Positions 1-64,000 of a DNA stretch of 64,000 nt are shown here, piece by piece (position 1 is the first letter of the stretch; each line of letters begins with the position of its first letter). A program made the position numbers and the translations under genes. The DNA comes from Astropecten irregularis. Lineage: Eukaryota > Echinodermata > Asteroidea > Paxillosida > Astropectinidae. Under the pieces are notes generated by a model. That model was not told the origin of the DNA, ran no database searches, and worked only from the letters and a program-made list of their open reading frames with translations. Where the stretch lies: assembly GCA_963971285.1 (NCBI GenBank), contig OZ020255.1, positions 558,001-622,000 on the forward strand. Direction: 5' to 3'.

Positions 1-3000
1 TTTCCTTTTCAACTCCATTGCTTGTTCGTTGTACTATAAACACAAACTAAGGTTAATGCATTAAGTCATGAAAATCCTGCGTCATGTGTTGCTTTTGCCA
101 TGAGTTAGCTTACGTGAAGGCGTTGTTCCTGAGAAGGCGAAAGTGTTTTGCGATGGAGACGTTGTTCCTTGAGATATCTGGCCGCTTCCTGTGCCACTTC
201 CTACAGAAATATAAACAGAATGGAGACGCTCAGAGATGTGACTCTTCCCCGCTTTTCAGTAAATATGTAAACATGACTGTTTCAATAAACGTGCTATGGA
301 AAATAATTTTGTTTAAATAAACCCTTTAATGTTAACTGAATGGTATTAACGTTTGGTTTAGTAATACAATGAAACACTCACTGATATCACCATCTTAAAC
401 AAAATGGGACGTGGGCCTAACTTCTATCATCTTGAACCAATATGTGGTTAAAATACGTCTTATCATATGTTGACATGGTTTCTTACCTGGAACTGGGAAG
501 ACGAACGGTTGTTTCAGGGTAGTTTTTCTGAGTGCTGTTATCATTGCTAACGTCGTAGACATTTCACTGGCAGCAGAACTTAGAAGTGTTGTAGGTGATG
601 CTGAAGAAATATGCAAAAAATTGTGATAATCAATTATATGAAAAATATAGAAGTTGGAAATGCAGAATGTTTTCGAAGCCTCATTATGATTTTGATGGAT
701 TGCATATGGCTACTTACGTCTTCGTGGTGGTGTCGGTCTTACTGTAACATGTGATTCGCCTGGAGGAGCTGTAATGCAGAAGGAAATACAAGAGGTATTT
801 GACCGGTGGTATTTATGTTTTGGATACCATGATATTAGAAATTACAACATAACTTTAATTAGTTTTTCATCAATACTATTGGTTTTTAAATAGGTCATAT
901 TTGGGTATACTATTTCTTGTAGTTTTACGAGACCCTTTTTTAATTGCAAGACATTCAACTGAGATATGTGAAAAACAGAGAAGTTGGAAATTCAGAATAT
1001 TTTCGAAGACTCATGATTTTGAAGGATTGAAAATGGCTACTTACGTCTTCGTGGTGGTGTCGGTCTTACATCAACTTGTGATTCGCCTGGAGGACCTAAA
1101 TTTACATGTAGAAAGAAATACGAGAGATATTTGACCGGTGGTATTTTTGTTTGGGATACCATGATATTACAAAAATGAGAACATTGCTTTAGTTTGTTTT
1201 TCATGAATTGTATTGGTTTCTAAAAAGGTAATAATATTTGGGGTACTTCTGGTACTATCTCTTGTAGTTTACGAGACTTTTTTTTCTTGAAATTGAAAGA
1301 CAAAACAAAAGTGTTTGTTAAAGAGCAAGTTCATAAAATGTACTTGATTGACATACCTCTTGTAGTTGTGGTGAGAAGACTTGTGGTTGGCATTAGTGTA
1401 CTCAATCTCATTGTAGTGCTTCCTGGTGTTGATGCTGCTGAAATAAAAACAAATACATCGAATATTTATAAGCCTGATTATGATTTTCAGATTGAAAAGC
1501 AAATTGTGAGAGATTTTTGAAAATCGAAACTGATTGTTGGGACAATACATTGTTTGCATAACACACAAGTATCATTTCTACATTTCAATTGTTGTTTTTT
1601 TCCTTTTCAACTCCATTGCTTGTTCGTTGTACTATAAACACAAACTAAGGTTAATGCATTAAGTCATGAAAATCCTGCGTCATGTGTTGCTTTTGCCATG
1701 AGTTAGCTTACGTGAAGGCGTTGTTCCTGAGAAGGCGAAAGTGTTTTGCGATGGAGACGTTGTTCCTTGAGATATCTGGCCGCTTCCTGTGCCACTTCCT
1801 ACAGAAATATAAACAGAATGGAGACGCTCAGAGATGTGACTCTTCCCCGCTTTTCAGTAAATATGTAAACATGACTGTTTCAATAAACGTGCTATGGAAA
1901 ATAATTTTGTTTAAATAAACCCTTTAATGTTAACTGAATGGTATTAACGTTTGGTTTAGTAATACAATGAAACACTCACTGATATCACCATCTTCAACAA
2001 AATGGGACGTGGGCCTAACTTGTATCATCTTGAACCAATATGTGGTTAAAATACGTCTTATCATATGTTGACATAGTTTCTTACCTGGAACTGGGAAGAC
2101 GAACGGTTGTTTCAGGGTAGTTTTTCTGAGTGCTGTTATCATTGCTAACGTCGTAGACATTTCACTGGCAGCAGAACTTAGAAGTGTTGTAGGTGATGCT
2201 GAAGAAATATGCAAAAAATTGTGATAATCAATTATATGAAAAATATAGAAGTTGGAAATGCAGAATGTTTTCGAAGCCTGATTATGATTTTGATGGATTG
2301 AAAATGGCTACTTACGTCTTCGTGGTGGTGTCGGTCTCACTGTAACATGTGATTCGCCTGGAGGAGCTGTAATGCAGAAGGAAATGCAAGAGATATTTGA
2401 CCGGTGGTATTTATGTTTGGGATACCATGTTATTAGAAATTACAACATTACTTTAATTTGTTTTTCATCAATACTATTGGTTTCTAAATAGGTCATGTTT
2501 GGGTATACTATTTCTTGTAGTTTTACGAGACCCTTTTTTTAATTGCAAGACATTCAACTGAGATATGTGAAAAACAGAGAAGTTGGAAATTCAGAATATT
2601 TTCGATGACTCATGATTTTGAAGTATTGAAAATGGCTACTTACGTCTTCGTGGTGGTGTCGGTCTTACATCAACTTGTGATTCGCCTGGAGGACCTAAAT
2701 TTACATGTAGAAAGAAATACGAGAGATATTTGACCGGTGGTATTTTTGTTTGGGATACCATGATATTACAAAAATGAGAACATTGCTTTAGTTTGTTTTT
2801 CATGAATTGTATTGGTTTCTAAAAAGGTAATAATATTTGGGGTACTTCTGGTACTATCTCTTGTAGTTTACGAGACTTTTTTTTCTTGAAATTGAAAGAC
2901 AAAACAAAAGTGTTTGTTAAAGAGCAAGTTCATAAAATGTACTTGATTGACATACCTCTTGTAGTTGTGGTGAGAAGACTTGTGGTTGGCATTAGTGTAC

Positions 3001-6000
3001 TCAATCTCATTGTAGTGCTTCCTGGTGTTGATGCTGCTGAAATACAAACAAATACATCGAATATTTATAAGCCTGATTAGAGTTTTCAGATTGAAAAGCA
3101 AATTGTGAGAGATTTTTGAAAATCGAAACTGATTGTTGGGACAATACATTGTTTGCATAACACACAAGTATCATTTCTACATTTCAACTGTTTTTTTTTT
3201 CCTTTTCAACTCCATTGCTTGTTCGTTGTACTATAAACACAAACTAAGGTTAATGCATTAAGTCATGAAAATACTGCGTCATTTGTTGCTTCTGCCATGA
3301 GTTAGCTTACGTGAAGGCGTTGTTCCTGAGAAGGCGAAAGTGTTTTGCGATGGAGACGTTGTTCCTTGAGATATCTGGCCGCTTCCTGTGCCACTTCCTA
3401 CAGAAATATAAACAGAATGGAGACGCTCTGAGATGTGACACTTCCCCGCTTTTCAGTAAATATGTAAACATGACTGTTTCAATAAACGTGCTATGGAAAA
3501 TAATTTTGTTTAAATAAACCATTTAATGTTAACTGAATGGTATTAACGTTTGGTTAGGTAATACTATGAAACACTCACTGATATCACCATCTTAAACAAA
3601 ATGGGACGTGGACCTAACTTCTATCATCTTGAACCAATATGTCGTAAAAATACGTCTTATCATATGTTGACATAGTTTCTTACCTGGAACTGGGAAGACG
3701 AACGGTTGTTTCAGGGTAGTTTTTCTGAGTGCTGTTATCATTGCTAACGTCGTAGACATTTCACTGGCAGCAGAACTTAGAAGTGTTGTAGGTGATGCTG
3801 AAGAAATATGCAAACAATTGTGATAATCAATTATATGAAAAATATAGAAGTTGGAAATGCAGAATGTTTTCGAAGCCTGATTATGATTTTGATGGATTGA
3901 AAATGGCTACTTACGTCTTCGTGGTGGTGTCGGTCTTACTGTAACATGTGATTCGCCTGGAGGAGCTGTAATGCAGAAGGAAATACAAGAGGTATTTGAC
4001 AGGTGGTATTTATGTTTGGGATACCATGATATTAGAAATTACAACATTACTTTAATTTGTTTTTCATCAATACTATTGGTTTCTAAATAGGTCATGTTTG
4101 GGTATACTATTTCTTGTAGTTTTACGAGACCCTTTTTTTAATTGCAAGACATTCAACTGAGATATGTGAAAAACAGAGAAGTTGGAAATTCAGAATATTT
4201 TCGATGACTCATGATTTTGAAGTATTGAAAATGGCTACTTACGTCTTAGTGGTGGTGTCGGTCTTACATCAACTTGTGATTCGCCTGGAGGACCTAAATT
4301 TACATGTAGAAAGAAATACGAGAGATATTTGACCGGTGGTATTTTTGTTTGGGATACCATGATATTACAAAAATTAGAACATTGCTTTAGTTTGTTTTTC
4401 ATGAATTGTATTGGTTTCTAAAAAGGTAATAATATTTGGGGTACTTCTGGTACTATCTCTTGTAGTTTACGAGACTTTTTTTTCTTGAAATTGAAAGACA
4501 AAACAAAAGTGTTTGTTAAAGAGCAAGTTCATAAAATGTACTTGATTGACATACCTCTTGTAGTTGTGGTGAGAAGACTTGTGGTTGGCATTAGTGTACT
4601 CAATCTCATTGTAGTGCTTCCTGGTGTTGATGCTGCTGAAATACAAACAAATACATCGAATATTTATAAGCCTGATTAGAGTTTTCAGATTGAAAAGCAA
4701 ATTGTGAGAGATTTTTGAAAATCGAAACTGATTGTTGGGACAATACATTGTTTGCATAACACACAAGTATCATTTCTACATTTCAACTGTTTTTTTTTTT
4801 CCTTTTCAACTCCATTGCTTGTTCGTTGTACTATAAACACAAACTAAGGTTAATGCATTAAGTCATGAAAATACTGCGTCATTTGTTGCTTCTGCCATGA
4901 GTTAGCTTACGTGAAGGCGTTGTTCCTGAGAAGGCGAAAGTGTTTTGCGATGGAGACGTTGTTCCTTGAGATATCTGGCCGCTTCCTGTGCCACTTCCTA
5001 CAGAAATATAAACAGAATGGAGACGCTCAGAAATGTGACACTTCCCCGCTTTTCAGTAAATATGTAAACATGACTGTTTCAATAAACGTGCTATGGAAAA
5101 TAATTTTGTTTAAATAAACCATTTAATGTTAACTGAATGGTATTAACGTTTGGTTAGGTAATACTATGAAACACTCACTGATATCACCATCTTAAACAAA
5201 ATGGGACGTGGACCTAACTTCTATCATCTTGAACCAATATGTCGTAAAAATACGTCTTATCATATGTTGACATAGTTTCTTACCTGGAACTGGGAAGACG
5301 AACGGTTGTTTCAGGGTAGTTTTTCTGAGTGCTGTTATCATTGCTAACGTCGTAGACATTTCACTGGCAGCAGAACTTAGAAGTGTTGGTGGTGATGCTG
5401 AAGAAATATGCAAACAATTGTGATAATCAATTATATGAAAAATATAGAAGTTGGAAATGCAGAATGTTTTCGAAGCCTGATTATGATTTTGATGGATTGA
5501 AGATGGCTACTTACGTCTTCGTGGTGGTGTCGGTCTTACTGTAACATGTGATTCGCCTGGAGGAGCTGTAATGCAGAAGGAAATACAAGAGGTATTTGAC
5601 AGGTGGTATTTATGTTTTGGATACCATGATATTAGAAATTACAACATAACTTTAATTAGTTTTTCATCAATACTATTGGTTTTTAAATAGGTCATATTTG
5701 GGTATACTATTTCTTGTAGTTTTACGAGACCCTTTTTTTAATTGCAAGACATTCAACTGAGATATGTGAAAAACAGAGAAGTTGGAAATTCAGAATATTT
5801 TCGAAGACTCATGATTTTGAAGGATTGAAAATGGCTACTTACGTCTACGTGGTGGTGTCGGTCTTACATCAACTTGTGATTCGCCTGGAGGACCTAAATT
5901 TACATGTAGAAAGAAATACGAGAGATATTTGACCGGTGGTATTTTTGTTTGGGATACCATGATATTACAAAAATTAGAACATTGCTTTAGTTTGTTTTTC

Positions 6001-8805
6001 ATGAATTGTATTGGTTTCTAAAAAGGTAATAATATTTGGGGTACTTCTGGTACTATCTCTTGTAGTTTACGAGACTTTTTTTTCTTGAAATTGAAAGACA
6101 AAACAAAAGTGTTTGTTAAAGAGCAAGTTCATAAAATGTACTTGATTGACATACCTCTTGTAGTTGTGGTGAGAAGACTTGTGGTTGGCATTAGTGTACT
6201 CAATCTCATTGTAGTGCTTCCTGGTGTTGATGCTGCTGAAATACAAACAAATACATCGAATATTTATAAGCCTGATTAGAGTTTTCAGATTGAAAAGCAA
6301 ATTGTGAGAGATTTTTGAAAATCGAAACTGATTGTTGGGACAATACATTGTTTGCATAACACACAAGTATCATTTCTACATTTCAACTGTTTTTTTTTTC
6401 CTTTTCAACTCCATTGCTTGTTCGTTGTACTATAAACACAAACTAAGGTTAATGCATTAAGTCATGAAAATCCTGCGTTATGTGTTGCTTCTGCCATGAG
6501 TTAGCTTACGTGAAGGCGTTGTTCCTGAGAAGGCGAAAGTGTTTTGCGATGGAGACGTTGTTCCTTGAGATATCTGGCCGCCTCCTGTGCCACTTCCTAT
6601 AGAAATATAAACAGAATGGAGACGCTCAGAAATGTGACACTTCCCCGCTTTTCAGTAAATATGTAAACATGACTGTTTCAATAAACGTGCTATGGAAAAT
6701 AATTTTGTTTAAATAAACCCTTTAATGTTAACTGAATGGTATTTACGTTTGGTTTAGTAATACTATGAAACACTCACTGATATCACCATCTTAAACAAAA
6801 TGGGACGTGGACCTAACTTCTACCTCTTGAACCAATATGTGGTAAAAATACGTCTTATAATATGTTGACATGGTTTCTTACCTGGAACTGGGAAGACGAA
6901 CGGTTGTTTCAGGGTAGTTTTTCTGAGTGCTGTTATCATTGCTAACGTCGTAGACATTTCACTGGCAGCAGAACTTAGAAGTGTTGTAGGTGATGCTGAA
7001 GAAATATGCAAAAAATTGTGATAATCAATTATATGAAAAATATAGAAGTTGGAAATGCAAAATGTTTCCGAAGCCTCATTATGATTTTGATGGATTGCAA
7101 ATGGCTACTTACATCTTCGTGGTGGTGTCGGTCTTACTGTAACATGTGATTCGCCTGGAGGAGCTGTAATGCAGAAGGAAATGCAAGAGATATCTGACCG
7201 GTGGTATTTATGTTTTGGATACCATGATATTAGAAATTACAACATTACTTTAATTAGTTTTTCATCAATACTATTGGTTTCTAAATAGGTCATATTTGGG
7301 TATACTATTTCTTGTAGTTTTACGAGACCCTTTTTTAATTGCAAGACATTCAACTGAGATATGTGAAAAACAGAGAAGTTGGAAATTCAGAATATTTTCG
7401 AAGACTCATGATTTTGAAGGATTGAAAATGGCTACTTACGTCTTCGTGGTGGTGTCGGTCTTACATCAACTTGTGATTCGCCTGGAGGACCTAAATTTAC
7501 ATGTAGAAAGAAATACGAGAGATATTTGACCGGTGGTATTTTTGTTTGGGATACCATGATATTACAAAAATTAGAACATTGCTTTAGTTTGTTTTTCATG
7601 AATTGTATTGGTTTCTAAAAAGGTAATAATATTTGGGGTACTTCTGGTACTATCTCTTGTAGTTTACGAGACTTTTTTTTCTTGAAATTGAAAGACAAAA
7701 CAAAAGTGTTTGTTAAAGAGCAAGTTCATAAAATGTACTTGATTGACATACCTCTTGTAGTTGTGGTGAGAAGACTTGTGGTTGGCATTAGTGTACTCAA
7801 TCTCATTGTAGTGCTTCCTGGTGTTGATGCTGCTGAAATAAAAACAAATACATCGAATATTTATAAGCCTGATTATGATTTTCAGATTGAAAAGCAAATT
7901 GTGAGAGATTTTTGAAAATCGAAACTGATTGTTGGGACAATACATTGTTTGCATAACACACAAGTATCATTTCTACATTTCAATTGTTGTTTTTTTCCTT
8001 TTCAACTCCATTGCTTGTTCGTTGTACTATAAACACAAACTAAGGTTAATGCATTAAGTCATGAAAATCCTGCGTCATGTGTTGCTTTTGCCATGAGTTA
8101 GCTTACGTGAAGGCGTTGTTCCTGAGAAGGCGAAAGTGTTTTGCGATGGAGACGTTGTTCCTTGAGATATCTGGCCGCTTCCTGTGCCACTTCCTACAGA
8201 AATATAAACAGAATGGAGACGCTCAGAGATGTGACTCTTCCCCGCTTTTCAGTAAATATGTAAACATGACTGTTTCAATAAACGTGCTATGGAAAATAAT
8301 TTTGTTTAAATAAACCCTTTAATGTTAACTGAATGGTATTAACGTTTGGTTTAGTAATACAATGAAACACTCACTGATATCACCATCTTAAACAAAATGG
8401 GATGTGGGCCTAACTTCTATCATCTTGAACCAATATGTGGTAAAAATACGTCTTATAATATGTTGACATGGTTTCTTACCTGGAACTGGGAAGACGAACG
8501 GTTGTTTCAGGGTAGTTTTTCTGAGTGCTGTTATCATTGCTAACGTCGTAGACATTTCACTGGCAGCAGAACTTAGAAGTGTTGTAGGTGATGCTGAAGA
8601 AATATGCAAAAGATTGTGATAATCAATTATATGAAAAATATAGAAGTTGGAAATGCAGAATGTTTTCGAAGCCTGATTATGATTTTGATGTATTGAAAAT
8701 GGCTACTTACGTCTTCGTGGTGGTGTCGGTCTTACTGTAACATGTGATTCGCCTGGAGGAGCTGTAATGCAGAAGGAAATGCAAGAGATATTTGACCGGT
8801 GGTAT
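1..8805. repeat. 1.6-kb tandem array, about 5.5 copies
   Basis: Equivalent points recur at 1598-1600 bp steps (for example M exons ending at 1357, 2956, 4555, 6155 and 7752). Introns are about as well conserved as exons, which points to recent duplication or conversion. Each unit holds, in + order, exons G, S, P, P' and M. The array runs off the left edge. The periodicity changes near 8,800, where the stretch between P and M is rearranged. Confidence 0.93.
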
Positions 8806-11800
8806 TTGATATTAGAAATTACAACATTACTTTTGTTGGTTTTTCATCAATACTATTGGTTTCTAAATAGGTCATATTTGCGGTACTTCTGGTACTATCT
8901 GTTGTAGTTTACGAGACTTTTTTTTTTAATTGAGAACTAAATGATTGTTAAAGAGCAAAGTTTATAAAATGTACTTGATTGACATACCTCTTGTAGTTGT
9001 TGTGTGGAGAAGACTCGTGGTCGGTAACAGTGTACTCAATCTCTTTGTAGTGCTTGCTGGTGTTGACGCTGCAGAAACAAACGATATTTTTAAGTATCAA
9101 TAATATAAACAAAGTTGCACATGATTTCCGCAAATGTTATGCTTTCTATAAACGTTATCTTTGAGGCACAATGGTCGAAGTGTAGTTGAGGTACATACCC
9201 CTTCTTGTAGTTGTGGTAGGAAGACTTGTGGTTGGCATTAGTGTACTAAATCTCATTGTAGTGCTTCCTGGTGTTGATGCTGCAGAAATAAAAACAAATA
9301 AATCGAATGTTTTTGAAGCCTGATTATGATTTTCAGATTGAAAAGCAAATTGTGAGAGATTTTTGAAAATCGAAACTGATTGTTGGGACAATACATTGTT
9401 TGCATAACCCACAAGTATCATTTCTACATTTCAATTGATTTTTTTCCTTTTCAACTCGATTGCTTGTTCGTTGTATTATAAACACAAACTAAGGTTAATG
9501 CATTAAGTCATGAAAATCCCGCGTTATGTGTTGCTTCTGCCATGAGTTAGCTTACGTGAAGGCGTTGTTCCTGAGAAGGCGAAAGTGTTTTGCGATGGAG
9601 ACGTTGTTCCTTGAGATATCTGGCCGCCTCCTGTGCCACTTCCTATAGAAATATAAACAGAATGGAGACGCTCAGAAATGTGACACTTCCCCTCTTTTCA
9701 GGAAATCTTTCAACATGTCTGCTTCAATAAAGTTGCAATGGAATGTCATTGTATGTATGGTACATATGGCCTCACCAGTCCAATCTAACTGCGCATTTAT
9801 GGCTTGAAACCATTCGATTGAAATATATTTTTGTTTAATAAACCCTTCAGTGGTAACTAAGCGATATTTACTTTAAGTTTGGTAATACTATGAAACACTC
9901 TCTGATATCACCATCTTTAAGAAAATTGATTACTTTGTGGTAAAATGACATCTTAAGATATCATGTTGACACAGTTTCTTACCTGGAGCTGTGAATACGA
10001 ATGGTTGTTTAAGGGTAGTACTTCTGAGTGCTGTTATCATTGCTAACGTTGTAGACATTTCACTGGCAGCAGAACTTAGAAGTGTTGTAGGTGTTGCTGA
10101 AGAAATATGCAAACAATTGTGATAATCAATTATATGAAAAACAAGAAGTTGGAAATGCAGAATGTTTCCGAAGCCTCATTATGATTTTGATGGATTGAAA
10201 ATGGCTACTTACGTCTACGTGGTGGTGCCGGTCTTACTGTAACATGTGATTCGCCTGGAGGAGCTGTAATGCAGAAGGAAATGCAAGAGATATTTGACCG
10301 GTGGTATTTGATATTAGAAATTACAACATTACTTTTGTTGGTTTTTCATGAATATTATTGGTTTCTAAAAAGGTAATATTTTCCGTACTTCTGGTACTAT
10401 CTCTTGTAGTTAACGAGACTTTTTTTTCAATTGAAAAATAATTGTTTGTTAAAGAGCAAAGTTTATAAAATGTACTTGATTGACATACCTCTTGTAGTTG
10501 TTGTGTGGAGAAGACTCGTGGTCGGTAACAGTGTACTCAATCTCTTTGTAGTGCTTGCTGGTGTTGACGCTGCAGAAACAAACGATATTTTGAGTATCAA
10601 TAATATAAACAAAGTTTCACACGATGTCCACAAATGTTATTCTTTCTATAAACGTTATCTTTGAGGCACAATGGTCGAAGTGTAATTGAGGTACATACCC
10701 CTTCTTGTAGTTGTGGTAGGAAGACTTGTGGTTGGCATTAGTGTACTCAATCTCATTGTAGTGCTTCCTGGTGTTGATGCTGCAGAAATAAAAACAAATA
10801 AATCGAATGTTTTTGAAGCCTGATTATGATTTTCAGTTTGAAAAGCAAATTGTGAGAGATTTTTGAAAATCGAAACTGATTGTTGGGACAATACATTGTT
10901 TGCATAACCCACAAGTATCATTTCTACATTTCAATTGATTTTTTTCCTTTTCAACTCGATTGCTTGTTCGTTGTATTATAAACACAAACTAAGGTTAATG
11001 CATTAAGTCATGAAAATCCCGCGTTATGTGTTGCTTCTGCCATGAGTTAGCTTACGTGAAGGCGTTGTTCCTGAGAAGGCGAAAGTGTTTTGCGATGGAG
11101 ACGTTGTTCCTTGAGATATCTGGCCGCCTCCTGTGCCACTTCCTATAGAAATATAAACAGAATGGAGACGCTCAGAAATGGGACACTTCCCCGCTTTTCA
11201 GGAAATATTTCAACATGACTGCTTCAATAAATTTGCAATGGAATGCCATTGTATGTATGGTACATATGGCCTCACCAGTCCAATCTAACTGCACATTTAT
11301 GGCTTGAAACCATTCGATTGAAATATATTTTTGTTTAACAAACCCTTCAGTGGTAACTAAGCGATATTTACTTTAAGTTTGGTAATACTATGAAACACTC
11401 TCTGATATCACCATCTTTAAGAAAATGGATTACTTTTGTGGTAAAATGACATCTTAAGATATCATGTTGACGCAGTTTCTTACCTGGAGCTGTGAATACG
11501 AATGGTTGTTTAAGGGTAGTACTTCTGAGTGCTGTTATCATTGCTAACGTTGTAGACATTTCACTGGCAGCAGAACTTAGAAGTGTTGTAGGTGTTGCTG
11601 AAGAAATATGCAAACAATTGTGATAATCAATTATATGAAAAATATAGAAGTTGGAAATGCAGAATGTTTCCGAAGCCTCATTATGATTTTGATGGATTGA
11701 AAATGGCTACTTACGTCTACGTGGTGGTGCCGGTCTTACTGTAACATGTGATTCGCCTGGAGGAGCTGTAATGCAGAAGGAAATGCAAGAGATATTTGCC

Positions 11801-14800
11801 CGGTGGTATTTGATGTTTGAAATTACAACATTACTTTAGTTGGTTTTTCATGAATATTATTGGTTTCTAAAAAGGTAATATTTGCCGTACTTCTGGTACT
11901 AGCTCTTGTAGTTAACGAGACTTTTTTTTATTAAATTGAAAACTAAATGTTTGTTAAAGAGCAAAGTTTATAAAATGTACTTGATTGACATACCTCTTGT
12001 AGTTGTTGTGTGGAGAAGACTCGTGGTCGGTAACAGTGTACTCAATCTCTTTGTAGTGCTTCCTGGTGTTGATGCTGCAGAAATAAAAATAGTATCTTAA
12101 AATAAGAAAAAGATAATTTGTAAATGATTTTCTGAAATATTCTTCTCAAAAACGTAAGCTTTGAGGCACTTATGGTGGAAGTGTATTTGAGATATATACC
12201 TAGTCCAGCTGTTGTGTGGAGAAGACTAGTGGTCGGTAAGAGTGTACTCAATCCCATTGTAGTGCTTGCTGGTGTAGGTCCTGCAGAAATAAAAGCAATA
12301 TCTTGAATATTGATAACATATCTCCGAATATATCCGAATCCTGACTGATTTTTAGACCATTGCTCATTGTATAATGTAATGTGAGGGATTTTATTTTGAA
12401 AAAGGCTACTTACGTCCACCCCGTGGTTGCACTGTTGTTGTATGAACCTGGGATTCGCCTGGAGCAGCTAGATTGAAAAGTAAACAATGAGACATGCTTG
12501 ACCTTCCAAGTGGACTTTTCCAATACCTTCATTTTTTAAATTTAAAGCTTACTTGAAAAATGATTTTCACAAATTTATTTTTTCCAAAAAAAGTAACTAG
12601 ATGGAAGTGTAGTTGAGGTACATACCCATTCCAGTTGTTGTGTGCAGAAGACTTGTGGTCGGTAAGAGTGTACTCAATCCCATTGTAGTGCTTGCTGGTG
12701 TAGGTCCTGCAGAAATGAAAGCAATATGTTGAATATTAATAAAATTAAGAAAGAGAATGAGTAAATTTTGAATATTTCCGAATCCTTATTGATTTTTAGA
12801 CCAATGCTCATTGTAAAATCGAATGTGAGGGATTTTATTTTGAAAAAGGCTACTTACGTCCTCCCCGTGGTTGCACTGTTGTTGTATGAACCTGGGATTC
12901 GCCTGGAGCAGCTAGATTGAAAAGTAAACAATGAGACATGCTTGACCTTCCAAGTGGACTTTTCCAATACCTTCATTTTTTAAATTTAAAGCTTACTTGA
13001 AAAAGGATTTTCACAAATATTATTTTTTCCAAGAAAAGTAACTAGATGGAAGTGTAGTTGAGGTACATACCCGATCCTGTTGTTGCATGGAGAAGGCTTG
13101 TAGTTGGGAATAGAGTACTCAATCTCATTGTAGTGCTTAATGGTGTCGATGCTACAGAAATCAAAACAATATATTGAGTATTATTAATACCAAAACGAGA
13201 ATTTGTAAATGAATTTTGTAAATATTATTCTTTTCAAAAAAGCAATGTTTAGGGCACTTCTGGTTGAAGTGTAGTTGAGGTACATACCCATTCCAGTTGT
13301 TGTGTGCAGAAGACTTGTGGTCGGTAAGAGTGTCCTCAATCCCATTGTAGTGCTTGCTGGTGTAGGTCCTGCAGAAATGAAAGCAATATCTTGAATATTG
13401 AAACATTAAGAAAGAGAATGAGTAAATTTGAAATATTTTCGAATCCTGACTGATTTTTAGACCATTGCTCATTGTAAAATGGAATGTGAGGGATTTTATT
13501 TTGAAAAAGGCTACTTACGTCCACCCCGTGGTTGCACTGTTGTTGTATGAACCTGGGATTCGCCTGGAGCAGCTAGATTGAAAAGCAAACAATGAGACAT
13601 GCTTGACCTTCCAAGTGGACTTTTCAAATACCTTCATTTTTGAAATTTAATGCTTACTTGAAAAATGATTTTCACAAATATTATTCTTTTCTAAAAAAGG
13701 TAACTAGATGGAAGTGTAGTTGAGGTACATACCCGATCCTGTTGTTGCATGGAGAAGGCTTGTAGTTGGGAATAGAGTACTCAATCTCATTGTAGTGCTT
13801 AATGGTGTCGATGCTGAAGAAATTGAAACAATATCTTGAGTATTATTAATACAAAAAAGAGAATTTTTAAATGAATTTTGTAAATATTATTCTTAAAAAA
13901 ACCCCCAATGTTTAAGGCACTTCTGGGTGAAGTGTAGTTGAGGTACATACCCATTCCAGTTGTTGTGTGCAGAAGACTTGTGGTCGGTAAGAGTGTACTC
14001 AATCCCATTGTAGTGCTTGCTGGTGTAGGTCCTGCAGAAATGAAAGCAATATGTTGTATATATTAATAACATTAAGAAAGAGAATGAGTAAATTTGGAAA
14101 ATGTTCGAATCCTGACTGGTTTTTAGACCATTTCTCATTGTATAATGTAATATGAGGGATTTTATTTTGAAAAAGGCTACTTACGTCCACCCCGTGGTTG
14201 CACTGTTGTTGTATGAACCTGGGATTCTCCTGGAGCAGCTAGATTGAAAAGCAAACAATGAGACATGCTTGACTTTCCAAGTGGACTTTTCCAATACCTT
14301 CATTTTTTTAATTTAAAGCTTACTTGAAAAATGATTTTCACAAATATTATTTTTTCCAAAAAAGTAACTAGATGGAAGTGTAGTTGAGGTACATACCCGA
14401 TCCTGTTGTTGCATGGAGAAGGCTTGTAGTTGGGAATAGAGTACTCAATCTCATTGTAGTGCTTAATGGTGTCGATGCTGCAGAAATTAAAACAATATCT
14501 TGAGTATTATTAATACAAAAAAGAGAATCTTTAAATGAATTTTGTAAATATTATTCTTAAAAAAAACCCCAATGTTTAAGGCACTTCTGGGTGAAGTGTA
14601 GTTGAGGTACATACCCATTCCAGTTGTTGTGTGCAGAAGACTTGTGGTCGGTAATAGTGTACTCAATCCCATTGTAGTGCTTGCTGGTGTAGGTCCTGCA
14701 GAAATGAAAGCAATATCTTGAATATTAATAAAATGTAGAAAGAGAATGAGTAAATTTTGAATATTTTCGAATCCTTATTGACTTTTAGACCAATGCTCAT

Positions 14801-17800
14801 TGTAAAATCGAATGTGAGGGATTTTATTTTGAAAAAGGCTACTTACGTCCACCCCGTGGTTGCACTGTTGTTGTATGAACCTGGGATTCGCCTGGAGCAG
14901 CTAGATTGAAAAGCAAACAATGAGACATGCTTGACTTTCCAAGTGAACTTTTCAAATACCTTCATTTTTGAAATTTAATGCTTACTTGAAAAAGGATTTT
15001 CACAAATATTATTTTTTTCTAAAAAAAGGTAACTAGATGGAAGTATATTTGAGGTACATACCCGATCCTGTTGTTGCATGGAGAAGGCTTGTAGTTGGGA
15101 ATAGAGTACTCAATCTCATTGTAGTGCTTAATGGTGTCGATGCTGCAGAAATTAAAACAATATCTTGAGTATTATTAATACAAACAAGTGAATTTGTAAA
15201 TGAATTTTGTAAATATTATTCTTTTCAAAAAAGCAATGTTTAAGGCACTTCTGGGTGAAGTGTAGTTGAGGTACATACCCATTCCAGTTGTTGTGTGCAG
15301 AAGACTTGTGGTCGGTAAGAGTGTACTCAATCCCATTGTAGTGCTTGCTGGTGTAGGTCCTGCAGAAATGAAAGCAATATCTTGAATATTAATAACATTA
15401 AGAAAGAGAATGAGTAAATTTGGAAAATGTTCGAATCCTGACTGGTTTTTAGACCATTTCTCATTGTATAATGTAATATGAGGGATTTTATTTTGAAAAA
15501 GGCTACTTACGTCCACCCCGTGGTTGCACTGTTGTTGTATGAACCTGGGATTCGCCTGGAGCAGCTAGATTGAAAAGCAAACAATGAGACATGCTTGACT
15601 TTCCAAGTGGACTTTTCCAATACCTTCATTTTTTAAATTTAAAGCTTACTTGAAAAATGATTTTCACAAATATTATTTTTTCCAAAAAAGTAACTAGATG
15701 GAAGTGTAGTTGAGGTACATACCCGATCCTGTTGTTGCATGGAGAAGGCTTGTAGTTGGGAATAGAGTACTCAATCTCATTGTAGTGCTTAATGGTGTCG
15801 ATGCTGCAGAAATTGAAACAATATCTTGAGTATTATTAATACAAAAAGAGAATTTGTTAATGAATTTTCTAAATATTATTCTTAAAAAAAACCCAAATGT
15901 TTAAGGCACTTCTGGGTGAAGTGTAGTTGAGGTACATACCCATTCCAGTTGTTGTGTGCAGAAGACTTGTGGTCGGTAAGAGTGTACTCAATCCCATTGT
16001 AGTGCTTGCTGGTGTAGGTCCTGCAGAAATGAAAGCAATATCTTGAATATTAATAAAATTTAGAAAGAGAATGAGTAAATTTTGAATATTTTCGAATCCT
16101 TATTGATTTTTAGACCAATGCTCATTGTAAAATCGAATGTGAGGGATTTTATTTTGAAAAAGGCTACTTACGTCCACCCCGTGGTTGCACTGTTGTTGTA
16201 TGAACCTGGGATTCGCCTGGAGCAGCTAGATTGAAAAGCAAACAATGAGACATGCTTGACTTTCCAAGTGAACTTTTCAAATACCTTCATTTTTGAAATT
16301 TAATGCTTACTTGAAAAAGGATTTTCACAAATATTATTATTTTCTAAAAAAAGGTAACTAGATGGAAGTATATTTGAGGTACATACCCGATCCTGTTGTT
16401 GCATGGAGAAGGCTTGTAGTTGGGAATAGAGTACTCAATCTCATTGTAGTGCTTAATGGTGTCGATGCTGCAGAAATTAAAACAATATCTTGAGTATTAT
16501 TAATACAAACAAGAGAATTTGTAAATGAATTTTGTAAATATTATTCTTTTCAAAAAAGCAATGTTTAAGGCACTTCTGGGTGAAGTGTAGTTGAGGTACA
16601 TACCCATTCCAGTTGTTGTGTGCAGAAGACTTGTGGTCGGTAAGAGTGTACTCAATCCCATTGTAGTGCTTGCTGGTGTAGGTCCTGCAGAAATGAAAGC
16701 AATATCTTGAATATTAATAAAATTTAGAAAGAGAATGAGTAAATTTTGAATATTTTCGAATCCTTATTGATTTTTAGACCAATGCTCATTGTAAAATCGA
16801 ATGTGAGGGATTTTATTTTGAAAAAGGCTACTTACGTCCACCCCGTGGTTGCACTGTTGTTGTATGAACCAGGGATTCGCCTGGAGCAGCTAGATTGAAA
16901 AGCAAACAATGAGACATGCTTGACTTTCCAAGTGAACTTTTCAAATACCTTCATTTTTGAAATTTAATGCTTACTTGAAAAAGGATTTTCACAAATATTA
17001 TTATTTTCTAAAAAAAGGTAACTAGATGGAAGTATATTTGAGGTACATACCCGATCCTGTTGTTGCATGGAGAAGGCTTGTAGTTGGGAATAGAGTACTC
17101 AATCTCATTGTAGTGCTTAATGGTGTCGATGCTGCAGAAATTAAAACAATATCTTGAGTATTATTAATACAAACAAGAGAATTTGTAAATGAATTTTGTA
17201 AATATTATTCTTTTCAAAAAAGCAATGTTTAAGGCACTTCTGGGTGAAGTGTAGTTGAGGTACATACCCATTCCAGTTGTTGTGTGCAGAAGACTTGTGG
17301 TCGGTAAGAGTGTACTCAATCCCATTGTAGTGCTTGCTGGTGTAGGTCCTGCAGAAATGAAAGCAATATCTTGAATATTAATAACATTAAGAAAGAGAAT
17401 GAGTAAATTTGGAAAATGTTCGAATCCTGACTGGTTTTTAGACCATTTCTCATTGTATAATGTAATATGAGGGATTTTATTTTGAAAAAGGCTACTTACG
17501 TCCACCCCGTGGTTGCACTGTTGTTGTATGAACCTGGGATTCGCCTGGAGCAGCTAGATTGAAAAGCAAACAATGAGACATGCTTGACTTTCCAAGTGGA
17601 CTTTTCCAATACCTTCATTTTTTAAATTTAAAGCTTACTTGAAAAATGATTTTCACAAATATTATTTTTTCCAAAAAAGTAACTAGATGGAAGTGTAGTT
17701 GAGGTACATACCCGATCCTGTTGTTGCATGGAGAAGGCTTGTAGTTGGGAATAGAGTACTCAATCTCATTGTAGTGCTTAATGGTGTCGATGCTGCAGAA

Positions 17801-20800
17801 ATTGAAACAATATCTTGAGTATTATTAATACAAAAAGAAAATTTGTTAATGAATTTTCTAAATATTATTCTTAAAAAAACCCCAAATGTTTAAGGCACTT
17901 CTGGGTGAAGTGTAGTTGAGGTACATACCCATTCCAGTTGTTGTGTGCAGAAGACTTGTGGTCGGTAAGAGTGTACTCAATCCCATTGTAGTGCTTGCTG
18001 GTGTAGGTCCTGCAGAAATGAAAGCAATATCTTGAATATTAATAAAATTTAGAAAGAGAATGAGTAAATTTTGAATATTTTCGAATCCTTATTGATTTTT
18101 AGACCAATGCTCATTGTAAAATCGAATGTGAGGGATTTTATTTTGAAAAAGGCTACTTACGTCCACCCCGTGGTTGCACTGTTGTTGTATGAACCTGGGA
18201 TTCGCCTGGAGCAGCTAGATTGAAAAGCAAACAATGAGACATGCTTGACTTTCCAAGTGAACTTTTCAAATACCTTCATTTTTGAAATTTAATGCTTACT
18301 TGAAAAAGGATTTTCACAAATATTATTTTTTTCTAAAAAAAGGTAACTAGATGGAAGTATATTTGAGGTACATACCCGATCCTGTTGTTGCATGGAGAAG
18401 GCTTGTAGTTGGGAATAGAGTACTCAATCTCATTGTAGTGCTTAATGGTGTCGATGCTGCAGAAATTAAAACAATATCTTGAGTATTATTAATACAAACA
18501 AGAGAATTTGTAAATGAATTTTGTAAATATTATTCTTTTCAAAAAAGCAATGTTTAAGGCACTTCTGGGTGAAGTGTAGTTGAGGTACATACCCATTCCA
18601 GTTGTTGTGTGCAGAAGACTTGTGGTCGGTAAGAGTGTACTCAATCCCATTGTAGTGCTTGCTGGTGTAGGTCCTGCAGAAATGAAAGCAATATCTTGAA
18701 TATTAATAACATTAAGAAAGAGAATGAGTAAATTTGGAAAATGTTCGAATCCTGACTGGTTTTTAGACCATTTCTCATTGTATAATGTAATATGAGGGAT
18801 TTTATTTTGAAAAAGGCTACTTACGTCCACCCCGTGGTTGCACTGTTGTTGTATGAACCTGGGATTCGCCTGGAGCAGCTAGATTGAAAAGCAAACAATG
18901 AGACATGCTTGACTTTCCAAGTGGACTTTTCCAATACCTTCATTTTTTAAATTTAAAGCTTACTTGAAAAATGATTTTCACAAATATTATTTTTTCCAAA
19001 AAAGTAACTAGATGGAAGTGTAGTTGAGGTACATACCCGATCCTGTTGTTGCATGGAGAAGGCTTGTAGTTGGGAATAGAGTACTCAATCTCATTGTAGT
19101 GCTTAATGGTGTCGATGCTGCAGAAATTGAAACAATATCTTGAGTATTATTAATACAAAAAGAGAATTTGTTAATGAATTTTCTAAATATTATTCTTAAA
19201 AAAACCCCAAATGTTTAAGGCACTTCTGGGTGAAGTGTAGTTGAGGTACATACCCATTCCAGTTGTTGTGTGCAGAAGACTTGTGGTCGGTAAGAGTGTA
19301 CTCAATCCCATTGTAGTGCTTGCTGGTGTAGGTCCTGCAGAAATGAAAGCAATATCTTGAATATTAATAAAATTAAGAAAGAGAATGAGTAAATTTTGAT
19401 TATTTTCGAATCCTGATTGATTTTTAGACCAATGCTCATTGTAAAATGGAATGTGAGGGATTTTATTTTGAAAAAGGCTACTCACGTCCACCCCGTGGTT
19501 GCACTGTTGTTGTATGAACCTGGGATTCGCCTGGAGCAGCTAGATTAAAAAGCAAACAATGAGACATGCTTGACTTTCCAAGTGAACTTTTCAAATACCT
19601 TCTTTTTTGAAATTTAATGCTTACTTGAAAAAGGATTTTCACAAATATTATTTTTTTTCTAAAAAAAGGTAACTAGATGGAAGTATAGTTGAGGTACATA
19701 CCCGATCCTGTTGTTGCATGGAGAAGGCTTGTAGTTGGGAATAGAGTACTCAATCTCATTGTAGTGCTTAATGGTGTCGATGCTGCAGAAATTAAAACAA
19801 TATCTTGAGTATTATTAATACAAACAAGAGAATTTGTAAATGAATTTTGTAAATATTATTCTTAAAAAAAACCCCAATGTTTAAGGCACTTCTGGGTGAA
19901 GTGTAGTTGAGGTACATACCCATTCCAGTTGTTGTGTGCAGAAGACTTGTGGTCGGTAAGAGTGTACTCAATCCCATTGTAGTGCTTGCTGGTGTAGGTC
20001 CTGCAGAAATGAAAGCAATATCTTGAATATTAATAACATTAAGAAAGAGAATGAGTAAATTTGGAAAATGTTCGAATCCTGACTGGTTTTTAGACCATTT
20101 CTCATTGTATAATGTAATATGAGGGATTTTATTTTGAAAAAGGCTACTTACGTCCACCCCGTGGTTGCACTGTTGTTGTATGAACCTGGGATTCGCCTGG
20201 AGCAGCTAGATTGAAAAGCAAACAATGAGACATGCTTGACTTTCCAAGTGGACTTTTCCAATACCTTCATTTTTTAAATTTAAAGCTTACTTGAAAAATG
20301 ATTTTCACAAATATTATTTTTTCCAAAAAAGTAACTAGATGGAAGTGTAGTTGAGGTACATACCCGATCCTGTTGTTGCATGGAGAAGGCTTGTAGTTGG
20401 GAATAGAGTACTCAATCTCATTGTAGTGCTTAATGGTGTCGATGCTGCAGAAATTGAAACAATATCTTGAGTATTATTAATACAAAAAGAGAATTTGTTA
20501 ATGAATTTTCTAAATATTATTCTTAAAAAACCCCCAAATGTTTAAGGCACTTCTGGGTGAAGTGTAGTTGAGGTACATACCCATTCCAGTTGTTGTGTGC
20601 AGAAGACTTGTGGTCGGTAAGAGTGTACTCAATCCCATTGTAGTGCTTGCTGGTGTAGGTCCTGCAGAAATGAAAGCAATATCTTGAATATTAATAAAAT
20701 TAAGAAAGAGAATGAGTAAATTTTGATTATTTTCGAATCCTGATTGATTTTTAGACCAATGCTCGTTGTAAAATGGAATGTGAGGGATTTTATTTTGAAA

Positions 20801-23800
20801 AAGGCTACTCACGTCCACCCCGTGGTTGCACTGTTGTTGTATGAACCTGGGATTCGCCTGGAGCAGCTAGATTAAAAAGCAAACAATGAGACATGCTTGA
20901 CTTTCCAAGTGAACTTTTCAAATACCTTCTTTTTTGAAATTTAATGCTTACTTGAAAAAGGATTTTCACAAATATTATTTTTTTTCTAAAAAAAGGTAAC
21001 TAGATGGAAGTATAGTTGAGGTACATACCCGATCCTGTTGTTGCATGGAGAAGGCTTGTAGTTGGGAATAGAGTACTCAATCTCATTGTAGTGCTTAATG
21101 GTGTCGATGCTGCAGAAATTAAAACAATATCTTGAGTATTATTAATACAAAAAAGAGAATTTGTTAATGAATTTTGTAAATATTATTCTTAAAAAAAAAC
21201 CCAATGTTTAAGGCACTTCTGGGTGAAGTGTAGTTGAGGTACATACCCATTCCAGTTGTTGTGTGCAGAAGACTTGTGGTCGGTAAGAGTGTACTCAATC
21301 CCATTGTAGTGCTTGCTGGTGTAGGTCCTGCAGAAATGAAAGCAATATGTTGAATATTAATAACATTAAGAAAGAGAATGAGTAAATTTTGAATATTTCC
21401 GAATCCTGACTGGTTTTTAGAACATTGCTCATTGTATAATGTAATGTGAGGGATTTTATTTTGAAAAAGGCTACTTACGTCCACCCCGTGGTTGCACTGT
21501 TGTTGTATGAACCTGGGATTCGCCTGGAGCAGCTAGATTGAAAAGCAAACAATGAGACATGCTTGACTTTCCAAGTGAACCTTTCAAATACCTTCATTTT
21601 TGAAATTTAATGCTTACTTGAAAAAGGATTTTCACAAATATTATTATTTTCTAAAAAAAGGTAACTAGATGGAAGTATATTTGAGGTACATACCCGATCC
21701 TGTTGTTGCATGGAGAAGGCTTGTAGTTGGGAATAGAGTACTCAATCTCATTGTAGTGCTTAATGGTGTCGATGCTGCAGAAATTAAAACAATATCTTGA
21801 GTATTATTAATACAAACAAGAGAATTTGTAAATGAATTTTGTAAATATTATTCTTTTCAAAAAAGCAATGTTTAAGGCACTTCTGGGTGAAGTGTAGTTG
21901 AGGTACATACCCATTCCAGTTGTTGTGTGCAGAAGACTTGTGGTCGGTAAGAGTGTACTCAATCCCATTGTAGTGCTTGCTGGTGTAGGTCCTGCAGAAA
22001 TGAAAGCAATATCTTGAATATTAATAACATTAAGAAAGAGAATGAGTAAATTTGGAAAATGTTCGAATCCTGACTGGTTTTTAGACCATTTCTCATTGTA
22101 TATTGTAATATGAGGGATTTTATTTTGAAAAAGGCTACTTACGTCCACCCCGTGGTTGCACTGTTGTTGTATGAACCTGGGATTCGCCTGGAGCAGCTAG
22201 ATTGAAAAGCAAACAATGAGACATGCTTGACTTTCCAAGTGGACTTTTCCAATACCTTCATTTTTTAAATTTAAAGCTTACTTGAAAAATGATTTTCACA
22301 AATATTATTTTTTCCAAAAAAGTAACTAGATGGAAGTGTAGTTGAGGTACATACCCGATCCTGTTGTTGCATGGAGAAGGCTTGTAGTTGGGAATAGAGT
22401 ACTCAATCTCATTGTAGTGCTTAATGGTGTCGATGCTGCAGAAATTGAAACAATATCTTGAGTATTATTAATACAAAAAGAAAATTTGTTAATGAATTTT
22501 CTAAATATTATTCTTAAAAAACCCCCAAATGTTTAAGGCACTTCTGGGTGAAGTGTAGTTGAGGTACATACCCATTCCAGTTGTTGTGTGCAGAAGACTT
22601 GTGGTCGGTAAGAGTGTACTCAATCCCATTGTAGTGCTTGCTGGTGTAGGTCCTGCAGAAATGAAAGCAATATCTTGAATATTAATAAAATTTAGAAAGA
22701 GAATGAGTAAATTTTGAATATTTTCGAATCCTTATTGATTTTTAGACCAATGCTCATTGTAAAATCGAATGTGAGGGATTTTATTTTGAAAAAGGCTACT
22801 TACGTCCACCCCGTGGTTGCACTGTTGTTGTATGAACCTGGGATTCGCCTGGAGCAGCTAGATTGAAAAGCAAACAATGAGACATGCTTGACTTTCCAAG
22901 TGAACTTTTCAAATACCTTCATTTTTGAAATTTAATGCTTACTTGAAAAAGGATTTTCACAAATATTATTTTTTTCTAAAAAAAGGTAACTAGATGGAAG
23001 TATATTTGAGGTACATACCCGATCCTGTTGTTGCATGGAGAAGGCTTGTAGTTGGGAATAGAGTACTCAATCTCATTGTAGTGCTTAATGGTGTCGATGC
23101 TGCAGAAATTAAAACAATATCTTGAGTATTATTAATACAAACAAGAGAATTTGTAAATGAATTTTGTAAATATTATTCTTTTCAAAAAAGCAATGTTTAA
23201 GGCACTTCTGGGTGAAGTGTAGTTGAGGTACATACCCATTCCAGTTGTTGTGTGCAGAAGACTTGTGGTCGGTAAGAGTGTACTCAATCCCATTGTAGTG
23301 CTTGCTGGTGTAGGTCCTGCAGAAATGAAAGCAATATCTTGAATATTAATAACATTAAGAAAGAGAATGAGTAAATTTGGAAAATGTTCGAATCCTGTCT
23401 GGTTTTTAGACCATTTCTCATTGTATAATGTAATATGAGGGATTTTATTTTGAAAAAGGCTACTTACGTCCACCCCGTGGTTGCACTGTTGTTGTATGAA
23501 CCTGGGATTCGCCTGGAGCAGCTAGATTGAAAAGCAAACAATGAGACATGCTTGACTTTCCAAGTGGACTTTTCCAATACCTTCATTTTTTAAATTTAAA
23601 GCTTACTTGAAAAATGATTTTCACAAATATTATTTTTTCCAAAAAAGTAACTAGATGGAAGTGTAGTTGAGGTACATACCCGATCCTGTTGTTGCATGGA
23701 GAAGGCTTGTAGTTGGGAATAGAGTACTCAATCTCATTGTAGTGCTTAATGGTGTCGATGCTGCAGAAATTGAAACAATATCTTGAGTATTATTAATACA

Positions 23801-26800
23801 AAAAGAGAATTTGTTAATGAATTTTCTAAATATTATTCTTAAAAAAACCCCAAATGTTTAAGGCACTTCTGGGTGAAGTGTAGTTGAGGTACATACCCAT
23901 TCCAGTTGTTGTGTGCAGAAGACTTGTGGTCGGTAAGAGTGTACTCAATCCCATTGTAGTGCTTGCTGGTGTAGGTCCTGCAGAAATGAAAGCAATATCT
24001 TGAATATTAATAAAATTAAGAAAGAGAATGAGTAAATTTTGATTATTTTCGAATCCTGATTGATTTTTAGACTAATGCTCATTGTAAAATGGAATGTGAG
24101 GGATTTTATTTTGAAAAAGGCTACTCACGTCCACCCCGTGGTTGCACTGTTGTTGTATGAACCTGGGATTCGCCTGGAGCAGCTAGATTAAAAAGCAAAC
24201 AATGAGACATGCTTGACTTTCCAAGTGAACTTTTCAAATACCTTCTTTTTTGAAATTTAATGCTTACTTGAAAAAGGATTTTCACAAATATTATTTTTTT
24301 TCTAAAAAAAGGTAACTAGATGGAAGTATAGTTGAGGTACATACCCGATCCTGTTGTTGCATGGAGAAGGCTTGTAGTTGGGAATAGAGTACTCAATCTC
24401 ATTGTAGTGCTTAATGGTGTCGATGCTGCAGAAATTAAAACAATATCTTGAGTATTATTAATACAAAAAAGAGAATTTGTTAATGAATTTTGTAAATATT
24501 TTTCTTAAAAAAAACCCCAATGTTTAAGGCACTTCTGGGTGAAGTGTAGTTGAGGTACATACCCATTCCAGTTGTTGTGTGCAGAAGACTTGTGGTCGGT
24601 AAGAGTGTACTCAATCCCATTGTAGTGCTTGCTGGTGTAGGTCCTGCAGAAATGAAAGCAATATGTTGAATATTAATAACATTAAGAAAGAGAATGAGTA
24701 AATTTTGAATATTTCCGAATCCTGACTGGTTTTTAGAACATTGCTCATTGTATAATGTAATGTGAGGGATTTTATTTTGAAAAAGGCTACTTACGTCCAC
24801 CCCGTGGTTGCACTGTTGTTGTATGAACCTGGGATTCGCCTGGAGCAGCTAGATTGAAAAGCAAACAATGAGACATGCTTGACCTTCCAAGTGGACCTTT
24901 CAAATACCTTCATTTTTGAAATTTAATGCTTACTTGAAAAATGATTTTCACAAATATTATTCTTTTCTAAAAAAGGTAACTAGATGGAAGTGTAGTTGAG
25001 GTACATACCCGATCCTGTTGTTGCATGGAGAAGGCTTGTAGTTGGGAAAAGAGTACTCAATCTCATTGTAGTGCTTAATGGTGTCGATGCTGCAGAAATT
25101 GAAACAATATCTTGAGTATTATTAATACAAAAAAGAGAATTTTTAAATGAATTTTGTAAATATTATTCTTAAAAAAAACCCCAATGTTTAAGGCACTTCT
25201 GGGTGAAGTGTAGTTGAGGTACATACCCATTCCAGTTGTTGTGTGCAGAAGACTTGTGGTCGGTAAGAGTGTACTCAATCCCATTGTAGTGCTTGCTGGT
25301 GTAGGTCCTGCAGAAATGAAAGCAATATCTTGAATATTAATAAAATTTAGAAAGAGAATGAGTAAATTTTGAATATTTTCGAATCCTTATTGATTTTTAG
25401 ACCAATGCTCATTGTAAAATCGAATGTGAGGGATTTTATTTTGAAAAAGGCTACTTACGTCCACCCCGTGGTTGCACTGTTGTTGTATGAACCTGGGATT
25501 CGCCTGGAGCAGCTAGATTGAAAAGCAAACAATGAGACATGCTTGACTTTCCAAGTGAACTTTTCAAATACCTTCATTTTTGAAATTTAATGCTTACTTG
25601 AAAAAGGATTTTCACAAATATTATTTTTTTCTAAAAAAAGGTAACTAGATGGAAGTATATTTGAGGTACATACCCGATCCTGTTGTTGCATGGAGAAGGC
25701 TTGTAGTTGGGAATAGAGTACTCAATCTCATTGTAGTGCTTAATGGTGTCGATGCTGCAGAAATTAAAACAATATCTTGAGTATTATTAATACAAACAAG
25801 AGAATTTGTAAATGAATTTTGTAAATATTATTCTTTTCAAAAAAGCAATGTTTAAGGCACTTCTGGGTGAAGTGTAGTTGAGGTACATACCCATTCCAGT
25901 TGTTGTGTGCAGAAGACTTGTGGTCGGTAAGAGTGTACTCAATCCCATTGTAGTGCTTGCTGGTGTAGGTCCTGCAGAAATGAAAGCAATATCTTGAATA
26001 TTAATAACATTAAGAAAGAGAATGAGTAAATTTGGAAAATGTTCGAATCCTGACTGGTTTTTAGACCATTTCTCATTGTATAATGTAATATGAGGGATTT
26101 TATTTTGAAAAAGGCTACTTACGTCCACCCCGTGGTTGCACTGTTGTTGTATGAACCTGGGATTCGCCTGGAGCAGCTAGATTGAAAAGCAAACAATGAG
26201 ACATGCTTGACTTTCCAAGTGGACTTTTCCAATACCTTCATTTTTTAAATTTAAAGCTTACTTGAAAAATGATTTTCACAAATATTATTTTTTCCAAAAA
26301 AGTAACTAGATGGAAGTGTAGTTGAGGTACATACCCGATCCTGTTGTTGCATGGAGAAGGCTTGTAGTTGGGAATAGAGTACTCAATCTCATTGTAGTGC
26401 TTAATGGTGTCGATGCTGCAGAAATTGAAACAATATCTTGAGTATTATTAATACAAAAAGAGAATTTGTTAATGAATTTTCTAAATATTATTCTTAAAAA
26501 ACCCCCAAATGTTTAAGGCACTTCTGGGTGAAGTGTAGTTGAGGTACATACCCATTCCAGTTGTTGTGTGCAGAAGACTTGTGGTCGGTAAGAGTGTACT
26601 CAATCCCATTGTAGTGCTTGCTGGTGTAGGTCCTGCAGAAATGAAAGCAATATCTTGAATATTAATAAAATTAAGAAAGAGAATGAGTAAATTTTGATTA
26701 TTTTCGAATCCTGATTGATTTTTAGACTAATGCTCATTGTAAAATGGAATGTGAGGGATTTTATTTTGAAAAAGGCTACTCACGTCCACCCCGTGGTTGC

Positions 26801-29800
26801 ACTGTTGTTGTATGAACCTGGGATTCGCCTGGAGCAGCTAGATTGAAAAGCAAACAATGAGACATGCTTGACCTTCCAAGTGGACCTTTCAAATACCTTC
26901 ATTTTTGAAATTTAATGCTTACTTGAAAAATGATTTTCACAAATATTATTCTTTTCTAAAAAAGGTAACTAGATGGAAGTGTAGTTGAGGTACATACCCG
27001 ATCCTGTTGTTGCATGGAGAAGGCTTGTAGTTGGGAAAAGAGTACTCAATCTCATTGTAGTGCTTAATGGTGTCGATGCTGCAGAAATTGAAACAATATC
27101 TTGAGTATTATTAATACAACAAAGAGAATTTTTAAATGAATTTTGTAAATATTATTCTTAAAAAAAACCCCAATGTTTAAGGCACTTCTGGGTGAAGTGT
27201 AGTTGAGGTACATACCCATTCCAGTTGTTGTGTGCAGAAGACTTGTGGTCGGTAAGAGTGTACTCAATCCCATTGTAGTGCTTGCTGGTGTAGGTCCTGC
27301 AGAAATGAAAGCAATATCTTGAATATTAATAAAATTTAGAAAGAGAATGAGTAAATTTTGAATATTTTCGAATCCTTATTGATTTTTAGACCAATGCTCA
27401 TTGTAAAATCGAATGTGAGGGATTTTATTTTGAAAAAGGCTACTTACGTCCACCCCGTGGTTGCACTGTTGTTGTATGAACCTGGGATTCGCCTGGAGCA
27501 GCTAGATTGAAAAGCAAACAATGAGACATGCTTGACTTTCCAAGTGAACTTTTCAAATACCTTCATTTTTGAAATTTAATGCTTACTTGAAAAAGGATTT
27601 TCACAAATATTATTTTTTTTCAAAAAAAAGGTAACTAGATGGAAGTATATTTGAGGTACATACCCGATCCTGTTGTTGCATGGAGAAGGCTTGTAGTTGG
27701 GAATAGAGTACTCAATCTCATTGTAGTGCTTAATGGTGTCGATGCTGCAGAAATTAAAACAATATCTTGAGTATTATTAATACAAACAAGAAAATTTGTA
27801 AATGAATTTTGTAAATATTATTCTTTTCAAAAAAGCAATGTTTAAGGCACTTCTGGGTGAAGTGTAGTTGAGGTACATACCCATTCCAGTTGTTGTGTGC
27901 AGAAGACTTGTGGTCGGTAAGAGTGTACTCAATCCCATTGTAGTGCTTGCTGGTGTAGGTCCTGCAGAAATGAAAGCAATATCTTGAATATTAATAACAT
28001 TAAGAAAGAGAATGAGTAAATTTGGAAAATGTTCGAATCCTGACTGGTTTTTAGACCATTTCTCATTGTATAATGTAATATGAGGGATTTTATTTTGAAA
28101 AAGGCTACTTACGTCCACCCCGTGGTTGCACTGTTGTTGTATGAACCTGGGATTCGCCTGGAGCAGCTAGATTGAAAAGCAAACAATGAGACATGCTTGA
28201 CTTTCCAAGTGGACTTTTCCAATACCTTCATTTTTTAAATTTAAAGCTTACTTGAAAAATGATTTTCACAAATATTATTTTTTCCAAAAAAGTAACTAGA
28301 TGGAAGTGTAGTTGAGGTACATACCCGATCCTGTTGTTGCATGGAGAAGGCTTGTAGTTGGGAATAGAGTACTCAATCTCATTGTAGTGCTTAATGGTGT
28401 CGATGCTGCAGAAATTGAAACAATATCTTGAGTATTATTAATACAAAAAGAGAATTTGTTAATGGATTTTCTAAATATTATTCTTAAAAAACCCCCAAAT
28501 GTTTAAGGCACTTCTGGGTGAAGTGTAGTTGAGGTACATACCCATTCCAGTTGTTGTGTGCAGAAGACTTGTGGTCGGTAAGAGTGTACTCAATCCCATT
28601 GTAGTGCTTGCTGGTGTAGGTCCTGCAGAAATGAAAGCAATATCTTGAATATAAATAAAATTAAGAAAGAGAATGAGTAAATTTTGAATATTTTCGAATC
28701 CTGATTGATTTTTAGACCAATGCTCATTGTAAAATGGAATGTGAGGGATTTTATTTTGAAAAAGGCTACTCACGTCCACCCCGTGGTTGCACTGTTGTTG
28801 TATGAACCTGGGATTCGCCTGGAGCAGCTAGATTGAAAAGCAAACAATGAGACATGCTTGACTTTCCAAGTGAACTTTTCAAATACCTTCATTTTTGAAA
28901 TTTAATGCTTACTTGAAAAAGGATTTTCACAAATATTATTTTTTTCTAAAAAAAGGTAACTAGATGGAAGTATATTTGAGGTACATACCCGATCCTGTTG
29001 TTGCATGGAGAAGGCTTGTAGTTGGGAATAGAGTACTCAATCTCATTGTAGTGCTTAATGGTGTCGATGCTGCAGAAATTAAAACAATATCTTGAGTATT
29101 ATTAATACAAACAAGAGAATTTGTAAATGAATTTTGTAAATATTATTCTTTTCAAAAAAGCAATGTTTAAGGCACTTCTGGGTGAAGTGTAGTTGAGGTA
29201 CATACCCATTCCAGTTGTTGTGTGCAGAAGACTTGTGGTCGGTAAGAGTGTACTCAATCCCATTGTAGTGCTTGCTGGTGTAGGTCCTGCAGAAATGAAA
29301 GCAATATCTTAAATATTAATAACATTAAGAAAGAGAATGAGTAAATTTGGAAAATGTTCGAATCCTGACTGGTTTTTAGACCATTTCTCATTGTATAATG
29401 TAATATGAGGGATTTTATTTTGAAAAAGGCTACTTACGTCCACCCCGTGGTTGCACTGTTGTTGTATGAACCTGGGATTCGCCTGGAGCAGCTAGATTGA
29501 AAAGCAAACAATGAGACATGCTTGACTTTCCAAGTGGACTTTTCCAATACCTTCATTTTTTAAATTTAAAGCTTACTTGAAAAATGATTTTCACAAATAT
29601 TATTTTTTCCAAAAAAGTAACTAGATGGAAGTGTAGTTGAGGTACATACCCGATCCTGTTGTTGCATGGAGAAGGCTTGTAGTTGGGAATAGAGTACTCA
29701 ATCTCATTGTAGTGCTTAATGGTGTCGATGCTGCAGAAATTGAAACAATATCTTGAGTATTATTAATACAAAAAGAGAATTTGTTAATGAATTTTCTAAA

Positions 29801-32800
29801 TATTATTCTTAAAAACCCCCAAATGTTTAAGGCACTTCTGGGTGAAGTGTAGTTGAGGTACATACCCATTCCAGTTGTTGTGTGCAGAAGACTTGTGGTC
29901 GGTAAGAGTGTACTCAATCCCATTGTAGTGCTTGCTGGTGTAGGTCCTGCAGAAATGAAAGCAAGATCTTGAATATTAATAAAATTAAGAAAGAGAATGA
30001 GTAAATTTTGAATATTTTCGAATCCTGATTGATTTTTAGACCAATGCTCATTGTAAAATGGAATGTGAGGGATTTTATTTTGAAAAAGGCTACTCACGTC
30101 CACCCCGTGGTTGCACTGTTGTTGTATGAACCTGGGATTCGCCTGGAGCAGCTAGATTAAAAAGCAAACAATGAGACATGCTTGACTTTCCAAGTGAACT
30201 TTTCAAATACCTTCATTTTTGAAATTTAATGCTTACTTGAAAAAGGATTTTCACAAATATTATTATTTTCTAAAAAAAGGTAACTAGATGGAAGTATATT
30301 TGAGGTACATACCCGATCCTGTTGTTGCATGGAGAAGGCTTGTAGTTGGGAATAGAGTACTCAATCTCATTGTAGTGCTTAATGGTGTCGATGCTGCAGA
30401 AATTAAAACAATATCTTGAGTATTATTAATACAAACAAGAGAATTTGTAAATGAATTTTGTAAATATTATTCTTAAAAAAAACCCCAATGTTTAAGGCAC
30501 TTCTGGGTGAAGTGTAGTTGAGGTACATACCCATTCCAGTTGTTGTGTGCAGAAGAATTGTGGTCGGTAAGAGTGTACTCAATCCCATTGTAGTGCTTGC
30601 TGGTGTAGGTCCTGCAGAAATGAAAGCAATATGTTGAATATTAATAACATTAAGAAAGAGAATGAGTAAATTTTGAATATTTCCGAATCCTGACTGGTTT
30701 TTAGAACATTGCTCATTGTATAATGTAATGTGAGGGATTTTATTTTGAAAAAGGCTACTTACGTCCACCCCGTGGTTGCACTGTTGTTGTATGAACCTGG
30801 GATTCGCCTGGAGCAGCTAGATTGAAAAGCAAACAATGAGACATGCTTGACCTTCCAAGTGGAATTTTCAAATACCTTCATTTTTGAAATTTAATGCTTA
30901 CTTGAAAAATGATTTTCACAAATATTATTCTTTTCTAAAAAAGGTAACTAGATGGAAGTGTAGTTGAGGTACATACCCGATCCTGTTGTTGCATGGAGAA
31001 GGCTTGTAGTTGGGAAAAGAGTACTCAATCTCATTGTAGTGCTTAATGGTGTCGATGCTGCAGAAATTAAAACAATATCTTGAGTATTATTAATACAAAA
31101 AAGAGAAATTTTAAATGAATTTTGTAAATATTATTCTTAAAAAAACCCCCAATGTTTAAGGCACTTCTGGGTGAAGTGTAGTTGAGGTACATACCCATTC
31201 CAGTTGTTGTGTGCAGAAGACTTGTGGTCGGTAAGAGTGTACTCAATCCCATTGTAGTGCTTGCTGGTGTAGGTCCTGCAGAAATGAAAGCAATATCTTG
31301 AATATAAATAAAATTAAGAAAGAGAATGAGTAAATTTTGAATATTTTCGAATCCTGATTGATTTTTAGACCAATGCTCATTGTAAAATGGAATGTGAGGG
31401 ATTTTATTTTGAAAAAGGCTACTCACGTCCACCCCGTGGTTGCACTGTTGTTGTATGAACCTGGGATTCGCCTGGAGCAGCTAGATTGAAAAGCAAACAA
31501 TGAGACATGCTTGACTTTCCAAGTGAACTTTTCAAATACCTTCATTTTTGAAATTTAATGCTTACTTGAAAAAGGATTTTCACAAATATTATTTTTTTCT
31601 AAAAAAAGGTAACTAGATGGAAGTATATTTGAGGTACATACCCGATCCTGTTGTTGCATGGAGAAGGCTTGTAGTTGGGAATAGAGTACTCAATCTCATT
31701 GTAGTGCTTAATGGTGTCGATGCTGCAGAAATTAAAACAATGTCTTGAGTATTATTAATACAAACAAGATAATTTGTAAATGAATTTTGTAAATATTATT
31801 CTTTTCAAAAAAGCAATGTTTAAGGCACTTCTGGGTGAAGTGTAGTTGAGGTACATACCCATTCCAGTTGTTGTGTGCAGAAGACTTGTGGTCGGTAAGA
31901 GTGTACTCAATCCCATTGTAGTGCTTGCTGGTGTAGGTCCTGCAGAAATGAAAGCAATATCTTAAATATTAATAACATTAAGAAAGAGAATGAGTAAATT
32001 TTGAATATTTTCCAATCCTGACTGATTTTTAGACCATTTCTCATTGTATAATGTAATGTGAGGGATTTTATTTTGAAAAAGGCTACTTACGTCCACCCCG
32101 TGGTTGCACTGTTGTTGTATGAACCTGGGATTCGCCTGGAGCAGCTAGATTGAAAAGTAAACAATGAGACATGCTTGACCTTCCAAGTGGACTTTTCCAA
32201 TATCTTCATTTTTGAAACTGATTGTCACAAATATTATGAATAAAATATCTGACATGTTTACTTGTGTCTGCTGGACAAGCTGGTTAACTAAAAGGGGAGT
32301 GATGATTATGTTATACATACCAGATGGAATTTTGGCCTGTGTTATTGTTGTTTCCTGGGTAGTAGTTTCAAGTGGCATCGATGTCACTGTTGTGATTTTA
32401 ATCGTTTCCTCCGTTGATAACGATGTTGTCGATGTTGTTGCAGTGACAGTCGTTGTAACTGGGAATATATCATACGTAAAGTCGAACCATTTTGAGATAA
32501 TCATGCGATTTTTGAGTACAATGGGAGACTTTGGAGTATCGTATTTCAAGTCAACAGCGCACGCGCACGCGCAACAACGCACGCATGCATACAATTGCGC
32601 GCACATGCTCAGAGATAGCAAAAAGAGACTTCATTTAACGTCTCCAAAGTCTCCCATTCATGGATGTATTTTATTTTATTAAGTGGAAATCATTTATTTG
32701 TATTTGCCCATTATCAATATCATGATTCATATTTGCTGAAATTCTTCACGATTCGATAAGGAATGTACCGCCTACCTATCTCAGCACAGCCAAAGAATTC

Positions 32801-35800
32801 TATCAGAAGCTTGTAGTCGTTGCTACTGTTGTCCGTTTTTATCGGTAGTATTTCCATCTCTCTCAGTCCTGATAATTCCGGCAATTGCACTTTTTGGTTT
32901 TTTTCTGCAGTGAATATTTGAACTTCCTGTCCTGTCATCAAGTATTCCGGAAGTGAATCCGACGAGTTTATAACTCTGATTGCAAATTGAATACTGGACC
33001 AACTTTCCACTGGGTCACGTATTACAAGCGACGTGGGTTTGAATAGGGATGAATATTTCACTTTCAGATATGTTGTGTTTTCCTTGGTATCCTGTAGTGT
33101 TGGAAGTTCTTGCGGTAAAGAAGTTATCTCCCACAACGAATCCGCATTCAGATTAACTCCACTTGATGTCTCCAGCTGGATTGACAAATTGTCGATGTTG
33201 TTCACATTTTCATCGCATTCGCCTGGAAAAGAATGTCATGTTATCAAATATTAGATTTGGCATTAAGTTAGGTTTATCTTGTTCGATACAAAGTAATGAT
33301 ATAAACCATGCTAACCTGGTGTAGTTGTTTTGATCTCAGGAGTTGTTGAAACTATTTCTGGCTGTGCAGATAAAGAAAACATGCTCGGTGTTGCTGTAAA
33401 GTAACGGAACAATAACAATGTTAACTTAAACTCCTTCAAAGGTAACAAATATACCAGTATATAAACTTTGTAGAGTTTTAGATAATAATTTATTTAATGG
33501 TTGCATTGTATATGCATCAATGAAGCTTCGAACGTAATCACATCGGGTTTTAAACACAAATTCCTCTCTAATAAAACTATTGAAAACAAAAAAACCCAAT
33601 GCCTCAGTCAATGTCTGAATGCTATATGATGATTCAAAGAACAAGACTTACTTGTGGCTGCCGTTGTGGTGGACATATCTGTTCCCTCAGATACTGCTGG
33701 GTTTAGAAAAAGAAAACAAAAACGCACGGTCATTTGAAAATGTTACAATAGCCTTACTGTTTAGCCTTTAGACACTGCCTTTCTCTGACACTATTTGTTT
33801 TTACTAATTTAGAATTTGTTTTTTCTAACACAAGGGCACGTTTTGTGCATTGGTGAAATTGATTTATGTGAATTGTATGCACGAAGCATGTTTGATTGGT
33901 TTGTTTTTCTAATTCCATAATGTCAAGAATCTGATATTGCAAGCGAAATGTCATATTTTGAAAGCAAGAGCCACTCACCATTGCTGGTTGTTTTTACAAC
34001 AGTAGTTTCTTCTGTTGTAGTGTGTTCACCTGATGTTACCAAACTGCTAATTGTTCTTTCCATAGTGGTAAGTAGCGGAGTGGAAGTTGATGTGGTAGTG
34101 GTTGTCATCTCACCAGTTGCAAATTCTATTTTGAATCATAAAACAGAGGTGTTTTTTCAGCTTCTTTGCTATTAAAGGTAATATCATACTTTGGTTTGTG
34201 TCAAAGAAATACAGATTAATGGGCAGAAAATTTCTAGGAAGATACAGTAACGGTCATGTGTGAAAAAATCAGTCCCATACGGTGCCCACTTTCTAAGAAA
34301 ACAATGAAAACAGCCACAGTAATTCTCAAGTCTTTTCTCTTTTATATTTGACCTTTAAAAGATAAAAAATAATGTTGGTCATTGGTATTGCTCTTTTCTG
34401 GACAAATACAGCATTTCAGGCAGAAAAAAAAATAACGGTATGTTTCTACCATCACCATCTTTATACCCTGTAAGTTATAGGTAAATCTGTGAAGATGTCT
34501 GTTTCGGTATGTTACCAAAGTCTGATGCTACCTTTCAGCGGCAATACAATAAATGAAATTCCATGAGGATTTACTCGATAGATCTCTACAACTAAGGGCA
34601 TCGTTCTCTGAAAGACTTTTTCTAAAGCGGGTAAGCTTTACCGAGTCAATTTGGTATGAATTTGGTAGGATCAATCATCCATTTTGAATACCTACACGAT
34701 ACATAACAAATCACATACAAAGATTATACAAATATCATCCTTGGAGAAACAACTTACCTGGAGTGGTAAAATAATTTGGTGTTGTTTGTATCGTTGTAGT
34801 TGTTTTCTCCGTTGACATTGTATTGGCAGATGTGTTCGTAACAGTTGAAGAAGCTTCTTGGGTCACTTGTGACGGTGATACCTCCAGTACTGTTGTAATC
34901 TCGGCTTTAAATAACAACATTATGACTTATATATGAAACGTTTTGCATAACATTGTTACAACAATCATGTAATCAAATTATTAGCAATTTACTCTTGATA
35001 ATAATAATTATAATTGTGAATTTGATCCGCCTCACATCTGTCCAAAGACACTCGTGCCGCACATATTATTATCCCTGGTCATGGGGCCATAATTTTCATT
35101 CCTGAAACCATCTCAACTCCCTGGGGAGAATACAGACCGGCTACTTTAAAGCACACAGAGGCTAATCAAACCACAAAGCCATCTCTACCCTTACAGGAAC
35201 TCATTTACACCTGGGTGAAGAGGAGCAATGCGATAAAGCGTCGAACCCACAATCTGTAGATTGACCACAAGATGTTGAGTTCGACACGCCAGAACACTAG
35301 ACCACACTCCACAGCACTCCCCAGTACTCCGCATCTCTCTACTCTGACAATAATGATAACGATGATGAAGCAGTTAAGATGTAAATTAATGGAGTTGCTT
35401 AAATACCTTTGGATGTTGATGGCTCTTCAGTTTGCAAAAGTGAAGTCACAGTCCTCTCACTTGTAGTTGTAGTTGTGCTTCTTGTTGTAGGGACTGTTGT
35501 TGAGTATTCTACAGTTTGAATATAAATATGTATAAATGAACATGTCTGTTGCATTATTTCTTCAGGGGTTTGTATGGGGGGTTCTGGGTTTTTGATTGTA
35601 GCATATGACTTCAGCAAATGTATCTTAAACACAAAATTACCTTTAACACAGCCTAAGACATGCAGCTCAAAGGCTCTTGATCCAATTTCACTTGCGTTTT
35701 CAAATTGAACAAGTAATTGTGTCACGCCTTCTAGAATGGCATTTCCATCTGGCAACAGTTTTGTTTGTGCTTTTTCTTCAATCAGTAAGGTGATCGTCTG

Positions 35801-38800
35801 GAAAATAAAGTACACAAAGTTTAGTGACAGACTTGAGAAGAACAACTGTTCATTAGAAAGAAGATAAGCAAATGGTAATTGTACTTAAATGAAAAGTCGA
35901 CATTTTGATGCTGTTTTATCTTGTAGTTATTACCTTGGGTGAACCAGTGTACGCATCTGTCAAATAAGTGAAACCATCGTCTCCTGGTTTCTTCGTAGAA
36001 AACAAAACATTTATTTCTTTTGGTTGGTCGTCAGTCTGTGGTGGTGTTGTCGAATCCTGCATTGGTTCTCTATTTGATGAGGGTGGACGTTGCATGATTG
36101 AAACCGCTCTGACAATCACAGACTCGCCAAAGGTGTACAGCATACTTGAGATATCACCAGCCCCTTGTCCAACATCAGAACCGTTTATAGTGACATAATG
36201 TGTGTCTTCATCAATGGTAAGATGACCGTCGGTCTTGACATCACTCTGCAGCCCGTGTTTGTTGTCTATACTCTCAAGACAATAACCTGTGTGATTGATA
36301 TGGAAATATTCAACATGCATGCATATTGTTGGACACAGTAACCTACACTTTCATCTCATTTATACAAAGTCATTATAGCATATTATGGTCATACAATTTT
36401 GTTTAAACAGCAGCAGATGTGTTAAACTGACCTTGAGTTGTTGAAAGTATTGAAGTTATCTTTGAAGTTGTGGTCTGTTCTGTTATCACTTCGGACGATG
36501 TTGAAATAGTCAGTGTTGTTGACAATCGTTCACTTGAGACTGTTGGAGTCGTTGAAGTAGCCGAATTTGTAGTTATTTCTGTAGTGACATACTCTAATGG
36601 GATGAATAAAACATAAAGAGCATGATAAAACAATAATCCGAGTACGACTTATTTAGAGGTGAAACTTTGAATCAAATGAAGAAGAACAAAGTGCATTATT
36701 GATGAATTAAACCTACATGTAATGTTGGTTATAATAAAGTTTTGGTAAAATATGTTTGTAAGACGTGACTGAAAGTGGGCTATCTTTTTTTGCTGTGTAG
36801 AAAGGGCATTGGTAGTCTGCAAAATGGTGCCAGTATTTGGAGGTGATATGCGTGAAATTTTATTTTGAAAACATGACGGTATTGGGAAAAGGAGAAAATG
36901 TTCTTACCCTCGGCACATCCTAAAACGGTCAGTTGCAGTTCAATAGAATCAGCTTCTTTGACTGTCTGGAACTCAATACGGAATACCGAAATTCCCTCTA
37001 GATTGTTGTCATCCGTCAGGAATGTAACCCTTTGTGACAAGCCTACTGCGAGAACGACGGGTACGCTCTGTAATTTGAAATAAAAGACGAAATATTTATA
37101 TTCTGCTGAGGAATGATTTGCTTCGCAGGAAGTACGGACTTGTGAAAATGTGGTCTGATTTTAGTCTCGAATATTGTGTGTTAATTTTGATCTGAACATA
37201 CCTTTATCTGATCATTGCTATCCCGCACAGGCGAAAACCCAATGTCTCCGGATTTCTTTGTGGAGAAAGTTAAGTTAACTTCCACTTGTGCCGGCTTTTG
37301 GGTGCTTTCTGTTGGTGTTGTGGATGACAGTGGCAAACTCAATGTGAGACTGACTGCCCGGACAGTGATTTGTTTGTTAAATGTACTGTCTACGGTAGCT
37401 TTCTCTTGCTCTTGTGTATTTGGCAGGTCTTTGAGTGTCACAAGTCCAGTTGTTTCGTCTACAGATGCCGATGCACTACCAGTGACAGAGGCCAGTTGTC
37501 CAGATGATTTGTCCATTGGTTCGAGACAATATCCTGTAGTAAGGGAATCGCGCAGGTTAACAACGAATAATTGACGGTGAAGGAAAAGAATGCGAAACAT
37601 TTTAATCAACTAGATCTGCGAATGAACTACAAAAAATGGTAGTGGTGTGATAGGAAAGGTAGAACAATTTATCTTTCATACCTTGAGTGGTTGATGGCGG
37701 AGGTGTTGTGCTCATGACAGTTGTAGTCACTGAAGTGGTTCGAGTCGTCGGGACAGTGGTAGAGTATTCTAGAAGAAGAAGATGTGTTGTTATTGAGATT
37801 AGTCATTAAGATGTAAGTCACAATGGGTGTTTGCATTCTTATATAGAAATATCACAATCTGCTTGTAAAGAAATGCTGTAGAGAGACTTACCTTTCACAC
37901 AACCGAGGACATGAAGCTCAAAAGTTGTTGCATCAGCATCACTGACATTGCGGAACTGAATACGCAATTCTGTCACACCATCCAGTGTTCCTTCGAAATC
38001 TGGCAAAAGCGTCGTGATGGGCTCGTCTTGTTTGACGGTGATGTTTATTAGCTGTAGAAGAAGATATTATGGATTCAGGACGGTCGGACACGTTTCCCAG
38101 GTGAAAAGAAATGAAAAATTGGATCTTGAAAGATTTATGTTTGCCTGCTTACCTTCTGTTGTCCAGTGGAGTCATCAATGACGTCAGTAAAGGTGCTGTC
38201 TCCTGGTTTCTTAACAGTCAGAGTGACGGTGAATGTTATTGGCTCTTGTGGAGTAGGTTGCCTTGATGTTGTGCTTTCTTGTGTTCCAGTAGGTACAGTG
38301 GTTGACTCAGGAGAGCGCAAAGTGACGACAAAGGCTCTGACTTGGACGGGTTCCCGGAAGACACGCAGCACACTTGGAATACCACTTGAAGCTTCACCTA
38401 TTGGTAGCTCTGTGATCTTCAGGTACGAGGTGTTTTCGTCAACTGTGAGTGTCCCTTCAGGTGTGATGCTAGATTCAAGTCCTTTCTCGCCATCCATTGG
38501 CTCTAGGCAATATCCTATAGGGACAAACAAATGTGAAATCAATCAGTATCCATTGGAGGGAAATTTAAGGAAGAACTTATTTGGCTTGGAAAAGAAGAAA
38601 TGTAAATACAGGAAAATCATCCGCATTATCTCTGCAAGGTTATTGTTCTACTCTATCCTCATACCTGGAGTGGTTGACCTCTCCGATGTTGTCGTGCTCG
38701 ACCTTGTTGTTTCTTCAGTGATACTTGTAGTCGGTGTAGTGACAGTGGTTACTTTGGTTGTTACCTTTTCTGTTGAATGTGCTACAAGAAGAATTTCGTT

Positions 38801-41800
38801 GCATGTTATTTATCATATTTATTAAAAATAGTAATTTAATTTTATGTTTTTAAAAAACGTGCCAAATGTTTTTAGATATATTTCTTGAAAGGAAATAATT
38901 CCATATAAGAACAACCGAGAATATGTATTATAACTTCTAGGTGTTGTTTTCACTGTTGGTTTTAGGTTTTCCGTTTCTTGTGGTGGAGCTGCGCGTAAGT
39001 AAAAACATGGTTTAAATGTGAACTTACTGATTCATTGTTAGGTTAACTTTCATTGCATTAAAACTAATTAATTTGATATATAAGTACAAGTAATAAATTG
39101 CTGCAAACTGCTCATCAGCCAAAATGACCTGAAATATATCAAATGCTTGGAGTTAAGAGGGCCTGAAGCGTTTCGATCCTAGCAGGATCTTTATCAAAGG
39201 AAAATATGCAGAGTTCTTATTAGGGTCACCGGAAGCATACATGATTTACATGGAACGTGCTGTCTTAACACGCCATGGACTGATGTAGAACGGAAAGAGA
39301 TCAGTGCGGAAAGACGCAGTGTTTGTTGCTCTATAGATCGTTTTCTGAGGAATTAAACTGTGCCTCCACACTGAGTAAAACCCTAGGGGAAGGCGGGGCA
39401 AGTTGATCATAGGGGTAAGTTGAGCCACCACCCCTAGGTCAATTATGAGTGAGTGAGAAACTGTGGTAGTGCCACCTATTGATGACCCTTTGTATGACTC
39501 TAAACCCTGCCATATTGCTTTTGAGACTGAAACAGAACTTTGTGTTGTAGAGGGAAAACTCTGATTTTCAACCATAAAAGTAAGAATAGGCGTAACAGAG
39601 GTATGTGCTGTGTATTCTATATACATCAAAGATCTGATATAGATATTATATGTCAATTGTTAGTTCAGGTATGGGTCTTTATTTTTGTCATAGCCTTTTA
39701 AACAATGGAGGCAAAAGATTTGGGTGTTGTGTATAACACTCAGAAAGTACAGACTGGGGTAAGTTGAGCCATAGCCTATGGGGTAAATTGAGCCATGGCT
39801 CAACTTGCAATGTACATGGTGTTTTTATTTATAAATCTAACATATACACCTATAGGCTATATAGTGTGCTATAATGTAGACAGACATTGTATTTTTTTTG
39901 TAGAGCATGGTTTGGAGCGGTTTTGAGCTTCTTTTAATTTTAATATTGATTAGAAACTTTTTGTGTTCCTTATAGTGATAATTACATGTATATAACCATG
40001 ACCAGATGGTATATAATAATTTCATTCTGTGTTGTAGAACTTTAAAACTTAAACAACAATTCATTAAAACAATGATTTCGTACTTGAGTTATCTTTATTT
40101 GGGTCAATAATCAGCTTTACCCAACGTGGCACAACTTACCCCAGAGGTTGGATCAACTTGCCCCATAGGCGGGGTAAGTTGAGCCATTTGACCTTTATTT
40201 TTACAAAGGTCATACTGACTTTCCATGAGGGGATAGAACGTAGGAACTAGCTCCAAAATGTTTCCCAAGGATTAAATAAACAGCAAGATACTCATTTTGA
40301 GCAAGATAATCAGTAATTTGAGTCCCAAGGTGCAAAAAGCAAAAATTGGCTCAACTTACCCCGCCTTCCCCTACTTGGTAATGCGCATGTTTTTGTAAAC
40401 AAAAGAACTATATACTTATTGTTAGCTGGGTTTTTGTCCCGTTAAAGGAACCCCTTTAGACATAATAATAATAATAATAATAATAATAATGGATGTTTAT
40501 ATAGCGCCAATTCCATCAAATGAGATGCTCAAGGCGCTCTATCTACACACAGCTAATTAGTTCAGAAAGAAACAATAAATACATAGATGCAGAAACATGG
40601 AAACGTGCCATATCATAAGATACATGATATCAATGACCACAGTATGTAATCAGAACAAGAATCAGAACAAAACTTACGAGGACGTCTTTGTTGTACTGTC
40701 GTTGTTAAAATCTCAGAATCTCCAGGGGGAGCTGGGAATTAAAACAAAATACAGCACATATTTCTAACACTGAATGTATTTGTCCGTAAGCCTTTCATTA
40801 CTTTAATAAGTTAAAGTGAAATGTAAAAAAGAAATCCAGACGCATAATTGAATTTGAAGATGTCGTTTTGAACCTTGGTTGATTAGTATAAAAAGGATTC
40901 AAGCCCCTGAGACTTGTGGCATTTTCGCTGTACATACCTCTGGTTTAGTTTAACCTCTTTATTCAGTTACTGTATTTACTTTTTGTCATTTTCAGGAAAT
41001 GACTTAAGCAGACCATCCTATCGTTGAATATCCTCTACAAACTAATATAAATAAAATACTATTCCAGATCGGTGTTCGTAGTCCAGCGCTTCACATTTGG
41101 CAGCAAGGAGCATAACCCAATGTAGTCGTATTTACCTTACGTGGTCGATAGAGTGGTTTGAGGTGTTGCGACTTATGATATTTGTGTAATAGGTACAGTG
41201 GAACAAGTTATCTTTCATACCTTGAGTGGTTGATGGCGGAGGTGTTGTGCTCATGACAGTTGTAGTCACTGAAGTGGTTCGAGTCGTCGGGACAGTTGTA
41301 GAGTATTCTAGAAGAAGAAGAGGTGTTGTTATTGAGATTAGTCATTAAGATGTAAGTCACAATGGGTGTTTGCATTCTTAGATAGAAATATCACGATCTG
41401 CTTGTAAAGAAATGCTGTAGAGAGACTTACCTTTCACACAACCGAGGACATGAAGCTCAAAAGTTGTTGCATCAGCATCACTGACATTGCGGAACTGAAT
41501 ACGCAATTCTGTCACACCATCCAGTGTTCCTTCGAAATCTGGCAAAAGCGTCGTGATGGGCTCGTCTTGTTTGACGGTGATGTTTATTAGCTGTAGAGGA
41601 AGATATTATGTATTCTGGACGGTCAGACACGTTTCCCAGGTGAAAAGAAATGAAAAATTGGATCTTGAAAGATTTATGTTTGCCTGCTTACCTTCTGTTG
41701 TCCAGTGGAGTCATCAATGACGTCAGTAAAGGTGCTGTCTCCTGGTTTCTTAACAGTCAGCGTGACGGTGAATGTTATTGGCTCTTGTGGAGTAGGTTGC

Positions 41801-44800
41801 CTTGATGTTGTGCTTTCTTGTGTTCCAGTAGGTACAGTGGTTGACTCAGGAGAGCGCAAAGTGACGACAAAGGCTCTGACTTGGACGGGTTCCCGGAAGA
41901 CACGCAGCACACTTGGAATACCACTTGAAGCTTCACCTATTGGTAGCTCTGTGATCTTCAGGTACGAGGTGTTCTCGTCAACTGTGAGTGTCCCTTCAGG
42001 TGTGATGCTAGATTCAAGTCCTTTCTCGCCATCCAACGGCTCTAGGCAATATCCTATAGGGACAAACAAATGTTAAATCAATCAGTATCCATTGGAGGGA
42101 AATTTGTGGAAGAACTTATTTGGCTTGGAAAAGAAGAAATGTAAATACAGGAAAATCATCCGCATTATCTCTGCAAGGTTATTGTTCTACTCTATCCTCA
42201 TACCTGGAGTGGTTGACCTCTCCGACGTTGTCGTGCTCGACCTTGTTGTTTCTTCAGTGATACTTGTAGTCGGTGTAGTGACAGTGGTTACTTTGGTTGT
42301 TACCTTTTCTGTTGAATGTGCTACAAGAAGAATTTCGTTGCATGTTATTCATTATATTTATTAAAAATAGTAATTTAATTTTATGTTTTTAAAAAACGTG
42401 CCAAATGTTTTTAGATATATTTCTTGAAAGGAAATAATTCCATATAAGAACAACCGAGAATATGTATTATAACTTCTAGGTGTTGTTTTCACTGTTGGTT
42501 TTAGGTTTTCCGTTTCTTGTGGTGGAGCTGCGCGTAAGTAAAAACATGGTTTAAATGTGAACTTATTGATTCATTGTTAGGTTAACTTTCATTGCATTAA
42601 AACTAATTAATTTGATATATAAGTACAAGTAATACATTGCTGCAAACTGCTCATCAGCCAAAATGACCTGAAATATATCAAATGCTTGGAGTTAAGAGGG
42701 CCTGAAGCGTTTCGATCCTAGCAGGATCTTTATCAAAGGAAAATATGCAGAGTTCTTATTAGGGTCACCGGAAGCATACGTGATTGACGTGGAACGTGCT
42801 GTCTTAACACGCCATGGACTGATGTAGAACGGAAAGAGATCAGTGCGGAAAGACGCAGTGTTTATTGCTCTATAGATCGTTTTCTGAGGAATTAAACTGT
42901 GCCTCCACACTGAGTAAAACCCTACTTGTTAATGCGCATGTGTTTGTAAAGAAAGGAACTATATACTTATTGTTAGTTGGGTTTTTGTCCCGTTAAAGGA
43001 ACCCCTTTAGACAGAATAATAATAATAATAATAATAATGGATGTTTATATAGCGCCAATTCCATCAAATGAGATGCTCAAGGCGCTCTATCTACACACAG
43101 CTAATTAGTTCAGAAAGAAACAATAAATACAAAGATGCAGAAACATGGAAACGTGCCATATCATAAGATACATGATATCAATGACCACAGTATGTAATCA
43201 GAACAAGAATCAGAACAAAACTTACGAGGACGTCTTTGTTGTACTGTCGTTGTTAAAATCTCAGAATCTCCAGGGGGAGCTGGGCATTAAAACAAAATAC
43301 AGCACATATTTCTAACACTGAATGTATTTGTCCGTAAGCCTTTCATTACTTTAATAAGTAAAAGTGAAATGTAAAAAAGAAATCCAGACGCATAATTGAA
43401 TTTGAAGATGTCGTTTTGAACCTTGGTTGATTAGTATAAGAAGGATTCAAGCCCCTTAGACTTGTGGCATTTTCGCTGTACATACCTCTGGTTTAGTTTA
43501 ACCTCTTTATTCAGTTACTGTATTTTCTTTTTGTCATTTTCAGGAAATGACTTAAGCAGACCATCCTATCGTTGAATATCCTCTACACACCCAAATATAA
43601 ATAAAATACTATTCCAGATCGGTGTTCGTAGTCCAGCGTTTCACATTTGGCAGCAAGGAGCATAACCCAATGTAGTCGTATTTACCTTACGTGGTCGATA
43701 GAGTGGTTTGAGGTGTTGCGACTAATGATATTTGTGTAATAGGTACAGTGGAACAAGTTATCTTTCATACCTTGAGTGGTTGATGGCGGAGGTGTTGTGC
43801 TTATGACAGTTGTAGTCACTGAAGTGGTTCGAGTCGTCGGGACAGTGGTAGAGTATTCTAGAAGAAGAAGAGGTGTTGTTATTGAGATTAGTCATTAAGA
43901 TGTAAGTCACAATGGGTGTTTGCATTCTTAGATAAAAATATCACGATCTGCTTGTAAAGAAATGCTGTAGAGAGACTTACCTTTCACACAACCGAGGACA
44001 TGAAGCTCAAAAGTTGTTGCATCAGCATCACTGACATTGCGGAACTGAATACGCAATTCTGTCACACCATCCAGTGTTCCTTCGAAATCTGGCAAAAGCG
44101 TCGTGATGGGCTCGTCTTGTTTGACGGTGATGTTTATTAGCTGTAGAGGAAGATGGTATGGATTCAGCACGGTCAGACACGTTGCCCAGGTGAAAAGAAA
44201 TGAAAAATTGGATCTTAAAAGATTTATGTTTGCCTGCTTACCTTCTGTTGTCCAGTGGAGTCATCAATGACGTCAGTAAAGGTGCTGTCTCCTGGTTTCT
44301 TAACAGTCAGCGTGACGGTGAATGTTATTGGCTCTTGTGGAGTAGGTTGCCTTGATGTTGTGCTTTCTTGTGTTCCAGTAGGTACAGTGGTTGACCCAGG
44401 AGAGCGCAAAGTGACGACAAAGGCTCTGACTTGGACGGGTTCCCGGAAGACACGCAGCACACTTGGAATACCACTTGAAGCTTCACCTATTGGTATCTCT
44501 GTGATCTTCAGGTACGAGGTGTTTTCGTCAACTGTGAGTGTCCCTTCAGGTGTGATGCTAGATTCAAGTCCTTTCTCGCCATCCATTGGCTCTAGGCAAT
44601 ATCCTATAGGGACAAACAAATGTGAAATCAATCAGTATCCATTGGAGGGAAATTTGTGGAAGAACTTATTTGGCTTGGAAAAGAAGAAATGTAAATACAG
44701 GAAAATCATCCGCATTATCTCTGCAAGGTTATTGTTCTACTCTATCCTCATACCTGGAGTGGTTGACCTCTCCGATGTTGTCGTGCTCGACCTTGTTGTT

Positions 44801-47800
44801 TCTTCAGTGATACTTGTAGTCGGTGTAGTGACAGTGGTTACTTTGGTTGTTACCTTTTCTGTTGAATGTGCTACAAGAAGAATTTCGTTGCATGTTATTC
44901 ATTATATTTATTAAAAATAGTAATTTAATTTTATGTTTTTAAAAAACGTGCCAAATGTTTTTAGATATATTTCTTGAAAGGAAATAATTCCATATAAGAA
45001 CAACCGAGAATATGTATTATAACTTCTAGGTGTTGTTTTCACTGTTGGTTTTAGGTTTTCCGTTTCTTGTGGTGGAGCTGCGCGTAAGTAAAAACATGGT
45101 TTAAATGTGAACTTATTGATTCATTGTTAGGTTAACTTTCATTGCATTAAAACTAATTAATTTGATATATAAGTACAAGTAATACATTGCTGCAAACTGC
45201 TCATCAGCCAAAATGACCTGAAATATATCAAATGCTTGGAGTTAAGAGGGCCTGAAGCGTTTCGATCCTAGCAGGATCTTTATCAAAGGAAAATATGCAG
45301 AGTTCTTATTAGGGTCACCGGAAGCATACGTGATTGACGTGGAACGTGCTGTCTTAACACGCCATGGACTGATGTAGAACGGAAAGAGATCAGTGCGGAA
45401 AGACGCAGTGTTTATTGCTCTATAGATCGTTTTCTGAGGAATTAAACTGTGCCTCCACACTGAGTAAAACCCTACTTGTTAATGCGCATGTGTTTGTAAA
45501 GAAAGGAACTATATACTTATTGTTAGTTGGGTTTTTGTCCCGTTAAAGGAACCCCTTTAGACAGAATAATAATAATAATAATAATAATGGATGTTTATAT
45601 AGCGCCAATTCCATCAAATGAGATGCTCAAGGCGCTCTATCTACACACAGCTAATTAGTTCAGAAAGAAACAATAAATACATAGATGCAGAAACATGGAA
45701 ACGTGCCATATCATAAGATACATGATATCAATGACCACAGTATGTAATCAGAACAAGAATCAGAACAAAACTTACGAGGACGTCTTTGTTGTACTGTCGT
45801 TGTTAAAATCTCAGAATCTCCAGGGGGAGCTGGGCATTAAAACAAAATACAGCACATATTTCTAACACTGAATGTATTTGTCCGTAAGCCTTTCATTACT
45901 TTAATAAGTAAAAGTGAAATGTAAAAAAGAAATCCAGACGCATAATTGAATTTGAAGATGTCGTTTTGAACCTTGGTTGATTAGTATAAGAAGGATTCAA
46001 GCCCCTTAGACTTGTGGCATTTTCGCTGTACATACCTCTGGTTTAGTTTAACCTCTTTATTCAGTTACTGTATTTTCTTTTTGTCATTTTCAGGAAATGA
46101 CTTAAGCAGACCATCCTATCGTTGAATATCCTCTACACACCCAAATATAAATAAAATACTATTCCAGATCGGTGTTCGTAGTCCAGCGTTTCACATTTGG
46201 CAGCAAGGAGCATAACCCAATGTAGTCGTATTTACCTTACGTGGTCGATAGAGTGGTTTGAGGTGTTGCGACTAATGGTATTTGTGTAATAGGTACAGTG
46301 GAACAAGTTATCTTTCATACCTTGAGTGGTTGATGGCGGAGGTGTTGTGCTTATGACAGTTGTAGTCACTGAAGTGGTTCGAGTCGTCGGGACAGTGGTA
46401 GAGTATTCTAGAAGAAGAAGAGCTGTTGTTATTGAGATTAGTCATTAAGATGTAAGTCACAATGGGTGTTTGCATTCTTAGATAAAAATATCACGATCTG
46501 CTTGTAAAGAAATGCTGTAGAGAGACTTACCTTTCACACAACCGAGGACATGAAGCTCAAAAGTTGTTGCATCAGCATCACTGACATTGCGGAACTGAAT
46601 ACGCAATTCTGTCACACCATCCAGTGTTCCTTCGAAATCTGGCAAAAGCGTCGTGATGGGCTCGTCTTGTTTGACGGTGATGTTTATTAGCTGTAGAGGA
46701 AGATGGTATGGATTCAGCACGGTCAGGCACGTTGCCCAGGTGAAAAAAAATGAAAAATTGGATCTTAAAAGATTTATGTTTGCCTGCTTACCTTCTGTTG
46801 TCCAGTGGAGTCATCAATGACGTCAGTAAAGGTGCTGTCTCCTGGTTTCTTAACAGTCAGCGTGACGGTGAATGTTATTGGCTCTTGTGGAGTAGGTTGC
46901 CTTGATGTTGTGCTTTCTTGTGTTCCAGTAGGTACAGTGGTTGACCCAGGAGAGCGCAAAGTGACGACAAAGGCTCTGACTTGGACGGGTTCCCGGAAGA
47001 CACGCAGCACACTTGGAATACCACTTGAAGCTTCACCTATTGGTATCTCTGTGATCTTCAGGTACGAGGTGTTTTCGTCAACTGTGAGTGTCCCTTCAGG
47101 TGTGATGCTAGATTCAAGTCCTTTATCGCCATCCATTGGCTCTAGGCAATATCCTATAGGGACAAACAAATGTGAAATCAATCAGTATCCATTGGAGGGA
47201 AATTTGTGGAAGAACTTATTTGGCTTGGAAAAGAAGAAATGTAAATACAGGAAAATCATCCGCATTATCTCTGCAAGGTTATTGTTCTACTCTATCCTCA
47301 TACCTGGAGTGGTTGACCTCTCCGATGTTGTCGTGCTCGACCTTGTTGTTTCTTCAGTGATACTTGTAGTCGGTGTAGTGACAGTGGTTACTTTGGTTGT
47401 TACCTTTTCTGTTGAATGTGCTACAAGAAGAATTTCGTTGCATGTTATTCATTATATTTATTAAAAATAGTAATTTAATTTTATGTTTTTAAAAAACGTG
47501 CCAAATGTTTTTAGATATATTTCTTGAAAGGAAATAATTCCATATAAGAACAACCGAGAATATGTATTATAACTTCTAGGTGTTGTTTTCACTGTTGGTT
47601 TTAGGTTTTCCGTTTCTTGTGGTGGAGCTGCGCGTAAGTAAAAACATGGTTTAAATGTGAACTTATTGATTCATTGTTAGGTTAACTTTCATTGCATTAA
47701 AACTAATTAATTTGATATATAAGTACAAGTAATACATTGCTGCAAACTGCTCATCAGCCAAAATGACCTGAAATATATCAAATGCTTGGAGTTAAGAGGG

Positions 47801-50800
47801 CCTGAAGCGTTTCGATCCTAGCAGGATCTTTATCAAAGGAAAATATGCAGAGTTCTTATTAGGGTCACCGGAAGCATACGTGATTGACGTGGAACGTGCT
47901 GTCTTAACACGCCATGGACTGATGTAGAACGGAAAGAGATCAGTGCGGAAAGACGCAGTGTTTATTGCTCTATAGATCGTTTTCTGAGGAATTAAACTGT
48001 GCCTCCACACTGAGTAAAACCCTACTTGTTAATGCGCATGTGTTTGTAAAGAAAGGAACTATATACTTATTGTTAGTTGGGTTTTTGTCCCGTTAAAGGA
48101 ACCCCTTTAGACAGAATAATAATAATAATAATAATAATGGATGTTTATATAGCGCCAATTCCATCAAATGAGATGCTCAAGGCGCTCTATCTACACACAG
48201 CTAATTAGTTCAGAAAGAAACAATAAATACATAGATGCAGAAACATGGAAACGTGCCATATCATAAGATACATGATATCAATGACCACAGTATGTAATCA
48301 GAACAAGAATCAGAACAAAACTTACGAGGACGTCTTTGTTGTACTGTCGTTGTTAAAATCTCAGAATCTCCAGGGGGAGCTGGGCATTAAAACAAAATAC
48401 AGCACATATTTCTAACACTGAATGTATTTGTCCGTAAGCCTTTCATTACTTTAATAAGTAAAAGTGAAATGTAAAAAAGAAATCCAGACGCATAATTGAA
48501 TTTGAAGATGTCGTTTTGAACCTTGGTTGATTAGTATAAGAAGGATTCAAGCCCCTTAGACTTGTGGCATTTTCGCTGTACATACCTCTGGTTTAGTTTA
48601 ACCTCTTTATTCAGTTACTGTATTTTCTTTTTGTCATTTTCAGGAAATGACTTAAGCAGACCATCCTATCGTTGAATATCCTCTACACACCCAAATATAA
48701 ATAAAATACTATTCCAGATCGGTGTTCGTAGTCCAGCGTTTCACATTTGGCAGCAAGGAGCATAACCCAATGTAGTCGTATTTACCTTACGTGGTCGATA
48801 GAGTGGTTTGAGGTGTTGCGACTAATGGTATTTGTGTAATAGGTACAGTGGAACAAGTTATCTTTCATACCTTGAGTGGTTGATGGCGGAGGTGTTGTGC
48901 TTATGACAGTTGTAGTCACTGAAGTGGTTCGAGTCGTCGGGACAGTGGTAGAGTATTCTAGAAGAAGAAGAGGTGTTGTTATTGAGATTAGTCATTAAGA
49001 TGTAAGTCACAATGGGTGTTTGCATTCTTAGATAAAAATATCACGATCTGCTTGTAAAGAAATGCTGTAGAGAGACTTACCTTTCACACAACCGAGGACA
49101 TGAAGCTCAAAAGTTGTTGCATCAGCATCACTGACATTGCGGAACTGAATACGCAATTCTGTCACACCATCCAGTGTTCCTTCGAAATCTGGCAAAAGCG
49201 TCGTGATGGGCTCGTCTTGTTTGACGGTGATGTTTATTAGCTGTAGAGGAAGATGGTATGGATTCAGCACGGTCAGGCACGTTGCCCAGGTGAAAAAAAA
49301 TGAAAAATTGGATCTTAAAAGATTTATGTTTGCCTGCTTACCTTCTGTTGTCCAGTGGAGTCATCAATGACGTCAGTAAAGGTGCTGTCTCCTGGTTTCT
49401 TAACAGTCAGCGTGACGGTGAATGTTATTGGCTCTTGTGGAGTAGGTTGCCTTGATGTTGTGCTTTCTTGTGTTCCAGTAGGTACAGTGGTTGACCCAGG
49501 AGAGCGCAAAGTGACGACAAAGGCTCTGACTTGGACGGGTTCCCGGAAGACACGCAGCACACTTGGAATACCACTTGAAGCTTCACCTATTGGTATCTCT
49601 GTGATCTTCAGGTACGAGGTGTTTTCGTCAACTGTGAGTGTCCCTTCAGGTGTGATGCTAGATTCAAGTCCTTTATCGCCATCCATTGGCTCTAGGCAAT
49701 ATCCTATAGGGACAAACAAATGTGAAATCAATCAGTATCCATTGGAGGGAAATTTGTGGAAGAACTTATTTGGCTTGGAAAAGAAGAAATGTAAATACAG
49801 GAAAATCATCCGCATTATCTCTGCAAGGTTATTTTTCTACTCTATCCTCATACCTGGAGTGGTTGACCTCTCCGATGTTGTCGTGCTCGACCTTGTTGTT
49901 TCTTCAGTGATACTTGTAGTCGGTGTAGTGACAGTGGTTACTTTGGTTGTCATCTCAGTTGTTGAGTATTCTAAAAGAAAATGTGTTTTGCCGTAGAAGA
50001 CATGAGATATTGAAAGCATGTCATCTGTAGTACTGTTTAGGAAGGGCATTGGTAGTTTGCAAAATGATGCCAGTATTTGATGTGATATGCGTGAAATTTT
50101 ATTTTGAAAACACAACGGTATTGGGAAAAGGAGAAAATGTTCTTACCCTCGGCACATCCTAAAACGGTCAGTTGCAGTTCAATAGAATCAGCTTCTTTGA
50201 CTGTCTGGAACTCAATACGGAATACCAAAATTCCCTCTAGATTGTTGTCATCCGTCAGGAATGTAACCCTTTGTGACAACCCTACTTCGAGCACGACGGG
50301 TACGCTCTGGAATTTGAAATAAAAGACGAAATATTTATATTCTGCTGAGGAATGATTTGCTTCGCAGGAAGTACGGACTTGTGAAAATGTGGTCTGATTT
50401 TAGTCTCGAATATTGTGTGTTAATTTTGATCTGAACATACCTTTATCTGATCATTGCTATCCCGCACAGGCGAAAACCTAATGTCTCCGGGTTTTTGTGT
50501 GGAGAAAGTTAAGTTAACTTCCACTTGTGCCGGCTTTTGGGTGTTTTCTGTTGGTGTTGTGGATGACAGTGGCAAATTCAATCTGAGACTGACTGCCCGG
50601 ACAGTGACTTGTCTGTTAAATGTACTGTCTACGGTAGGTTTCACTTCCTCTTGTTCAGTAATGGGCAGGTCTTTGAGTGTCACAAGTCCAGTTGTTTCGT
50701 CGACAGATGTCGATGCACTACCAGTGACAGAGGCCAGTTGTCCAGATGATTTGTCCATTGATTCGAGACAATATCCTGTAGTAAGGGAATCGCGCAGGTT

Positions 50801-53800
50801 AACAACGAATAATTGACGGTGAAGGAAAAGAATGCGAAACATTTTAATCAACTAGATCTGCGAATGAACTACAAATAATGGTAGTGGTGTGAAAGGTAAG
50901 GTAGAACAATTTATCTGTCGTACCTTGAGTGGTTGATGGCGGAGGTGTTGTGCTTATGACAGTTGTGGTCACTGTAGTGGTTCGAGTCGTCGGGACAGTG
51001 GTAGAGTATTCTAGAAGAAGAAGAGGTGTTGTTATTAAGATTAGTCATTAAGATGTAAGTCACAATGGGTGTTTGCATTCTTAGATAGAAATATCACGAT
51101 CTGCTTGTAAAGAAATGCTGTAGAGAGACTTACCTTTCACACAACCGAGGACATGAAGCTCAAAAGTTGTTGCATCAGCATCACTGACATTGCGGAACTG
51201 AATACGCAATTCTGTCACACCATCCAGTGTTCCTTCGAAATCTGGCAAAAGCGTCGTGATGGGCTCGTCTTGTTTGACGGTGATGTTTATTAGCTGTAGA
51301 GGAAGATGGTATGGATTCAGCACGGTCAGACACGTTGCTCAGGTGAAAAGAAATGAAAAATTAGATCTTAAAAGATTTATGTTTGCCTGCTTACCTTCTG
51401 TTGTCCAGTGGAGTCATCAATGACGTCAGTAAAGGTGCTGTCTCCTGGTTTCTTAACAGTCAGCGTGACGGTGAATGTTATTGGCTCTTGTGGAGTAGGT
51501 TGCCTTGATGTTGTGCTTTCTTGTGTTCCAGTAGGTACAGTGGTTGACCCAGGAGAGCGCAAAGTGACGACAAAGGCTCTGACTTGGACGGGTTCCCGGA
51601 AGACACGCAGCACACTTGGAATACCACTTGAAGCTTCACCTATTGGTATCTCTGTGATCTTCAGGTACGAGGTGTTTTCGTCAACTGTGAGTGTCCCTTC
51701 AGGTGTGATGCTAGATTCAAGTCCTTTATCGCCATCCATTGGCTCTAGGCAATATCCTATAGGGACAAACAAATGTGAAATCAATCAGTATCCATTGGAG
51801 GGAAATTTGTGGAAGAACTTATTTGGCTTGGAAAAGAAGAAATGTAAATACAGGAAAATCATCCGCATTATCTCTGCAAGGTTATTGTTCTACTCTATCC
51901 TCATACCTGGAGTGGTTGACCTCTCCGATGTTGTCGTGCTCGACCTTGTTGTTTCTTCAGTGATACTTGTAGTCGGTGTAGTGACAGTGGTTACTTTGGT
52001 TGTCATCTCAGTTGTTGAGTATTCTAAAAGAAAATGTGTTTTGCCGTAGAAGACATGAGATATTGAAAGCATGTCATCTGTAGTACTGTTTAGGAAGGGC
52101 ATTGGTAGTCTGCAAAATGTTGCCAGTATTTGATGTGATATGCGTGAAATTTTATTTTGAAAACACAACGGTATTGGGAAAAGGAGAAAATGTTCTTACC
52201 CTCGGCACATCCTAAAACGGTCAGTTGCAGTTCAATAAAATCAGCTTCTTTGACTGTCTGGAACTCAATACGGAATACCAAAATTCCCTCTAGATTGTTG
52301 TCATCCGTCAGGAATGTAACCCTTTGTGACAAGCCTACTTCGAGCACGACGGGTACGCTCTGGAATTTGAAATAAAAGACGAAATATTTATATTCTGCTG
52401 AGGAATGATTTGCTTCGCAGGAAGTACGGACTTGTGAAAATGTGGTCTGATTTTAGTCTCGAATATTGTGTGTTAATTTTGATCTGAACATACCTTTATC
52501 TGATCATTGCTATCCCGCACAGGCGAAAACCTAATGTCTCCGGGTTTCTGTGTGGAGAAAGTTAAGTTAACTTCCACTTGTGCCGGCTTTTGGGTGCTTT
52601 CTGTTGGTGTTGTGGATGACAGTGGCAAATTCAATCTGAGACTGACTGCCCGGACAGTGACTTGTCTGTTAAATGTACTGTCTACGGTAGGTTTCACTTC
52701 CTCTTGTTCAGTAATGGGCAGGTCTTTGAGTGTCACAAGTCCAGTTGTTTCGTCGACAGATGTCGATGCACTACCAGTGACAGAGGCCAGTTGTCCAGAT
52801 GATTTGTCCATTGATTCGAGACAATATCCTGTAGTAAGGGAATCGCGCAGGTTAACAACGAATAATTGACGGTGAAGGAAAAGAATGCGAAACATTTTAA
52901 TCAACTAGATCTGCGAATGAACTACAAATAATGGTAGTGGTGTGAAAGGTAAGGTAGAACAATTTATCTGTCGTACCTTGAGTGGTTGATGGCGGAGGTG
53001 TTGTGCTTATGACAGTTGTGGTCACTGTAGTGGTTCGAGTCGTCGGGACAGTGGTAGAGTATTCTAGAAGAAGAAGAGGTGTTGTTATTAAGATTAGTCA
53101 TTAAGATGTAAGTCACAATGGGTGTTTGCATTCTTAGATAGAAATATCACGATCTGCTTGTAAAGAAATGCTGTAGAGAGACTTACCTTTCACACAACCG
53201 AGGACATGAAGCTCAAAAGTTGTTGCATCAGCATCACTGACATTGCGGAACTGAATACGCAATTCTGTCACACCATCCAGTGTTCCTTCGAAATCTGGCA
53301 AAAGCGTCGTGATGGGCTCGTCTTGTTTGACGGTGATGTTTATTAGCTGTAGAGGAAGATGGTATGGATTCAGCACGGTCAGACACGTTGCCCAGGTGAA
53401 AAGAAATGAACAATTGGATCTTAAAAGATTTATGTTTGCCTGCTTACCTTCTGTTGTCCAGTGGAGTCATCAATGACGTCAGTAAAGGTGCTGTCTCCTG
53501 GTTTCTTAACAGTCAGCGTGACGGTGAATGTTATTGGCTCTTGTGGAGTAGGTTGCCTTGATGTTGTGCTTTCTTGTGTTCCAGTAGGTACAGTGGTTGA
53601 CCCAGGAGAGCGCAAAGTGACGACAAAGGCTCTGACTTGGACGGGTTCCCGGAAGACACGCAGCACACTTGGAATACCACTTGAAGCTTCACCTATTGGT
53701 ATCTCTGTGATCTTCAGGTACGAGGTGTTTTCGTCAACTGTGAGTGTCCCTTCAGGTGTGATGCTAGATTCAAGTCCTTTCTCGCCATCCATTGGCTCTA

Positions 53801-56800
53801 GGCAATATCCTATAGGGACAAACAAATGTGAAATCAATCAGTATCCATTGGAGGGAAATTTGTGGAAGAACTTATTTGGCTTGGAAAAGAAGAAATGTAA
53901 ATACAGGAAAATCATCCGCATTATCTCTGCAAGGTTATTGTTCTACTCTATCCTCATACCTGGAGTGGTTGACCTCTCCGATGTTGTCGTGCTCGACCTT
54001 GTTGTTTCTTCAGTGATACTTGTAGTCGGTGTAGTGACAGTGGTTACTTTGGTTGTCATCTCAGTTGTTGAGTATTCTAAAAGAAAATGTGTTTTGCCGT
54101 AGAAGACATGAGATATTGAAAGCATGTCATCTGTAGTACTGTTTAGGATGGGCATTGGTAGTCTGCAAAATGTTGCCAGTATTTGATGTGATATGCGTGA
54201 AATTTTATTTTGAAAACACAACGGTATTGGGAAAAGGAGAAAATGTTCTTACCCTCGGCACATCCTAAAACGGTCAGTTGCAGTTCAATAGAATCAGCTT
54301 CTTTGACTGTCTGGAACTCAATACGGAATACCAAAATTCCCTCTAGATTGTTGTCATCCGTCAGGAATGTAACCCTTTGTGACAAGCCTACTTCGAGCAC
54401 GACGGGTACGCTCTGGAATTTGAAATAAAAGACGAAATATTTATATTCTGCTGAGGAATGATTTGCTTCGCAGGAAGTACGGACTTGTGAAAATGTGGTC
54501 TGATTTTAGTCTCGAATATTGTGTGTTAATTTTGATCTGAACATACCTTTATCTGATCATTGCTATCCCGCACAGGCGAAAACCTAATGTCTCCGGGTTT
54601 CTGTGTGGAGAAAGTTAAGTTAACTTCCACTTGTGCCGGCTTTTGGGTGCTTTCTGTTGGTGTTGTGGATGACAGTGGCAAATTCAATCTGAGACTGACT
54701 GCCCGGACAGTGACTTGTCTGTTAAATGTACTGTCTACGGTAGGTTTCACTTCCTCTTGTTCAGTAATGGGCATGTCTTTGAGTGTCACAAGTCCAGTTG
54801 TTTCGTCGACAGATGTCGATGCACTACCAGTGACAGAGGCCAGTTGTCCAGATGATTTGTCCATTGATTCGTGACAATATCCTGTAGTAAGGGAATCGCG
54901 CAGGTTAACAACGAATAATTGACGGTGAAGGAAAAGAATGCGAAACATTTTAATCAACTAGATCTGCGAATGAACTACAAATAATGGTAGTGGTGTGAAA
55001 GGTAAGGTAGAACAATTTATCTGTCGTACCTTGAGTGGTTGATGGCGGAGGTGTTGTGCTTATGACAGTTGTGGTCACTGTAGTGGTTCGAGTCGTCGGG
55101 ACAGTGGTAGAGTATTCTAGAAGAAGAAGAGGTGTTGTTATTAAGATTAGTCATTAAGATGTAAGTCACAATGGGTGTTTGCATTCTTAGATAGAAATAT
55201 CACGATCTGCTTGTAAAGAAATGCTGTAGAGAGACTTACCTTTCACACAACCGAGGACATGAAGCTCAAAAGTTGTTGCATCAGCATCACTGACATTGCG
55301 GAACTGAATACGCAATTCTGTCACACCATCCAGTGTTCCTTCGAAATCTGGCAAAAGCGTCGTGATGGGCTCGTCTTGTTTGACGGTGATGTTTATTAGC
55401 TGTAGAGGAAGATGGTATGGATTCAGCACGGTCAGACACGTTGCCCAGGTGAAAAGAAATGAACAATTGGATCTTAAAAGATTTATGTTTGCCTGCTTAC
55501 CTTCTGTTGTCCAGTGGAGTCATCAATGACGTCAGTAAAGGTGCTGTCTCCTGGTTTCTTAACAGTCAGCGTGACGGTGAATGTTATTGGCTCTTGTGGA
55601 GTAGGTTGCCTTGATGTTGTGCTTTCTTGTGTTCCAGTAGGTACAGTGGTTGACCCAGGAGAGCGCAAAGTGACGACAAAGGCTCTGACTTGGACGGGTT
55701 CCCGGAAGACACGCAGCACACTTGGAATACCACTTGAAGCTTCACCTATTGGTATCTCTGTGATCTTCAGGTACGAGGTGTTTTCGTCAACTGTGAGTGT
55801 CCCTTCAGGTGTGATGCTAGATTCAAGTCCTTTCTCGCCATCCATTGGCTCTAGGCAATATCCTATAGGGACAAACAAATGTGAAATCAATCAGTATCCA
55901 TTGGAGGGAAATTTGTGGAAGAACTTATTTGGCTTGGAAAAGAAGAAATGTAAATACAGGAAAATCATCCGCATTATCTCTGCAAGGTTATTGTTCTACT
56001 CTATCCTCATACCTGGAGTGGTTGACCTCTCCGATGTTGTCGTGCTCGACCTTGTTGTTTCTTCAGTGATACTTGTAGTCGGTGTAGTGACAGTGGTTAC
56101 TTTGGTTGTCATCTCAGTTGTTGAGTATTCTAAAAGAAAATGTGTTTTGCCGTAGAAGACATGAGATATTGAAAGCATGTCATCTGTAGTACTGTTTAGG
56201 AAGGGCATTGGTAGTCTGCAAAATGTTGCCAGTATTTGATGTGATATGCGTGAAATTTTATTTTGAAAACACAACGGTATTGGGAAAAGGAGAAAATGTT
56301 CTTACCCTCGGCACATCCTAAAACGGTCAGTTGCAGTTCAATAGAATCAGCTTCTTTGACTGTCTGGAACTCAATACGGAATACCAAAATTCCCTCTAGA
56401 TTGTTGTCATCCGTCAGGAATGTAACCCTTTGTGACAAGCCTACTTCGAGCACGACGGGTACGCTCTGGAATTTGAAATAAAAGACGAAATATTTATATT
56501 CTGCTGAGGAATGATTTGCTTCGCAGGAAGTACGGACTTGTGAAAATGTGGTCTGATTTTAGTCTCGAATATTGTGTGTTAATTTTGATCTGAACATACC
56601 TTTATCTGATCATTGCTATCCCGCACAGGCGAAAACCTAATGTCTCCGGGTTTCTGTGTGGAGAAAGTTAAGTTAACTTCCACTTGTGCCGGCTTTTGGG
56701 TGCTTTCTGTTGGTGTTGTGGATGACAGTGGCAAATTCAATCTGAGACTGACTGCCCGGACAGTGACTTGTCTGTTAAATGTACTGTCTACGGTAGGTTT

Positions 56801-59800
56801 CACTTCCTCTTGTTCAGTAATGGGCAGGTCTTTGAGTGTCACAAGTCCAGTTGTTTCGTCAACAGATGTCGATGCACTACCAGTGACAGAGGCCAGTTGT
56901 CCAGATGATTTGTCCATTGATTCGAGACAATATCCTGTAGTAAGGGAATCGCGCAGGTTAACAACGAATAATTGACGGTGAAGGAAAAGAATGCGAAACA
57001 TTTTAATCAACTAGATCTGCGAATGAACTACAAATAATGGTAGTGGTGTGAAAGGTAAGGTAGAACAATTTATCTGTCGTACCTTGAGTGGTTGATGGCG
57101 GAGGTGTTGTGCTTATGACAGTTGTGGTCACTGTAGTGGTTCGAGTCGTCGGGACAGTGGTAGAGTATTCTAGAAGAAGAAGAGGTGTTGTTATTAAGAT
57201 TAGTCATTAAGATGTAAGTCACAATGGGTGTTTGCATTCTTAGATAGAAATATCACGATCTGCTTGTAAAGAAATGCTGTAGAGAGACTTACCTTTCACA
57301 CAACCGAGGACATGAAGCTCAAAAGTTGTTGCATCAGCATCACTGACATTGCGGAACTGAATACGCAATTCTGTCACACCATCCAGTGTTCCTTCGAAAT
57401 CTGGCAAAAGCGTCGTGATGGGCTCGTCTTGTTTGACGGTGATGTTTATTAGCTGTAGAGGAAGATGGTATGGATTCAGCACGGTCAGACACGTTGCCCA
57501 GGTGAAAAGAAATGAAAAATTGGATCTTAAAAGATTTATGTTTGCCTGCTTACCTTCTGTTGTCCAGTGGAGTCATCAATGACGTCAGTAAAGGTGCTGT
57601 CTCCTGGTTTCTTAACAGTCAGCGTGACGGTGAATGTTATTGGCTCTTGTGGAGTAGGTTGCCTTGATGTTGTGCTTTCTTGTGTTCCAGTAGGTACAGT
57701 GGTTGACCCAGGAGAGCGCAAAGTGACGACAAAGGCTCTGACTTGGACGGGTTCCCGGAAGACACGCAGCACACTTGGAATACCACTTGAAGCTTCACCT
57801 ATTGGTATCTCTGTGATCTTCAGGTACGAGGTGTTTTCGTCAACTGTGAGTGTCCCTTCAGGTGTGATGCTAGATTCAAGTCCTTTCTCGCCATCCATTG
57901 GCTCTAGGCAATATCCTATAGGGACAAACAAATGTGAAATCAATCAGTATCCATTGGAGGGAAATTTGTGGAAGAACTTATTTGGCTTGGAAAAGAAGAA
58001 ATGTAAATACAGGAAAATCATCCGCATTATCTCTGCAAGGTTATTGTTCTACTCTATCCTCATACCTGGAGTGGTTGACCTCTCCGATGTTGTCGTGCTC
58101 GACCTTGTTGTTTCTTCAGTGATACTTGTAGTCGGTGTAGTGACAGTGGTTACTTTGGTTGTCATCTCAGTTGTTGAGTATTCTAAAAGAAAATGTGTTT
58201 TGCCGTAGAAGACATGAGATATTGAAAGCATGTCATCTGTAGTACTGTTTAGGAAGGGCATTGGTAGTCTGCAAAATGTTGCCAGTATTTGATGTGATAT
58301 GCGTGAAATTTTATTTTGAAAACACAACGGTATTGGGAAAAGGAGAAAATGTTCTTACCCTCGGCACATCCTAAAACGGTCAGTTGCAGTTCAATAGAAT
58401 CAGCTTCTTTGACTGTCTGGAACTCAATACGGAATACCAAAATTCCCTCTAGATTGTTGTCATCCGTCAGGAATGTAACCCTTTGTGACAAGCCTACTTC
58501 GAGCACGACGGGTACGCTCTGGAATTTGAAATAAAAGACGAAATATTTATATTCTGCTGAGGAATGATTTGCTTCGCAGGAAGTACGGACTTGTGAAAAT
58601 GTGGTCTGATTTTAGTCTCGAATATTGTGTGTTAATTTTGATCTGAACATACCTTTATCTGATCATTGCTATCCCGCACAGGCGAAAACCTAATGTCTCC
58701 GGGTTTCTGTGTGGAGAAAGTTAAGTTAACTTCCACTTGTGCCGGCTTTTGGGTGCTTTCTGTTGGTGTTGTGGATGACAGTGGCAAATTCAATCTGAGA
58801 CTGACTGCCCGGACAGTGACTTGTCTGTTAAATGTACTGTCTACGGTAGGTTTCACTTCCTCTTGTTCAGTAATGGGCAGGTCTTTGAGTGTCACAAGTC
58901 CAGTTGTTTCGTCAACAGATGTCGATGCACTACCAGTGACAGAGGCCAGTTGTCCAGATGATTTGTCCATTGATTCGAGACAATATCCTGTAGTAAGGGA
59001 ATCGCGCAGGTTAACAACGAATAATTGACGGTGAAGGAAAAGAATGCGAAACATTTTAATCAACTAGATCTGCGAATGAACTACAAATAATGGTAGTGGT
59101 GTGAAAGGTAAGGTAGAACAATTTATCTGTCGTACCTTGAGTGGTTGATGGCGGAGGTGTTGTGCTTATGACAGTTGTGGTCACTGTAGTGGTTCGAGTC
59201 GTCGGGACAGTGGTAGAGTATTCTAGAAGAAGAAGAGGTGTTGTTATTAAGATTAGTCATTAAGATGTAAGTCACAATGGGTGTTTGCATTCTTAGATAG
59301 AAATATCACGATCTGCTTGTAAAGAAATGCTGTAGAGAGACTTACCTTTCACACAACCGAGGACATGAAGCTCAAAAGTTGTTGCATCAGCATCACTGAC
59401 ATTGCGGAACTGAATACGCAATTCTGTCACACCATCCAGTGTTCCTTCGAAATCTGGCAAAAGCGTCGTGATGGGCTCGTCTTGTTTGACGGTGATGTTT
59501 ATTAGCTGTAGAGGAAGATGGTATGGATTCAGCACGGTCAGACACGTTGCCCAGGTGAAAAGAAATGAAAAATTGGATCTTAAAAGATATATGTTTGCCT
59601 GCTTACCTTCTGTTGTCCAGTGGAGTCATCAATGACGTCAGTAAAGGTGCTGTCTCCTGGTTTCTTAACAGTCAGCGTGACGGTGAATGTTATTGGCTCT
59701 TGTGGAGTAGGTTGCCTTGATGTTGTGCTTTCTTGTGTTCCAGTAGGTACAGTGGTTGACCCAGGAGAGCGCAAAGTGACGACAAAGGCTCTGACTTGGA

Positions 59801-62800
59801 CGGGTTCCCGGAAGACACGCAGCACACTTGGAATACCACTTGAAGCTTCACCTATTGGTATCTCTGTGATCTTCAGGTACGAGGTGTTTTCGTCAACTGT
59901 GAGTGTCCCTTCAGGTGTGATGCTAGATTCAAGTCCTTTCTCGCCATCCATTGGCTCTAGGCAATATCCTATAGGGACAAACAAATGTGAAATCAATCAG
60001 TATCCATTGGAGGGAAATTTGTGGAAGAACTTATTTGGCTTGGAAAAGAAGAAATGTAAATACAGGAAAATCATCCGCATTATCTCTGCAAGGTTATTGT
60101 TCTACTCTATCCTCATACCTGGAGTGGTTGACCTCTCCGATGTTGTCGTGCTCGACCTTGTTGTTTCTTCAGTGATACTTGTAGTCGGTGTAGTGACAGT
60201 GGTTACTTTGGTTGTCATCTCAGTTGTTGAGTATTCTAAAAGAAAATGTGTTTTGCCGTAGAAGACATGAGATATTGAAAGCATGTCATCTGTAGTACTG
60301 TTTAGGAAGGGCATTGGTAGTCTGCAAAATGTTGCCAGTATTTGATGTGATATGCGTGAAATTTTATTTTGAAAACACAACGGTATTGGGAAAAGGAGAA
60401 AATGTTCTTACCCTCGGCACATCCTAAAACGGTCAGTTGCAGTTCAATAGAATCAGCTTCTTTGACTGTCTGGAACTCAATACGGAATACCAAAATTCCC
60501 TCTAGATTGTTGTCATCCGTCAGGAATGTAACCCTTTGTGACAAGCCTACTTCGAGCACGACGGGTACGCTCTGGAATTTGAAATAAAAGACGAAATATT
60601 TATATTCTGCTGAGGAATGATTTGCTTCGCAGGAAGTACGGACTTGTGAAAATGTGGTCTGATTTTAGTCTCGAATATTGTGTGTTAATTTTGATCTGAA
60701 CATACCTTTATCTGATCATTGCTATCCCGCACAGGCGAAAACCTAATGTCTCCGGGTTTCTGTGTGGAGAAAGTTAAGTTAACTTCCACTTGTGCCGGCT
60801 TTTGGGTGCTTTCTGTTGGTGTTGTGGATGACAGTGGCAAATTCAATCTGAGACTGACTGCCCGGACAGTGACTTGTCTGTTAAATGTACTGTCTACGGT
60901 AGGTTTCACTTCCTCTTGTTCAGTAATGGGCAGGTCTTTGAGTGTCACAAGTCCAGTTGTTTCGTCGACAGATGTCGATGCACTACCAGTGACAGAGGCC
61001 AGTTGTCCAGATGATTTGTCCATTGATTCGAGACAATATCCTGTAGTAAGGGAATCGCGCAGGTTAACAACGAATAATTGACGGTGAAGGAAAAGAATGC
61101 GAAACATTTTAATCAACTAGATCTGCGAATGAACTACAAATAATGGTAGTGGTGTGAAAGGTAAGGTAGAACAATTTATCTGTCGTACCTTGAGTGGTTG
61201 ATGGCGGAGGTGTTGTGCTTATGACAGTTGTGGTCACTGTAGTGGTTCGAGTCGTCGGGACAGTGGTAGAGTATTCTAGAAGAAGAAGAGGTGTTGTTAT
61301 TAAGATTAGTCATTAAGATGTAAGTCACAATGGGTGTTTGCATTCTTAGATAGAAATATCACGATCTGCTTGTAAAGAAATGCTGTAGAGAGACTTACCT
61401 TTCACACAACCGAGGACATGAAGCTCAAAAGTTGTTGCATCAGCATCACTGACATTGCGGAACTGAATACGCAATTCTGTCACACCATCCAGTGTTCCTT
61501 CGAAATCTGGCAAAAGCGTCGTGATGGGCTCGTCTTGTTTGACGGTGATGTTTATTAGCTGTAGAGGAAGATGGTATGGATTCAGCACGGTCAGACACGT
61601 TGCCCAGGTGAAAAGAAATGAACAATTGGATCTTAAAAGATTTATGTTTGCCTGCTTACCTTCTGTTGTCCAGTGGAGTCATCAATGACGTCAGTAAAGG
61701 TGCTGTCTCCTGGTTTCTTAACAGTCAGCGTGACGGTGAATGTTATTGGCTCTTGTGGAGTAGGTTGCCTTGATGTTGTGCTTTCTTGTGTTCCAGTAGG
61801 TACAGTGGTTGACCCAGGAGAGCGCAAAGTGACGACAAAGGCTCTGACTTGGACGGGTTCCCGGAAGACACGCAGCACACTTGGAATACCACTTGAAGCT
61901 TCACCTATTGGTATCTCTGTGATCTTCAGGTACGAGGTGTTTTCGTCAACTGTGAGTGTCCCTTCAGGTGTGATGCTATATTCAAGTCCTTTCTCGCCAT
62001 CCATTGGCTCTAGGCAATATCCTATAGGGACAAACAAATGTGAAATCAATCAGTATCCATTGGAGGGAAATTTGTGGAAGAACTTATTTGGCTTGGAAAA
62101 GAAGAAATGTAAATACAGGAAAATCATCCGCATTATCTCTGCAAGGTTATTGTTCTACTCTATCCTCATACCTGGAGTGGTTGACCTCTCCGATGTTGTC
62201 GTGCTCGACCTTGTTGTTTCTTCAGTGATACTTGTAGTCGGTGTAGTGACAGTGGTTACTTTGGTTGTCATCTCAGTTGTTGAGTATTCTAAAAGAAAAT
62301 GTGTTTTGCCGTAGAAGACATGAGATATTGAAAGCATGTCATCTGTAGTACTGTTTAGGAAGGGCATTGGTAGTCTGCAAAATGTTGCCAGTATTTGATG
62401 TGATATGCGTGAAATTTTATTTTGAAAACACAACGGTATTGGGAAAAGGAGAAAATGTTCTTACCCTCGGCACATCCTAAAACGGTCAGTTGCAGTTCAA
62501 TAGAATCAGCTTCTTTGACTGTCTGGAACTCAATACGGAATACCAAAATTCCCTCTAGATTGTTGTCATCCGTCAGGAATGTAACCCTTTGTGACAAGCC
62601 TACTTCGAGCACGACGGGTACGCTCTGGAATTTGAAATAAAAGACGAAATATTTATATTCTGCTGAGGAATGATTTGCTTCGCAGGAAGTACGGACTTGT
62701 GAAAATGTGGTCTGATTTTAGTCTCGAATATTGTGTGTTAATTTTGATCTGAACATACCTTTATCTGATCATTGCTATCCCGCACAGGCGAAAACCTAAT

Positions 62801-64000
62801 GTCTCCGGGTTTCTGTGTGGAGAAAGTTAAGTTAACTTCCACTTGTGCCGGCTTTTGGGTGCTTTCTGTTGGTGTTGTGGATGACAGTGGCAAATTCAAT
62901 CTGAGACTGACTGCCCGGACAGTGACTTGTCTGTTAAATGTACTGTCTACGGTAGGTTTCACTTCCTCTTGTTCAGTAATGGGCAGGTCTTTGAGTGTCA
63001 CAAGTCCAGTTGTTTCGTCGACAGATGTCGATGCACTACCAGTGACAGAGGCCAGTTGTCCAGATGATTTGTCCATTGATTCGAGACAATATCCTGTAGT
63101 AAGGGAATCGCGCAGGTTAACAACGAATAATTGACGGTGAAGGAAAAGAATGCGAAACATTTTAATCAACTAGATCTGCGAATGAACTACAAATAATGGT
63201 AGTGGTGTGAAAGGTAAGGTAGAACAATTTATCTGTCGTACCTTGAGTGGTTGATGGCGGAGGTGTTGTGCTTATGACAGTTGTGGTCACTGTAGTGGTT
63301 CGAGTCGTCGGGACAGTGGTAGAGTATTCTAGAAGAAGAAGAGGTGTTGTTATTAAGATTAGTCATTAAGATGTAAGTCACAATGGGTGTTTGCATTCTT
63401 AGATAGAAATATCACGATCTGCTTGTAAAGAAATGCTGTAGAGAGACTTACCTTTCACACAACCGAGGACATGAAGCTCAAAAGTTGTTGCATCAGCATC
63501 ACTGACATTGCGGAACTGAATACGCAATTCTGTCACACCATCCAGTGTTCCTTCGAAATCTGGCAAAAGCGTCGTGATGGGCTCGTCTTGTTTGACGGTG
63601 ATGTTTATTAGCTGTAGAGGAAGATGGTATGGATTCAGCACGGTCAGACACGTTGCCCAGGTGAAAAGAAATGAACAATTGGATCTTAAAAGATTTATGT
63701 TTGCCTGCTTACCTTCTGTTGTCCAGTGGAGTCATCAATGACGTCAGTAAAGGTGCTGTCTCCTGGTTTCTTAACAGTCAGCGTGACGGTGAATGTTATT
63801 GGCTCTTGTGGAGTAGGTTGCCTTGATGTTGTGCTTTCTTGTGTTCCAGTAGGTACAGTGGTTGACCCAGGAGAGCGCAAAGTGACGACAAAGGCTCTGA
63901 CTTGGACGGGTTCCCGGAAGACACGCAGCACACTTGGAATACCACTTGAAGCTTCACCTATTGGTATCTCTGTGATCTTCAGGTACGAGGTGTTTTCGTC
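1..64000 (-). CDS. Giant modular mucin with F5/8-like domains (internal part of one gene)
   Basis: All supported exons lie on the minus strand and join in a single reading frame from right to left. About 207 exons are seen, each bounded by AG at the 5' side and GT at the 3' side. Linker and mini-exons are phase 1 at both ends; domain modules I to III are split 1-0 and 0-1. The predicted chain has about 20 Cys-bounded modules of 160-174 residues separated by Thr/Ser/Pro-rich linkers, then more than 120 mucin mini-exons. No signal peptide, membrane segment, start codon or end of transcript can be identified, so both ends lie outside. A short exon family with a P-G-(E/D)-S motif occurs in the left, middle and 2,550-bp arrays, which supports one gene rather than several neighbours. 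Two or three adjacent paralogues remain possible. No gene name is recognised. Confidence 0.75.
114..8761 (-). CDS. Mucin mini-exons of the 1.6-kb array (types G, S, P, P', M)
   Basis: Five exon types, all phase 1-1. G (87 bp; Gly/Ser/Thr-rich, GSGTGSGQISQGTT): 114-200, 1712-1798, 3311-3397, 4911-4997, 6510-6596, 8107-8193. S (114 bp; begins SPTTLLSSAASEMSTT, ends PFVFPVPG): 487-600, 2085-2198, 3684-3797, 5284-5397, 6882-6995, 8480-8593. P (51 bp; PPGESHVTVRPTPPRR): 718-768, 2316-2366, 3915-3965, 5515-5565, 7113-7163, 8711-8761. P' (51 bp; PPGESQVDVRPTPPRR): 1045-1095, 2644-2694, 4243-4293, 5843-5893, 7440-7490. M (81 bp, or 78 with the inner acceptor; STPGSTTMRLSTLMPTTS): 1357-1437, 2956-3036, 4555-4635, 6155-6235, 7752-7832. 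Transcript order within a unit is M, P', P, S, G, about 128 residues. Donors are GTAAGT, GTAAGA, GTAAGC or GTATGT; acceptors follow T-rich tracts. The Thr/Ser/Pro content fits an O-glycosylated stalk. All copies stay open. Confidence 0.72.
8806..11930. repeat. 1.5-kb tandem repeat, two copies, diverged from the 1.6-kb unit
   Basis: The block around 8988-10263 recurs at about 10489-11765 with a step of 1500-1502 bp. It shares exons G, S and P with the 1.6-kb array but lacks P', and it carries two M-type exons instead of one. It also has about 75 extra bases near 9,750-9,830 and 11,250-11,330. It is a transition zone between the left array and the 663-bp array. Confidence 0.88.
8988..12074 (-). 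CDS. Mucin mini-exons of the 1.5-kb repeat (types Ma, Mb, G, S, P)
   Basis: Phase 1-1 exons. Ma (81 bp; STPASTTKRLSTLLPTTS): 8988-9068, 10489-10569, and a closely related copy 11994-12074. Mb (81 bp; STPGSTTMRLSTLMPTTS): 9199-9279, 10699-10779. G (87 bp): 9556-9642, 11056-11142. S (114 bp): 9983-10096, 11484-11597. P (51 bp): 10213-10263, 11715-11765. Ma is intermediate between M of the left array and A of the middle array: the LSTLLPTTSLLHTTT core of Ma matches A, while its Arg-Gly end matches M. This suggests all these 81-bp exons descend from one ancestor. Splice sites are canonical; the acceptor is mostly CTGCAG. Confidence 0.7.
12085..32150. repeat. 663-bp tandem array, about 30 copies
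   Basis: The unit B-A-C (in + order) recurs every 660-666 bp from about 12.6 kb to 32.1 kb. Units are highly similar but fall into subfamilies, told apart by the intron between A and C, by a poly-A/poly-C length variant between B and A, and by the donor of exon C. The first unit at the left (12,200-12,600) lacks B. The right edge is near 32,150, just past the last C exon. Confidence 0.95.
12200..32144 (-). CDS. 91 mucin mini-exons of the 663-bp array (types A, B, C)
   Basis: All phase 1-1, transcript order C-A-B. A is 81 bp (PTPASTTMGLSTLLPTTS), low ends at 12200, 12626, 13288, 13951, 14615, 15279, 15940, 16604, 17268, 17929, 18593, 19254, 19920, 20581, 21247, 21911, 22572, 23236, 23897, 24563, 25227, 25891, 26552, 27216, 27881, 28542, 29206, 29866, 30531, 31195, 31859. 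B is 81 bp (STPLSTTMRLSTLFPTTS), low ends at 13071, 13733, 14397, 15062, 15723, 16387, 17051, 17712, 18376, 19037, 19702, 20364, 21029, 21694, 22355, 23019, 23680, 24345, 25009, 25674, 26335, 26998, 27664, 28325, 28989, 29650, 30313, 30977, 31642. C is 54 bp (APGESQVHTTTVQPRGG), low ends at 12414, 12858, 13519, 14185, 14847, 15511, 16172, 16836, 17500, 18161, 18825, 19486, 20152, 20813, 21479, 22143, 22804, 23468, 24129, 24795, 25459, 26123, 26784, 27448, 28113, 28774, 29438, 30098, 30763, 31427, 32091. Together about 2,178 residues of Thr/Ser/Pro-rich stalk. Donors are GTATGT after A and B, and GTAAGT or GTGAGT after C. Transcription of every copy is not proven. Confidence 0.72.
32321..32458 (-). 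CDS. Thr-rich linker exon between module IV and the 663-bp array
   Basis: 138 bp, 46 codons, phase 1-1, with acceptor TTCCCAG and donor GTATGT. It encodes a Thr-dominated segment (TTTVTATTSTTSLSTEET, later ETTTQETTITQ). It joins module IV, upstream in the transcript, to the first C exon of the 663-bp array. It is single copy. It is typical mucin sequence with no cysteine. Confidence 0.75.
32520..32658. mobile_element. Small MITE-like element with 17-bp perfect terminal inverted repeats
   Basis: The 17 bases at 32520-32536 (AATGGGAGACTTTGGAG) recur inverted without mismatch at 32642-32658. The interior of about 105 bp contains an alternating purine-pyrimidine tract (GCACGCGCACGCGC, about 32558-32571), unusually CpG-rich for this locus. 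It lies in an intron of the mucin gene. No clear target-site duplication is seen and the family is not recognised. A plain hairpin is the alternative. Confidence 0.5.
32776..33222 (-). CDS. Module IV: divergent single-exon F5/8-like domain
   Basis: 447 bp, 149 codons, phase 1-1. It starts after a TTTTCCAG acceptor with G-E-C-D-E and ends FFGCAEIG before a GTAGGC donor. The first Cys near residue 3 and the G-C near the end match the Cys frame of modules I to III. An internal ENTTYLKV aligns with ENTSYLKI of module I. Unlike the others it is not split by an intron and lacks the Thr/Pro-rich loop in the middle. It carries several N-glycosylation sequons. The donor is weak; reading on, the frame stops at about 32720, so an alternative end of a protein isoform here is possible. 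It is the last Cys-bounded module before the pure mucin part. Confidence 0.62.
33316..33393 (-). CDS. Thr/Pro linker exon upstream of module IV
   Basis: 78 bp, 26 codons, phase 1-1, acceptor TTTACAG, donor GTTAGC (a less usual but valid GT donor). It encodes a segment ending STTPEIKTTTPG. It joins in frame to the start of module IV. Single copy. Confidence 0.6.
33652..33696 (-). CDS. Very short Ser/Thr linker exon
   Basis: 45 bp, 15 codons, phase 1-1, encoding VSEGTDMSTTAAT. The acceptor is CCCAG followed directly by CAG, so a three-base shift of the acceptor would also keep frame. Donor GTAAGT. It is supported by phase and composition only and is the least certain of the linkers. Confidence 0.5.
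33979..34125 (-). CDS. Thr-rich linker exon
   Basis: 147 bp, 49 codons, phase 1-1, acceptor AAAATAG, donor GTGAGT. It encodes a mucin segment beginning FATGEMTTTTTSTSTPLL and ending KTTSNG. It has no cysteine and is unique in the window. Confidence 0.72.
34126..34757. other. Intron of about 630 bp with no recognised content
   Basis: The stretch separates two Thr-rich linker exons. I find no phase-1 exon with splice sites, no repeat shared with the rest of the window and no structural motif. It is one of the longest single-copy introns here. Confidence 0.6.
34758..34904 (-). CDS. Thr-rich linker exon
   Basis: 147 bp, 49 codons, phase 1-1, acceptor TTTAAAG, donor GTAAGT. The product is Thr/Ser-rich (EITTVLEVSPSQVTQ at the start, PNYFTTPG at the end). 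The final TTPG followed by a phase-1 donor matches the end of linker T1 in the right arrays. Confidence 0.75.
35030..35330. mobile_element. SINE-like interspersed repeat in an intron
   Basis: The block includes a conserved-looking stretch (TTTACACCTGGGTGAAGAGG, 35204-35223), then CGAACCCAC and a later GAGTTCGACACGCC that resembles a pol III B box. I recognise the general look of a repeat common in marine deuterostome genomes, but this is from memory and unchecked. Boundaries are approximate. It sits between two linker exons and probably adds nothing to the protein. Confidence 0.4.
35407..35508 (-). CDS. Thr-rich linker exon of the T2 family, downstream of module III
   Basis: 102 bp, 34 codons, phase 1-1, acceptor ACTGTAG, donor GTATTT. 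It starts EYSTTVPTTRSTTTTTSE, the same opening as linker T2 in the repeated units (EYSTTVPTTRTT), so it is a diverged T2. As in the arrays, it directly follows the GCVKG end of a module. Confidence 0.75.
35641..36286 (-). CDS. Module III: F5/8-like domain, two exons
   Basis: First exon 35934-36286 (353 bp, phase 1 to 0), second exon 35641-35797 (157 bp, phase 0 to 1), together 170 residues. It opens GYCLESIDNKHG and closes AFELHVLGCVKG. An N-terminal Cys and a C-terminal hydrophobic-G-C are features of discoidin / factor 5/8 type C domains, where the two Cys pair. Between the strands V-I-V-R-A-V-S and I-N-V-L-F-S lies a Pro/Ser/Thr-rich loop (PPSSNREPMQDSTTPP). It has the same intron position as modules I and II but is clearly diverged and single copy, so it probably predates the array expansions. 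Classification rests on motif and spacing only. Confidence 0.65.
36432..36593 (-). CDS. Long Thr/Ser-rich linker exon
   Basis: 162 bp, 54 codons, phase 1-1, acceptor CCATTAG, donor GTCAGT. It begins EYVTTEITTNSATSTTP and ends ILSTTQG. It links module II, upstream in the transcript, to module III. It is the longest linker in the window. Confidence 0.75.
36908..37533 (-). CDS. Module II, leftmost and most diverged copy
   Basis: Exons 37202-37533 (332 bp) and 36908-37067 (160 bp), 164 residues. It opens GYCLEPMDKSSGQLASV and closes IELQLTVLGCAEG. It differs from the array copies of module II by one codon less in the first exon (LPNTQEQEKATVD in place of LPITEQEEVKPTVD) and by several substitutions. 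It lies outside the 2,053-bp array, so it can serve as an outgroup for the repeated copies. The mid-domain loop is Ser/Thr/Pro-rich (LSSTTPTESTQKPAQ). Confidence 0.68.
37682..37768 (-). CDS. Linker T2, first copy of the 2,550-bp array
   Basis: 87 bp, 29 codons, phase 1-1, acceptor TTCTAG, donor GTATGA. It encodes EYSTTVPTTRTTSVTTT and ends PPPSTTQG. It follows module I directly and precedes module II in transcript order. The same linker recurs 12 times in the window. Confidence 0.78.
37892..38514 (-). CDS. Module I, copy 1: F5/8-like domain, two exons
   Basis: Exon I 38153-38514 (362 bp, phase 1 to 0) and exon I' 37892-38051 (160 bp, phase 0 to 1), 174 residues. It opens GYCLEPMDGEKGLESSI and closes FELHVLGCVKG. 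The start C-x-E-P-x and the end (hydrophobic)-x-V-L-G-C resemble discoidin / factor 5/8 type C domains, a fold that often binds sugars or lipid headgroups outside the cell. Predicted beta strands flank a Thr/Pro-rich loop (STTVPTGTQESTTSRQPTP), an unusual mucin-like insert inside the domain. N-glycosylation sites include ENTS, NIT and NVS. The acceptor is CTATAG, the inner donor GTAAGC and the last donor GTAAGT. Another beta-sandwich family is the main alternative. Confidence 0.7.
38665..38781 (-). CDS. Linker T1', copy 1
   Basis: 117 bp, 39 codons, phase 1-1, acceptor CTTGTAG, donor GTATGA. It starts HSTEKVTTKVTTVTTPTT and ends SERSTTPG. From the fifth or sixth codon on it equals linker T1 of the 2,053-bp array; the first codons differ completely. 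The final G plus the following GA completes Gly before the YC of module I. Confidence 0.75.
38935..38988 (-). CDS. Possible 54-bp exon of the PGES family (PPQETENLKPTVKTTPR)
   Basis: 54 bp, phase 1-1, acceptor GCGCAG, donor GTTATA. The peptide PPQETENLKPTVKTTPR resembles the short exons C and P, and the length and phase match C exactly. The donor is poor, so it may be a dying or rarely used exon. Paralogous copies lie at 42474-42527, 45024-45077 and 47574-47627. Confidence 0.4.
39169..39200 (-). other. Hammerhead-like stem motif, probably degenerate
   Basis: On the minus strand the order is TTTGATAAA, a 6-bp stem (GATCCT...AGGATC) with a 3-base loop, then GAAACG. This recalls the conserved core of hammerhead ribozymes (CUGANGA, stem II, GAAA), but two core positions differ, so activity is unlikely. 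The other 2,550-bp units carry it at 42708-42739, 45258-45289 and 47808-47839. It may be a relic of a small retroelement. Confidence 0.3.
39386..40371. mobile_element. 986-bp non-autonomous DNA transposon with TA target duplication
   Basis: The ends GGGGAAGGCGGGG (39386-39398) and CCCCGCCTTCCCC (40359-40371) are perfect inverted repeats, extending to about 23 bp with two mismatches. TA flanks both sides (39384-39385 and 40372-40373). In the three paralogous units the sequence runs through one TA with no insertion, so the empty site is directly visible. Inside are several subterminal copies of GGGGTAAGTTGAGCC in both directions. No transposase frame is seen. A TA duplication fits the Tc1/mariner superfamily and some others. 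It lies in an intron between exons P and PQ. Confidence 0.85.
40462..40553. mobile_element. (AAT)n tract joined to a TATATAGCGCC hairpin repeat
   Basis: An (ATA)n run of 29 bases leads into TTTATATAGCGCC and, 28 bases on, GGCGCTCTAT, a short inverted repeat. The same block is in the other 2,550-bp units, with 24-base runs beginning at about 43015, 45565 and 48115. This looks like the tail and end of a widespread interspersed element of marine invertebrates. It was present before the 2,550-bp unit was duplicated. Confidence 0.5.
40678..40731 (-). CDS. 54-bp exon of the PGES family (PPGDSEILTTTVQQRRP), copy 1
   Basis: 54 bp, phase 1-1, acceptor TTCCCAG, donor GTAAGT. The peptide PPGDSEILTTTVQQRRP aligns with exon C of the 663-bp array (APGESQVHTTTVQPRGG) with identical length and phase. 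It sits between T2 and T1' in the transcript, where module II is found in the 2,053-bp units. Confidence 0.65.
41221..43279 (-). CDS. 2,550-bp unit, copy 2: T2, module I, T1', PQ, P
   Basis: T2 41221-41307; exon I' 41431-41590; exon I 41692-42053; T1' 42204-42320; weak PQ exon 42474-42527; P exon 43226-43279. It differs from copy 1 by CLEPLDGEKG in place of CLEPMDGEKG and keeps ITELPIG and RSPESTT. No transposon is present: the empty TA site reads CCCTACTTG near 42931-42939. Confidence 0.72.
43771..45829 (-). CDS. 2,550-bp unit, copy 3: T2, module I, T1', PQ, P
   Basis: T2 43771-43857; exon I' 43981-44140; exon I 44242-44603; T1' 44754-44870; PQ 45024-45077; P 45776-45829. Module I here has ITEIPIG and RSPGSTT, the variants shared with all copies further right, while copies 1 and 2 have ITELPIG and RSPESTT. 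This places the expansion boundary between copies 2 and 3. Confidence 0.72.
46321..48379 (-). CDS. 2,550-bp unit, copy 4: T2, module I, T1', PQ, P
   Basis: T2 46321-46407; exon I' 46531-46690; exon I 46792-47153; T1' 47304-47420; PQ 47574-47627; P 48326-48379. Module I carries PMDGDKG (Asp for Glu), a variant shared with the next two copies to the right (49.3 and 51.4 kb), although those belong to the other unit type. Confidence 0.72.
48871..50775 (-). CDS. Junction unit: T2, module I, T1, module II
   Basis: T2 48871-48957; I' 49081-49240; I 49342-49703; T1 49854-49970; II' 50147-50306; II 50441-50775. It is the first unit with module II left of the array. Module I has GDKG. Linker T1 begins EYSTTEMTTKVTTV rather than HSTEKVTTKV. 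Module II opens GYCLESMDKSSGQ and closes LTVLGCAEG; its first exon is 335 bp with an LSSTTPTENTQKPAQ loop (Asn where other copies have Ser). Splicing is 1-0 and 0-1, as in module I. Confidence 0.72.
50924..52828 (-). CDS. 2,053-bp unit: T2, module I, T1, module II
   Basis: T2 50924-51010 (donor GTACGA); I' 51134-51293; I 51395-51756; T1 51907-52023; II' 52200-52359; II 52494-52828. Module I has GDKG. Exon II' has EADFIELQL where the other copies have EADSIELQL. Confidence 0.72.
52977..54881 (-). CDS. 2,053-bp unit: T2, module I, T1, module II
   Basis: T2 52977-53063; I' 53187-53346; I 53448-53809; T1 53960-54076; II' 54253-54412; II 54547-54881. Module I returns to GEKG. Module II has GYCHESMD (His for Leu next to the first Cys) and LKDMPIT (Met for Leu), the most divergent module II of the array. 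Confidence 0.72.
55030..56934 (-). CDS. 2,053-bp unit: T2, module I, T1, module II
   Basis: T2 55030-55116; I' 55240-55399; I 55501-55862; T1 56013-56129; II' 56306-56465; II 56600-56934. It matches the array consensus. A synonymous change near 56860 (TCAACA for TCGACA on the plus strand) is shared with the next unit to the right. Confidence 0.72.
57083..58987 (-). CDS. 2,053-bp unit: T2, module I, T1, module II
   Basis: T2 57083-57169; I' 57293-57452; I 57554-57915; T1 58066-58182; II' 58359-58518; II 58653-58987. It matches the array consensus in protein. Confidence 0.72.
59136..61040 (-). CDS. 2,053-bp unit: T2, module I, T1, module II
   Basis: T2 59136-59222; I' 59346-59505; I 59607-59968; T1 60119-60235; II' 60412-60571; II 60706-61040. 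Its protein matches the consensus. One intronic base change downstream of exon I lengthens the open frame past the donor, without affecting the spliced product. Confidence 0.72.
61189..63093 (-). CDS. 2,053-bp unit: T2, module I, T1, module II
   Basis: T2 61189-61275; I' 61399-61558; I 61660-62021; T1 62172-62288; II' 62465-62624; II 62759-63093. Module I has GLEYSITPEG where every other copy has GLESSITPEG. Confidence 0.72.
63242..64000 (-). CDS. 2,053-bp unit, cut by the window edge: T2 and most of module I
   Basis: T2 63242-63328; I' 63452-63611; exon I from 63713 to beyond 64000 (288 of an expected 362 bp). The sequence is still at consensus at the edge, so the array continues upstream in the gene. 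Confidence 0.72.

What the first reader, a model, noticed from the sequence alone, without database searches (positions are those of the whole stretch)
1..64000. One giant gene built from more than 200 phase-1 exons and four nested exon arrays
Seen: minus-strand exons with GT/AG borders fill the whole window, and all join in one frame when read right to left; about 24 kb is coding. Known: symmetric phase-1 exons can be shuffled or multiplied without frame damage and are typical of animal extracellular proteins. Inferred: this is an internal part of a mucin-like protein of more than 8,000 residues, grown by repeated unequal exchange at four scales (663, about 1,600, 2,053 and 2,550 bp). I know of no described protein with this combination.
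Basis: partly seen in the sequence, partly recalled or inferred. Interest (0 to 1): 0.85.

Follow-up and report, generated by a model that had tools for sequence, protein, structure and literature searches.

The report
Giant echinoderm gel-forming mucin gene
The window is the middle of a roughly half-million-base animal gene, very probably from a sea star or another echinoderm, that appears to encode a slime-forming mucin built from over a thousand small repeated exons, which could be among the largest proteins predicted so far.

Summary
The window's minus strand carries about 202 modelled exons (22.7 kb coding, no stop when joined) in consecutive arrays of ~1,598, ~663, 2,550 and 2,053 bp. 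Not all borders are phase 1: 163 of 202 exons are 1-1, and domain exons are split by phase-0 introns. The window is C19:558,001-622,000 of an unnamed 476-Mb genome with an echinoderm-type mitochondrial code. Related arrays run on to C19 ~989 kb. On the same strand lie three VWD-C8 assemblies upstream (1,013-1,033 kb; D3 piece closest to Mucin-2 in the PDB) and a cystine knot followed by a stop downstream (529 kb), with no VWD, C8 or knot match between. So this is best read as the centre of a gel-forming mucin gene of about 500 kb. The centre alternates Thr-rich mini-exons with roughly 360 copies (inferred) of a domain below every Pfam cut-off; its low-confidence model looks discoidin-like. If all exons are joined, the product would be about 80,000 residues from 1,300 or more exons (inferred). 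No transcript was available; one full-length mRNA is unproven, and exon skipping could shorten it.

The parts
1..11765 (-). part of the ~1,598-bp array (spacing ~1,450-1,600): per unit mini-exons of 114, 51, 51, 78-81 and 87 nt, phase 1-1 (array starts outside the window at C19 ~545.4 kb)
   Evidence: exon columns polymorphic 19/381 with 0 gap columns, intron columns 102/1,229 with 113 gap columns over 13 units
11994..32144 (-). ~663-bp array, about 30 units of three phase 1-1 mini-exons (54, 81, 81 nt) encoding Thr/Ser/Pro-rich peptide
   Evidence: exon columns polymorphic 7/216, intron 82/452 over 29 units
27881..27961 (-). example mini-exon, 81 nt
28113..28166 (-). example mini-exon, 54 nt
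28325..28405 (-). example mini-exon, 81 nt
32780..33220 (-). one copy of the globular domain in a single open frame (147 residues), used for the fold prediction
33316..34125 (-). non-repeated linker exons (33316-33393, 33652-33696, 33979-34125), phase 1-1
35641..36284 (-). diverged domain copy in two exons (translated parts 35934-36284 and 35641-35797), split by a phase-0 intron
36432..36593 (-). Thr-rich linker exon, 162 nt, phase 1-1
36908..38781 (-). leftmost A-B domain pair with linkers
40678..47420 (-). 2,550-bp units: linker (117), domain A in two exons (362+160), linker (87), mini-exon (54)
48326..64000 (-). junction with, and left end of, the 2,053-bp array (exons continue at this spacing to C19 ~790 kb); per unit six exons, 1,221 coding nt, 407 residues, two domains and two Thr-rich linkers
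51907..52023 (-). linker exon 1 (117 nt, phase 1-1), reference unit
51395..51756 (-). domain A first exon (362 nt, phase 1-0)
51134..51293 (-). domain A second exon (160 nt, phase 0-1)
50924..51010 (-). linker exon 2 (87 nt, phase 1-1)
50441..50775 (-). domain B first exon (335 nt, phase 1-0)
50147..50306 (-). domain B second exon (160 nt, phase 0-1)

Best explanation
The window is the middle of one minus-strand gene for a secreted gel-forming mucin, in a genome that is very probably an echinoderm's. The gene runs from upstream of C19 ~1,033 kb (three VWD-C8 assemblies, probably preceded by EGF-like exons) through arrays at 989-545 kb to a terminal cystine knot and stop at ~529.3 kb. Shown: exons on one strand, an intact frame in all full-length exon copies examined, fewer indels (and in the mini-exon arrays fewer substitutions) in exons than in introns, and the terminal domains. 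Inferred: the D assemblies and the cystine knot link monomers through disulfides, as in MUC2 and von Willebrand factor. Inferred: the Thr/Ser/Pro mini-exons form the O-glycosylated, water-holding stretches. Inferred: the roughly 360 discoidin-like domains between them act as spaced weak cross-links or glycan-binding points, in the place that CysD domains hold in vertebrate mucins. Inferred: modules bounded by phase-1 introns let unequal exchange add or remove units of 0.66 to 3.5 kb without breaking the frame, so the molecule could grow to about 80,000 residues.
For: Same-strand exons. VWD minus-strand matches at C19 1,014,336, 1,015,259, 1,022,218 and 1,031,172, and 0 of 111 VWD matches between 529 and 1,013 kb (145 of 145 candidates scored). 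C8 minus-strand matches at 1,013,411, 1,019,695 and 1,030,830, and 0 of 59 between 529 and 1,013 kb (80 of 80 scored). Of 11 cystine-knot matches genome-wide, one, at 529,343, lies within 529-1,040 kb (17 of 17 scored); a stop follows it. The D3 piece is closest to Mucin-2 in the PDB and the knot to von Willebrand factor. An exon running from Cys-containing sequence into poly-Thr ends in phase 1 just before the first domain. 346 of 346 full-length exon matches at 594-722 kb are intact, and 43 of 43 in 13 sampled loci at 722-971 kb; partial matches were not counted. Gap columns 0 of 1,221 in exons, 36 of 833 in introns; mini-exons more conserved than introns. dN/dS 0.39 against a distant unit family whose introns gave no alignment. 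Most of the 50 listed Foldseek matches are discoidin/F5-8C, carbohydrate-binding or APC10/DOC-type domains, by title and recall.
Against: No transcript or protein data, so a single mRNA is not shown. No clear signal peptide or start was found in the 5.5 kb read at 1,030.8-1,036.3 kb. Most of 994.5-1,013.8 kb, parts between the VWD exons, and most of 724-967 kb were not read base by base. The piece read as the start of D1 and the Cys-rich exons before the array had no Pfam match over cut-off. The fold model is weak (mean pLDDT 57, pTM 0.52; no Foldseek match at E 0.001 or below). Against the unit family at 800-850 kb substitutions are 9 synonymous and 36 non-synonymous (dN/dS 1.36), which shows no purifying selection at that scale. 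Within the 2,053-bp array substitutions are only slightly rarer in exons (41 of 1,221 against 39 of 833 columns). Exon skipping could make real products much shorter.
Confidence: 0.78

Rival explanations
1. One gene, but many exons are skipped in any given mRNA, so that a family of much shorter mucins is made from the array.
For: Linker exons are 1-1 and domain pairs are symmetric, so skipping keeps the frame. PMC1552070 raises the idea that splicing could set PTS length for chicken Muc13 (passages).
Against: All full-length copies examined keep splice borders and frame, which would not be needed if most were never used. No transcript data either way.
Confidence: 0.35
2. Several neighbouring genes on the same strand: a VWD gene at 1.01-1.04 Mb, one or more repeat genes at 545-989 kb, and a cystine-knot gene at 529-543 kb.
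For: No transcript links them. Unit families differ (1,598, 663, 2,550, 2,053, 3,493 bp). Most of 994.5-1,013.8 kb was not read.
Against: Cys-rich exons lead through a poly-Thr exon to the first domain. The same domain family continues towards the knot: hits at 533-539 kb and a copy read by eye at 541-543 kb. Elsewhere on C19 VWD/C8 and cystine-knot matches also occur on the same strand in the same order.
Confidence: 0.17
3. The array is real, but its assembled length is wrong (over- or under-expanded by the assembler).
For: Units are up to 99.8-100% identical over long distances. No reads were available.
Against: Units carry their own variants and indels (lengths 2,053, 2,045, 2,054, 2,030, 2,051). 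Sub-families form blocks.
Confidence: 0.12
4. A decaying or non-coding satellite-like array that resembles exons.
For: High-copy tandem units.
Against: 0 of 346 full-length exon matches broken; indels only in introns; control scores.
Confidence: 0.02

Closest known systems
Gel-forming mucins MUC2/MUC5AC/MUC5B and von Willebrand factor
   Same: N-terminal VWD-C8 assemblies, Thr/Ser/Pro-rich centre, globular domains set into that centre, C-terminal cystine knot
   Different: The centre is split into over 1,000 small exons (inferred count) instead of one large exon (human MUC2 central exon 8,793 bp with 98 repeats; PMC6269512, passages). The set-in domain looks discoidin-like, not CysD. EGF-like exons seem to precede D1 (by eye). 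Size is about tenfold or more (MUC sizes recalled).
CysD (CYS) domains of mucins
   Same: A globular domain alternating with glycosylated stretches; proposed to self-associate; adding a poly-CYS protein lowered mesh size (PMC6861317, abstract and passages)
   Different: 2, 9 and 7 copies in MUC2, MUC5AC and MUC5B (same passages), against about 360 here (inferred); a different fold as far as predicted
Chicken Muc13
   Same: PTS region encoded by multiple exons, one repeat unit each (PMC1552070, passages)
   Different: A transmembrane mucin (same passages); no VWD or cystine knot (recalled)
Sea star footprint proteins (Sfp1, Sfp2, Sfp10, Sfp11, Sfp13)
   Same: Sea star secreted proteins; passages name VWD, C8 and TIL domains for some, and galactose-binding or F5/8C domains for others (PMC9382459, passages)
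   Different: Giant Thr-rich arrays are not mentioned in the passages seen; homology to this gene was not tested
Other giant proteins: titin (~36,000 aa), PKZILLA-1 (~45,000 aa), Omnitrophota giants (up to ~85,000 aa)
   Same: Extreme length (sizes recalled; passages mention them without these numbers)
   Different: Unrelated proteins (recalled)

Membership tests
gel-forming mucin | N-terminal VWD domains with C8 (D1, D2, D3) | tested here: met
   VWD over cut-off at four minus-strand places, C8 at three; pieces also over cut-off, except the D1 start; D3 piece best PDB match Mucin-2
gel-forming mucin | large Pro/Thr/Ser-rich region | tested here: met
   phase 1-1 exons of the window: 30.7% Thr, 13.5% Ser, 10.7% Pro over 4,107 residues
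gel-forming mucin | C-terminal cystine knot | tested here: met
   DAN 8.3e-9, Cys_knot 2.6e-7, both over cut-off; vWF best PDB match; stop after it
gel-forming mucin | signal peptide | tested here: inconclusive
   no clear one in 1,030.8-1,036.3 kb; EGF-like exons continue there
gel-forming mucin | all of these in one polypeptide | not testable with these tools
   no transcript data; same strand and order support it
gel-forming mucin | D4 and VWC domains before the knot (recalled for MUC2-type mucins) | tested here: inconclusive
   Cys-containing exons at C19 529.9-530.4 kb seen but no Pfam match (protein 2); no VWD match there
F5/8 type C (discoidin) domain | Pfam PF00754 match over cut-off | tested here: not met
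   one of six copies matches, 13.6 bits against cut-off 28.2; none for the copies
F5/8 type C (discoidin) domain | galactose-binding-like beta-sandwich with Cys near both ends | tested here: inconclusive
   model pLDDT 57; Foldseek best E 1.2e-3, none at 0.001 or below; a Cys at the second residue and one in the final GC motif in 10 of 10 copies picked by me
CysD domain | Cys-rich ~110-residue domain | tested here: not met
   only two conserved Cys columns in the 10 aligned copies

The most novel reading that the evidence does not exclude
All units are transcribed, spliced and translated in order, giving one mucin of about 80,000-85,000 residues from about 1,300-1,400 exons. That would be the longest animal protein and the most exon-rich gene known (comparison recalled), with about 360 lectin-like domains as spaced cross-link points, and with length set by copy number.
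Probability: 0.45. Interest if true: 0.95.

Novelty: new variant of a known kind. Interest (0 to 1): 0.84.

Why it matters
If one transcript covers it, this sets new limits for spliced gene complexity and protein length in animals, and shows a second way to build a giant mucin: exon arrays bounded by phase-1 introns instead of one huge repeat exon. It would be a natural polymer with hundreds of near-identical globular cross-link points, useful for understanding slime, adhesion and mucus mesh. It also makes a question directly testable: whether cells can finish an mRNA of about 250 kb (inferred) with over a thousand exons, or use skipping to set mucin length. In a UniProtKB survey the two proteomes with the most huge proteins are echinoderms (Patiria miniata with 250 first; PMC11573180, passages).

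Tried and rejected
Pseudogene or satellite: rejected by intact exons and controls. Plus-strand ORFs of 225-231 aa: they recur with the array and overlap the domain A first exon and its linker on the other strand; the plus strand scores 268 against 5,823 in the exon model, so they were taken as mirror images. Tandem Repeats Finder found only a 29-bp ATA run; its longest period is 500. Pfam on the unit protein gave only DUF3821 at E 0.069, below cut-off. PDB sequence search with a diverged domain copy gave a phage distal tail protein at E 0.0065 and weaker hits, not followed. A query with that copy found only itself in the genome (2 of 2 candidates). Looser Viterbi settings did not add exons to the 2,550-bp unit. 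Rows dropped: partial exon matches; intervals outside 1,950-2,150 bp (53 units from 58 anchors); intervals outside the set range (29 units from 30 anchors; 13 from 14); one exon without a full match. Literature: searches listed no paper that by title or abstract start describes such a gene; only open-licence papers are held, and listings, abstracts or passages were seen, no whole paper.

Full report
WHERE IT LIES. A 16.3-kb contig carries a COX1 gene that is open under codes 4, 5, 9, 13 and 14 but not under code 2. The stretch FSTNHKDIGTLY, conserved in animal COX1 as I recall, appears when AAA is read as Asn and AGA as Ser, as in the echinoderm code 9. That points to an echinoderm. An ND4L-like reading lies between COX1 and COX2, and ND1 can be read by eye on the opposite strand in the letters printed; by recalled gene order this fits sea stars. 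The species was not identified.

THE OBSERVATION. An exon model started from one 2,053-bp unit and retrained on the window finds 202 minus-strand exons, 22,669 coding nt. Score 5,823; the plus strand scores 268 and 5 dinucleotide-matched simulations score 35-46 (trained on this window, so favoured there). Joined, they give 7,556 residues and no stop. 163 exons are phase 1-1, 19 are 1-0, 20 are 0-1. So the two-exon domains are cut by a phase-0 intron, and each domain pair of exons, like each linker, is a phase-1 module. Spacings: ~1,598 bp (C19 545.4 to ~569 kb, shorter towards its right end), ~663 bp (570-590 kb), 2,550 bp (about 598-607 kb), then 2,053 bp.

IT IS CODING. Of 346 full-length matches to six exon kinds in the contiguous stretch 594-722 kb, 346 have GT/AG borders, frame-preserving length and no stop (partial matches not counted). 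In 13 sampled loci at 722-971 kb, 43 full-length matches were found and 43 are intact. Among 53 aligned units, gap columns are 0 of 1,221 in exons and 36 of 833 in introns; polymorphic columns are 41 and 39; pN/pS is 0.58. In the 663-bp array (29 units) polymorphic columns are 7 of 216 in exons and 82 of 452 in introns; in the 1,598-bp array (13 units) 19 of 381 and 102 of 1,229. Against the distant unit family at 967-985 kb, dN/dS is 0.39 over five exons (0.07 in one Thr-rich linker), and none of six introns gave an alignment; the sixth exon gave no full match and is left out. Against the nearer family at 800-850 kb the count is 9 synonymous and 36 non-synonymous (dN/dS 1.36), a result that shows no purifying selection at that scale and may mean relaxed or changing selection.

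HOW FAR IT GOES. All 11 probes taken between 722 and 931 kb are array (seven, four). One 53-residue exon gave 364 first-look candidates, of which 150 were scored; all 150 lie on C19, minus strand, without stops, from 595.9 to 931.0 kb, spaced mostly 2,053 bp up to ~790 kb and mostly 2,048 bp after ~809 kb, with 2.4-kb steps between. Two further exon kinds form a 3,493-bp array at 933-988 kb with 32 and 16 copies (150 of 363 and 150 of 364 candidates scored, all on C19). From spacing I infer about 160 A-B units. The loose first-look totals of 363-364 in three searches suggest about 360 domain copies; those not scored were not seen.

THE ENDS. Upstream on the same strand come an exon that runs from Cys-containing sequence into poly-Thr just before the first domain (989,032-989,227) and Cys-rich open stretches at 989.8-990.0 and 991.5-991.9 kb (no Pfam match over cut-off). 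Then come VWD matches at 1,014,336, 1,015,259, 1,022,218 and 1,031,172 and C8 at 1,013,411, 1,019,695 and 1,030,830. Three EGF-like stretches are visible by eye at 1,033.4-1,035.4 kb (not tested with Pfam). The D3 piece matches Mucin-2 best in the PDB (9.3e-49 for a chain with three matched stretches; 1e-26 for a chain with one). Downstream lie diverged domain copies at 533-539 kb, one more read by eye at 541-543 kb, and a cystine knot in the frame 529,328-529,669, which ends in a stop. None of 111 VWD, 59 C8 or 11 cystine-knot matches genome-wide lies between 530 and 1,013 kb (E up to 0.001, 0.01 and 0.01). This is the layout of a gel-forming mucin.

THE DOMAIN. About 130-175 residues, a Cys at the second residue and a final GC motif in 10 of 10 copies that I picked and aligned. 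Pfam gives at most a sub-threshold F5/8 type C match (13.6 bits, cut-off 28.2). A model of the single-frame copy (window 32,780-33,220), with eight window exon fragments as alignment, has mean pLDDT 57 and pTM 0.52; the fragments are partly misaligned. Most of the 50 listed Foldseek matches to solved structures are APC10/DOC, CBM32 and other carbohydrate-binding, discoidin or PITH domains (by title and recall); at least one, a phage tail fibre at probability 0.41, is not; best E 1.2e-3, none at 0.001 or below. I read this as a diverged discoidin-like domain, with caution.

SIZE. Inferred: about 160 units x 407 residues, about 10,400 residues from the 3,493-bp array, and about 8,000 for the rest: 80,000-85,000 residues and about 1,300-1,400 exons if nothing is skipped. 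This rests on spacing and sampled units, not on a full read.

MECHANISM AND STANDING. Oligomerisation by D assemblies and knot, O-glycosylation of the linkers, and cross-linking by the set-in domains are inferred from the known behaviour of gel-forming mucins (CYS domain data: PMC6861317, abstract and passages). Growth by unequal exchange is inferred from near-identical units with block structure. An exon-per-repeat mucin region was described in chicken Muc13, with the suggestion that splicing could set its length (PMC1552070, passages). Human MUC2 keeps its repeats in one 8,793-bp exon (PMC6269512, passages). Searches listed no description of such a gene. The verdict is a gel-forming mucin with a new kind of centre: new variant of a known kind.

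Noticed in passing
G000 C19 4.67-5.37 Mb and 12.85-12.93 Mb (outside the window): Further VWD/C8 and cystine-knot matches on matching strands (for example VWD at 5.155-5.176 Mb + with a knot at 5.374 Mb +; VWD at 4.67-4.69 Mb + with a knot at 4.862 Mb +), suggesting more very large gel-forming mucin genes on the same contig.
   Followed up: no
G000 C10 27.05-27.10 Mb and C20 4.14-4.21 Mb: Runs of many VWD and C8 matches, on C10 at nearly regular spacing; perhaps IgGFc-binding-protein-like or other VWD repeat genes (naming recalled).
   Followed up: no
G000 C131 (102,890 bp), L059: A COX1 in an open frame of 552 aa without TGA codons, unlike the mitochondrial copy: probably a bacterial contig or symbiont in the assembly.
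   Followed up: no
G000 C25:9,951,047-9,952,018: Partial COX1 with 7 in-frame TGA: probably a nuclear copy of mitochondrial DNA.
   Followed up: no
C19 510.8-512.0 kb (L014): A 75-bp minisatellite that stays open over 308 and 340 codons in two minus-strand frames; other short-period arrays of about 55, 64 and 73 bp lie between 462 and 518 kb.
   Followed up: no
C19 862.8-867.4 kb: Spacing between neighbouring scored domain A exons jumps from 2,048 to 4,578 bp, perhaps an insertion in the array or a copy not scored.
   Followed up: no
window 40,462-40,490: ATA microsatellite, 29 bp, next to the leftmost 2,550-bp unit.
   Followed up: no
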